A stretch of 64,000 nucleotides of DNA from Thuidium tamariscinum (lineage: Eukaryota > Streptophyta > Bryopsida > Hypnales > Thuidiaceae), in assembly GCA_947034885.2 (NCBI GenBank), contig OX344758.2:22099067-22163066 (forward strand), given 5' to 3'. The stretch's first letter is position 1. Each line of letters starts with the position of its first letter. This document shows, piece by piece, positions 1-64,000 of the stretch. The notes under the pieces are model-generated. The model saw only the letters and a list, made by a program, of their open reading frames with translations, ran no database searches and had not been told where the DNA came from. The position numbers were made by a program, and so were the translations under genes.

Positions 1-1
1 A

Positions 2-451
2 GAAAGGCCTCCAACACCACCCATTGCTAGAGTCTCTGAGGTTGGTCACCGCAGAGCAAGCAGCTCCGGGGGGCAATCCCAAAGCAGCCCTCTTCGTTCT
101 CCTGTGCGAGTAGTTGGAGGCGTTTCCAAATCTGCAAAGCCTGTTATTTCACCACCAGAAAATTGGCCAGGGGAAGATCTCCAAGAATGGGCACGTCAAA
201 ACTCTTTAGAAAGAAGACACCAGCAATCAGAGCTCGTTTTGAATCCCATGGTGCACGAGATTTTGCCTGCAGATGCTTTGAAGTTTCACTATGAAGCTCC
301 CACAGCGACTGTCGTGACCAAGTCTCGCCATCGACTTGTTCACAGTGATTCTCTTTCTGATACTCTCTCATCACAAGGAGAGTTCAGCCTAGAATCGCCG
401 GAGCGCACGTTGTCAAGGCAGCACTCCATTGACGTTGGACCTGTATCTTAG
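2..451 (+). CDS. C-terminal end of an unidentified Ser/Pro-rich protein (5' truncated by window edge)
   Basis: An open frame runs without a stop from the left edge (first full codon at 2) to a TAG-type end at 451, about 149 residues. The visible part is low-complexity and likely disordered: Pro-rich at the start (RPPTPPIARV), then Ser-rich tracts (SSSGGQSQSSPLRSP, HSDSLSDTLSSQ), with a more conserved-looking island around WPGEDLQEWARQNSLERRHQ. The tail has several SP and RxxS patterns that could be phosphorylated. I do not recognise the family. Coding status is supported by the long open frame at the edge, amino-acid composition unlike the AT-rich surroundings, and a plausible 3' UTR with an AATAAA signal. 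The internal ATG at 104 is probably not the true start. The rest of the gene lies left of the window. Confidence 0.6.
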   Translation, partial: ERPPTPPIARVSEVGHRRASSSGGQSQSSPLRSPVRVVGGVSKSAKPVISPPENWPGEDLQEWARQNSLERRHQQSELVLNPMVHEILPADALKFHYEAPTATVVTKSRHRLVHSDSLSDTLSSQGEFSLESPERTLSRQHSIDVGPVS

Positions 452-860
452 TTCCTTAAGGTTTGATCTTCGTGATTTTGTTTTGTTTTTCAGAGTTTAT
501 CTTCGCTTTGCGATCTGCAGGTGAAGGTGAAAGCAGGGTTTTTTTTGTGTTATCATGGATTGATTCACAAGAAGGCAGATTGCTGCTTCATGTAACATGC
601 GGTTCCAGTTCGATGTAGATTGATCAACAATGACATGATTTAGAGCGAAGATTTGGTGATTGGTTGAGTTTTGAGAGGCCATTGATGGCGTTGGACTCAA
701 CCAGTGGCCGAGGTTCGTCATGTACAACATTTTGTGTAGAGATGGGTGGGTGGGTGTACCATGTAGTGGTTTGAATGCCAAGCTGTTTGGCAGATACTGT
801 AGCTCTTGAAATTACTCTCTCGAATTTGTACAATAAAATTGGTAGAGTCCATTTATCGAC
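452..860 (+). other. Probable 3' UTR with poly(A) signal
   Basis: After the stop at 451 the sequence is T/G-rich, and an AATAAA hexamer sits at 832-837, followed by a T/G-rich stretch. This fits a plant 3' UTR of about 400 bases. No cDNA evidence is available. Confidence 0.4.
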
Positions 861-899
861 ACTCTTCACCTGTGATTGCTCCACTCGGTGTATAGTTTT

Positions 900-3800
900 G
901 TGATCAAGGTTTATTTTTCCAATTTGCTCAGAGTGACGCCCTGATTTTTGTTATGGAAAGGGCTGTTGGTAAGGGACTAGTAGTGGTTTTCATTCGTAGG
1001 ATTCATGCTCTGTTAATTAAACTATCTTCGAGGGATTAAATTGGGGGATTGTTTGATAACATCTCCCTATGTAGCGCGTGAACCATTTTTCTTCTTCAAT
1101 TGTTGATGACTGTCCTTGCTCCTTGTCATCATCTACTGAACACTGCCTTCTTTACACAAGCTGGACCCTTTCGTAAGCTTTTTGCAACCAATTTTTCTCC
1201 ATTCATGCTTGGAGGTTTCACTAACAACTTACATGAACATGTACTGAATGTGTATGCATTTTAATTATGATATTTTTTTGGTTCAAATAACTTATAAAAT
1301 CATATTGCACCCTTCAAGAAGTTTTCAAAAAATAAGAATCAAGAATTGATGCAATATCATACTGATTTTGAGACCCACATTACCGGCCCAATTATGGGTC
1401 ATTTTCATTGACATCCACGAATGATTTGTCACAAGCTACGGGATTAAATACCCTGTCCAATAATCTTGAGGCTGGTTTTTAATTGAAGCAGCCACTGACA
1501 GACATCTCACTAGCATGGTCTCTATTTTTGTGAAAATACAAGAATTTTGGCTGAAACTACTCGAAACTGCAATGTGGTTGTGACAAACCAGGATCTACCA
1601 TATTTCTATGGGTTTGCAGAAGAACGGTAAATCCGGTTTAAAAGACCAGCATGGATGAAGCTCTTGTTGGGAATGGCTCAACTATCTAAGCCTCATGGAC
1701 TTAGATGGCAAGTTTCATCCTTGATGTCTGTTAGGAAGCACATCTGATGGCAAAGGACTATAATCTGTCTTTTGAGAAATTCTTGGTTCTCCATATGACA
1801 AGGTAATTTTTGCACCACACACCATAGTTGGATGGACAATGGTTGTAAGCAACTCACCAAACCTTGAGTTTGAACTGATGGCCACCTCGCCATTGTGCCA
1901 AGGCCAAACCTGCTAAACCAAGGCCATAGGTTCCTATGGATTTGCAATGACTATAGGTGGAGGTGGAGGCATGACTACCATTTTTGGTTGTTCCAACGGA
2001 ACCATCGGTTGGAAGCCTTGTCCTTGTTGTGATTGCATGGACACATATCTAGTTCCTTTGGATGTTGCAAACTGGGAGATGTATCCATACACAAGCAGTT
2101 GTATCAAGCATACACATACACCCAACGCATTTGGAATCTGGACATGTCACATTGACAAACAACAAATTATGAACAAAGAAAGGGACAAAGTTACAATTCT
2201 ACCCTAATCTTTATATGAAGCAAGGAAGTTCCTAAAGTGTCTGTTGAAGCCTATCTACTTCGACAATGTTAATAGATATTTCAAGGAACATGCCCCTCTT
2301 TTCTAAATAGGGGATGAATTTAGAAACTCATCAATATTTGAGCCTCCTACTTTAAAGGTCATTAAGGATACAAAACCCAACTTGGCATTGAATTTAAAAC
2401 TAATAAATTGCTCTAGAGTTTGTAAGACTTAATTGATTTATTGTAAGTTTTATGATATGATTGCAAAATTTAGCCCCATAGGAACCCTTTTCCTATAGGT
2501 TGAGAAATCACTTACTTATAATGTAATTGTTGTATGTCCTAACATATGATTTTTACAAAAATGATATCAATAGAGGGTCCTTATACCTACTAGGTTTCAA
2601 AATTATTCATATTTTTCAAGGTAAAAACATTTCAAAGATGAAACATTTTAATAGTTGATTGTAAGTAGAGACAATTTGAATATAGACCTTGTGCCTAATT
2701 GTAGGGTTTTTAACAATTAAATAGTGATTTCTTAAAATATCTTGTAGATGTAATATTTATTATTAAAATAAATTTTGATCTTGCCATTGTGACCCTACTA
2801 CAATTCAAAGTTTATTCATGCAATAAATAAATACATAATAATCCTAATGCAAAATTTTATATTTAATACAAAATAATCTTTTTGAAAATTGGGTCAAAAT
2901 TATTGCATTCTAGTTGTGAAAACCACTCAAATAAGTTGAAAGATGTGCATTGAATTGAATGCTCTATCTCTAAATAGTCTAAAGAGGGACATTAATTAAG
3001 TTAAGAGGGACTTATGCATTGTAAAGCAAGTGTTCAAATTGATGACCTTAAGAGAATATGAAAACATATAATAAATAAATTAGCTTTTGCCAATTCAAGT
3101 TTAGAGATCGTACAATGACAAAAGTGTCTCTAGCAAGAATGCCATAAATTGTCCAAACCATGCTATTTATCAATGATGAAGCTGAAAGAAAAAATGGCAT
3201 GTTTTCCACGCTCTTGTCCCTCAACACTTGAGCCTAAGTATTCAAGTTTACCACACAAGGAAAATGAGGTTAGAACAAAGACCCCTATAGTGACCATACT
3301 AAATGAAGATATATGACATGATCCAAACAAATCTTATTGGCATAGACTCTAAATCTTGATAAGTGTGATTTTTTTCACTCAAATGATCTACTATTTAGAA
3401 ACTAAAAGAAATTTACAAATATGCAAACTTAGAAACCATATTTGCAAGCTAAGTTTTATTCTCACAACATGCAAGGTGCAGTGATTTATCTTATTAGTAT
3501 ATATGACACTAATTTACTAAGGTCATGCTATTTTAAAATAGCATAAGGTGAAATATTATTCCATTGTACTAATCTACTAAGGTAACTACGCCTAAAATTT
3601 CACACTTTCAAAAATTGCACACTAAAGATTCTTGCCTATAATTTACTCCAACTATTAATGAAAGTCCATGATTGGTTTTAGAATCATCTATTTTCAACAC
3701 TTTCAAGATTTATAGTTTATTCACATAGCCTCCAAAAACTACATTCTAAGAGAATTGAGAACCTCTTTTTGCCTACCAACAGGATCCTACAAAAAATTCC

Positions 3801-3964
3801 AAAATAATAATGGAAACTATATTGAATTGCTTATTTGTGTGATTTTAGGTGTACCTAACTTACCTTATATGTCTATGTATTTATCTAAGTTATTGACCCT
3901 AATGATGCAAGTGCTTTTTATTTTGTGTCAATGCTAATAGGATAAAATAGTGCACCTAGAATAT
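900..3964. other. AT-rich intergenic DNA, nothing recognised
   Basis: No open frame with recognisable protein content, no RNA gene and no clear terminal inverted repeat. Open frames of 60-86 codons around 1690-2210 lie on both strands of the same DNA and have no family resemblance, so I do not call them genes. Confidence 0.5.
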
Positions 3965-3967
3965 GAT

Positions 3968-4142
3968 CACTACAAGAGAAAGAGGTGTTTTAAGTAGTGT
4001 CCTAGACATCACGTCTTTTAAGTAAGGTTTTAAGTAAAATTTTACTAAAAAGATTGTCCTTTTAGTAAAATTTTACTTAAAACCTTACTTAAAAGACGTG
4101 ATGTCTAAGACACTACTTAAAACACCCCTTTCTCTTGTAGTG
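3968..4142. mobile_element. CACTA-type foldback MITE, 175 bp, TSD GAT
   Basis: The element is an almost perfect hairpin: the two halves are inverted copies meeting near 4050. It begins CACTACAAGAGAAAGAGG and ends with the reverse complement (CTCTTGTAGTG). CACTACAAGA is the classic CACTA (CMC/EnSpm) terminus, and the 3-bp direct repeat GAT at 3965-3967 and 4143-4145 is the expected target duplication size. It has no coding capacity. It lies about 30 bases beyond the splice-donor-like end of the SWEET relic, so it would be within the next intron of that gene. A diverged sister is at 9331-9542. Confidence 0.88.
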
Positions 4143-4175
4143 GATGAACAATAGAAGTTGAGTAATAAGTCTTAC

Positions 4176-6717
4176 AATGACCGTCATGGGCGCAGAGTAC
4201 ATGACACTTCCAATGACAACACAAATAGAGCCAACAACTACTGCCCTATTCTCGATCTCTACTTTGTCCAATACACTTAGGAGTACAATCATATAAAATA
4301 TCATCACTCCTGTAAACAATCCGCCTGTTTTCCTCTGTTTTCACCAACAACAAAAGTGGCCTTGTAAATTTATACTTGAGTTTCAATATATTGATAGTTA
4401 TAGTCATGGTTAAGTTTTCTTTTTTAATTTCAAAGCAACATTTGTGACATTCTTTAGGTAATAAAAGTTCAAATTTGAAAGGAAACAAGCCTACATTCTT
4501 TGGATGATATATCTTGAATAAAAAAACATGACATTTTGTAGTCCTCATACACACTACCTTTTTTTGTTCAAGAAATTGAACCCCTATCTATATATTCAAC
4601 TATTGATGAAGTATTGTTGGGTGTGAAATATTGTGCACCATCTATTGTAGATTCAAAGTAGTGATAGTGCTTGCTATTGAATGTTATAAACATAGAAAGT
4701 GATCTAATAGGTTTGAAATTAATTGGTTCAACTATTGAAGGTGTCTATTTGATGGGTTATAGAATGTTATATTCTACTTTGAAGTGCCAAAAGAAGTAGG
4801 ACATTTGTGCAATTACAAAACATTCTTTATCTCATTCCTATCAAACCAATTATATGAGACTCAATCATTCTTCGGTGTAATGTGGAGTTAGTAAAATGAT
4901 GAAGAGAAATACACTTATTAGTGAGAGAAATGGTGGAATAATAACTTGATGATGTGGAAAGGAAAAATTAGATAACTAATAAGAACCCCTAAATTATCTT
5001 CATTCACATATTAAGTATCTATGTGTATAAATCATTATCTTTATGCATAATTAAGAAATCTTTTGAGAGATATTGAGTAAATTGTTCAAAAGTGTGGTAT
5101 ATTGGTAGTGAAAATAGAAAGTTGATTTAATTGATTTTGTATAGTAGGTACCCGGCTTTCATAGTCTCCAAAAAGAAGATGAATAAAAATGTAACAAGAT
5201 TCAATGGTCAACCCTGCAATGTTGATGGTCACCACTAGGATGAGGCCAGCTACAGCATTGGATCCGTAGAAGGTCCACATTAGGCAATTCAACAAAGTAG
5301 CAACATAAGGCACCCCTGAGAATTGACCGGTGTCCTTGCGCTTTATGATTGTCCAGAAGGTTGGTCTGTTCTAGCAATACTACTAGGATAAGTTGATAGA
5401 CTACAAGAATGTTACTAGAAGAAACCCACATTTTGGGTGACAAGCCTTGATTTTTTAAAACAGATTTTTAGTGATGTTCGATGCAACAATTCTATGTTTT
5501 TGTGTTACCATTGATGTTACATTGGATGTATTTGTGGCATAAAAACATGGGTTTGTTGCATTAGACATCACCAAAAATTTGTCATAAAAAATTAGGGCTT
5601 ATCACCTAAGACCAAAGTTTTTTCTAGATAGTGTGTTTTGCAAGAATTTTGATTTTGCATGATGAGAAACAATACTCTTTGACAAAAAAAAAATTATTAC
5701 AATCATAAGACTCTTAAGCACATGGATGCTCAACTAGTGAATGAAGCTTCTAGAGGGCAATCTCTCGTTTTATGTTTGTCATACTTCTAAATGGCTTCAT
5801 AGATTTTAATTTGAAGGGAATGAATGTTTAAGGGATTTTGTACAAAACTCTCATGATTTAAGATGATTTTGAGTTTCTTAAAGAGTTTTAAATCCTTTAA
5901 ATTAATCAACTTTCTAAATGGTCACACCATCACAGTGAATTTGGAATGAACACTTACAATGGAGAGAAGAACATAACAAAGGCGCATATATTGCCTGTCA
6001 TTGGCAAACATGAAAAAACTTGAGTTAATCCAATATGATAGAATATGATAGAATAGATGACTCAATATTACTAGATAATTAAACTGCAACCTTCAAAAAG
6101 ATAATTTAGCTTTCACAAGATCTAAGTAACAAAACATCAATTTCATTACATTGGTGATATTTACAACATTGGTATTTTTCAACAAGAACACCTTGAAAAA
6201 AAAATGTAAATTAGTCTTTGTTAAAAGAACTCTATGCTATTGAATATTACAACTTTGACACTTTGCATAACACTAGTATAATCATTGTATTGACAATTCA
6301 ATTGAGAGATTCAAATTGTAAAATCCCAATGAAAATGAGTTTCAAATTTGTCAATGTCCTATGCAAACATTATAAAGGAAGCCAATATATTCTCTATAGT
6401 AAATACCAAGAAACAAATATTTCATCTTTGTTAGACTCTTAACGTTAAGCAAATAGAGATCTCCAAGTTACATCTCATAATCCTAAGAAAATAGAGACAA
6501 AAAAAGCTACATTTGTCTCAAATCCCATATAACCTAAAGACACTTCTTTAATTATATAAGTAAATAGTGTTATGTTTGTTATTAAACTTAAAAGTAGAAA
6601 ATTGGTGATTGGATGATTGATCTTGATACCTATGATGCCAACTACAGTGACACCAAGCTCTCCCGACGACGACGACGGTGAATCGACGCCGGGGGAAGGA
6701 GCCTTGTTAAGGATCAT
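4176..6717 (-). pseudogene. Decayed SWEET (MtN3/saliva) sugar-transporter gene
   Basis: Three separated minus-strand segments resemble a SWEET sugar uniporter, a seven-helix membrane protein built from two MtN3 repeats. (1) 6717-6630 starts with ATG and ends ELGVTVVGIIG at a GT, like SWEET exon 1. (2) About 5370-5152 reads RPTFWTIIKRKDTG and then PYVATLLNCLMWTFYG and LVVTINIAGLTIESCYIF, a strong match to the first MtN3 repeat. (3) 4309-4176 follows a TTTACAG acceptor, contains RAVVVGSICVVIGSVMYSAP and ends at a GTAAGA donor, like the central SWEET exon. The start of exon 2 (NxxxxxLFLSP) is missing or has stop codons, and I find no second MtN3 repeat (the EYMPF region) further left. The gene therefore looks truncated, although distant exons outside my recognition cannot be excluded. 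The intron next to segment 3 carries a CACTA MITE. Confidence 0.6.
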
Positions 6718-6739
6718 AATTTTCGCTAAAAACACAATT

Positions 6740-9330
6740 AGAGCTTGAATAAGAGCTTACAAGAGCTTCCTTACATGGCTAAAATTGTCCAATTCAAAAT
6801 CCAAGGTAGTTTTGTTTATTTATTGTTGCAATTTGGCTATGTTAGTCAACCAATGTGCCAACAAAAAACTATGAGCTGAAATTACTATCTCTTGTGTGTT
6901 GATATAGTTGTACTACCTACATTGGCACCCAAAAGTTTAAAAAAATTATTTGCAAATGCAACAAAGTTGTTGTCAATAGGTTTACTCCGATATTCAATCA
7001 CTCCAATTTGATACCACACATGAGTCCAAGTTTATTAATTGAAAGAAAAGTGTTTGATTTCCTTATGCAAATGAAACTTGCATAACTTTCAATAGCCCAT
7101 CTACTATACACCTTCAAAAATTGGACCAACTCTAATTCTATTTTTTTATCTTTTTGCAAATTGGATTGGTTTGATTTTGCATTTGACAACTTTAAGTAAA
7201 TAGTAATACATGCTTTTATTTTACAAGAACAAATTAATTGAGTGATCTCTTTTCTTTCAAAGGGTTTATTGCCAATGGTTCAAGTTTTTCAAAGGGTTGA
7301 ATGGTCAAATAAAGATGTTTACATGAAATTAATTTGTATGAGATCTTGAAGGGTAGTGTGGTAGTTGAAAGGGTTGATTTAAACCCTTATGACCTTTCAT
7401 GCTTCTTTATTAGTTTACATTTTAAAGTGTTGATAGATTTTAAGAAAGTTCATTATTTAGTCCATTGTTATATAGATTTATATAAATCCTATCTATGAAG
7501 CTAGATACTTTATACAAAATATTCTACATCCAATAAAGATATATCTTAAATTTACTACAAACTCAAGAAGTGAAGAAACTAGGGATGGATTGCAGATCCA
7601 TTGAAAATTTTAGTTCAACTTCAAATATTGCACCAAATTGAAATTGTATAGAAGTTCTTTTCTAAATTGAATCTATTTTTTTCTTGCATTTGAACAATGT
7701 AGGTGTTTTTCAAAACTCAAAATCCTAATCTAAATCCTAATATCCAATTGGACATATTACAATAATTTTGATTTGAATGCACAATTAGTGATTTATACAT
7801 TATAGATTTATCAGAAATTGCCAAATCTATTTTTCTATTTTTCACATTGTGTTCAAATTTAAGAACATCCGACCTAAAATGACTTTGTAGGAACCGCTAT
7901 CCAAGATTTCTTGCATATGTTGAATAGACACTTGGCCCTTTATGGGTAGAATGATAAAAATTAAAGGCCGAATTTTAAAGGATTTTTATTTGAAAAAATT
8001 CAACCTTGATTTTGAAAGTTAGCGGGAAAACAACAATTACAATAAAGAAATTTGAGAGAGGGAGGGGGGGGGGGCTAATTAATTGACCATGGGCGTGCAA
8101 CCACTTTTTGAGACAATGCATTGTGTAAACATGTACCTCCTTCATGATGATCTAATTTTTTTTTCCAGTAAGATGCCTAGATCAAAAGTTATCATGCTTT
8201 GAATACTTTAGGTAGCTTGGACAACTTTGGGTAGCTTTTGCAAAACTCCTTTACTTCTCCAATTTAATAGGTATGTAACTTATATAATATAAGATGCAAA
8301 TGTAAAAAAATAACCATGTGAAGTATAAAATCTTACTTTAAAAGGGATTAAAGATCAAATTTACAAATTCAAATGTAAATGTATTACTATTTCTATGAAC
8401 GATATTTCACATTGTTTTTCATACAACAAAAACTGGGCATGAAACTCATGGTCAACTTTCAACCTCCATATCTTCTAATGTATGACTTAAACATCTGAAA
8501 TGATTAGATTTTTGAATTTGTAAGGGTTCAATTAGTCTAACAAGGTGGAAAAAGGTTCATTGAATAATCCAAGCTTTTAGTTATTACCGGTCAAAGGAAA
8601 AACACACCATGAAAACACCAGTTTAGACTTTACAAATAACTCTATTATAATCTTTTAATCCGTGTGATCAAAGTTTCTTAATTTTTTCCATACATTCCTA
8701 TAGTAGACATCTAATTCAAATTTGTATGGTTGAGTTTTGAAAAAAAACTTTTTTTTTCTTTTTTTTTCCATTGACCTAGAAAGTGGTATTTTTTCACAAT
8801 ATCTGCCCGAAATGTGCCTTGGTCCTTTAGAGGCTAGATTGCACTTGAATATTTTTGTGAATTATATACATTTTTGTAAATGACAACAAAGCATTATTAC
8901 AAATATACTAGACCTATTGTAACAACATGAATTCCAATTTCAACAACCAAAATTTGCAAATTTAACAATTCTTCTTCTTCAATAATCTAAAAAAAAAAAT
9001 TCTAACCACAAATATTTAATAACTCAAGAATCTTGGAGGCTTTTGAGTTTTTTTGAAATTATATGCTATGTTTACAATCAAGACATTGAAAATTCCAATA
9101 GTAACCCTTGTATGAGGACATGCTTTTCAAAAGAAAATCCTTTTAGAAACCTCTAAAAAGAGGTTGGCTTTACCAAGCATTTTGTTAGTTAAACTAACTA
9201 CACCTAAATGATCTAATACTCACCTTCTAAGCTTCATAGAACAATGAACATGAAAAAAATTGATGAAGAATTTTTATACTTTTAGCAAATGTTTATGAAG
9301 CCAAATGCAAATGGTTACATAGACTAATTT
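6740..9330. other. AT-rich intergenic DNA, nothing recognised
   Basis: Long A/T runs, a G-run at about 8064-8074, and no supportable gene or terminal-repeat element. A 63-codon minus-strand frame at 6998-7189 has no recognisable content. Confidence 0.5.
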
Positions 9331-9542
9331 CACTATAAGATAAAAGGGTGTTTTAAGTATAGTCTTAGAGATAGCATTTTAAATAATGACCTTTTTAGGA
9401 GACTTTAAGTAAGAAATAATTGTCTTTATAGTAAAATTTTACTAAAAAGACACTTATTTCTTACTTAAAGTCTCCTAAAAAGATCATTACTTAAAATGTT
9501 ATCTCTAGGACTATACTTAAAACACCTCTTTCTCTTGTAGTG
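9331..9542. mobile_element. CACTA-type foldback MITE, 212 bp, TSD TTT
   Basis: Starts CACTATAAGATAAAAGGG and ends CTCTTGTAGTG, with TTT on both sides (9328-9330, 9543-9545). As in the element at 3968-4142, the two arms are inverted copies over nearly the whole length and share the subterminal motif GGTGTTTTAAGTA. The left terminus has a C-to-T change (CACTATAAG versus CACTACAAG) and the arms have drifted, so it is the older or less constrained copy. Confidence 0.85.
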
Positions 9543-10614
9543 TTTAGAGACATAATGAATTAGGTTTACATTTTTGAAGTTGAAGACCACTGGACACTAT
9601 GAAAGTTACATATACAAACACATCTGTCAAAAGAAAAGACATCATCAACATCAAAATAGTGCCCAAACAAGAGTCTTAATTGAAATATTATTTAATATTA
9701 CTAAAGATTATCTAAACCTTACTAAAAATTGTCTAATTTCCAAGTCACCACCTTGACATTATCATCAAATCATAATAAATCCATTCATAACCAAAATTGG
9801 TCCCGGAATTCCCTTTGTTGTTGTCCATTCCTACACATCATTTTGGGATATTTTCCTTATCCAAAAGGAGGGCCCACAATCCGTAGGGGTTGGTTTTAGG
9901 TGCACTTACCTTATCAGAATTCTTTTTTCTATCAGTACCTGGAAACGGTTACAGAAGAAGGTCCCCGCGGCATTCTGCCCTCTCGCCATCCAGATGCTCA
10001 TCACCGTGAACTCTGCAGCAAAGGGCCACTCAGGATTTTGAGTTTGAGATCAGGACTTTGTGGCGTCGCCTCTGAGCTTTTGATTTTCAAATTGTTGCAA
10101 AATTTTGCAAATTAGGGGTAGTCACACCTTCATCACCCTATTCTCCATTTTGGTAGCGAAGTTTTGATACTTGCGCTCCCTCGTTTCACCTCACTGCTGT
10201 CGATTTCACCGTCGTTGTAGCTGCCGTCTTCACGGTCGTCGGAGAGCCCGGTCGCTGGAGAGCTTGCGGTGGTAACGGCTGAGAATTTGAAGGTATTGCG
10301 CTACTTGATAGAAATGCCATTTGTGCAGGTTTTGCAGACGCCATCAACACACCTCCATCGCAATGATTTCTTAGGGTCTACACGTCTGTCTGCACAACAC
10401 TCTCTCTCTCTCTCTTACTCCAATTACCAGGTTCGTTTGCTTCATTTCTCGCATGTTCTGGTGCAGAATAGGTCGTCTGCTGGTTAAGATTTGTCTCTAT
10501 CGGGTGTCGGTTTCGTCACCTGGGAGTGCCGTTTGTGGTTTTGATGTTGAATCCGGCGCTTAGTTGCGAATTTGGTTTGAAGAAACAGAATAAATTTTAG
10601 GTCAAACACGGAGT

Positions 10615-10841
10615 GGCAGGTGTTTGCAAATGTGGGAATAATCGCCGGCAGCTTTTGGTCATGAGAGGAGTCCAAACCCTAAAACCCTTTTGCTGTTGAA
10701 AATTAAGGCAATTAATCCTCTTAAGTTTCACATAAGGAGTACGATCGATTGTGGTTATTTCGGTCAATGCAATAAGCAAGGAGAGGCAGGTCTTTGCAAA
10801 TGCAGGAATAATCGCAGGGCAGCTTGTGGTCATGAGAGGAG
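10615..10841 (+). repeat. Direct repeat of a 56/57-bp unit
   Basis: Copies at 10615-10670 and 10785-10841 share GGCAGGT, TTTGCAAATG, GGAATAATCGC, and TGGTCATGAGAGGAG, with a few substitutions and one indel, about 170 bp apart. The DNA around them (about 9950-10910) is less AT-rich than its flanks and contains a CT-run at about 10399-10414, which suggests a former leader or gene fragment. I cannot assign a protein. It lies about 1.1 kb upstream of the CRM gene and could be part of its promoter region. Confidence 0.6.
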
Positions 10842-11909
10842 CCTCAATACCGAAATTCCTGACTGTTATAGAATAGAAAATGCAGAAGTACACGTCAGGG
10901 TTTAGGATTTAGCATTCACCTGTTTCTTGATACCATTGAATTAGAGTTCTTTCTTTGTAAAAATATATTAATGTTATTCCGGTGGCAAAGCATGTTGCTT
11001 TTAGTTCTTGATCCTCATTTGTTCATAGGTTTTGTAATTGCACGCTTTCGTTTGATTTATCGATTGAATGTTTTCGTGCTTAGGAAAATTGTATATTTAA
11101 TTCCTCAAGTTTCAAATTCAACAACCATTTGGACGTTTTCTTAATCGTTTTCAATCTTTGAATGTCAGTGTGCCTCACACAGCTTAAGAAGAAAGTCTTG
11201 GACACAAAATTGAAAAAAGGCAGTGCAATGAATGAAAATGACGAATTGAACTGAGTACCTATTCATTTGAGCTCAATCTCAGCAGTAAGCTCCGTCTGAT
11301 TAGCTTATGACAGATAGTGACACCAGTGCCTCAAACCTTGGCATTATGAAACAATTGCAATTACATAGGCAACTGCACTGATTGTCGCTATGACTTTTCT
11401 ATGGAAAATCCATGTGAGTCTAGATTTCAGTTGAGTACCACTTTAGAAAAATTTGCTTTCAAAGTGGCAACAGTTATGTTCAATGGACAAAACCGCCTTC
11501 CATGATGTCATTCAAACCTTGGCAAGTTTTCCTACTGACTGACTGCTATTTTCTTTCGAAAAGTCCAGCAGGTGCACATTTCTGGTTCAGTACCATTGTC
11601 CAGAATTTTTACTTTCAGCCTCTCTGATTGGGTCCCTGAACCCTGCAAAATTTTCCCATCCAGCTTTCACAGGTAAACCCATTCTCCAGTTTTTATTCTG
11701 CATGCTCCACACACCAAAAAGGGGTGTCACACCTTCATGGAGAACTTGGCTCCTCTTTTCACTCCACAACTTCTCATTCTTCTGAGAAGTCTCATTCTTG
11801 AAGATGTTGTGACTACCCGTATAATGAGCATCAGGGTTTAGAATTTTAGAAAAAAATTTACATCTCTCTGGAATCTTTGAAACCCATTTGTGTTGTGGGG
11901 TTTGCAGCG

Positions 11910-14002
11910 ATGACGATGACTGCGGCCTCTTTGCAACACCGAATCTTTCCACCTTGGTTGCAAATTTCGTCTTCTTCCTCTTCCACCTCACAGAACGTGA
12001 GCCTCCGTATTGTGGCACCGTCTTCTTCGCTTGGTTGGGTTTTATCTCCCAGTCTACGAAGGTTTCCTGTGGAGTCTCGGCTGGGGAGAGCTCCAGGTGG
12101 AGTTGCAGAGGAGGAAGAAGTGGAAGAGGATGAATTATCGTCGTACGAGGAGGAATTAGGGCAAGAGGATGAGGCGGTAACAAGCCCTAATGGAAACTCT
12201 ACTGGGGCGAAAGTGAAGAGGACGTTCAGGTTGTTGGGGACGAAGGAGAAGAAGGAGCTTCGCGCTTATTCTCATAAATTGGGGAATGACATTTGCATCC
12301 ACCAGGTCTGTTTTCTCTCAAACGTTCTCTCAAATTTCTCTCCGTAATCAATTTTTTTCTCTTGGATAATGACATGCGAAGGAGATTAAGAGTTTGTGAA
12401 ATTGTAAGGACTGTTTCTTACTAAAGAGGACCTAGAGGAGTCATACTTTAGGGTTTCTTCCCTCCAGGCCTCATGACTTGGAGTCTTAGACTCCTAATAT
12501 TGGTATCAGAGTGGTCTTTGAAGACTCTCGTAATTACAAACCCTATGAAGCAGAGCATTTAGGGTCTGTGATAAGGCCGTCGCGTTTAGGGTTTGATAAA
12601 TTTATGAGAATAGATTCCATGGGGTTTGATGTCATTGATATTTGGTTTTTATGGTAGGGAACTCTATGCAACTCCTGTCCTATTTTAAGAATGTCCGTCG
12701 GGAAGCAGCCTGTAGGTCTCCGGTAATGCTGTAACCCTGTTTTTATGTGGTGGTCTGGTTTGCAGGTAGGGAAGTGGGGGTTGACTGCGAATTGCATTAC
12801 GGCTATCAGTGATGCATTGGAAGCAAATGAACTTGTCAAGGTGACTCTCAAACCCCAAATCTTCTAGGCGGCTCTTTTTCTTTCATTGTTGTGGCACATT
12901 CTAAAACCCTGTAAGCTCGGGAACCTACACCCGGTAGCTTACATCAGTTTTTTGTGGTTTCTTATTAGAGTGAATTTCATTTCATTTTATTTTTAATGTG
13001 AGTGTTATCCCCATTTTTTTGAAGATTCTAACGCACTAAAGGATGTTTTACTCGGATTGGATTTGTATGAATAAGTTTTGAATCTTCAAAGTTTTGCTCC
13101 GGGAGTGAGTAAAACTGTGTATACTGTCCCTTCAAGCGTTACAGTCTTGATGTTGTATTTTGTTATATTCACTAGATTCTAAATATCTACTCGCTGGTAA
13201 TATACTCCACTTATAGCCTATCATGACATGACCATGAGTTCTCCCACGAGAAAGGATTCACTACCTTGCTCAATTTTGAACCGAATTGATTCTGAGTTAT
13301 TATATAACTTCACCAGTCTATTTACTAGTGTTCGTTTCCCTTGCACTTTATATTTCTGTGGATGTGGGTTTCCGAATTGAATGGAGTATGACGAAACATC
13401 TGTGCTCCTTAGTGCTGTTAAGTGTGCACTGCTTGCCTTGTGCACTGAATCTGATTTTGGTGTACTGGAACTTTTTCAGATTAGGGTACTCGACAACCTG
13501 GATGAAGAGTTTGATGACACCGCGAGGCAGCTGGAGGGCGAAACTGGAGCTCAAATTGTGGGTAAGATGGGGAGAACACTGTTGCTGTATCGGCCTAGCA
13601 TGCGCAAGCTTAAAGCAGCACAAGCAGCTGAACAGAAAGTCTCGCAGTATCAAAAAAGGAAAAACATGCTGGCCTCAAGAACGGTAACGTCCTCTCTTCT
13701 CCAGAATCTCTTCAATTGATTTTAAAATCTGAGTGAACATAATATTTTTATCTATGAGGGGAATTGGCTCTGACATTACTTATGGAGACTACCAATACTA
13801 GCCATGTGCAACTAAAGTCTAACTAGTCAAGCCATTGCAGACATGTCAACTGCTGGTATATCTTCGAGATTTATCAAACAGTCCTTTCAGACAGAGTCCT
13901 AATTTTGGTTTCAGGATCATTTTGTATTTACAAGGGCGTGCCCTCGTTTTTCTGCAGAGAAGTAGCGGATCGTTTCCAAGAGCTTCGGGGGGAAAGAGAT
14001 GA
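11910..14002 (+). CDS. Single CRM-domain (CRS1/YhbY) RNA-binding protein, likely organellar
   Basis: CRM domains bind RNA and act in organellar group II intron splicing or in ribosome assembly, as bacterial YhbY does. Proposed exons: 11910-12305, 12766-12840, 13480-13683 and 13958-14002, all joined in phase 0 at GT-AG borders, giving 239 aa. The start is the first ATG of the frame, just after TTTGCAGCG; a second ATG lies two codons on. The N-terminus (residues 1-60) is rich in Ser and Arg and poor in acidic residues, like a transit peptide. An acidic stretch (EEEEVEEDELSSYEEELG) follows. The CRM fold spans about 109-205: LGTKEKKELRAYSHKLG, the GxxG loop in VGKWGLT (133-139), the helix ITAISDALEANELVK, then GKMGRTLLLYRPS. 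It resembles the one-domain plant CRM proteins. The last exon (RSSGSFPRASGGKR) is less certain: without that splice the frame ends at 13719. Confidence 0.85.
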
Positions 14003-14802
14003 CATTCTACAGCAGAAAATTATGACCTGTTCTAGTTTAGAATGATTTTGCAGGTACCTTAATAAGAGTTCTCGTGAAGTTCAATTCTGCTTCATGTTGG
14101 TATCCATCAGTTAGCGATACTTTTTCCCCTCTTATTAACGTAGTGTAAAGTTCATCCTTTGATGACAGTATCAAGAAAACTACAGTACTGGTTATTGTCA
14201 ACCATAAAATTTCTAAGCTGTATTCAGCAATGTTTTTACGTTCCAGCTGTTAGATTTTACCTGATGAGACAATGTCACTGTTTTTAATATTGTAAACGAC
14301 GTGACAGAAAGGCACTTCACTGATTGGGTAAATCTTATTACTGTAAAATCTTCAGGAAATTCTACGGGATTGACTGTTATGGGCAGCTGAAGGTTGTGTG
14401 TTTCGCGCTTTTGCAGAAGAACTTCATAAGGGATGAGTGTTCCAATCCTCGTTCCAAACTGGACTGAAATCGACTCCAGCAGCATCCACCTGGGGACCGT
14501 ACGGTAACTGCACCCAATTGCAAACCTTACCCACAAGTGACATTTTGAAAATTTGTAGTTCATTCATATAGTGTCCAAAAAGACAAGTTAAGATGCATTG
14601 GAATTGTTTTTGGACAAGATTTAACAAAATTTAAGGTGAATATTAATAGGAATCTTATTCAATTATTTACTGGTATTAGGTTGTTTTTTGGAGTGCATAC
14701 TTTAGTTTCTGTATTTCATGCCGCTGTGATGTAGGTGTTGGTGTAGGGTTCCCAGTGCCTGGATTCTTTAGGTTGGTCTCAAAAGTGCCCTTCCATTATA
14801 TA
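14003..14802. other. 3' flank of the CRM gene, no further gene seen
   Basis: Probably includes the 3' UTR. Frames of 67 and 116 codons on the minus strand (14213-14627) have no family resemblance and I do not call them. Confidence 0.4.
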
Positions 14803-15956
14803 TTAACCCTGTAAGGATGGGCTGGTCACTGTGGAAATCATTTTTTTATTACAGTGCAAATCACCTACTTTAACCCTTAAAGTTCTTTGACTATTTTTTC
14901 ACCAAAATCGCTCCAAAACTGCCATTTTTAACACAAGTGCAAAATATTTGGAAAATATTATTTCTAGACACATGTAACCGTAGGATTTTGTAGTATGTTG
15001 GTTAGAGAAGATGGGGGGAAATTTTCAGAAATTTCTACTTTGTGGGTTACAAGATAAGAGTGTTTGAATTGACCAAAATCTTTTTTTGGCCCCACAAAAA
15101 ACCAAGCAATTGCATTTTACAAGCTCACATTTGTGTGAAAAAAAGTCCAAAATGGTGGTGCTTATTTGGATTCATTCTTCAAGTCATGTTGGCTACATCT
15201 TTGAAGAATTCAAGTCATTTGGAATTGTACAACATATAAGAAAAAAATAGTAAGTAGAAAGAATAGAGAATGCTTCAAAATACTAAATGGTTAGAATTTT
15301 ATTTTTGAAATTGAAAATTGCCAATCCCAATGGTTCAAATGATGTACAGAAAAATCTGCACCTAATATTTTTATTTTTTTTGAAAATACTGAAAATAAAC
15401 TAAAATAAAGGACTTCAAAGTTTATTTTAGAATAGTGAATCCATAACTATTTACAAACTAAAACTCTTCATAATTTTTGACTTGATGATCCAAATGGAAT
15501 TATTCAAAGCTTTCCATGGATATGTGAATCCATATAACCAATTAAAAAATTTTGTTGCTAAAAAAGATGATTTTTACAGATTTGTCTGAATTGCTCAAGT
15601 TGAGAAAGAAACAACATATTAAGCAATAACTTTTTAACTATGGAGTCAAAAGTTACGAAAATTGTTGGGCTTTAAAGATATTCCTCATCCACACCTTCTA
15701 TTAAAGTTTGATCCCCCAAAATAGAAATCTCTAGTCACATGTGCTTGCCCAAAAATTTTATGTTGCCAAAAAAAGGCATTTTGGTCCTTTAGGGGTTAAG
15801 AAAATCAAAAGTACTCATTAAAAGCCAAGTTATAGTACAAGACCTCTTGTTTTTACACAAAACTCCAAGGATGAACAATTGCACTTTTGTATTACATAGA
15901 AGACTTCCCTATCATTGATTGGACACTTGATGTCCACAATGGCCTTTGAAGGTTAA
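14803..15956 (-). mobile_element. R3-family TTAA MITE (minus orientation) split by an inserted TTAA element
   Basis: The pieces 14803-14873 and 15796-15956 together form one copy of the ~220-bp R3 MITE seen intact at 26191-26412, in reverse. The left outer end is TTAACCCTGTAAGGATGG and the right outer end is CCTTTGAAGGTTAA. The reverse complement of the right piece runs from the end through AAGTGTCC and GGTCTTGTAC to a TTAA, and the reverse complement of the left piece continues from that TTAA with the expected GATTTCCAC segment. The intact copy has a TTAA at the same internal position (TTTTTTTAAGCAAATG). Confidence 0.72.
14870..15799 (+). mobile_element. TTAA element A (~930 bp, type 1, non-coding)
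   Basis: Begins TTAACCCTTAAAG and ends CCTTTAGGGGTTAA, so it is bounded by TTAA with inverted ends. The interior shares blocks with the other type 1 copies: CTATTTTTTCACCAAAA near the left end, a CCAATCCCAATGG block, an AATGGAATTATTCAAAG block, and AAGTTACGAAAATTGTTGGG near the right end. No open frame of useful length. It is nested inside an R3 copy. Confidence 0.78.
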
Positions 15957-16019
15957 GGTAGGTGGTTGTAAAACCAACCATGAACCAATTTTGTCTAAAT
16001 GTGTTGTATACATTTAAGA

Positions 16020-16252
16020 TATCTTGTCAACCCACAAATGATATGGAGGCCATTTTTTGGTCAATGAACAAGTAAAAATCTCTTTGTGTAGGATAGATAT
16101 GCAACTATTCATCCTTAGAATTAGAAGTAGAAAGGGAAGATATTTTACAATACTTTGGTTTTCAATGAGAGTTTTAGATTTTTTGAATCAATGGTTCCCA
16201 TGTATCAAAATTCATGATTTTCGTGGTCACTAGCTTATTGTTTAAGGATTAA
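16020..16252 (+). mobile_element. R3-family TTAA MITE, abutting element B
   Basis: Shares with the intact R3 copy the run GTGTAGGATAGATATGCAAC, TTCATCCTTAGAATT, the AGAAGGGAAGATATTTTAC-like core and the GTGGTCAC end block. Its right end, AAGGATTAA, coincides with the left TTAA (16249-16252) of element B, so the two elements share one TTAA. The left end is diverged and approximate. Confidence 0.5.
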
Positions 16253-17199
16253 TTCCAGAAGGTTTTGACTATGTTTTCACCAAAAACGCTCCAAAGCTGC
16301 CATTTCTAAAGCAAGTACAAAATTTCAGAAAAAACATCTTTGAACATTTGTAACCACAGGATCTTGTATTGTACTAGTTCAAGAAGATATGGAAAAAATT
16401 TCATAAATTTCCATTGTGTAGATTGCAAGATATTAGTGTTTGAATTGTCAAATAACCATTTTTTGACCCTGCAAAAATCCAGGCAACTACACTTCAGTAG
16501 CTTTTATTTATATGAAAAAATATCGAAAATGTTTGTAACTCTTTGGATTCATTCTTCAATTCAAGTTGGCTACTTGCTTGAAAATTTTCAAATAATTTGG
16601 AATTGTACAAGATGTAGGAAAAAATAAATAAGTAGAAAGAAGTAGAAAATGATCCAAAATACTAAATTGTTAACTATTTTTTTATGGGATTGAAAAATGC
16701 CAATCCCAATGGCTGTAATGTTGTAATAAACAATATACACCCAATTTTTGTATTCTTATTCAAAAATATTCAAAAATGAGTAAAATAAATTACTTCAAAG
16801 TTTATTTTAGTATAGAGATTCCATAAGTACCCATAAGCTATCCACAAACTAAAACTCCTATAACTTTCATCTCATTAATCAAGATGGAATGATTCATAAC
16901 TTTCCAAGTAGATAAAAATCTAAAGAACAAATTTGAAATTTGAAAATTCAAAAAAAGTGATTTTTGAAGAAGTTTTTTTTTTCTACTTGGGTTGCCCACC
17001 GCGTAGAAAAAACTACATATCATACAATAACTTTTTCACTATGTAGTCAAAAGTTATTAAAATTGTTGGGCCTTAAAGCTACTCCTCAAACACATGTTCT
17101 GTGAAAATTTCAAAGGAAAAAAATAAAAACTCCATTCGTAGTAAGCTGCCCAAAATTGCTATGTTGCTAAAAAACGTAGTTTGGTGCTCTAGGGGTTAA
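16249..17199 (+). mobile_element. TTAA element B (~951 bp, type 1, non-coding)
   Basis: Left end TTAATTCCAGAAGG (diverged), right end CTAGGGGTTAA. The interior aligns along its whole length with A, H and I: CTATGTTTTCACCAAAA, TGCCAATCCCAATGG, ATCTCATTAATCAAGATGG and AAAATTGTTGGGCC all occur in order. Confidence 0.72.
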
Positions 17200-17964
17200 T
17201 TGGAGGTGAGAGATGTTTCAACAGTCTTAGATTGTCATTTTATAATGACGTGCCCTAGATTTTGAGAAAATTTGGTCCCTTCCATAATGGTTGTACTATA
17301 GTGTACAAATATCTATTGGGACCATTCACCCATCTCCAATAAATTCAATTACAATAGTAAACTATTACATGTAAGGTGGAAGTACTAATTACCACATATG
17401 TTCCTAATAGTGGGCCCTAGATTCACCTAATTGTATGCGTAGATTTTAGTAAATGTATCCTCTAAATGTTTAATTTTGATTAGCTAACACATGTGAAGGA
17501 CACATACGAACTTACATTTATTGATAGCTGATTTTCACAAATTTCAAATTTGGGTGCACCTAAGAGAAAGTTTCATTGGTTTATGGAGCCAACACTTTGA
17601 AAAATCATAGAAATTGCATACAACATGTGCAAAAAATCTAATTTTTTTTAATATTTAAGATTTTCACACGCTAATTCACAAAAATATAATTTTTACAAAG
17701 AGATGCCTCCAACTATGTTGGATTGCTTATATTGATGGTTTTGGATGCTCCCACTCAAGTAAAACATTTCTAAACAACTCAAGTGAGAACATGGCTTTAA
17801 TAGAACCTGACTATCATCCGATTTCAAGATTCTGTCTGTCTAATAAGTAAGGAGTGCGTATGATTCTTTCAGACCTATGAATAAATAGTTCCATGTTCCA
17901 ATTGATTGTTGAGGCAGCTAACTTAGCTCCTGAAGAATGCCAACAGAAGATTTTTGCATTATCT

Positions 17965-18893
17965 TTAACCCCTAAAGGCCCAAGGCCATTTTTCTATCAA
18001 AAACCACTCTAAACTGTCATTTTTGTTGTATTCATCCAAAAGAACAAAAAAAAGTGTTTTTGTAGAATCTAAGTATAGGATCTTCTACTTTGTTTGTGTG
18101 AGATCATGTGGTAAAAGTTTCATGAAGTTTGACCGTATAGATTGGAAGATATGAGCATTCAAAGTTTGAAAATATAGTTTTTTTAAACACTGCCTTGCAA
18201 TTTCAAATGACTTTGATTGCCATTTGTTGAATTCTTTTGCACTATGGACTTTGAATTAAAACTTTTTGTGTTTAAGAATTGAGTTGAAAGTCTAGGAAAA
18301 AAATTTCAAAAAAGAAAATGCTTGATTTTCATTCCTTAAAAAATTATTAAGTAGAGGTAGGTCCAAGATTGAAAGAAAAATTAAATTGTTAATAGCTCTA
18401 AGATAGAATTGAAACACAATAATCCTAATGGTGAGATTGTTCTAGCAAGAAAATATAACCTTGTCAAGCAGTTTTTTTTGAAAAATTGTCGAAATTGCAT
18501 TCAGAAATGAATCCTATAAGTTATTTTTTCAAAAATTGCCTAAAAACAAGATTGTTCATAACTTTCACATAACCAATCCAAATGGAATGAATCAAAGCTT
18601 TACACATAGACAAAAATATAATCTATAAGATAAAAAAAATAAAAAATAAAAATTTCAAGTTTTTGTGGATTTGTTTTTCCGCCCGCCGAGTTAAAATCCA
18701 TGCTTTTTGTGGTATAACTTTTGCTCTTGGGCACCAATTGAAATAAAAATTATATTCCCACAAAGCTAATCAGTTTTCCTATCTTATGAGAAAGTTTCAA
18801 GAAGATTCATCAAAAATTGAGGTTTACGGAACCTGCCTGAAGCCCCGAACTCCAAATTGTCCCTCGAGGAGACAATGGGCTTTTAGGGGTTAA
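17965..18893 (+). mobile_element. TTAA element C (~929 bp, type 2, non-coding)
   Basis: Left end TTAACCCCTAAAGGCCCAAG, right end CTTTTAGGGGTTAA: inverted ends of about 13-14 bp bounded by TTAA. Type 2 interior: TATCAAAAACCACTC near the left end, CATGAAGTTTGACCGTATAG, TTGGAAGATATGAGCATTC, a CCAATCCAAATGGAATGA block in the middle, CCGCCCGCCGAG, and ATAACTTTTGCTC towards the right. No protein can be read from it. Confidence 0.82.
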
Positions 18894-19362
18894 AGGTATC
18901 ACTCATTCCTACTGTTTGGGGAGGACTGAAGTAACTGCAGGACCTTAAATCCTACCATCGAAGGTGGGCCCAACGGGGTAATTTTAAATTTTTTGAGGTA
19001 AAAGTGAAAGAAAAGCTTCCAAGTTTTTGTGCCATGTCTAGGGTACATATTGAACCTCTCCTAGCTAATTTGGGGTCTATGATTGCAAATATGAATTCAG
19101 AATTTGCAAAAAGAATTATTTGCAAAAAATTAAAAACTTCCTACGTTTTCACCTGAGGTAAATCCACCGTGCTGGGCCCATCTTTGATGGTAGGATTTAA
19201 CATCCTCCGAAGTAACTTAGGGTCCTTGCAATCAATTTTCTAAAACTGGAGAAATTGCTTCCTCTAATCTCATTGGTTCCTTTCTTCATCCTTGACATGG
19301 GCAACCATGAATTCACATTGGCAATTGAGTGGGCGGCAGTGCACGTCGGAAGGCTGCTAAGG

Positions 19363-19860
19363 TAGAGGTCCCGACTCCGACCGAGCATTAAAAAGCAAAC
19401 AGAGGTACATTTTGCTTTCTTCAATGTACCAAATCTACACTTTTCAGGAGGTGGTCCACAACATATGACTGCCCACTTTTTTCAACTTCAAAAATTTGGA
19501 ACTAATTTCACAAAGCTTCAAAAAATATGAAACAGCATGGGTTAGATGTCTATTCTATAATAGAACCTCTCTTACTTGACCCTCTTTGGGTTGATAACCT
19601 CTGTAACTCAATGTGTTAGACCAATCCTGGACTGAGCCAAATTTCAAAGGATGTGAGTAAATCTGACCCTCTTGAAGTGAATAAACCTCTGTAACACAAT
19701 ATGTCAAAGTAGTCCAGCACTGATTGAGTTAGAGAGGTTCTACTATACTTGTCTTTCAAGGAAAATTTACTAAAAAAAATACTTCTAGATGTTTTACCTC
19801 TCCAAAATTCAGTTCCAACCCTTAAGCTTAAATGGTTGGTTTGTGGACCTCCTCCTTTAC
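19363..19860 (+). mobile_element. R2-family repeat, interrupted by an Emigrant-like element
   Basis: Shares with copies at 24586, 37306, 47453 and 54694 a block with TACATT near two TGTACCAAAT-like segments, GGAGGTGGTCCA, CAACTTCAAAA, CAAAGCTTC and AAAATATGAAA. The outer ends resemble AAGGTAGAGGTCC and GGACCTCCTCC. In the copy at 37306 the sequence passes directly from GTCAATTATACTTGTC, whereas here a ~194-bp element splits the same place. Ends are approximate. Confidence 0.5.
19554..19747. mobile_element. Emigrant/pogo-like MITE (~194 bp)
   Basis: Terminal inverted repeats of about 20 bp: TATAATAGAACCTCTCTTAC on the left; the right end reads back as TATAGTAGAACCTCTCTAAC. The arms contain further inverted matches (GTAACTCAATGTGTTAGACC against CTGTAACACAATATGTC). 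The AGAACCTCT ends and TA-rich borders resemble the plant Emigrant (Tc1/mariner, pogo-like) MITEs, which duplicate TA. Comparison with the uninterrupted repeat at 37306 supports a TA-type insertion point. Confidence 0.65.
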
Positions 19861-20292
19861 TGTCTCCGTGTCTGGATAGGCTCATCAGGAAGTTCGTCAG
19901 CAGCGATGGCCCCAACTGACTCGCAGCATGGCGGAGAGCACCACACTGAGGACTGCAAGGGGCCAGTGAATGGCTTTTCTGGTGATGGAGTTTGAAATGA
20001 CAAATGCGCTTCCTTACACATCCAAGAAGGGTAATTATGTTCTCACTTTCTTGGACTTTCTTAGGGATGATGTTTGCAATGTGAATCTGGTCTAGAAGTA
20101 GGTCTACATTCATTCTTAAGACCCTTAGTAACAACATTTTTTAACACCAAGTGAGAACATACTTGTAAAGACTTGGCTCTCTACACAACCCGACATAAAC
20201 TTTTGTAGAGTTCAACAATGGTATTAGGTTCAAAGCCTCTCCAACCTTCATTAGGATGACTTTGAGGTGTATGACTTTGAGGTGTAGTTACT

Positions 20293-20500
20293 TTAACCCT
20301 ATAAGGTGGTTGTAGGCACTAAGTGTTGGATGAATGATAGAGATCCTTCTATATAAGATAGAGTGCAAATGAAGTTCATCATTAGAATTTTGTGCCAAAG
20401 AAAGGGAGGTCTTGTACAATAGTTTGACCTCCAATGATTGTTTTTGGGTTTTTTAGAAGATGAATCACATTGTATTCCAAACAATGATTATGGTAGAACC
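20293..20500 (+). mobile_element. R3-family TTAA MITE, right end decayed
   Basis: Left end TTAACCCTATAAGGTGG. The body follows the intact R3 copy: CACTAAGTGTTGGATG, ATCCTTCTATATAAGA, GAGGTCTTGTACAATAG, TTTGACCTCCAATGA, ATGAATCACATTGTA. The right terminal TTAA is not recognisable. Confidence 0.6.
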
Positions 20501-20867
20501 TCCATTAGTCCATCCTTTATACATAACATTGTTAAACCCACTAACATTCAATCCCCTGTGTGGAGGTATAATTCCCTCTTATATACCTGGGGGGGATTTA
20601 ATTTAATTGTGACAAAGCTAATAGGTTCCAACTCTAGAGGTGGGTGTTAGAATTTAAGGTCGGGTTTGGTGAGGTGGCCCAACATGCAATATAGAGTCAC
20701 AAAACTATGCATGGTAGACTTTTGGGTTGCTTTTCAAATTCCACGGATCAGGTGCCGCCTTCAAAAAGCAATAATTGTGTTTGAACATGGTAAGTTCGAG
20801 TGTTGGAGAACTCTACTTGGGGGGGAACAAAAAGGAAACCCCAACGATCGTTAACAATGTTATGATA

Positions 20868-20995
20868 AGTGAGTCCTCTATAAGTCAATGTTGTTAGAGC
20901 AATCCTATACTAGGCCACATTACAAAGGTTATGACTAGAATTGACCCTCTGAAAGCCAATAAACCTCTCCAATTCATTGTTGTCTGACCAGTCCC
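20868..20995. mobile_element. Degenerate copy of the Emigrant-like MITE
   Basis: GAGTCCTCTATAAGTCAATG, TTGTTAGAGCAATCC, TTGACCCTCTGAAAG and AATAAACCTCTCCAATTC match the interior of the element at 19554-19747 in the same order. The ends are diverged. Confidence 0.45.
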
Positions 20996-22144
20996 CCACC
21001 TAAGGGAGAAACACCCATTTCCATCCTTGTACCTATTCTTGGATCCTAGAGTACCACTAAATCTATCCATAAGCATTCATTAAAGCGTCCAACAAATGTT
21101 TAATTCTAATTTGCTGATGCAGTTGTAAGACACATGTACAGTTTTTATTCATTGACAACTGATTTTAGCAGGTGTTCATTTAAAGGTACACCTATCAAAT
21201 GGTTCCAGTGGTCTAGGGAGCCAACACTTTGGAAATTTATAGAAATTACATATTGATTCCGAAAATTTTAATTTTTTTTTGAATATTCATGATTTTCACT
21301 CGCTAATACTAGAAAAATATCAGTTTTAGAAAATGCTGCCTCCAACTATGCTGGATTCCTTATTTGGACGGTTTTGGGTGTTTCCACTGTACTGGTTTAG
21401 GATGGTTTCATTGTACAGTACCACTGTTCTAAAGAACTTGTTCACTGTTCATGGTCTTATCTGGTCAACGAATGAAAATATCTGTTGCACAGTGGGCAGG
21501 AAATCACAGATTGGATGATTGGATCATTACAGTTTCCGAGTCTGCTTCGGACCCTCCGAAAGGTATCATTGTCTCCTTTTTTCGTACGAACTTACTGCAT
21601 GAGCTCCACATCAATCAGGTTCGCACACTTCAAGAGAACCTTGGATCCCAGGCTCACTCTGTTTCCTTCGTCAACAACAGCTGAAGATTGCCAGGCGGAA
21701 GTTCTTTTGAGAGAGCGCTTCTAGCTGACTTGCAGCTCCATCACGTAAGGATTTCTGTCTCAGCTGAATCTTTCTCTTGCACACGCATTTTCCATTGCCT
21801 TGCTCCGTGCAATACATTCTTCAGGCCGGCTAGGAGTCCCTGGAAATAGGGATTTAGAAGAGCAGACGAATAAATTCTTTTGTGTCAAGAATCTGAAGCT
21901 CATCGCAGGTGGGAGGCTCCAAAAGCCAGAAGAGGGGAAAAATCTAAATTCTTTTTATGCAGAGGAGAGGCTCCGAACTCTTCAGGAAGAAGACATCGAG
22001 ATTCTTTTTGTGCACAATCTTGAGCTGGATCATTGCACTCAGTTGGGTGGCCACGAAAGCAACAGAACGAAGATATCTTGATTCTTCTTTTGTGATTTCG
22101 ATCTCCAAGATGCTGTAGAATTTGTGGGCACTGAGTTGTGTGCA

Positions 22145-22170
22145 TCTGTCTGTCTGTCTGTCTGTCTGTG
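22145..22170 (+). repeat. (TCTG)n microsatellite in the alkenal reductase leader
   Basis: About six TCTG units, ending 22 bases before the start codon. It lies just before TGTGCAGG, which could be a 3' splice site of a leader intron; if so, the repeat would form part of its pyrimidine-rich tract. Confidence 0.85.
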
Positions 22171-22192
22171 CAGGAAGTAGAAGTTGGGAAGC

Positions 22193-25541
<3,349 letters not shown>

Positions 25542-26190
25542 AGTCTATCGCGTGAGGGCTTCTAAATACCATATTTCTAGCTACTATGGTTGATGCTGCT
25601 GCACTTTAAATTAGTCCTCCTCCTCAAGGAATGGAGGACATTTTGTGTGTAATATCTGTAGCAAAATAGGTACATTTTGATCGAGGTACTCTGAATAGGG
25701 GACAGTTTTATGAACTTACTTTAATCAAGCATGCTTGACATTGTACTGTACATATCTTATTAACCTTGCAGAAAGACGGAACGTTTTATAAGGCAAGTCA
25801 AAAACTCTCTACTACTATTGGTGAGTGTAGTTAACCTATTTTGTTTATGTCAAATTATGAACTTCAAGTAGTATAGACAAGGGTTAAGCTATACATGTTT
25901 CAGCTACACAGTTCACGAAATACTTGTCTGAATCCCTACCAAGTCATGAATCTACAGGAAAAGGGTTAGAGGATTAAATCGTTGTTTTAATTCAATGAAA
26001 TCCTTGACTGTGTCATCCACGGACTTGAGAGTGACTAAGAAAAGGAGGAGAAAGAAATCACTCCAGGCTAAGGTGAAGAGCAAAACTTCCTTGAAATTTG
26101 CCAGTTTGGCTGCTGGGATGATGAGGGAGGCACTAATCCACAGCCCCACCCACAGCCCGGCAACCACAGCTAAATTTTCATGAAACATGA

Positions 26191-26412
26191 TTAACCCTAG
26201 AAGGATGCAGCCATCACTAAGTGTCCAAGGGATGGCAGAGAATCCTTCTATGTAGGACAAAAGTGTAGACGTTCATCCTTTGAATTTTGTGTGGAATTTT
26301 AGGAGGTCTTGTACAATAGTTTTGACCTGTGATGAGTGCTATTGGGTTTTTTTAAGCAAATGATTCACATGGTACCAAAAAGGTTGATTTCCACTCATTC
26401 TTCTAGGGTTAA
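26191..26412 (+). mobile_element. R3-family TTAA MITE, intact reference copy (222 bp)
   Basis: Left end TTAACCCTAGAAGGATG; the right end read on the other strand is TTAACCCTAGAAGAATG, so 16 of 17 bases match, including the TTAA. The interior has AGTGTCCAAGGGATGG, AATCCTTCTATGTAGGAC, GAGGTCTTGTACAATAG and TGATTCACATGG. No coding capacity. Other copies: 14803-15956 (split), 16020, 20293, 54465. The ends strongly resemble the piggyBac terminus, which starts CCCTAGAAAGA after a TTAA target. Confidence 0.8.
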
Positions 26413-26419
26413 TCTACCT

Positions 26420-28170
26420 CTTATTGACCTTGATGCATATAACATTCTTGGAGAAGCCCTTTGTTGCACCTAAGAGTGTAAATTCGTCTTTTGAATTCTA
26501 CCAAACATTTTACTACAATTTGCATGATTTATTAGTATGCATATACCTTTTGCTAACGTATCCTTAAAGTTCTTGCTTTATATTATTAATATAGCAATGA
26601 ACCAATATGAGTTGAATAGATGCAAAAGAGTATTTACTTATTTAATGAATTTCTAGTTTTGAAAATCAGCAAATTTTGAGATAGTTCTATAAAAATTGAA
26701 TCTCAAATAAAAGGTGCCTAGAAGCTTACATAAATTGTGGATTGTTGAAAATGAATTATCCTATGACTTTATGAGATTCAAAAATTAAATGGTTAGTAAA
26801 GCCATAGCATATGTTGAAAGGATTGAATTTTTAGTATTTATTCAATAAAATCTTCCAACCTCATATAACTTGTGCCTTGGATATACCAAGATGTTTACCT
26901 TCTAAAAATGCAATGTAAACTTGATAATTGTGAAAAATCAATCCACCACTTGAGGATTAAGTTGAGACACAAGTTATTTTGGTATAGATATTGGTGATCT
27001 TTGGGTAGCGAATGGACACAATTAGAAATATAATAAGCATTGCTTGGTAAAAAAATTATTTTTGATAGTTCTCATTTGAATTTTGAAATGAAAAAACTAA
27101 AAGATAGATAATGAAGTAGCAATATGTTATTGATCCATTGGAATAAGTCTTTTACCATCGTATTAAAGGAAAAGCAAGAAAATTAGTTGAGAGGATGTTA
27201 GTATATACCAACTTGTTCATTAATTCATTTTTTTATTGATGTTGAAAAAATGCAGTTTTTTGGAGGTTGTGTAGTTAAGCATACTTGAAGTGTTGAAGCT
27301 ATGAGCTTGCTATGTGATTGGAAGAGACAATATTGAATGATTTAAATATTATAATGGGCTACAAATTGGTCCTTGCACCTTTTTTGGACCTTAGTTTATA
27401 TATTGCTGTTACTTTAGAATTGCTCTTACATTAGGATTGTTGTTACTTCATGCAAACCTATAATCTTGTAATAGTTGAAGCAAGTAGTACACTTTTTTGT
27501 TCGATTCCAAAAGGCACTTGATAGTCAGCACCCCAATAAGCTTGCGAATTCCAATTGCATTAGGGTTTCAATGCAAATTCAAGTGGCTTGATGAAATTTC
27601 ATGCAATATAAAGATTCTCAAACTTCTCCCATCTTCTACTTCTACTTGGAAACCTAAACATCATCTTTTAGCTTTTTTATAATAGCAATCTAAATTCAAT
27701 TGTGTTTGAAAGACTAAACCTAAATTTGATAATGGTACAAAGTCTCATTTTCATATGGTATTGTTTCATACATCCTGATTGTCATATACTCAAGATGACA
27801 TGGCAATGCAAATTAAAAAACTTCCTTTCAAGCAATATTTGCTTTATTAGAAGTGCTTACATGGAAAATGATGAAGACTTATTTATTCTTTCATTCTATG
27901 TAGACAAGATTTGACAAAATTGGTGACATTGATTTTACCTAGCTAGTACTTTAAGACAAGAGATGACTGAATGATGAAATACTTATTGATGACTTTTGAC
28001 TAGCCACGAGACACAATTATAAAAGTAACATGCACCCTTTGGCAAAACATTTATACTTGTTGATTCACTTGACCTTTCACATGCCATAATTTTTTCATTG
28101 AAACACGTACGTCCTTCATGAACCTTCCAAATCAAAACAAGTTTACACTTAGAATTCATGTGCTTGCAAA
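26420..28170. other. AT-rich intergenic DNA, nothing recognised
   Basis: No recognisable gene, terminal repeat or RNA. Two short plus-strand frames (27497-27682, 27702-27914) look random. Confidence 0.5.
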
Positions 28171-28329
28171 AAATAACTTTCTTTTCTCAAAACGAAGCTT
28201 GTTGTAAACCTTTTATAGATTCGTTTGAAATGAGCATACTAACAAATTCTTAACATGAATCATTGAGAATCCTGTAAGTTGCAAAAACCATGTACCTCCC
28301 ACATCTGAAACCTTGCAGCAAAACATTCA

Positions 28330-28380
28330 ATGCAGATCCTCGTCGTCAAGGAGGAGATGCAGCATCAGCAGGAATCATGA
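28330..28380 (+). promoter_or_regulatory. Upstream ORF, copy 1 (16 codons)
   Basis: ATG to TGA with no stop, encoding MQILVVKEEMQHQQES. It lies in copy 1 of the duplicated leader, 388 bases before the proposed BTB start codon. If transcribed as part of the leader it could affect translation of the main frame. Its transcription is unproven. Confidence 0.45.
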
Positions 28381-28558
28381 AGTTTGTTGCCACAAATTGA
28401 TCGATTTTCTCAAAACAAAGCTTGTTGTAAACCTTTCATAGATTCGTTTGAAATGAGCATACTAACAAATTCTAGTTAAGCACACACGTCATTGAGAATC
28501 CTGTAAGTTGCAAAAACCATGCACCTCCCACATCTAAAACCTTGCAGCAAAACATTCA

Positions 28559-28609
28559 ATGCAGATCCTCGTCGTCAAGGAGGAGATGCAGCATCAGCAG
28601 GAATCATGA
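28559..28609 (+). promoter_or_regulatory. Upstream ORF, copy 2 (16 codons), identical to copy 1
   Basis: Encodes the same MQILVVKEEMQHQQES and is identical in nucleotides to 28330-28380. It ends 108 bases before the BTB start codon at 28718. Confidence 0.45.
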
Positions 28610-28717
28610 AGTTTGTTGCCACAGATTGATCGATTTTCTGCGGAGCATCCCCTGATTCGATCGATTCGGCTGCAGGTTGGCTTTGCTTTGCTTCCTGATT
28701 TCGGATGGTCTCCGGCG

Positions 28718-31044
28718 ATGCCGAAGTTTCTTCCTTGGATGTGCTCCAACGTCGAGCTCGACGACCTGCAAGACCAGATGCAGAAGCTGCTGGAGAAGGA
28801 GAACTTCATCAGCTCGTGGGACCCCGAGACGATGCTCCCGCCGCACACGGACGTCATTTTGGAGGCCAACGACGGAAGGCTCGTCCACGCTCATAAAGCC
28901 ATTCTGGTAAGACGCCGGAACAACCACAATTCATTGGCAGGGTTGGAAACATCCTGATTCAGATCATTCTTTACTTCAGTAAGCTTGCATTATAATTTCT
29001 TGTGACAAATTCCATACTCAGTCAAGTGTAGTGATGAAGGCAATCGTCATGTCACTTTTGCATTAATTAGAGGGTCAAAACTAAGAGGATTGTCATTCTT
29101 AATTTATTTCCTTGTTTTGTGTGATTGATGAGGTCTATCAAAGTTGTCTATAGTCATTGAAGTAGAAAGATTTGATTCAAAGGTAACCACAATCACCTAA
29201 TGCTAACCTCTTTCTAAACTTGACCCATACATGTATTTGCCTAAAAAATACTCTCAATATTCATGAGTTTAGGAGTGGTTTTAGAAATGACTATTTTTTG
29301 CACTTCAAAAATTCATACTTTATTCATCTTACATGCATAAGAAGGGAATGGCTAGAATATCCTTCTAACTTGCAACATGCTCCTACCAAAAATTAAAGTG
29401 ACACAACTTTGTTTACACTAATCTAATTCTAATGACATTCTAAAAGTTTTGTATTTATTTCATCTTGTGTTTCCACTTTCATCACATTATCATCAATGAA
29501 TGAAATATGCCTTATTCCATGAGACTAGTTGTACTATTATACTCCTACACAATTAGTAGAAAAGGAGGCATCAGAGTACCAAGCTACAATGTCAAGAATT
29601 AATGCCAAAAGTTCATATGGACACCAAAGCATGTAATTAACAAGCCATCATATAAGATTAGTTGTAACCTTAGCATCCAAAAGAAAGGTTTTAGAATTTT
29701 CTCTTCAAAATAGACACAAGGGTTAGTTTAATTGCACTTTATATTTTCTAAGGGTAAACCATTTCATTCCATTGAATGACTTTACAAATAGAAGACAATT
29801 CAACATGAGACCCTAATTTTTCATACTTTGATGGGGTACAAAATGGAGACACTTAACTAATTATTCTTCACCAAAAATAGTAACACTTCACACTATCAAT
29901 GCTTGACTAACACCAACTTCAACTACATAAACATTCTACTACCACTCCATTGCCACATGGTGCAATGTAGGTGCTAAAAGGGAGGGTGATTTAGAATCAC
30001 CTTCCTCATACATTGAAGGAACCACAAATTTACAAGATATGTCAATCTTGTCTTACTAAGGGGTGCTCTACAACTAGAGACCAAACTAAATTTGTTGTAC
30101 AAGAGGTCCAAAATCCTCACTTGTGTTTGGACAAAAGGTTGAAATTTGTGCAATTTGACCTCAAGGAAAATGGCCTCACCTCCTCCAGGCATAAAGCACC
30201 CATTTGTTCAAAGAAGATGGTTCTCTCTGATAACTAACTTGACCTAATGACTTTCATTTGTTATCTACAATAAGTCTCCCTATGACAGGCATAATGCCAT
30301 CCAACCCATGACAAGCAAAATTGTATTAATGTACATACCCAAATTTGAAATGTGTTTCAGTAGAATTTTTTGCTTGTGATGGGCTAGCAAGCATTTGGCT
30401 TGTCATAAGCAGGTTTACCTTAGTGCAGATAGTAGCATATACTCCAGCTTAAGTCCTAAACCCACTTATGTTTCGGTGTAAATTCTAAAGTTCTTTAAGC
30501 TTCATGGGTTGCAAAATCTAACAATTAAGCATGGCATGGACCTTGAATGTGGCATGGCGTGTAGATGGGGAAATCCGTGACCTTCAAGAACATGTTCGCG
30601 GCCACGAAGGACGCGGTGAACCCTCAGACAGTGAAGATGGACATTGAGCACGCCGCCCTGGAGGCCTTCATCCACTTCTTCTACGCGGGCTTTGTGAAGG
30701 AGGAGGTGTTGGGCGAGCTCGCCGACAAGCTGCTACGCGCCTCCGACAAGTACGGCATTGGGCTGCTGCACGACCTGTGCCAGGAGAAGCTGATGAAGTC
30801 CATCCACCCAGACCGCGTCTTCGAGTACTTCCTGCTGGGCAACAAGTGCCGCGCCGACCAGCTGGTGCACGCCATCGTCGGCTTCGTCGCCAACAACTAC
30901 ACCGACGTTTCGGAAATCCATGGCTACGACAACTTCCTCAAGGACGACCCCACGCTGGTGGCCAAGCTCTGCAATGGGGTTGTCAAGCGGCTCAAGGGGA
31001 AGATGGGCAAAGTCGAGCACCACAAAGCAGTGCCGCCGCCATGA
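28718..31044 (+). CDS. Small BTB/POZ domain protein
   Basis: BTB/POZ proteins of this plant type dimerise through the BTB fold and can act as substrate adaptors for CUL3 ubiquitin ligases. Two exons, 28718-28906 and 30565-31044, join in phase 0 across a 1,658-bp intron (CTG|GTAAGA ... GTGTAG|ATG), giving 222 aa. Exon 1 has a short predicted coiled segment (LDDLQDQMQKLLEKENF, 14-30) and the start of the BTB fold, DVILEANDGRLVHAHKAIL (45-63). Exon 2 begins MGKSVTFKNMF, which supplies the FKxMF helix at the normal spacing, then ALEAFIHFFYAG, LLRASDKYGIGLLHDLCQEK and a shorter helical C-terminus. There is no MATH, NPH3 or ankyrin part. Exon 2 is much richer in G+C than its surroundings. The ATG at 30565 is the splice-junction codon, not the start. 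The architecture resembles At4g08455-like proteins, but I do not claim orthology. Confidence 0.88.
28907..30564 (+). other. Long intron of the BTB gene
   Basis: AT-rich, beginning GTAAGA and ending GTGTAG. The frame at 30013-30237 has no recognisable content. No complete transposable element could be delimited inside it. Confidence 0.6.
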
Positions 31045-32204
31045 CGGAGCGCAGCGGATCGGAACGAGTTTAATTTCAGCTTAGAATCATTTGGGTTAGT
31101 TTGTATACAAGAAAAAACTCCAGAATCTGATGTACTAGTCGGTGTATTTTGAGGGAGGATTGTTATTAATCATATAATTAACTTCACTTATAACAAGAGA
31201 GGCAATAATGTAAGTAAGCTAGTCAGAGTGCATTGCATGACATTGAAGGAGTTGAAGCATTGCGTACGATGGAAACTGGTGCAGTCATATTCTTTGAGAC
31301 TCTCTCCTGCATAATCTGTTGGGTCCAACCTCTGTGGAGAAAATGGAGTTGAAATTCAAATATCTTACAGTCCAATTTGGTCCATCTAAGTTTGTCAAGG
31401 TCCCATGCATTAATTAGAGGTCCTACCACAAGATGAATTTGAATGATATTTTTTGAGATTACCTAGAATGAATTAGACTTTGTTATGGAATGATGATTGA
31501 GAACTAGAATGGTTCACTCTTTTATCCAATTGAGTCTTCAAAAATAAAAATGATGAACTCACTTGTGTTTGCATACCTACAAGACAAGACTTTTGAATCT
31601 CCAAAACTACACTTAGTTTTCAACAAATTTGCCTTAGCAAGGAGACCCTAGGTGGGATAAATCTCTACACATAGTTGAAACTTATGTAATTTTCTAAGTT
31701 CTTTAAATACATTAAGGTGTTCCATCTCCAATGGGCAATTGTAGGTGCATAGAGCATATATTGCCCCATGCATTAAAATTGTGTAAGCTTGTCAATTCCC
31801 ATGACTAATGACACAAACTTCTACAAACCTTGGCGCACCATAGCATAGAGTGCACTTGTAGAAGACAAACTCCATTTTCTGATCCTTTTTGCAAGGTAAA
31901 CAAAATTTGCACTTACACACTCATGCTCAGTGACCTTAGACTCGTGAAGCCAATCAAAAGTAACAATATATCTTAAACAATTTAAGACCATCAAAAAATA
32001 CCCTAACAACAAGGAAAAAAAAAAAGTGCTACAATTTCAATTTGATAAGTCTCTGTAAGATAGGATAATGCTTCACATGTGCTCTACATTGCATGCCAAA
32101 TTCCTTTTTTACACAAATGAAACGAGATTTCACTGTAAGAAAAAACAAATTATGAGTTTCTTAGAATCCCTTTCGTGGAGCCGAAGCAACTGGAACGTGG
32201 AGCA

Positions 32205-32564
32205 TCACGAGAACAAGAACCCCAAACCCAAGCCCCCGTACCACCAAGTGAGTAAGTCTTCCTCCCATCGGAAAGCACTTTGCCCTAAACGCACTTTCCC
32301 CAACAGTTCCAGCATCCCTTTCTCGATCAATTCAGGCAGCTTTCCTGTGGAGCATTCTTCAATCTCTGCTGCAAAAGTGGACCCTAAATTAGTCTTATAC
32401 AGTACCAATTGATGTCCCCGGCTCCGGCAAAAACCACCTGGAAAGGAACTCCACCACCACTGCAATTCCTGAGCCATTACTCCACTACTGAGGTGCATTT
32501 GGAAACAACTTACCCGCATTCTGTCGACGAAGCACTTCCTCACGCACTGCAAGCTCATAAGCAC
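32205..32564 (-). other. Doubtful gene fragment in a GC-richer island (32170-32900)
   Basis: A minus-strand open frame of 119 codons begins MLMSLQCVRKCFVDRMR and continues through LVLYKTNLGSTFAAEIEECS and GKLPELIEKGMLELLGKVRL to a stop. A good donor (CGG|GTAAGT) follows the RMR codons, so the first ~17 codons could be a first exon. The island is clearly less AT-rich than the DNA on both sides. I do not recognise the protein, and a captured or decayed fragment is just as possible. Confidence 0.25.
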
Positions 32565-33013
32565 GGCAGAAGCACGGCAGAAGGAGAATCACTCAACCGT
32601 CCCGGCTGAGCTCAGCTGAGCGCCATAGCCGGCAACTTTGTGCCTGTGGGAAGCTTAAAAATAGAACCCTATTGAGCGAGAGGACCCTCTTAAATGGAAT
32701 GGTACAATCGGTAGAAATGGTGGATGCAACAGGATCAGCATTCAGCAAACGCCATTCCTGGTGCCCTTCCTTGGAGGGTACGCCAGCAGAATCAACCGCG
32801 GAGCGAGCTGCGAAACCCATTTCACGAGGGGTAGCTCAGACTGGAACTGCACTCGGTCGCCATTTGAATGAAGAGCGTCGCCAACACTGATCTCAGAAAG
32901 ACACAAGGAGCACTGTTTTCTAAGAATGAATATCTTGTTTGAATGCCCCTCTTTGGCAACTCGCCGGAGGTCTCCTTGCGTGTTAAAGCTGAAAGAGAAT
33001 ATTCATTTTCATG

Positions 33014-33276
33014 TAAGGTGGGTACAACGAAAAGGGTAGCGGACCTTAAAGCGCCATCTACATTTGGTGTACATTTCCAAAATCAGTTATGTACACAGGC
33101 TGTAGATGGTGCTTTTCAAAACAGACTTTGACCGTTAATAACTTTTGTATATTGTTCCAAATCCACTATCGAAACATGCTTTCACTTGCCAACAAGATAT
33201 ATGAAAATCTAAACAACTTTATAATAGGAACTAGGCACAATACCAATAAGTGGCATTTTTGGGTGTACCCACTTTA
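33014..33276. mobile_element. Terminal-inverted-repeat MITE with GTGGGTACA ends (~263 bp)
   Basis: The left end TAAGGTGGGTACAAC is inverted at the right as GTGTACCCACTTTA. Just inside, CGCCATCTACATTTGGTG is matched by an inverted CTGTAGATGGTGC. A diverged relative, partly inverted, seems to lie at about 34265-34560 (ending GGTGTACCTACTAGGG). No coding capacity; superfamily unassigned. Confidence 0.55.
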
Positions 33277-35168
33277 ATCCAATGAACATAATAGAGGTAA
33301 TCCGGAAGTGTGTGGAACAATGGAAGGTGGGATTAGAAGTGGGAGTTTGAGAAAAAGATAGGGCAAAACTCCTTACAACACCAAAATTGAGGTTTGATGG
33401 AGTTTGGTGTCATGTTTCTTTTCTATTATTTTTAGTCAAACCTTCCTTTGACATCCATTCACAAACACAAGACAAAACTTACAATTAACTCTAATCTTTA
33501 GAAGAAAAAGTAGTTTTGGTGGACTTGACAACTCACCATGTAAATAAAATAAAATTTTGTTGTACTATTAAGAAAAAAATTTGGAGGCTTGAAGTATTAA
33601 TTGCATACTTTTCATCAAAAAAAACTTTCTAGATGAGATTACTTACTAGTACTACTATTGGTGATGCTTTAATGTTGGGGTAGCCAATCAGTGGGATGAG
33701 TTGACGTAATTGGCATACAAACATAATAGCAACACTTAAGTTTCAAAGCCAAAGCTAATTAGAGCATCTACGCTCTTGCTCCAAACAAGTGGCCTCAACA
33801 ACTCTCAATGGGCCTACATGAGAAAATGTTCTCCATCTATGCCATTGCAACGCATAAAATTTGAACATATTCCAAAAAAACAAGTTGAGGCCCACTCAAC
33901 TACTCCAATTTACTCATTTGGCATATTTTTAACATTGTTTGGTATTTTGCAAAGTTAGTCCTTTGCTTGAGAGCATTGTGAGCTACTAGGGAAGTACCAT
34001 GTGGATGTCTACAATTGAGAGTGTAGGCAAGGGTGGACAACTTGTTGTAGACCTTGAAAACAAATCAACAATGGACAATCTATAACAGAAATTGAAGATC
34101 ACTTTTCATGAGTATGGGTGTGAGATTAATCCTCCGGGATTAACATCAATGGTTAGAACTTATCCAATGGTATTCAATCAATAATCTCCAAAGATTAGTG
34201 ACATACATAAGAAAAAAATGAGAATTAAGAGATTGATAGCAAACAAATAAAGCCTCGCCAACAAATTGGTTGGTTTTTTTACATATCTAAGGTGGATACA
34301 CTCAAAAGCACCACAAATTGGTACTATGCCTAGTTACTATTATTAGGTTGTTCACATTTCCAAATAGTCTTGTTGGCAAGTGAAAGCATGTTCCAGTGCA
34401 CCAAAAAACAAAGCATGTGGATTTAGTATGTAAAAGTAATAAAGAATCAAAGTTTGTTTCTAAAAGTGTCATTTACAGTCTATATGCATATTTGATTTTG
34501 AAAATGAACACAAATTGTAGATGATGCTTTAAGGTCAGTTGCTTTTTGGGGTGTACCTACTAGGGTTTTTTTTTCATTTTTGGAGAATAGCCACAATGAC
34601 GATATAAAATGTTATAGGGATGCTCCAAATTGCAATATTCATCCATTTTTTGGATATATAGTATGGTTTTCAACCAAAATTAGGCAAATTCATCTAAGAT
34701 TTTTCTTTAATTCAAAGTTGTCTGACAATTTCATCCAAGTTTTCTGGCATTTTTTGGGGTGTTTTTTAGCCAGATTATTTTTTCTGGTGCAAACTGGCAC
34801 CGAAAAGCCAAAGAAAAAACCCTGGTACCTACCTTACCCTGTCCACCAATTAAGGCATATCCACCTTACATCACCAAACCCAGGTCGGTTGTTTTCAATA
34901 CTTCTTATTGAGACTCCTTCAACACTTTGGCAGTGTTAAGAATAGTTTCAAATGAATGTTAAAAAAATTAATTAATTAATTTTGATGTAAACATTTTTTT
35001 GTAGTGCCAGTGCAAGGATGTCCCCCCCACAGAGATGGGATCCATTGAGGTTACCATTCAAGGAAGACTCTGCACATTTGCACTCTTTCCAGAGAAAGAA
35101 TTCAGGGCAACATCAACCTAGAAAATGGGAATTTCAGCATACTCTAACAGAAAAGGGCCAAAGCATAC

Positions 35169-36099
35169 TTAACCCCTAAAGGACTGAGGCATTTTCTGGC
35201 TTGAAAACCACTCAAAACTGCCATGTTTGCTACTTCCTCCCAAAAAAAAAAAAAAAAACAATTTTATTAGAATCTAACCGTAGGATCTTGTTAATTACTT
35301 GTCTGAGATCATATGGTAAAAATTTCATGAAGTTTGACCGTACCGATTGGAAGATATTAGCATTCAAAGTTGGAAAAAAAAGTTTTTTTGAACTCTGACT
35401 TGCAATTTCAGATGACTTTGATTGCCATTTGTTGAATTTTTTTGCACTATGGACCATGAAGTTAAAATTTATTATGTTGAACATTTGAGTTGGGAATTAG
35501 GAAAAAAATTTCAAAAAATTACTACTTGATTTTCATTCATTAAAAAATTGTTAAGTAGAAGTAGGTCCAAGATTGAACAAAACACTAAGTTGTTAATAAC
35601 TTTAAGATGAAATTGAAAAACCATGATCCCAAAGGTGAGCTTGTTTTTGCAAACATCCTAAACCCTATCAAAAAAGAAAATTTGAAAAATTTGAAAAATT
35701 GCATTCAAAAATGAATTTTGTAAGTTATTTTCTGAAGAAGGTGCTTAGATTGCCCGAAATTCAAGATTGTCCGTAACTTTCTCATTATTAGTCCAAATAA
35801 AATGAAACAAAGCTTCAGATGTAGAACAAAACAAAATCTTCAAGAAAAAAAATAAAAAATAAAAAAATAATTCTTTTTGTGGTGTTTTTTTTCTGCCCGG
35901 CGAACTGCTTTTTGGACATAGAATGGCATAACTTTTGCTTCCAAGCACCAACTGAAATAAAAATTATATTTTTGGAAAGCTAATCTGATTTCCTATCTCC
36001 AAAAAAAGTTTCAAAAAATAATATAAAAAATTCAAGTCACACAAGCCTGCCCGAAATTCCAAGTGTCCCCCGAGGGGACTTCAGTCCTTTAGGGGTTAA
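35169..36099 (+). mobile_element. TTAA element D (~931 bp, type 2, non-coding)
   Basis: TTAACCCCTAAAGGACTGAG on the left and CAGTCCTTTAGGGGTTAA on the right: a near-perfect inverted repeat of about 18 bp, one of the best preserved ends in the window. Type 2 interior as in C (AAAACCACTCAAAACTGCCA, TTTGACCGTACCGATTGG, TTCTGCCCGGCGAAC). A poly-A run is near the left end. Confidence 0.85.
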
Positions 36100-36458
36100 G
36101 GTAGCAACATCCATAACCATCAAAATAAGGAATTCAGCGTAGTGAGAGGCAGTTTTTCCTAGAAAAAATACTTTTGTAGTATTAGCAACTGAAAATCATG
36201 AATTTTCAAAAAAAATTAAGAATTTTTGGATAAGGTATCAAATTACTATGAATTTTCAAAGTAGAACTCCCTAGCAAACCCTAAACCGCACTCTAATAAA
36301 GTTGCCTTGATTCCCACACCAAAATCTAAAAAAATGAGATCTGACCAACAACAATCAAGCATTGGCATGGTTTCAAGGCACTTCTAAAAACACTTTAAGG
36401 TAATTGTACTATCAATAAATGGGTGCACTAATGGTTATGGATGCTACTACCTCAATTG

Positions 36459-37305
36459 TTAATCTCTAGAGGCCTTTTTTCCATCAAAAAACATGCAAAA
36501 CAATCATTTCTATAGTAATGAAAAATAAAATTCTAATATATCTTTTTTACATATTTAACCATAGGATCTTGTATTTGACTACTATAAGAATGTGTGAAAG
36601 AAATTTCAAAAACTTTGACCATGTAGACTGCAAGATATTTGCATTTAAAGTAGAAAAAAATGAATTTTTCTTTTGCATCTTGCTCAACTATATTTTTTGG
36701 CTTTGAACCTTCTTAACTTAAAATTTTGATTTACTGATTTTGAATTTCTAATTCTATATGATGGAGAATTGAGTTGAGAGTTTGGGAGGAAAAAATTTTA
36801 ATACAGTTTGTTTTTACTCAGTAAAAAATTGTTAAATAGAAGTAGGTTGAAGATTGAAGGATAAACTAAACAATTAATAGCTATGGTGAGATTGTTCTAG
36901 CAAGAGATCTTAACTTCATGAAACTTTTTTTTTAAATTGTGAAAATTGAATTCAAAGATGCTCTAATTGCCCCAAAAAATTGTCCATAACTTTTGCATAA
37001 CAAATCCAAATGGAATGATTCAAAGATTTCTATATTAAAAAAATACAATTTATTGAAGAAAACAAATTAACTTTTTATTTGAAGGTTTTCTAGGGGGTGC
37101 CATCCAAACTAAACAAAAGGGCTTTTTGTGCCATAACAGTTTTGCTCTCAAGCACTGATTGAAATGAAAATTATATTTTTTAAAAGCTAATGTCTTTTTC
37201 TAATTTCACAAAGAAAATTCCAAAATCATAACAAACATTAAGATATAGGAACTTACCTAAAATCCATTTTGTCCCCCAATAAGACAATAGGATTTCAAAG
37301 GTTAA
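36459..37305 (+). mobile_element. TTAA element E (~847 bp, type 2, decayed)
   Basis: Bounded by TTAATCTCTAGAGGCC and TTTCAAAGGTTAA. The interior follows type 2 order (CCATCAAAAAACATGC, GACCATGTAGACTGCAAG, AAATCCAAATGGAATGATTC) with many substitutions and about 80 bp lost, so it appears older than C, D and F. Confidence 0.65.
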
Positions 37306-37640
37306 GTAGGAGGTTCTAAAAGTAAGAAAGCTCTAAAATGGAGCGTTTTTAAGAAAAAATGTAAATTGTTTGTACATTTTGATTTTTCATAGCCTTCAAC
37401 AATATACAAATTTTGTACATTTTAGGAGGCGGTCCATTTTAGAGCCCTCTACCACTTCAACTTCAAAATTTTATAACTAATTCTACAAAGCTCTAGAAAA
37501 TATGAAATGGTTTGGATTAAATGTCAATTATACTTGTCTTTTAAAGGAAATTTATTGAAAAATATTTCATGATGTTTCACCTCTCCAAAATTTTGTTCAA
37601 TTCCCTAGATGCTTCATTATGGACCTTCTATCTTACTTCA
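37306..37640 (+). mobile_element. R2-family repeat, copy next to element E
   Basis: Starts GTAGGAGGTTCTAAAAG directly after the terminal TTAA of E and shares TTAGGAGGCGGTCCATTTTA, CAACTTCAAAATTTTATAAC and TATGAAATGG with the other R2 copies. It provides the uninterrupted version of the site split at 19554. Right end approximate. Confidence 0.5.
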
Positions 37641-37676
37641 TATCAATACTAATGACCTAAGAGCAACCCCACAACA

Positions 37677-39342
37677 CACTAGAAGAAAAACCTATCCACC
37701 ACAACCAACTGCAATGCAACTACGGTCCTCTATATTTGCACCAAATTTGACATCAACATTGTTGTAGTTGCAAAGTAGTCGCAAAATAGTTGCAAAATGA
37801 GGTTTAGGGTTATAGGAATGTAAAAAAAGAATAATTGTAAGGTATTCTACATCCAATATTCATCGCAGTTGTCAACTATTATCTATGCAATTACTATGCC
37901 ATTGTACAACTACCATGTGACTACTATGCAAATATTGTGCAATTAATGCATGATTACTATGCAAATTTTTTGCAATTAATGTATGATCACTATGCGACTC
38001 CGCAACTATTGTGCAACTACTGTATGGTTGTGTGACTAGTTGTCAACTACTAAGCAACTAGCATTCAATTAAAGGGTGATTGCAAGAAACACTTGTCCTT
38101 TTTTTTGTCCCCTTGACCTTTAGTAGGTAGTTTTTTGCTCATAACTTTTGCATCTTTTGTTAATTTGACTTGAAACTTTAAATGAAGGTGCCTACAAAAG
38201 TTTATCATTTTGTGTAATTTTAAAAATTTTAAAAAAATTAGTCTACTATTTTTAAACTGCCCCCAATTGGGTGTCCACTTTGGCCATTTTAGGGGGTTTT
38301 AATCCTATTTTTGACCCAAAAATGAAAATTTTGAGCTGAAAATTAGCATGCAAGGACCTCACCTAAAGTTACATAAGACCACAAAGAGATTTTTTGAAAA
38401 TACTATATTGTTCAACCTCCACATGCCGTCAAAGTGGCTGACTTTGCGCAAGTGTAGAGAATAAAATTTATTTTTTCCAAAGATGAAATTTGTTGGAAAA
38501 GAAAGAAGGTCTGAATTTCAAGAGACGTAATATTCTCATTGCTCTTCAAATTTTCCATATTTTTTTCAATTTAAAAAAAATTTATTCCAAAAGTCATAGG
38601 ACTCACAGGACTCATTGATTTTGAGACATTTTGAGACAAAACCGGTAAGTGTTTCTTGCAACGACCCTAGTGAGCAACTATAGTGCAACTAATTTTCAAC
38701 CACTATGTAAATAGAATTCAACCAAGAAGCCACTACAATACAACTAAGAAACAACTAGTATGTAACTAGGAAACAACTATGATTAAGTCTTATATCAATT
38801 ATTCCATGTCAATTGTTAAGAGTATTATTTGATTAAACATATAAGAATCATAAGTTATAGGGCATTATTATATGATGAATTTTGATTATGAAAATCTAAT
38901 ATTTATATATTTTGTATATTTATACAACTTGTAGATTTTTATAATTTCTAAATTTCTAAAGTCTTTAAAAATTCTAAAAAGCTAAAAATTCTAAAATTTT
39001 CTAAAGTAGTGAAATCTATCAATATCAATATTTGGATTACTAATCTAAAAAAAAGATAAATTGAAAATTCTAAAATTTGCAAATCATTGATATTAAAATT
39101 TACATATTTATAAACAAACTAGTTGCAAACAAGTTCGACATCAAGAATTATGTTAGAAGAATTCATCGACAAAATTCTACAAAGGTTGTCAACCTTGCTA
39201 CTATTCGCAACTACTTTGCAACTAATGCAACTTGTCTACTACAACTATAGTCTCCAGATTGTCACTTAGTTGCAAACATCCAATGCAACTACAAAACTAT
39301 TTGCAAATTGTAGTTGCAAGACCCCATTCTTTTCTTCTAGTG
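37677..39342. mobile_element. Non-autonomous CACTA transposon, 1,666 bp, TSD ACA
   Basis: Starts CACTAGAAGAAAA and ends with its exact reverse complement TTTTCTTCTAGTG; ACA flanks both sides (37674-37676 and 39343-39345). Both subterminal regions (about 37710-38070 and 38680-39320) are filled with short direct and inverted copies of a GCAACTA/TAGTTGC motif, the usual transposase-binding array of CACTA elements. The middle, 38072-38669, is a different, GC-neutral block bounded by its own inverted repeat. No transposase frame is present. Confidence 0.9.
38072..38669. mobile_element. Second TIR element or unit nested in the CACTA transposon (~600 bp)
   Basis: AGGGTGATTGCAAGAAACAC on the left is inverted on the right as GTGTTTCTTGCAACGACCCT: one gap or substitution separates otherwise matching ends of about 22 bp. 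The GCAACTA-type repeats stop at these borders and resume outside, which supports an insertion. No clear target duplication is seen. A similar start, GATTGCAAAAAACACC, occurs at about 63334. Confidence 0.55.
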
Positions 39343-39588
39343 ACAATAGACTATAATTATTGTCTATGTAGGAGGTCTATATCGATCATTAAGGCAAAAC
39401 CACCTATATCCGATCATTTAAGGTATTCTAAACATGATCTAATGTAGTGTAAGGCAAAGCAAATATTTTTAGAGGTGCAAGGATAGAAATGATGCAGATT
39501 GCAAAAACTTTGGTAATTCTACTACATGGATTGAAATTACTATGAATTTTGAAAGGCAAAAAGTGCGCTGGCCCCATTGCCAATCTAT

Positions 39589-39752
39589 CACTAGAAGCAA
39601 GTTAGAAGCCTTTAACATGACTTCAACACAATCTAGATGATGTTTTGTGTTGATTGTAATGCAAAATTTGCAAAATTTGCACTACAGTCAACACAAAATA
39701 TCATCTAGATTGTGTTGAAGTCACGTTAAAGGCTTCTAACTTGCTTCTAGTG
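39589..39752. mobile_element. CACTA-type foldback MITE, 164 bp, TSD TAT
   Basis: Begins CACTAGAAGCAAGTTAGAAG, ends with the inverse, and TAT flanks both sides (39586-39588, 39753-39755). The arms are inverted copies over about 70 bp (GCCTTTAACATGACTTC against its complement) around a short A/T-rich loop. It shares the nonamer CACTAGAAG with the 1.67-kb element that ends 247 bp to the left. Confidence 0.85.
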
Positions 39753-41067
39753 TATGAACACTTCTAGAGTTCCGATCATACAAAAAACTACTACCTCTGT
39801 CCTAAAATGATCTTCATGTTGGAAAAAATGTTTTGGATTAAGGCCAAAAATATTAGTTTAAAGACCCCTTTTGTACTATAAGTAGGATTTAGGGTTCTCC
39901 TTGCTTCCTCAAAATTTTGAGTTTCAAATCACTTTTTAAAGCATAGTTTAGGAATATTGAAAAGTGAAAAAAATTTAGCATTTTCAAGGACCACTGGTGG
40001 GCACTTAATTATTGAGTGTGAGGTCATCATTTTGTAGGCATTTAGTATAAACCTAAGACCATGTGTGGACGTCTATTTCACCTTCCAAAGCTTTATCTCC
40101 TTCAATCAATCAATATTCAAAGAGGTGCAAAAAATAAAAATGATTAATGTCAATTGACCCCTTTAGTCATTTAAATTGTCTTTTGATTGATGTTTTCATG
40201 GTTGGAGGGAGAACTATTACTTAAAGTTGTTTTTGTTGGTCCCCAATAAAAATCAAAAGTAAAATTTGACCAATTTATAAGTCATAAACTGCAATAAAAA
40301 GATCATTTTGGAACAAAAAATGAAGGCCAACAAGAAAATCATTTTGGGATGGAAGGAGTACTTTTTTATTCACTCCTTCCTCCTTTGTTGCACACTACTT
40401 TGAGACATGTGCCATGATTTTTTAGTCCTAACTTTGAAAAGGAGAAAAAAAAAAACACTCTAGCCTTGGTTGGAAATACCTCCATCAACAAGTTGGCTAT
40501 GGGGTGTTGGTTGGTTATGGGTGGTTCTACCGTACTAAAAATGTCCACAGTTTGTACATCATGTTCCAAACCCCTGTAGTTTTCCACAATAAGTCCCTTC
40601 AATTGTTTGGTCCCTTTAAAACTCCTATTTCATGTACAAAGAGGAGGCAAATTACCGGGGCAGTTCCGATTGCAAGCCTGGATTCCTTGGTCTTCAAGAG
40701 AAAAGAAGCCGTGTTACAACTGTACACGATTGCAAATGTCAGGACAGGTAGATACCGTAGCAAGATCTACCCAGGGTGTACATGCTGGAGTGGGGAGTAA
40801 TGACCTCTAGGTGATAGCGACCTTGGCCCTGTGTGAGTGTATGATTTGTGTGAGCTCTGGTGGCATTGCAATAATGGGGTTTGGTGGAGATGGAATTATA
40901 AAAGGTAGTTGGAAAGGGCCCCCCCCCCCGCCCCCCTCTAGGCCTCTACTCCAAATGAATGGGCCTCTTTCTTGTTCTTTTCTTTCTTCTTTGAAAGTGA
41001 TGTTGTCTATTCCAATGCACGGGGAGTATTGCTAGTCAAGGGAGAACCATTAGAAGAAGTCTGAGAG

Positions 41068-41145
41068 CATTACAGAGCCGTTTCGGGTCTGTTCCCGAAA
41101 TGGCTCCCAATGTCGTTGGTCGCTATCAGGCCGGCTTTAATAATA

Positions 41146-41178
<33 letters not shown>

Positions 41179-41336
41179 GGATCTTAAAATATAAAAATAA
41201 GTCAAAAAAATTGAAAATAAAATCAATTGTGTGGCAGGGTTGCGACCATGTAGGATTCGAGTTCACAGGGCAAAAAACTGCGTTCCCGCAATCCAAGAAC
41301 CCGTAGTTTCCTAATGTCCTCAAATTTCATCTAATG
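41068..41336 (-). mobile_element. CATTAGATG-family TIR element, copy 1, with (TAAA)n
   Basis: On the minus strand it begins CATTAGATGAAATTTGAGG and ends with CTCTGTAATG. Body motifs GCGGGAACGCAG and GATAGCGACCAACGACATT match the copy at 48169. The minus-strand middle is a (TTTA)n tract (plus strand 41144-41175), a likely length-variable microsatellite. Confidence 0.6.
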
Positions 41337-43589
41337 CAACTAGCACCCCACAACTGATGTGTTGATGGATGTATCTCTAACCAAGGTTAGAATGTTTTTT
41401 TTTCTCCTTTCCAAAGTTGGGACTAAAAATTCATGGCACATCTGCAGCCCCTGAAGGTCGTATGTTTAAAAAAAATTTAAAGAAAAAGAAAAAGAAAAGT
41501 TCATAGCACATGTTCCAAAGTAGTGTGCAACAAAGTAGGAATGAGTGAGTAAAAAAGTAGTTAATTGTGTGATTGGAATTAGAAGAGTCCATAGATTGGC
41601 AATGGATCCAGTATACTTTTAGTCTTTCAAAATTTATAATAATTTCAATTCATGCAATAGAATTACCAAAGTTTTTGGAATCTCCATCATTTCTATCCTT
41701 GCACCTCTAAAAATTTGCTTTGCCTTACATTAACCAGATCATGTCTATAATACCTTAAATGATTGGTTCCAAGTAGTTCTACCTTAGTCCATTGTTAGTT
41801 GGTGGAATTTTGAAAAAATGAACGGTAACAATTTGATTGTGCTGAGGAAAAAATTGGTGAAAAAAATCTAGAAACTTCTATGTGGAGTAAAAAATAGCAA
41901 AAACAACAATTAGACTTGGTACTTCAAAAAACAATTTAGTATGGGATTTGGAGGAAAATAGTTGGTAAAATTCAAATGATGATTGTGAATATTAATCTAT
42001 TTTGTCATATACCTTAACATATAATTTGGAATTTTTGCATATTTTTCTATATCTTTGTAGAAATATGTTATTTACCTCAATGTCGTCAAATTAGTTGTAA
42101 GATTTTTCTATTTTAAAATTATTAAAAGTTTATTTGGAAAGAATGAGAAATTAATTGGACAATACATCAACTTGAAGCTCTTTCTTCATGATATAGAATA
42201 TGGATTTATCAAGTAGAACACATTTACTTTTACTAAAATCTATTGAACTTAATATTAAACTTCATGGGGGTGCTCTAAGTACCCTTCCCTTATAATCTCT
42301 TTTATCAATTTTACACCAAAAATTAGAAAAAAGTACAACTTTAAAATAATGAATTATGCATGTAGTATATTAAAAAAAACAATATTATGAGATAAGATAG
42401 ACTTATCTTGTACCTAAATAACAACATTCAATATGTCTCCTAAGTGTTCTAAAGTACCATCACTTGCCTTTAGAAACAAATAATGATTAGTGATGATATT
42501 CATCCAAATTTGGATTGATGGATTGTGCAATGACTTTCCAATTTCATATCATTAAAATTTTCTATCGTATTTTTGTATTCTTTAGAATTTATCCATAGAT
42601 ATAAATTTCATTGTAGAATTAATCAATTATTGGTCAATAGCATGAATAAATTTTCTTGCAAAAAACAATCATAAACTTTGAGAGGTGTGTAAAAAATGTG
42701 TGCAACCAAAAAAGAATTTAAATATCTAAATCAATAATGTTGCACATTCATAATTCTAAAATCCAATTATAAATTGAATATATTTACATTGGCTCTAAAA
42801 ACCAACTAAATTAACTTTGACCCACAAAATATCAACCACTATACTTGTCTAGACTCAAATTAGCATCCAACGGAGTCATTAACCAACAGTTAATGTCCTT
42901 AAAATGTTTTAAAGCATTATGGGAGATTGGAGGGTAAGGGAGGGCCGCTCCCTTGCATGTTCCTTCTGTTATCTTAAAATATTAAATCGGCCCGAAATGG
43001 CTGAATTTTTGAATTTTGTTTTTAAAATTTGAGTTCCAGAATTGTGGAAACGTGCCACATCAATAGTTTGATGTAGTCAACACATTGCCACGTCAAAAAA
43101 TAGTGATCATTTTACTTTTTACTTTTTTAAAAACAAAATTAAATTTTATCCAAAGGTAAGATCCATTAGCAATTGAAATGTGCATTAATGGACAAAATAC
43201 TATGACTTATAGTATTTTAAATCTATAGCACAATAATCTAAAATTGCATAGGCTTATTAGGAGAAGTTATAGTAGCACTAAGTGTATAGGCTTGCTTTTC
43301 TAAGCCTACAATCTCAAAGAAGGTGCTAGCAATATATAGTTTGTTTTATTTATGTAACCTTCGAATTATATTTTCTTAAAATTTACATAGAATCTATAAA
43401 TCATATAAAAATATGCTTTGGTGATATTCAAAGAATTTATCATGAATGATTTTATTTTAAGGGCATTACTTATTAGGTGCCATAAAATACATGTGTTTAC
43501 AAGATTTATACATATGTGACTTTTCCAAGACTACAATGACTTTCTTTAAGGACCCTAAAGGACCCTAAAGGACCCCTAAAAAATCATAC

Positions 43590-43950
43590 CTACCTATAAA
43601 TTTAAACTCATAACTTTCATCTCATTAATCATAATGAAATTATTCAAAGCTTCCCATGTATATATAAATCTAAAGAATCTATTTCAAATTTTTATTTAAA
43701 AATAAATAAAAATTTGAAGAAGTTTTTTGGGCTATTCGGGCTATCCAGCGAGTAATGAAAACCACATGTCATGCAATAACTTTTTATCCATGTAGTCAAA
43801 AGTTATGAAAATTGTTGGACCTAAAATCTACTCCTTAGACACACACTGTGTGAAAATTTCAAAGAAAAAAATCCAACTCCATCTATAGTGGGTTGCCCCA
43901 AATTGCTATGTATGTTATCGAAAAATGCAGCTTGGTCCTTTAGGGATTAA
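43590..43950 (+). mobile_element. TTAA element G (type 1, 5'-truncated)
   Basis: Only the right third is present: ACTCATAACTTTCATCTC, AATGAAATTATTCAAAGC, AAAGTTATGAAAATTGTTGG and the end CCTTTAGGGATTAA. The left border is a run of three GGACCCTAAA-like repeats at about 43550-43580. It ends six bases before element F begins. Confidence 0.65.
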
Positions 43951-43956
43951 GTAAAT

Positions 43957-44883
43957 TACCCCCCTAAAGGACCAAGGCCATTTTTCTCTCAAAAACCTCT
44001 CAAAAATGTCATTTCAGTTGCATTCATTCAAGAAAAAAAACACTTTTTTTTAATAATCTAACCATAGGATCTTGTATTTAACTTTACTAAGATTATGTGG
44101 TAAAAATTTCATGAAGTTTGACCGAACGGATTGGAAGATATGAGCATTCAAAGTTGGAAATATAAGTTTTTTTGAACCGTGGTTTGCAATTTTAGATGAC
44201 TCTGACCACCATTTGTAAAAAATATTTGCACTATAGAACTTGAGTTCTTAAATTTTTGTGTTAAGAAAATTAGTTGAGAGTCTAGGGAAAAAAATTCACA
44301 CAAAAAACACTTGATTTTCATTCTTTAAAAAATTGTTTAGTAGATGTAGGTCCAAGATTGAAAGAAAAACTAAATGGTTAATAACTCTAAGATGGGATTA
44401 AAATACAATAATCCCAAAGGTGAGATTTTTCTAGAAAATAAACATAACCTTTTTCAACAATTTTTTTGAAAAATTGTGAAAATTGCATTTAGAAATGAAT
44501 CCTATAAGTTATTTTTTCAAGAAGATGTCTAGATTGCCCAAAAAACAAGTTTGTCTATAACTTTCTTATTATAAGTCCAAATAGAATATATCAAAGCTTC
44601 ACATGTAGGCAAAAATATATTATTTCAGAAGAAAAAAAATTAAAAAATTAAATTTTGACTTTTTGCAAAAAAAATTCTGCCCGCCGAATGAAAATTTGGG
44701 CTTTTTGTGGTATAACTTTTGCTCCTGGTCACCAATTGAAATAAAAATTGCATTCCCATGAAGCTAATCAATTTTTCTATCTTGTGAAAAAGCTTCAAAA
44801 GGTTTCACCAAAAATTGAAGTCATAGAAACCTTCCCCAAATCCATTTTGTCCCCCAAGGGAACAATATTCCTTTAGGGGTTAA
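43957..44883 (+). mobile_element. TTAA element F (~927 bp, type 2, non-coding)
   Basis: Right end CCTTTAGGGGTTAA is intact. The left end reads TTACCCCCCTAAAGGACC, so its TTAA and C-run are altered. The interior matches type 2 (AAAAACCTCTCAAAAATG, GAAGTTTGACCGAACGG, TCTGCCCGCCGAATG). Confidence 0.75.
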
Positions 44884-44889
44884 ACAATC

Positions 44890-47450
44890 ATCTAGTGGGA
44901 TGGTTGATTACTTTAAACCATTCCAAATCTAAGTTTGGTGTGATTTGGTAAAAATATCTCTTCTAAGACAATGTGGAATTCAATCAATATAGAGGGAATT
45001 TTGTCACATCAAAGACCGAGCAACAATTTGTTTTCAAATTTGCTTAGCATATTTGAGTTATTCGTAAAGTACCCTTAACCGGGGTTTAAACCCATGAGTT
45101 TTGTGAAAAAGCCGGTTGAGTTAAAAAAGTTGAAATAAAAGTGGATATGAAACTTATTTTTCCATCAAAATGGTGCCTGAAAAAGTTTAGTCCCCACTTT
45201 TGAAGTTGTGTGATATAAGTATCTTGCAAAAAAGTTTGATGCTTTCAACTATAGTTGCCTTCTCAACTTCAAAAAAAGTCATGCCCAAAGTAGGGGGGAC
45301 CTTACAAATAACTCAATTGACATAGATACTTGATTTCTAAGTTTTTGTAAATAGATTTTATTATTTATGTGTAGTTAACAAAACATATGGAAAATTCAAC
45401 ATTCTAGTCTACAACCACATGACATTGTATGTATGTATTTGTATCTATATATTAATCAAACATTGCATCTCTCTGTGTGTGTATATCCATATCTAATTCA
45501 ACTAGACACTACAAAGTTCATGGATATTTTAATTTGAATATTTTATACCCCTTAGCTAGTCCATTACTTGAAGTGTTTTTGCTAGTGATTTTTAGAACAT
45601 AGTTGCCTTTATTATTTCTAGAAGTTCTACACAATCATTGTCAATAATTTTGATTTGGTAGTTATCTTTAAATCTTTGTCTCTTTGAAGGAGAGGAGCAC
45701 ATTTTAGTAGAAATTGTCAAAAACCACTACTTTTTAGGTTTATAAGAAAACAAATGAAAATGCCAATTGTAGGCTTAGAAAATGAAGCATCTTCAACATG
45801 TATGGTAAGAAAATATACACAAAAGTATCTAGAGTGGGGAAAAGGTCAAAAAGATCTAATTGAACACTATATTCTAACAAAGACACTTTCCAACATTGGT
45901 TTGTATACAAACTTTGAAGGTTAGGTTACTATGTCAAGGCAAAGGCAAAAAATGCTTTGTGCACTCGTATGAATATTATCCTAGAGCAAATCACAGAGGA
46001 AGTTGAAGAATATATAAAGCATGGTAATCCATTTGCAAATAATAGAATCATTTTAACCCTCAAAAATTTGATTGAAGGTTGCAACACTTTGTAAGATGAA
46101 GAAACAATTGATAATTACTTTTTTTAGTACCATTATGTTAAAATTTAAGTTTGGACAATACTTCCCTTCGCTTATTGGATTCTACTGATGTGTCAGTCCC
46201 TTTATAGTTATAATAGTTGTATTTGGAAATCCAATCTTACAAATTCATTGGATAAAACATATTGTCATTTTTTGTTGTAAAAATTATGAGCAGGATTAAT
46301 AGTCAAGGTAGGAGGATTATAATACTTCTTTGCATATGAACATGCAAGAGTATAAAGAAGTCATTCTTATGTTTTCAAGCCTAAATGATATTCTAAACCA
46401 AATTATACTTAGCTACACATCTTAGATTTTTCACTACATGAGAAACTACCATTTGGCATTACTTCCTTATAATCATGTGGAATGGAGTTCTCCACAAACT
46501 TTAAAGGCTTCATAAATAAGGTCCTTGTGGCATTTTCTTTACCTAGGCATAATATTCTTATGATAGTGGTGTGTAATTACCCTATGCCAAACCTATAATC
46601 ACAGTTCCAAACAAAATCCATCACCAATTTTACTTTGTTTTCTAATTGATCCTTTTGGATCCACAAAGTGGTTGCGTGGTCTTTAGAGAATTAAAGAATA
46701 TAAAGATTTTTTTTACAATATTAGAAGAAAATATCCATCATTGAATTTCTTCAAAATTTAAGCTTTAGTTTAGAATAATTCAATACTATTAAAAAGGAAA
46801 AAAGGAAAAAAATAATAATAATCAAACACCTATTGCTGTATGGAAATTAAAATCTAATATAAAATAATTAGTGTGTTGTACTAATTTAATTAATTTGGAT
46901 ACAAAGGGTACAAAGATAGATGTCATTTACAAATTAATTTCAATAATAAATTTGTTTTTGTGGAGGTTGATACAATAATATTCTAGCTTGTACTCCTTCA
47001 ATATAGTGTGACTTTGATAAATTGTGGTCTTGGAGCATCTTGACTAGAGAACAAGGAAATGAATATAGGGAAGGCATTTTGGTTTGTAACTACTACTTGT
47101 TGAGCCCTACATGTTATCTAGCCTTTATCAATTGATGATACAAAAGTCCCATGTGCAAGAACAAAAACCAAGAGCCGAGGCCAAAGCATAATAATCAAAG
47201 TCAAGTGAGTGACATAGCTACCCACTTGCCCATTGTTCACATTGGATTTTTCAAGAACAAATTATTTTGTCTTTATACCAAGGATTGGGGTTCTAAAATT
47301 GTGGGGCCATGTAACTTATAATGTAGCAAGTAAAATTTGGAAAGTTTGGTCCATAGAAGATCTAATGTATCAAATTGATGCTAAATTTGGTTGTTGCACA
47401 CCTCTTACTAGACCATTATTTTGTGCCCAAATAGATATGCTCTCTTACAC
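44890..47450. other. AT-rich intergenic DNA, nothing recognised
   Basis: No gene, RNA or clean terminal-repeat element. Parts of 45690-46100 read like heavily decayed coding DNA, but no frame or family can be supported. Confidence 0.45.
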
Positions 47451-47452
47451 TA

Positions 47453-47675
47453 AAGTAGGAGGTTCTAGAAGTACTTAGGCTCTAAAATTGTTTACCTCTT
47501 CAAATGTATACTATTCATATATGTTTTTTCTTTCCTATTTCAACAATGTATAAATAGTGTAAATTGGAAATTATAGAACCCTTTGCCATTTCAACTTTAA
47601 AAATGCATCATCTATTCAACAATTCCATGTAGGTCCAAAAAATAAGAAAAGACTAGGATTAAAGTAGAACCACCT
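47453..47675 (+). mobile_element. R2-family repeat with inverted ends (~223 bp)
   Basis: AAGTAGGAGGTTCTAGAAG on the left and AAAGTAGAACCACCTAT on the right show the R2 ends are inverted (TAGGAGGTTCTA against TAGAACCACCTA). The interior has the GTGTAAATTGGAAATTATAG and CATTTCAACTTTAAAAATG blocks. Confidence 0.55.
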
Positions 47676-47758
47676 ATTTTCAACCAAGGACCCATACCCA
47701 ACATGTAGAATGTGGCTATTTCCAACCAAGGCTAGAAGAGATATCTATGAATGTATTT

Positions 47759-47775
47759 CCCCCCCCCCCCCCCCC
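47759..47775 (+). repeat. Poly-C run (17 bases)
   Basis: Uninterrupted C tract. Its length may be unreliable in assembly. Confidence 0.9.
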
Positions 47776-48168
47776 TCATTTTTAAGGTTGGGACTAGGAA
47801 GGTCATGACACATGTTCCACAATATCAAAAAGTGTGCTAGAAGTATTGATTGGGAAAGTAGTCTCTTGAATGATTGGAATTAAAAGAGTCTTAATATAAG
47901 CTATCAATTCAAAGCACTTTTTGACTTTCAAAAATTATAGTAATTTTAGTTTTGGGAATAAACTTAGGAAAATTTGCAAGTCCCATATTTCCTATCTCTC
48001 TACATCAAAAAATTTGCATAGCCTCATACTCCTCATGATCTCTTCTAAAATTGCTTAATCCTTGAAGGACAAACTAGTGGCCATAGAAATCATGCATTTT
48101 GATATCACGTGACATCATCTACTTTGAATAAGCCAAATACATTCATTGGAAGTCAAAGTCATATAGAA

Positions 48169-48458
48169 CATTAGATGAAATTTGGGCCTCTAGAAGATTG
48201 TGGATTCCCAAACTACTGTAGGAATGCGTTTCACTATTGTGGGAACACAGAAAATTGCGGAATCTGACGTGGTCGAGATTGTGCCACATCATCAGTTTTC
48301 TTCAAAAAAATTGACTTTTTTTCACATTTTAGGACCCAAATTTTTTTTAATTAAATTTTTTTTGGTAATTGCTGGCCTAATAGCGGCCAACAATTTGGAG
48401 AACTATTTCAGGAACAAATCCAAAACGGCCCTCTTGAGGCCTCAAATCTCATCTAATG
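48169..48458 (+). mobile_element. CATTAGATG-family TIR element, copy 2 (290 bp)
   Basis: Begins CATTAGATGAAATTTGGGCC and ends GGCCTCAAATCTCATCTAATG, minus one base, as its inverse. Interior: GAATGCGTTTCACTATTG, GGGAACACAGAAAATTGCGG, GTGCCACATCATCAG. The same blocks occur at 41068 (reverse) and 58277. Confidence 0.7.
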
Positions 48459-48537
48459 AATCTCTTTTTTCCACCTCTACTATCAAAGATGAATAGTTGC
48501 TCTCTATCCTGCAAGAAAAGATTCTTTAGGGGGTGTC

Positions 48538-48897
48538 ACAATACTTCCGAAGTCCTCAGAATTCCATGAGAAAGAGTACGTGGTGCACTGGGAGCGAAAG
48601 GCGGACATGAAATTCTAAGAGAGAATGGAGTGCCATTTCTTCTCCTCCGCGGGTGAAGAAATGGCGTTTTTGAAAAATTTCTCATGGAATTTCTTGAAGC
48701 CCTCAACTTGACACAGTATCAGAGCTCCCAACCCAACTGTGCGAGCGAGAAATTCTTGCGGAATCATTACGAACATCAGAAAGGGGTGTCACGGCTCCTC
48801 CATTCTACGGCAGTTTTCATTGGCTCCCGAAAAATCTCACCAACTTGGGTTTCCCTGAGAAATTGAGTTTCTCTGAGGAGCCGTGACACCCCCTTTT
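48538..48897. mobile_element. GGGGGTGTCAC-ended element with a nested or duplicated end
   Basis: AGGGGGTGTCAC at 48538 and GTGACACCCCCT ending at 48894 form the outer inverted pair. A second same-orientation end, AAAGGGGTGTCACGGCTC, starts at 48780 and pairs better (about 18 bp, through GGCTCCTC) with the same right end. Either a 118-bp element (48780-48897) sits inside a larger one, or an end was duplicated. The segment is GC-richer than its flanks and ends 20 bases before the next element. Superfamily unknown. Confidence 0.5.
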
Positions 48898-48916
48898 GTC
48901 ATCCATTGGAGACTAA

Positions 48917-49272
48917 GAGCATCACCACCCGCCTGGCAAAATGCGGGTGGTTGAGGCTGGCATAATGGGGGGGCCATCGGCTATGCCATCCGAGATGCAA
49001 GGGCCGCCCCACCCGCAGCTTCTTAACAGGCCACCAAAATCTCTCAAAACGGTGAAAAACCTTGCCCCTCAAGTTCCGGCAAAGTATTCTCCTCTTGTCG
49101 CTTCCTGCTTTCCCAGCTGCGGACTGGCCTGCAAACTCACCTTGTTTTGCCAACCGGAGTGCGTCCGTAGCCTCCTCCTGTTAACATGCCATCCGTTTTG
49201 CCAGATGGGTGGGACCGTTTTGCAGGCGCCTTTTAAGAGGTCATCCAATTTCCCAGGCGGGTGGTGATGCTC
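48917..49272. mobile_element. Tourist/PIF-Harbinger-like MITE, 356 bp, TSD TAA
   Basis: Inverted ends GAGCATCACCACCCGCCTGG and CCAGGCGGGTGGTGATGCTC are exact over 20 bp, and TAA flanks both sides (48914-48916, 49273-49275), the size and composition of PIF/Harbinger duplications. The interior is GC-rich compared with neighbours (GCCGCCCCACCCGCAGC). The plus-strand frame inside (48941-49267) is a by-product of this composition. Confidence 0.8.
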
Positions 49273-49301
49273 TAATTGTATGAAGGGTTAGGTGATCTGA
49301 T

Positions 49302-49440
49302 GTAGGTGGTTCTACCTTAAACACCAAATCCATTGGTCTTTCACGGAAAATTTCCTGAAATCTATTTCAAGAAGTTTCACCTACCCAAATGGAGGTTTCA
49401 GCTCTTACCTTAGATGGGCGCTTTGTGGACCTCCCGGTGT
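49302..49440 (+). mobile_element. R2-family repeat fragment
   Basis: TGTAGGTGGTTCTACC, GTCTTTCACGGAAAATTTCC, AGTTTCACCTACCC and TTTGTGGACCTCCCGG match the right part of the R2 copy at 19363. The central block is absent. Confidence 0.45.
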
Positions 49441-49949
49441 TCCAGTTGGAACCAGCAGCCCAGTGAGCCCACACTTTCCCTGTTCCTCATAACCCACATT
49501 CCGGCCACAGTGACGTAGCATCAACCAGGTGCGCCAGAATCTCAAATCAACTAAACTTAGCAAGTCAAACCAGACACCACACCCAGATTCTATTTTTCTT
49601 ACAAGGAAATTATAAGGAAATTATAAGGAAATATAAGTACCAATTCTGTAATTTATGGAAAATCGGAAAGAATATTGTATTAAATCGGGGTCAGTTTGTA
49701 CGTCAAAACTGAAGTATTTTCTCTGTTTTTAGTCATTGGGTTCTCCCCATCTGTTCAAGAAAACTCAAAAAACCCAAAAAACCCAAAACCCAAAATTGAA
49801 GTACGCTGTATTCTCTCACGAATTAGTGTGGATCCAAAGTCCCTTCTTCAGTAGATCTATACGACATCTTCAGTGAGCCACTTTGAAAAAAGAACTACAA
49901 AAGCTTTGAGGAAAAAGGGGTATTGCGGAACGATGAACTAACACGGTAG

Positions 49950-50215
49950 ATCTATGAAATCTTCAAAGATCGGAGTTTCCCCTAATGTAGGCGAAATCTT
50001 CGGAAACGACTTTTCGAAAGAGATCTACGAAATGTTTGAAAACGACTTTTGACCGAACGCAAGAAAGATCTAGGAAATTTTCGGGAACTGCTGTCTGAGG
50101 AGAGATCTACGAAATCTTCGAGAACTTTAGTCTTACATGATCCAAGAGAGATCTACGAAATGTTCGGCAAACTACGTTTTATCCGGTGCACGGGTGATCT
50201 ACGAAATATTATGAA
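49950..50215 (+). repeat. Degenerate GATCTACGAAAT minisatellite upstream of the GT14 gene
   Basis: At least six degenerate units contain (A)GATCTACGAAAT(C/G)TT, at about 49950, 50018, 50066, 50103, 50149 and 50200, spaced roughly 40-65 bases, some followed by CG(A/G)(A/G)AAC. The stretch is G+C- and CpG-richer than the intergenic DNA. A 79-codon frame at 50049-50288 is open because the unit lacks stops and is unlikely to be a gene. Confidence 0.6.
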
Positions 50216-50289
50216 TAAAGGAGTACATTACTCAAATGTTGGGTTCGGAGTGGCAGAAAAGCTTGAGAAGACTGGTGACATAACTTAGA

Positions 50290-51197
50290 GTGAAGTGTCT
50301 GTTGCTTCCGTCCCGCGTCCTCGGGGGAATTCGGTGGAGATCTACTTCAGATTTTTCTTCATTTTTTTGCGGTCACGCATTGGCTGCATTGCATTCGTGA
50401 GATGCATTCCGATCTCCGATCCAACGGGTTGCGAACCGCCCGAGGACTTTGTGAGACGGCAGAGATTTTCGTGTTTTGGTTGTCTTTGTAAACATCTGTG
50501 AAGGTTGTGCATTTTGCTGTAGACGCTCTGGCGTTGTACGCTGCGCTCGGGCGCTACTTGAGTTTCGATCTCGTGAGTTTCGGTTTTGCCCACAAAGCTC
50601 TGAGGGTTTTCTGCAACTTTTAACGACGCCAAAGCGAGGCGGAGCAAGTTCGTCTTGCAACTGCAAGGAAACTTCGTTGCATTGGCGACTTCCAACGCTG
50701 GCGTCGTGAATGCGCGGTTTTAGCCGTGGATGCGTGTCTTGTGCAGAAGGTTTGTCGATTTTATGGTGTGGGGTCTGAGGCGCGCCGGGGGTTAAGATCT
50801 GGTTGCGCTGTGAGTTGTGAGATCGTGTTTGCATCTCGTGATTTGCAGTCAGGGGTGTGAATTGTGGAGCTGATAAACCCTAATATTTTTGGATCGCGTC
50901 CTCGACCGGGAATCAGATGCTTGCGTTTTTCTCTTGAGCAGATTCCGGCGCGTGGTGATGATGATTATGACTCTGGGGGTCCTATGTATCAGCAATAAAA
51001 TGTTTCGTCAGCGTGTTCATCTTTGCGACTTTGTGAAAATGTGCGGGTTATACGTAGACTATCGATAGTCTGTAGGCCTTTAAGTTCGAGCGTTGCAGAA
51101 TCTGGAGTAGGATTGGTGATTGGTTCCAAGCATTTTAGAATTCGCTTGAGGTTCCTTCAGCGTCAACACTATGTATACGTCTTTTGGATTTTCAGCG
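50290..51197 (+). promoter_or_regulatory. CpG-richer promoter/leader region of the GT14 gene
   Basis: This 0.9 kb is much less AT-rich than the DNA further left, with many CG dinucleotides, and runs to the start codon. A TTTTCAG just before 51196 could be a leader-intron acceptor. I cannot place a TATA box or transcription start. Confidence 0.35.
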
Positions 51198-53396
51198 ATG
51201 GAGAGGAAGTGGCGGTTACCCCTGTTCGCCAGCTTATCTATATCGCTCGTATTATTTCTATTCGCCGCATTCAGTCTTAAGCCTTCGACAAGCTCATACT
51301 TTAAATTCCTACAAAAGGAGGAGAAATCGATGTTCGTAGAGGATAATCTAGTTGAGCAACCTTCTGTGAGTCTACCTGCCCCTCCGCGACTTGCTTATCT
51401 AATCTCTGGGCACAAAGGCGATGGGATGCGAATTCGGAGGACGTTACAAGCAATTTACCACCCGCGAAATTTCTATGTACTACACTTGGATCTTGAGGCT
51501 CCTCCAAAGGAAAGAGTCGAATTAGCCAGATATGTGCGCTACAATCCTGTTTTTCAAGAGGTTGGAAATGTAATTATGATAGGGAAAGCTAACTTAGTGA
51601 CGTACCGGGGCCCTACAATGGTTGCCACAACTCTCCATGGTGCTGCAATATTGCTGAAGAAATTCAAGGACTGGGATTGGTTCATCAATTTGAGCGCTTC
51701 AGATTACCCGTTGGCTACCCAAGACGGTAAGTAATTCATTCTTTGCATAAATGTATGAGCAGGTTCTACAGCATTCCTTTTGTGTAACATTTCAGTTTCC
51801 ATATAAATCTATGGTAGAACTGTAGCTTCTCTTTACATTTTGTTGCAGGGAATGAAACTCGTGTCATTATTAACGACTAATGTTTAGCTCGCTAAGAACC
51901 TGATCTTTCAGGTGCACATTTTCACTACAGTAGTGGTAACACATTGAATTGAAATTTCAGATATTCTACACGTATTTTCATTCTTACCTCGTGACCTGAA
52001 CTTCATTGAGCACACCAGCGATATCGGATGGAAAGAGTAAGTACATCGTGTTACTGCAATGACTTGCCATTAAGCATCTTCTTTGTATAGATTTGATCGT
52101 CATTGTTTCTTTCTATTGGATGGTGTGTGGGCACCTGTAGAAATCCTTGAATTTGTAAGGGTCTTGCATTTGGGCTGCTCTTAAAATTCCTGTGGTTAAT
52201 TATTAATTTTGTCTCCTGTCTCCTGCAGGTTCCAAAGGGCAAAGCCTATCATTATCGACCCAGGGTTGTACATGAACAGAAAAAGCGACATTTTCTGGGC
52301 AACTCAAAAGCGAGCAGTCCCGACAGCGTATCGATTGTTTACAGGTGAGGTTGGAATTATTGGCTTTAGCGTGCATTAGCCAAGTGCATTGCATAGTATG
52401 AGTCTGTTCAAGTCGTCCTCTTCTTCTTCCATGCTGTTCGACTAAGAATGAGTTTGATCTTTGCCAGACCTCTTTTCATGAGATACGACGTTTGTATTTT
52501 AAGTAAGCTATTGCCAAATTGGTATAGTTCCTCAAGATATAATGTTGCACACGCATGCACACTCCAGAGTTTTTCTTTCATACCAGCTGTTTCTGGTCTG
52601 TTTTTGCGTGGTCCTGAAGCTCTCTCGTTATAATTGCAGGATCGGCATGGACGGTCCTTTCAAGGTCGTTCATGGAGTATACGATTATGGGTTGGGACAA
52701 TCTGCCTCGAGTGTTACTCATGTACTATACCAATTTTGTATCGTCTCCAGAGGGTTATTTCCACACCGTAATCTGCAACAGCCAGGAGTTCAAGAATACT
52801 ACTGTAAACCATGATCTCCACTACATTGCGTGGGATACTCCGCCAAAGCAACATCCCCTGTCCCTCACCCTCAAGGATTTTCAGAACATGTCCAAAAGTG
52901 GAGCTCCCTTTGCTCGAAAGTTTGAGAGAGAGGATCCTGTACTGGCATTTATCGATAAGCAACTGCTAGGGCGAGCTCCAGGGAGGCTAACTCCAGGAGG
53001 TTGGTGTATAGGTATGAATCAAACTTGTTGCTTCTTGGGTATCCTCGTATCCATGTTCGATACTGCGACTATTAGAATGCTCGCTTTCGAGTTACCCAGA
53101 AAATGTCGGTTCCTTACTTTTCATTTCACTCTACAAACAAATTTGATGATTCCTTACCCGTCGTGTTGAAGGGAGGTCAACCGCATTCGGTTGCTTCGAG
53201 CTCAAGGTCTACTGTTTTTGAGAGTAATGTATTGTTGAATTTTGTTACAGGTGGTGCTGTTGGCGAGGACCCGTGTGCAAGGAGAGGAGACACGAGTCTC
53301 CTCAGACCAGGTCCTGGTGCTCAAAGGTTGCAAGGTTTGATTGAGCGTCTATTGGCTAAACCAAAATTTCGCTCTGAGCAATGTATCTCTGTGTAA
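51198..53396 (+). CDS. GT14 beta-glucuronosyltransferase (GlcAT14-type, Branch domain)
   Basis: Plant GlcAT14 enzymes are Golgi type II membrane proteins that add glucuronic acid to the type II galactan of arabinogalactan proteins. Exons 51198-51726, 51961-52036, 52229-52344, 52640-53011 and 53251-53396 join in frame at GT-AG borders to 412 aa, near the usual length. The protein starts MERKWRLPLFASLSISLVLF, a short basic tail and one membrane anchor (about 7-28). A spacer is followed by the catalytic domain: PPRLAYLISGHKGD (62-75), HPRNFYVLHLD, FINLSASDYPLATQDD (the DYP motif at 169-171), FIEHTSDIGWKE, DPGLYMNRKSDIFWATQKR, GSAWTVLSRSF (241-251), LPRVLLMYYTNFVSSPEGYF, HYIAWDTPPKQHP, and the cysteine-bearing end GGWCIGG ... 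EDPCARRGD ... RPGPGA. A further in-frame ATG at 51171 would add nine residues; I prefer 51198, because the family starts shortly before the anchor. No lesions are seen. Confidence 0.95.
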
Positions 53397-54464
53397 GATA
53401 CCTTCTTGCCACTTAACGAGAGATACTGTACCAGTTTTTATCATATTCAATTTATGATAAACGCAGTGTTGGGTACCCCTACTGGACTGGGCACAAGGTT
53501 TCGGCCTCTCAATTTTCCTGATCAGCAGTGCTGCGGATTGCATTCATACGGATTGTTTTTTACTTTATGATTAAATGCAACGAAGAGAGTTGCCCTACTG
53601 GTAGACAATTGCTAGTATTGTCTACTGCCTATGAATGTGTGCAATTTTGCAACAGCTCAATGTAACATTCTTTTGCTGGTCTTCTAAAGACTTAAGCTTA
53701 ACTTAAAATCATTATTGATGTGGCGTTTTATTTCTCTGGCTAGTCCTTTGGGCATTGGTGAGTGCCTTAGTGGCTGTATGTGGAATAGTAAGTTAAGAGT
53801 AGCGTTAAAAACTCTGGCCGCCAAAGTCTTACTTTTCTTGACGAGTTTTATAAGACACTGGCGTGATCTCCTTGTTTCTGAACTCTGACCCCGATTCTGA
53901 CCCTTTCTCTGACCCAGGATAGGATTATAGTAATCAATATAATGGGGAGATTTCAGCACTTGAGAGGTTCTCCGGAGTAAGGTAGATGTACCTCAGACCT
54001 TGAGGCAGGCTGCAAAATATAATGATGTGCGCTTGATAGGAAATGCTTTAGGAAATCATTGAAATCAGTTTGGTATTTGTCTGAGCTTGTTTGAATATAA
54101 TATGTCTTGTGCTGTAGCCACAGTCAAATCCAAAATAAAATTAATTTTGTAATTTTTCAGTGCATAAAAACTTTGAATTTCAATTGTTTCTTGTCGATGG
54201 GTCCAAAAGTCACCAAACCAAGCTTGTGCACCCCTCCTTGGTGAGAGCTTTCTGATGGTACCAAGAACAAAACCAGGGATGCATGATCTTAGAGATCTCA
54301 ACATGACAAACAAAACAAACAAATACCTTGTTTTAAGGTATAGATTTTTGAAAACAACTATGTAGATGCACCTATTGTGGACAATAGATCAACACACAAG
54401 TGATCTTCAAAACACTTAAAAGCAACACACCCTAGGTTTGAAGAAAACTTTGTAGACTCACTTC

Positions 54465-54693
54465 TCAACTTTGGATCCACCTATGCATTCTTTTTATGTC
54501 TAGTGCATGACAAAGAATCTTTCTATAGAAGACAAAAGTGCAACTATTCATCCTCAATATTGTGCATAAAAAGTAGAGATCTTTTATGATATTTTGACTT
54601 CTAGTGAGTGTTTTGGATTCCTTTAAACTAGAGATTCCTATGGTAACACAATAAATGATTTCTACAATTGCCAATTTGTCCTTTAATGGTTAA
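54465..54693 (+). mobile_element. R3-family TTAA MITE
   Basis: CAAAGAATCTTTCTATAGAA, AAAAGTGCAACTATTCATCC, TTTTGACTTCTAGTGAGTG and the end CCTTTAATGGTTAA match R3. The left end is too diverged to place exactly. Confidence 0.5.
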
Positions 54694-54975
54694 GGTAGTT
54701 TGTTCATAAAGTGACATTTTAAGACCTGAATGCATTTGGAAGAAGCTAAACTCTTGAAAGTAATTATCAATAAATTTTTGTGGGAAGAAAAATGGAATTG
54801 GCATCAAACCTTGTATATCACATGTTTTAAAGCTTTGTGGAATTAGTTATGAATTTTGAAGTTGAAATGTAGTGGTCACTAAAAAGTGACCAACTCTTTA
54901 AATGTATACTATTTGGTACATTGAAGAAATTAAAATGTACATTTGTGGTTGCTTTTAGAGCCCCCTAGTTTGATA
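54694..54975 (-). mobile_element. R2-family repeat, directly after an R3 end
   Basis: In the orientation of the intron copy at 24586: TAAAGCTTTGTGGAATTAG, GAATTTTGAAGTTGAAATG, GACCAACTC, TATTTGGTACATTG. It starts at the terminal TTAA of the R3 copy, as the copy at 37306 starts at that of element E. Confidence 0.45.
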
Positions 54976-55036
54976 AGTTGTATATTATAGAAATTTATTT
55001 GATGACTTGCGTTTGGTTTGGAGGAGGATGTTGATT

Positions 55037-56800
55037 TCAACTTATAAAGTTCTTTGACTATGTTTTCACCAAAAATACTCGAAAATTGTCATTTCTAATA
55101 CAAATACCAAATTTTAGAACAAAAAATGTTATTGGATACATGTATCTATATTATCTTGTAGTTCATTAGTTTGGAAAGATATAGAAAAATTTCAGAAATT
55201 CTCACCCTTTGGATTGTAAAGTATTAGCATTTGAATTGATAGAAATCTTTTTTTTGACCCTACAAAAAATAGTGTTGCTACACGTCACAAAGTCACATTT
55301 ATATGAAAAATTTGAATCTTTAAAGTTGGTGCTTCTTTAAATTTATATATGTCAAGGCAAGTTTGCTACATACTTAGAATATTTTAGATCCTTTGCAATT
55401 GTATAACATGTAGGAAAAAAAATAGCAAATAGAAAGAAATAGATAATGATTCAAAGTACTAAATTGTTGTGAATTTAGTTTTGGATTTCAAACAATGCCA
55501 ATTCTAATGGTTGGAATGTTGTGTAAAGAACCATCTACATCTTATGATTTTAATTTTTTCAAAAAATATTGAAAATTGAATCAAATAAAGGATTTTGAAG
55601 TTAAATTTATTTTAGAGTACAAAATCTATAACTATTCATAGATAAAATTCCTCATAACTTTCATCTCATTAATTAACCCCTAAATATTTTTTACTATGTT
55701 TTCACCAAAACCGCTTCAAAATTGTCATTTTTTAGACAACTACCAAATTTTAAGAAATTTTTTTTTGGACAAAAGTAACCATAGGATCTCTTATAGAACA
55801 TGTTAAAGAAGATGTGTAGAAAATTTCAGCAATTTTCGCCATGTAGATTGCAAGATATTAGTGTTTGAAGTGACAAAAATCATTTTTTTACCACTGCGGA
55901 AATACGGGCAGTTGCACTTCAGAAGACCATATTTGTATGAAAAAATGTCCAAAATTATTGTAACTCTTTGGACTCATTTTTCAAGTGAAGTTGGCTACAT
56001 GCTTGAAAATTTTTAGATCATTTGGAATTGTGCAACATATAGGAAAAAAATAGTAAGTAGAAAGAAGTAGAAAATGAGCCAAAATACTAAATTATTAACA
56101 ATTTATTTATAGAGTTAAAAAAAAGACAATCCCAATGGTTGTAATGTTTTGTTAAGCAATATACACCCAATGTTTTTATTTTTTTCAAAAATATTAAAAG
56201 TAGAATTAAATAAAGAATTTCGAACTTTTTTTTGTAATGTAGAGATTCTATAACTAGCCAAAACTACCTCAAACTAAAAATCCTCATAACTTTTTGACTC
56301 ATTAATCAAAATGGAATGATTCAAAGCTTTCCACTTAGATAAAAATTTAAGAAACTAATTTCAAATTTTACTTTCTTAAAAAAATAATTTTTAAAGAAGT
56401 TTTTTTTGCTGCCCAGTCTGCCCGATGAAAGAAGGAAACAACGTATCATGTCATAACTTTTTAACCATGTAGTTAAAAGTTATGAAAATTGTTGGGACTT
56501 AAAGCTACTCCTTGGGCACGTGTTGTGTAAAAATTTCAGAGAAAAAAAATAAAAAATCCATCTGTAATGAGCTGCCCGAAATCGCTATGTTGCCAAAAAA
56601 TGCAGTTTGGTCCTTTAGGGGTTAAAACAAAATGATTCAATGCTTTCTATGTATTTTGAAATCTAGAGAACCAATTTCAAATTTTAGTTTTTGAAAAAAA
56701 TGATTTTTTCTTATTTGTTTAGATTGTCCAAGTGAGGGGGAAAAAACTACATAACATACAATATCTTTTTAACCTTGTAGTCAAAAGCTATGAAAATTGT
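55037..56800 (+). mobile_element. TTAA element H (type 1), split by element I and 3'-truncated
   Basis: The left part, 55037-55676, starts CTTATAAAGTTCTTTGACTA (left TTAA changed to TCAA) and runs to CTTTCATCTCATTAATTAA. The right part resumes at 56622 with TTAAAACAAAATGATTC and continues through TTTTAACCTTGTAGTCAAAA to about 56800, where similarity stops. Joined, the two parts are collinear with copies A, B and I. Confidence 0.8.
55673..56625 (+). mobile_element. TTAA element I (~953 bp, type 1), inserted in element H
   Basis: Starts TTAACCCCTAAATATTTTT and ends CCTTTAGGGGTTAA. The interior is the fullest type 1 copy: CTATGTTTTCACCAAAAC, TGGAATTGTGCAACATATAG, AGACAATCCCAATGG, GACTCATTAATCAAAATGG, TCTGCCCGATG, GTTGGGACTTAAAGC. 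The TTAA at each end is the duplicated target site in H. Confidence 0.9.
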
Positions 56801-57179
56801 TGAGCTTGAAAAAAATCTCAATCAAATGTTTGTTCAAAGAGATAAACCTACTTGAATATATAAAAAAATATTAAATGAAAGAAAAGACCAAATATAGGAG
56901 ATCTTTGAGGTACCTCTAAAACCTTTGTCGGATTTGACATAGGTTTTGGATGTACCTTAAAGACCCTCTATGTTTGGTTTCTAAAGTTCCATAGTTTATT
57001 TTTCTATCATTTGATTTTTTTATATGTTCAATTTTTTTTGGTAGTAGTATATGAGATTGAAATAGGTTTTTTTTTCCTAACTTGATTTATTTTACTTCTA
57101 CTTTGATGTCTTTTTATTTTATTTTTAATTGCAGATACTTCAAGTATGAACTTAAAGCAAAAGAAACTATCAAAGGAAG

Positions 57180-57985
57180 GACTTGTCTCCATCCTTTTTG
57201 AATTTTCTAGACCATAGTTTTGTGAATTGCATATATACTACAAATCAACTCCACATATATACCACGGCTCATCTTAGCGGCAATAATCGGTACATTGATT
57301 GCTCGATTTTGTACATGCATCCATTAGATGTAGAACCCCCAAAACCCTTTTGGAGGGCATTTGAGCGATTGAAATGAATGTAGATGAGCTTGCAAAGCTC
57401 ACAAAAAAAGCGTTTTGTATTGAACTTCTTTTTGATTACTATGCTTCGTTCTATAGGGCTCCAATTTTGGTTTCATTAATGGTTAGCAATGTCTTGGTCA
57501 AATTTGACTATGTGCTAGGGACAACAAAAAGAATGATGCTTCCTAGTTTCTATAATATAATAGAAAAGGAGTTGTTGACATAGTCTACTGGCCACCCCTT
57601 GTGATGAAAAATGTATTTGTTGTCGAAGCAAGAAGCTTGGTAAATTCTAGTCTGTCCTTTGCATTGAAGGGCACTTTTTTGCGATTAGTTGACCTATGGC
57701 CTAAAAAAAAGATTTTTTTCCCCTACTGACCCATGGCCATTTGTGAGGAGGAAAATGAAAGATTGAAAAAATTAACTTAGAAAATAAAAGAAAGAAAGAG
57801 GCTGAGTGAGTAACTAGGTTGGAAGAAGAGAAGGAGAAGGAAGAAAAGGCTTAGGCTAAAGGAAAGAAGAAGGAAGACATTAGAGGCATTGATCTTGCAA
57901 TATCAACAATAAATCAAGGTTCTTAGATGGAAGATAGACCTTACAATAGGATGAAGAGGAAGGCAATGCTATTGGACTTCATGGA
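57180..57985. other. AT-rich region with possible decayed coding DNA
   Basis: Two short plus-strand frames (57183-57377 and 57374-57583) and a Lys/Glu-codon-rich stretch (about 57740-57900) look like old coding sequence broken by stops. No family can be named. Confidence 0.25.
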
Positions 57986-57989
57986 AGAT

Positions 57990-58194
57990 ATGGTCAATTT
58001 CATTAAAATGGTGGTATTCCAATAAAATGGCATGATATTCCATGAAAATGGCACAACATTCCGTTAAAATGGCACATTTTCTTCTTCTACCTCTAGGCCT
58101 CTATGTCAAAATGGTTCACGAAATATGTCAAAATGGCACACGGAATATGTCAAAATGGCACTTGGAATACCACCATTTTAACGAAATTGACCAT
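57990..58194. mobile_element. MITE with 35-bp inverted ends and ~20-bp subterminal repeats
   Basis: ATGGTCAATTTCATTAAAAT, then GGTGGTATTCCAA on the left is inverted at the right end with one mismatch. Inside each end a unit like ATTCC(A/G)T(G/T)AAAATGGCAC is repeated about three times, in opposite orientation in the two halves, around a short unique centre (58080-58105). No obvious target duplication. The 64-69-codon frames here are products of the repeat. Confidence 0.7.
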
Positions 58195-58276
58195 GGATGT
58201 TGTCACTCAGGGAAAAAAAGTGATTGCCATAGGTAACAATGACGAAGTGAACTTTCAAGAGTTGGTAACAATGTCT

Positions 58277-58574
58277 CATTTGATGAAATTTGGAGCCTCT
58301 GGAAGACTATAGGTTCCCAAATTGCAAGAAACAGTGAAATTGCCTTGAGAATGCATTTTAATGTTGCAGGAACACAAAAACTGTGGAATCTTACGTAGTT
58401 GAGACTGTGCCATATCATCAATTTCTTTTTGAACTTTTTTTCACATTTCAAGACCCAATTTTTATTTTATTTATTTATTTATAATTGCTAGCTGTTGTTT
58501 CAAGAAATGTTTTAAGAATAATTTTACGAATAGACCAGAAATGGCCCTCCCAAGGCTTCAAATTTCATCTAATG
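58277..58574 (+). mobile_element. CATTAGATG-family TIR element, copy 3 (298 bp)
   Basis: Starts CATTTGATGAAATTTGGAGC and ends GGCTTCAAATTTCATCTAATG, minus one base. The interior GAATGCATTTTAATGTTGC, GGAACACAAAAACTGTGG and GTGCCATATCATCA aligns with the copy at 48169. Confidence 0.65.
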
Positions 58575-59918
58575 CCATTGTTGATGTTGTTGATAATGAA
58601 AAAAATTCACGGTCCGAATTTCTACAACAAGGTCATGGAATTCATCAAAAAGGTATAATACTTCTATTTGTATTCAAAAGTTTTTTTTTTCACTAATATA
58701 TAATTGGACATTTTTGCAAAAAATATTTGAGGAAATACTCATGAGTTGAAAATCATTTTTTGCAAGTGGCATTAGGAAAAGCCAAGGTGTATAATCGCGT
58801 GGTCAATCGTTGCCCTAGATTTGACCTTCTGTTCTTTAACATCCAAAAGAATTTGTTGGTGCCAAAGGTGTCATTTCCAGCGTGTGCGTCATTGAAATGC
58901 AAATGGAAAGTAGAATATGATTAATCAAGCTTTATTTTATATAGAAACATTTGCAAGACCATTGCTGCATTATTGTATTCCGTTTGTAGAGTGTAGATGC
59001 CAAATGCGTCATTATTGGGCTATGTCTATGATGATAAAAAAAAAGAAGAGAATGGATGGAGATGAGCTAGGTGCACTTGATTTCAATCATTGACCAAACT
59101 AACACAATATGATTTTATGAAACCTTCCAAATTTTGTTAGAATTTGGCATTATATATTTTTCTTCAAATTTTTATTGATATCAGCTTTATTTTTATGCTT
59201 GTAAAATTTGAAATTTGGTATCACCCTTGTGGAGAAAGACGTCATTGTAAAGGAAATCCCAATTTTTTTTCAAACACTCGGTGACAATGTTCACAATAGA
59301 AGTTCACCTCTAGCATGATGACTTCTTGATGAACTATACCATCAAGAATTTCATGTTGATCAATGATATGGATAGACTATTGTGGTACAAAATTTGAAAG
59401 GACACACATTTTTATCAATTCACCATTATAGAGACTACTGACAAAGGAGATTTAGTTTTCAATTACACAACATTTATGGGTGAGTTTTGATTTAAAAAAG
59501 TGTCTATTTAATCTCTATTTCATACAAAAAGTCATTGTGGTAATGATTTGATTATTGATTTTCCAGATGAATCTATTATGGCATGTTGCATAATAGGGCA
59601 CCACATTGTGGCTTTGGAGAAAAATAAAGAGATTTTTGCACACCATCCATAAAAAAGATTGTTCTTCTTGTCATGACAATTGGAGTGGACATTGGAAGTG
59701 TCAATAGTTGTAGTGTCATAAGATCTAGATGCCATGGCCATAGTACCTCAAAACTTCAAAAGTTTGTTAAGAGAAATACACCTAGTAAGTAAGTTTTTTT
59801 TATTTTTTTATTTTTGGTTTGTATGGTACTTGTAATATTTTATAAATATAACATCAATCATTTGTGTTTGCAAGAGAGGGATTGATGTCAAACAATGTAG
59901 TGAAGAAGAAATGAAGAC

Positions 59919-60897
59919 TTAACCCCTCAATGCCCAAGGGGCGCAAAATTGCGCCCCTCAAAAGTTTTTAGTCAAATTCAAAGTGCTATAACTTTTGCAT
60001 CTGATTTTAACATTCCATAAAACTTGTTGTTAAAGTTGAACATTGTCTTCTAGTTTGTGTGGTAAAATTTTCAGATTGATCCAAAATGTGATGATTTTTT
60101 GGCAGCCAATCAAAGTTCGCAGGTTCAATTTGAGTTCAAAAACTGCATTTTAGGGCTGCAACTTCGAGGTCTTGTTTCTCTTTCATCAAATGATCATTTT
60201 CAATCAAATTTGATTGATTTTGTTTCCCTTAAAGTCTAGTTTGTGTGGTAAAAATTTTATGTCAATTCAAGTTGTTTTGAATGTTTGGGAGCAATTCAAA
60301 GTTAAAAATCCTGCCATTTTTGGAATATAGTAAACTTTGACGGCTTGTTTCTTCTTCATATAGAGTCCATTTTCAATAAAACTTATTGGAAAAGTTGCAC
60401 ATACTAGTCTATCTTGTGTGGCTAAAGTTTCATGTCAATCCAAGAAGTTATGAGTAACTGAGAAGCATTCTAGTAGAGGGAGGTTCAGTCTTAGATGTAG
60501 TTTTTGTAGTTTTTCTTGCTATTTTTTGACATTTCAAAGCTGTTTTGTAGACACAATGAGTCAATTGAGTGAATTTTTTTTCCACCAATGTGTTTGTATA
60601 GTAGTTTTGAATCACTTTGTAGTGTAAAGTTTTTTCATTTGAGTAGGTTTAGAAATCAAATTTCACCTCCAAATGTGTTTTTGGGAAAATTTCAGCATTC
60701 ATTTTTAGCACTGAAACATGATAATCTTGCAATCCATGTGGTCAAATGACTCCAAATTTTGTACATGTCATCTACAACATGTCTACTACAAGATTTTATG
60801 GTTGAGATTTGTATAGCTTAGTGACATTTAGATCTACAAGGCTTCAAAAGCTATGATGTTTTTGAACTTGTTTCTACCAAGGGCCTTGAGGGATTAA
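59919..60897 (+). mobile_element. TTAA element J (~979 bp, type 3, non-coding)
   Basis: The left end TTAACCCCTCAATGCCCAAG is inverted on the right, which reads back TTAATCCCTCAAGGCCCTTG. A strong hairpin, GGGGCGCAA AA TTGCGCCCC, sits 20 bases inside the left end (59938-59957). The interior differs from types 1 and 2 but has the same style: repeated ATAACTTTTGCAT, TTTGTGTGGTAAAA and ATGTCAATCCAAG blocks with no reading frame. Confidence 0.72.
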
Positions 60898-60899
60898 TA

Positions 60900-63800
60900 T
60901 CTTGAGTCTAGAGGAGTCGTTTGATCTTCCAATGTATGCAAAGTAATTAGGACTAGTACTTGCAGAGTTTGGTAATTCAAAATCCTAACTCCATAAACCT
61001 ACATATGCTCTACATGTCTTACAATTTATAGATGGATCAACATCTGAGAGTAGAGAGACTTCTAATTCTTTTACTAAGAAGGATTATACGATAAAGTCTA
61101 CTATGAAATAGATTTATGAGATTTAAGTATCTTATGAGCAAAACCATTATGTTTTGGTTTTCATTTTGATTGGATTTGTATGATTACAAATCTAGAAGAA
61201 GGAAAATGTCTTATCCAAATATCTTCACTTGAAAAAAATTTAGAAATTTACACCAATTGCAATGGCTTATTCCTTCTAAAAGTTATAGAAATGAATAATG
61301 AAATAACACCAATCTAGGCATCTTACATAAAAAAAATATTTTAAAAATAAAAATAAATCTACACCAACCAAAAAGTCTTTTCAAAGTGTGAAAAAGTATA
61401 AATAAACTACACCAATCAATTTGGTAAATCCCTCCAAAAAATGAAAAATACATATTTATACTAACCAAGGAATCTTAATAGAAAAAGGTTGGGTGTGAGG
61501 GTGGAAAATCTATTCACACCATCCAAAGACTCTTCATGAAAAAAATTTGTGTAAAAAAAACATTACAACAACATAAGACACTTTGTAAAAAAAATAGTTT
61601 GAAAAGAAAAAATCATTCCAAAATAAACAAAGTCTCTTACCAAAATAAAGAATGCAAAAAAGAAAAAAAATAACACATCCACCAATGGGTTTAAACCAAA
61701 AAAATTGGGTGTGAGAGAAAAATTGATTGCCACCATCTAAAGAGTCTTTAAGGAAAAAAGAGGTGTGAAAAGAAAAACATATTTGCACTTAGCATTTTTT
61801 CCATGATTCTTCATGGAAAAAATTAGGATCTTTCTAAAATGGAATATTACACCATCTATAATGTCTTACTAGAAAAGAAAATGTTGAAATATATTTGAAC
61901 CTTAAAATTGTATGTCACTTAAATTTGGAACTCAATAAACTAATAGTTAAGAAAAAATAATATTCATTACATCCAAGATAATAGATACTTCACCTTAAAA
62001 TTTGTAAATCACTTAAAATTTAAAACGAAATGCACTAAAAATTCTAGAAAATTAATATTCACTACACCTACAATCATAGGTACCTCACCCTTTTTTCAAT
62101 CATTTTTTTCATACTCACAAGGTCTTAAGGTCATGTTCATTGGTTCATAGGCTAGCAACCCTGGTCTAGATGCTTAGGGGTTAATATTAATAATTAAAGT
62201 TTGAAATTCTATCTATAATTAGTAAAATCCTAAATGTTGAAAATTGAAATTAATTTTTTTGCAATGGTTTACATAGAGAATTTCTAATACAATTATTCAT
62301 TCAAAAAAAAGATATTTAGGGATTTATTATTCTTTGTGCTACTAATATGACTAACTAAATGTTTTCAACATTCAAAAATTGAGAGAATTTGGAGAATAGA
62401 ATGTTTCTATGAATTTGTAAATAAATTCAAAAATTTGTTAAGAAAATAAAGTTACAAACTTATAATATTGCCAAAGATAAGGATGTAAATACTAGTAGTA
62501 CAACCAAACCTTTTGGAAGAGGTCTAATTGGTGGAGACTAAAATCTAGCTTGCTTCTTTTGAATGATAGGAATTACTCTTACATTAAGTTACACCTCATC
62601 TTTCTATGTCTTATAAGTTTTGGTGCTCATTAGTTCCTACATGTGTCTATGAAATCTTTTAGTTTATAAGTTAGTCAGTATGTTCTTTTGTGAAATGCAA
62701 CTTCATTGCTTTTTAATAGAAATTTTGTTGTTGAGCATCAATTCACATTGAGCTTCTACAACAAGGTTCATGCATAATTTTCAAGCCTCCTATTAATATG
62801 CTCAAGTGTAAGGTATAGAATATGTTACTCACAATGAATGACTTACATTCTAGTATTATAATAACACATGACCTATACTTGGTGTAAATGGGCGATGTTA
62901 AAAACACAATTAAGAAAGTTGCTTAATAGTTGCCACAAATCTTGTAAAGCACTAGTGATTGATTTTAAGCCAAATAACATGAAATATACAAACTTCGGGA
63001 CCTACACCTTTATATTCACTAGCTCTTCAATCTTCTCTTCAATCATGATACAATAGTAAAAATTCTCACCTCAACATGTACAAAAGCTGATAGTTCTAAA
63101 CGATAAGTGTAAACTCTTGCAATGAGAGAGCCAAAGTCTTCTTGAGCAGTACTAACAATAGCTACTAGTTGAAAAATGACTTCATAAAGCAACAAACCCT
63201 ATACACTCACGTACAAAAATTATATCGCAACAAAGAATAACATCACAACATGCCCTCATGCAAAACTCATCCAAAACTCATGGAAAGCTAATTCAACATT
63301 CATGCAATAGAACTTTGGAGATGATTTAGGATGATTGCAAAAAACACCTTTCAATTTTGTTGTGTTTTCAATCAATATTCATGATTTTCTTGGAAGTACT
63401 TTAAAATAATAATAATAATTTTTTAATTTGAAAAATATGACTAATGTATATACCTTTAAGACAAAGATAACCACCAAAAGAAATTAATAGAAAAATTCTC
63501 TAAATAGGAGAACTAGAAAAGTGACAAATCCCAAGAAAAGAGGTACTTGGATGTTTAAATTAGTTAAAAATATTAGAAATAAGTAAATAGAAGAAATAAA
63601 AAACTTTCATTTGTAAAAACTCTATAGAGATGGTCATGCACCAAACCCCCCCACTAAAGTCATATTTTATATATTTAAAAAAGAAGCAGAAAGAAGCTCA
63701 CTTTGTAGACTTCTACACCACACAAAATTAGTTATTTTAAACTTCCTTTGGCCATTATCTACAAGTCTACTAGAAGACCATCTCATCCAAATTTCACTTC

Positions 63801-64000
63801 AATTTTTTTTTTGGATACTAAATAGTATTAAAAACCTCCAAATTCATAAGTGTGACATTAAATTGGGGTCTAATTTTGGATAGCAAACTATTTTTGAAAA
63901 TTATGAAAAAACTAAAGAAGGTGTATGATAGTTGTAAGTACCTTCTCTACAGATCTTGAGTCATTTGGAGCCACAACACAAAAATTATGGCCAAAAAATA
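60900..64000. other. AT-rich intergenic DNA, nothing firmly recognised
   Basis: Long A-runs alternate with CACC-containing blocks. An orphan CTTAGGGGTTAA at about 62173-62184 may be the right end of another TTAA element whose left end I cannot find. GATTGCAAAAAACACC at 63334 resembles the inner element end at 38079. No gene is supported. Confidence 0.4.

Follow-up and report, generated by a model that had tools for sequence, protein, structure and literature searches.

Non-autonomous elements bounded by TTAA in a probable moss nuclear genome segment are likely old piggyBac-type DNA transposons

Which transposition system moved the short non-coding elements found repeatedly in this DNA? The window, i.e., the whole analysed stretch of 64,000 nucleotides, contains two related families of about 0.93 kb (A and B), a single element of about 0.98 kb (C1) and a MITE family of about 0.22 kb (M), which together make up 15.7% of it. 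A preliminary description had read them as a piggyBac-like population. We consider it about three-in-four probable that they are old non-autonomous piggyBac-type DNA transposons, in a nuclear genome that most likely belongs to a moss. The moss assignment draws on a neighbouring gene, which shares 85% identity with GlcAT14A of Physcomitrium patens. The individual copies and their palindromes are as follows (window coordinates and strand).

14870..15799, +: A1, family A; TTAA at both ends; sits within MITE M4
16249..17199, +: A2, family A; left TTAA (placed by eye) common to the right end of M5
55673..56625, +: A3, family A; inserted into A4 at TTAA
55037..55676, +: A4 left part, bordered by TCAA; belongs to an older family A copy
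56622..56834, +: A4 right part, on the far side of A3; lacks the 3' end
43572..43950, +: A5, 3' fragment of family A; ends in TTAA
17965..18893, +: B1, family B; TTAA at both ends
35169..36099, +: B2, family B; inverted repeat 14/14 adjoining TTAA
43956..44883, +: B3, family B; left border TTAC, right border TTAA
36459..37305, +: B4, older and shorter family B copy; TTAA at both ends, the left refined by eye
8605..8837, -: B5, left-end fragment of family B; border CTAG
59919..60897, unstranded: C1, about 0.98 kb, single; TTAA ends
59937..59958, unstranded: C1 left-end subterminal palindrome; element bp 15-36, centre bp 25.5
36065..36079, unstranded: B2 right-end subterminal palindrome GTCCCC...GGGGAC; bp 17-31, family centre bp 24
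20293..20489, +: M1, MITE; left end TTAACCCTATAAGG
26191..26412, +: M2, complete MITE of 222 bp; TTAACCCTAGAAGG...CTTCTAGGGTTAA
54497..54693, +: M3, MITE; right TTAA retained, left end decayed
14803..14873, -: M4 short part, MITE interrupted by A1; position set by eye, 45/2000 random 71-mers scoring as high
15796..15956, -: M4 other part; nhmmer match
16027..16252, +: M5, decayed MITE; nhmmer envelope to 16242, right end set by eye at the TTAA in common with A2
48055..48159, -: M6, MITE-family copy of which a right-end fragment is left; nhmmer match

Based on nhmmer, we find eight near-full-length copies of 847-979 bp (A1, A2, A3, B1, B2, B3, B4, C1), one copy that a nested insertion divides in two (A4), two fragments (A5, B5) and six MITE-family copies (M1-M6), several of them partial. 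This partly confirms the preliminary observation of an element population. That is, eight of its "about ten" elements of 0.85-0.98 kb are near full length while the remainder are split or partial, and its 0.22 kb MITE family is present, with M2 complete. The range it gave (14870..60897) does hold elements, but the population is wider, with M4 starting at 14803 and B5 occupying 8605-8837.

The copies are related by common descent. The family A model covers B1, B2 and B3 almost end to end and B4 partly, such that A and B are not separate, and the right end of C1 is homologous to the left end of A/B (E = 8.5e-9; best match in the reversed window E = 1.3). With at most one mismatch, TTAACCCCTAAAGG occurs 8 times, compared to 0.03 expected occurrences, and was seen in none of 100 shuffles. 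C1 also carries a repeated internal unit of about 180 bp. Internal repeats were dropped as a general feature of the elements, since an ungapped scan places them clearly above shuffles in C1 only; a gapped self-comparison adds some direct matches for B2, which are weaker.

TTAA is found at 24/28 located ends (window background 0.76%), which is no blind count, since the ends were located by homology with nhmmer models built from copies already cut at TTAA, and some were adjusted visually onto a tetramer resembling TTAA (left ends of A2, B4 and A4, right end of M3, outer end of M4, both ends of M5, and M6). The exceptions to the earlier statement that all elements are bounded by TTAA are the left ends of B3 (TTAC), A4 and M5 (both TCAA) as well as B5 (CTAG). 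When copies are compared by BLAST without trimming, the alignments end at the right TTAA of A1, A2, A3, A5, B1, B2 and B3 or no more than 8 bp from it.

The nested copies provide a view of the target site. A3 interrupts the older copy A4 at a TTAA, and the A4 halves rejoin with one TTAA. The rejoined junction aligns gap-free to A1, A2, A3 and A5 (for A1, A2 and A3 in a second alignment as well), i.e., the site is uninterrupted in four paralogues. Their sequence at this position is TCCA (A1), TCAA (A2, A3) or TCAT (A5), and TTAA in none of the four. Beside this clear case, A1 interrupts M4, for which M2 shows an uninterrupted TTAA at the corresponding site. The 4-bp TTAA target duplication of piggyBac type is thus seen both in the borders, some of them placed by eye, and in the A3-in-A4 site. 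Given both observations, the elements were moved by a TTAA-specific cut-and-paste system.

The termini are mostly of the form CC...GG, and element ends bear TTAA/CCCCTAAAGG. A CCC start, as described earlier for the inverted ends, is present at 17/28 ends and absent from the others, while no end (0/28) starts with two purines. Taking piggyBac terminal inverted repeats to be short (about 12-19 bp), we find such repeats adjoining TTAA in B2 (14/14), B1 (13/14), M2 (12/14) and C1 (11/14); the A copies score below 11/14 in the same test. Of the eight best TTAA-flanked inverted pairs in the window, four (58003, 18945, 9353 and 3990) were rejected as members, since their inverted repeats extend past the TTAA and belong to other elements.

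With regard to known systems, the elements resemble the T. ni piggyBac in their TTAA target and in short inverted ends starting with CCC (PMC7351741, excerpt). They differ from it in that they carry no transposase and in that the fourth base is C in families A and B. The piggyBac terminal motif is given as CC[C/T]T in an excerpt of PMC2872659. Here, it is found at 7/28 ends: most MITE ends and the left end of A1 match it or nearly so, CCCT ends occurring in part of the MITE family, while families A and B have the consensus CCCC. Nor is the motif universal, since bee piggyBacs often show CAC in place of CCC (PMC10140906, excerpt). Of the piggyBac-like reading, the TTAA duplication and the CC...GG ends are supported, universal TTAA bounding is not. 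Both the CCCC ends of A/B and the lack of an encoded transposase speak against a firm filing under piggyBac.

A close parallel is provided by the coral piggyBac MITEs (CMITE), which, according to the same excerpt of PMC2872659, form tandem arrays. They are likewise TTAA-flanked and non-coding, with an internal region conserved between families and arrayed neighbours. CMITE are, however, about 100 bp long, compared to 0.22 and 0.93 kb here, and their host is an animal from which piggyBac-like transposons were isolated (PMC2872659, excerpt).

Within the element ends, we ranked 301 palindrome centres and compared single copies with shuffles. For the four B right ends, the top centre is at bp 24.0, where 67% of the cells pair, compared to a mean of 28% (sd 9%). 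For the C1 left end, it is at bp 25.5. The latter is the counterpart of the A/B right end, as given by the homology of the opposite ends. In family A, the palindrome is second-ranked and off-place (bp 20.5), and the 301-centre scan gives no peak at the A and B left ends and the C1 right end. Taken singly, only C1 and B2 differ significantly from shuffles, while B1, B3, B4 and all A copies do not. The palindrome of the T. ni piggyBac cysteine-rich domain (CRD) spans bp 17-33 (PMC7351741, excerpt), i.e., the B right and C1 left palindromes stand at the corresponding place, near bp 25. In T. ni piggyBac, the internal repeat is present at both ends, whereas the peak is found at one end only here. 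The core GCG.?AAAATTG.?CGC, picked after both sequences (C1, T. ni) had been viewed, occurs once in the window, at the C1 left-end palindrome; 200 mononucleotide-shuffled versions of the window contain it once. Whole-end homology to T. ni piggyBac was rejected, since the overall similarity of the C1 and T. ni left ends is not significant (468/5000 random 36-mers align equally well).

Concerning coding capacity, stop-free frames reach at most 105 aa in M2 and the eight near-full-length copies. A Pfam search with the longest frame of each of the eight copies gave no match for 7/8 and a single one below cut-off (MRNIP, E = 0.019, 16.1 bits vs. 27). On the basis of these frames, a degenerate transposase inside the elements was dropped; in line with the earlier statement, no copy was seen to encode a protein. 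That an unrecognised plant transposase moved the elements had been proposed as well; this goes beyond what the window shows, as no transposase was seen within it. A query with the T. ni transposase gave 967 protein matches, and since every named organism among the 120 listed is an insect and the others are unnamed, it is uninformative on plants. No match (0) of TTAACCCCTAAAGGACC was found in viral contigs.

The piggyBac-type reading would work as follows. A TTAA-specific transposase, probably a DDD piggyBac enzyme, would have acted in trans and recognised the CC-starting ends. In families B and C, it may also have bound the subterminal palindrome at one end, which would be the site of a cysteine-rich-domain dimer. 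It would have excised the element, presumably seamlessly, and joined it into a TTAA such that TTAA stands on either side. Repeated landings in or beside other copies would then have produced the nested pairs and the neighbours with one common TTAA.

Among the alternatives, a new plant superfamily that is TTAA-specific and piggyBac-like by convergence fares best but is unlikely. In a related, similarly unlikely form, mosses would host, or have hosted, their own lineage of TTAA-specific transposases distinct from piggyBac, Kolobok and Sola3, which would have arrived by convergence at the same target and, at one end, at a second binding site that is palindromic. The CCCC ends, the host outside piggyBac's usual range and ends without a linked known transposase agree with this, while the palindrome at the piggyBac position and the CCCT ends of some MITE-family copies render a new superfamily unnecessary.

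It is even less probable that Kolobok or Sola3, the other known TTAA-specific superfamilies, moved the elements and that the ends have since drifted. Sola3 uses a TTAA target, but its ends are not known to begin with CCC. Kolobok, which excerpted literature reports from green and red algae, duplicates TTAA as well, but its ends follow the rule 5'-RR...YY-3' (PMC9587614, excerpt), compared to mostly CC...GG here. Since none of the 28 ends fits, this rule excludes Kolobok, in accordance with the preliminary remark that its ends start differently.

We regard as very improbable a Tc1/mariner type with TA duplication, ends ACCCC...GGGGT and a mere preference for TTAA. Its insertion (T-TA-ACCCC...GGGGT-TA-A) yields an identical joined site, which means that nesting by itself does not discriminate against it, and an apparently TA-type MITE-like insert lies nearby (about 19557-19747). 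But the outermost base would vary in this case, while it is T at 27/28 ends (TTAA 24, TCAA 2, TTAC 1, CTAG 1; some placed by eye, which weakens the point somewhat), compared to T preceding 33% of the TAAs in the window. PIF/Harbinger was rejected, since its 3-bp direct duplication (TWA) is incompatible with symmetric TTAA-CC...GG-TTAA ends, as was an LTR or solo-LTR reading, given ends CC...GG rather than TG...CA and borders that are TTAA or close to it.

Most descriptions of piggyBac-type elements concern animals, fungi and protists, and the literature is at odds on their presence in land plants. The earlier remark that piggyBac is not established there agrees with a review of land-plant elements that omits it, but not with a compilation of 257 genomes (PiggyBac in all groups covered, land plants among them), a fern genome table (1,230 PiggyBac copies) and a plant review that counts PiggyBac among the plant class II superfamilies. 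Among the papers listed by literature searches, none is about a moss piggyBac, judging by title and opening of the abstract. TTAA/CCC families at 15.7% of a moss segment would mean a natural land-plant home for such a cut-and-paste system, and TTAA families in plant annotations may be misfiled. The concrete target indicated is a moss transposase capable of acting on the A, B, C and M ends.

Families were delimited by a self-comparison of the window, followed by profile searches built from the resulting copies. This yields two families of ~0.93 kb (A and B), a single element of ~0.98 kb (C1) and a ~0.22 kb MITE family of six copies (M1-M6), several of them partial, whose model was built from four of the six. 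Jointly, these elements occupy 10,072 bp, i.e., 15.7% of the window. The copies of families A and B and the single element are as follows.

Copies of families A and B and the element C1 (window coordinates)
14870-15799, family A, near-full-length (A1)
16249-17199, family A, near-full-length (A2)
55673-56625, family A, near-full-length (A3)
17965-18893, family B, near-full-length (B1)
35169-36099, family B, near-full-length (B2)
43956-44883, family B, near-full-length (B3)
36459-37305, family B, near-full-length (B4)
8605-8837, minus strand, family B fragment (B5)
59919-60897, single element (C1)

Beside its three near-full-length copies, family A comprises a split copy (A4) and a fragment (A5). 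Pairwise identities are 72.5-78.0% among family A copies and 62.7-79.5% among family B copies, and both sets are therefore old. The two families are related: the A model detects 4/4 near-full-length B copies (best E = 3.9e-45), with B4 matched over part of its length only. Furthermore, the right end of C1 matches the A/B left end in opposite orientation with E = 8.5e-9 (best E = 1.3 in the reversed-window control). Within C1, a unit of about 180 bp (60013-60453) recurs at offsets 186, 173 and 359; such internal repetition is less clearly visible in families A and B.

The preliminary description had all elements bounded by TTAA and ending in CCC-type termini. With ends placed by homology and some adjusted by eye, TTAA borders 24/28 ends, a count that was not blind; at the other four the claim fails, i.e., the bordering tetramer is TCAA left of A4 and of M5, TTAC left of B3 and CTAG at B5. 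By-eye refinement applies to A2, B4, A4 and M5 on the left, to M3, M5 and M6 on the right and to the outer border of M4; moreover, copies already trimmed at TTAA served to build the nhmmer models. In untrimmed BLAST alignments, the right ends of A1, A2, A3, A5, B1, B2 and B3 terminate at most 8 bp from TTAA, and the left ends of A1, A3, B1, B2 and B3 start at most 5 bp from it. Since the left end of A2 and the right end of M5 share one TTAA, the 28 ends represent 27 distinct sites. Inward of the border, 11 ends start with CCCC, 5 with CCCT and 12 with another tetramer; the claimed CCC start thus holds for 17/28 ends and not for the other 11.

Two elements are nested within other members. Excising A3 plus one TTAA from A4 rejoins the A4 halves gap-free at the junction with respect to A1, A2, A3 and A5. 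Opposite the TTAA of A4, these paralogues carry TCCA (A1), TCAA (A2, A3) and TCAT (A5), none of them TTAA, from which we infer that the A4 copy alone may have mutated into a usable target. A1 is nested in the MITE copy M4, whose sister copy M2 keeps an uninterrupted TTAA at this position; rejoined M4 measures 228 bp compared to 222 bp for M2. It is the weaker of the two cases, since M4's outer part measures only 71 bp and 45/2,000 random 71-mers score equally high. Taken by themselves, the nested sites are compatible with a 4-bp TTAA duplication as well as with a 2-bp TA duplication by elements ending in ACCCC...GGGGT, which would give identical sites. However, the outermost border base is T at 27/28 ends (a count somewhat weakened by the ends refined by eye), compared to 33% T before TAA window-wide, which favours TTAA over TA duplication.

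The sequence TTAACCCCTAAAGG occurs 8 times in the window with at most 1 mismatch, while 0.03 occurrences are expected and 0/100 shuffles reach this count. Among 3,845 pairs of TTAA that are 120-1,100 bp apart, 8 show at least 11/14 inverted matches adjoining TTAA, and four of these are family members (B2, B1, M2, C1). The remaining four are not members; their TTAA lies within longer inverted repeats of other elements. Since control tetramers also score (AATT 10/12,843 pairs, TATA 2/2,282, TGCA 1/2,476, CATG 1/1,254, CTAG 1/531; 0 pairs for each of ten further palindromic tetramers), the pair test by itself is weak. That is, the case for an element population rests on common ends, inter-copy homology and the nested site, not on the pair test.

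The window contains further repeats. A MITE-like insert at 19557-19747 has ends TAGAACCTCTCT...AGAGAGGTTCTA, reminiscent of plant pogo-type MITEs, and an apparent TA duplication; it splits a repeat with intact copies at 24585-24825 and 37456-37634, where the insert site reads CG and TA, respectively. A near-perfect palindrome without spacer at 39589-39752 (82-bp arms, 94% complementary) starts with CACTAGAAG and has TAT on each flank; it is a CACTA-like fold-back element. Two elements with long inverted ends, 33018-34560 (1.5 kb) and 40359-41559 (1.2 kb), each yield no Pfam family in the one overlapping reading frame searched. The most similar long repeat pair of the self-comparison is a tandem duplication of about 235 bp at 28182-28639 (93.6% identity). 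Finally, a 352 bp element at 36100-36451 with purine-starting ends GGTAGCAACATCCATAACCAT adjoins B2 at a common TTAA, has TCAA on its other side and may be a Kolobok-type TTAA element; its relatives at 17464-17755 and 21094-21388 apparently end before TCAA and TGTA.

Besides piggyBac, Kolobok is well documented as a TTAA superfamily, and its termini are described as 5'-RR and YY-3', unlike those of piggyBac (Kojima and Bao, PMC9587614). The ends found here start with pyrimidines and 0/28 begin with two purines, such that by this end rule Kolobok ends do differ, as initially proposed. For piggyBac, PMC2872659 gives ends CC[C/T]T and inverted repeats of 12-19 bp, and PMC12732532 names CCCT as the most prevalent end in beetles. 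The full CC[C/T]T motif is matched by 7/28 ends. CCCT ends occur in the MITE family (e.g., CCCTAGAAGG of M2), whereas families A and B mostly start with CCCC and agree in the first three bases only. The motif itself is variable, since a large part of bee piggyBacs has CAC instead of CCC and some lack TTAA, according to PMC10140906.

We also compared the ends with the T. ni piggyBac, whose transposase binds, via its cysteine-rich domain, a palindromic internal repeat spanning bp 17-33 at the left end; there the minor groove is narrowed around bp 25 (PMC7351741). Of the 301 candidate centres scanned per end, bp 24.0 scores highest in the four B right ends, where 67% of cells pair (against a mean of 28% and an sd of 9%). 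The C1 left end, equivalent to the right end of A and B given the homology of the opposite ends, has its top centre at bp 25.5 (89%). In the right ends of the three A copies, bp 20.5 comes second; elsewhere, top centres are at bp 49 (B left ends; A left ends of A1 and A3 only) and bp 126 (C1 right). The 10-bp perfect arms of C1 are matched by 0/1,000 shuffles of the same stretch. For B2, A1, B4, B1 and A3, respectively 25, 92, 166, 223 and 224 of 1,000 shuffles are as good, and perfect arms of at least 5 are absent from B3 and A2. The palindrome signal is thus carried by C1, by B2 and by family B taken together. The C1 core GCGCAAAATTGCGC is similar to GCGTAAAATTGACGC, the core in T. ni. A pattern spanning both, chosen post hoc, has a single match in the window and a single one across 200 mononucleotide shuffles. 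Over their full length, the C1 left end and the T. ni end show no more similarity than many random stretches do: 468/5,000 random 36-mers and 108/5,000 shuffles of the end itself align equally well. The best T. ni-end match among 978 TTAA-anchored stretches is a non-member, with the M2 left end tied fifth.

Contamination is argued against by the location of A4/A3 about 1.6 kb downstream of a moss-like gene (about 51171-53396), in which both exon stretches tested show the Pfam family Branch. For its protein, assembled from exons joined by hand, scoring was confined to the 7,993 candidates with the most shared words, and the best 120 of 3,090 matches were considered. Among those listed, Physcomitrium patens GlcAT14A comes first of the named species with 85% identity, followed by Sphagnum, Marchantia and Diphasiastrum (69%); a match from the moss Ceratodon (67%) and a second Physcomitrium protein (66%) are presumably paralogues. 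Identity is 95% to a JGI protein and 99% to a Logan protein over 87% of the query. These matches make a moss different from Physcomitrium the most likely host. Elsewhere, a reading frame at 30565-31041 with a BTB/POZ domain (E = 1.8e-7) is G+C-rich by eye within A+T-rich surroundings.

Published statements on piggyBac in plants contradict one another. The assumption that it is not established in land plants agrees with the review PMC9033089, which in its available text lists six TIR superfamilies for plants and has no word starting with 'piggy'. It conflicts with PMC4438587 (PiggyBac in all groups studied, 80 land plants among them), a Ceratopteris table (1,230 PiggyBac copies, 122,417 bp) and the review PMC10794571 (PiggyBac as a plant class II superfamily). 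Excerpts of PMC12732532 call piggyBac occasional in plants, naming red algae, while those of PMC8086355 and PMC10140906 name plants as hosts without detail. Among the literature matches listed, mostly judged on title and start of the abstract, no title is devoted to piggyBac in mosses. The mechanism class of the elements is well supported, and formal piggyBac membership would rest on the transposase. The population is one of real, old, TTAA-specific, non-autonomous transposons; most likely, they are of piggyBac type and their host is a moss.
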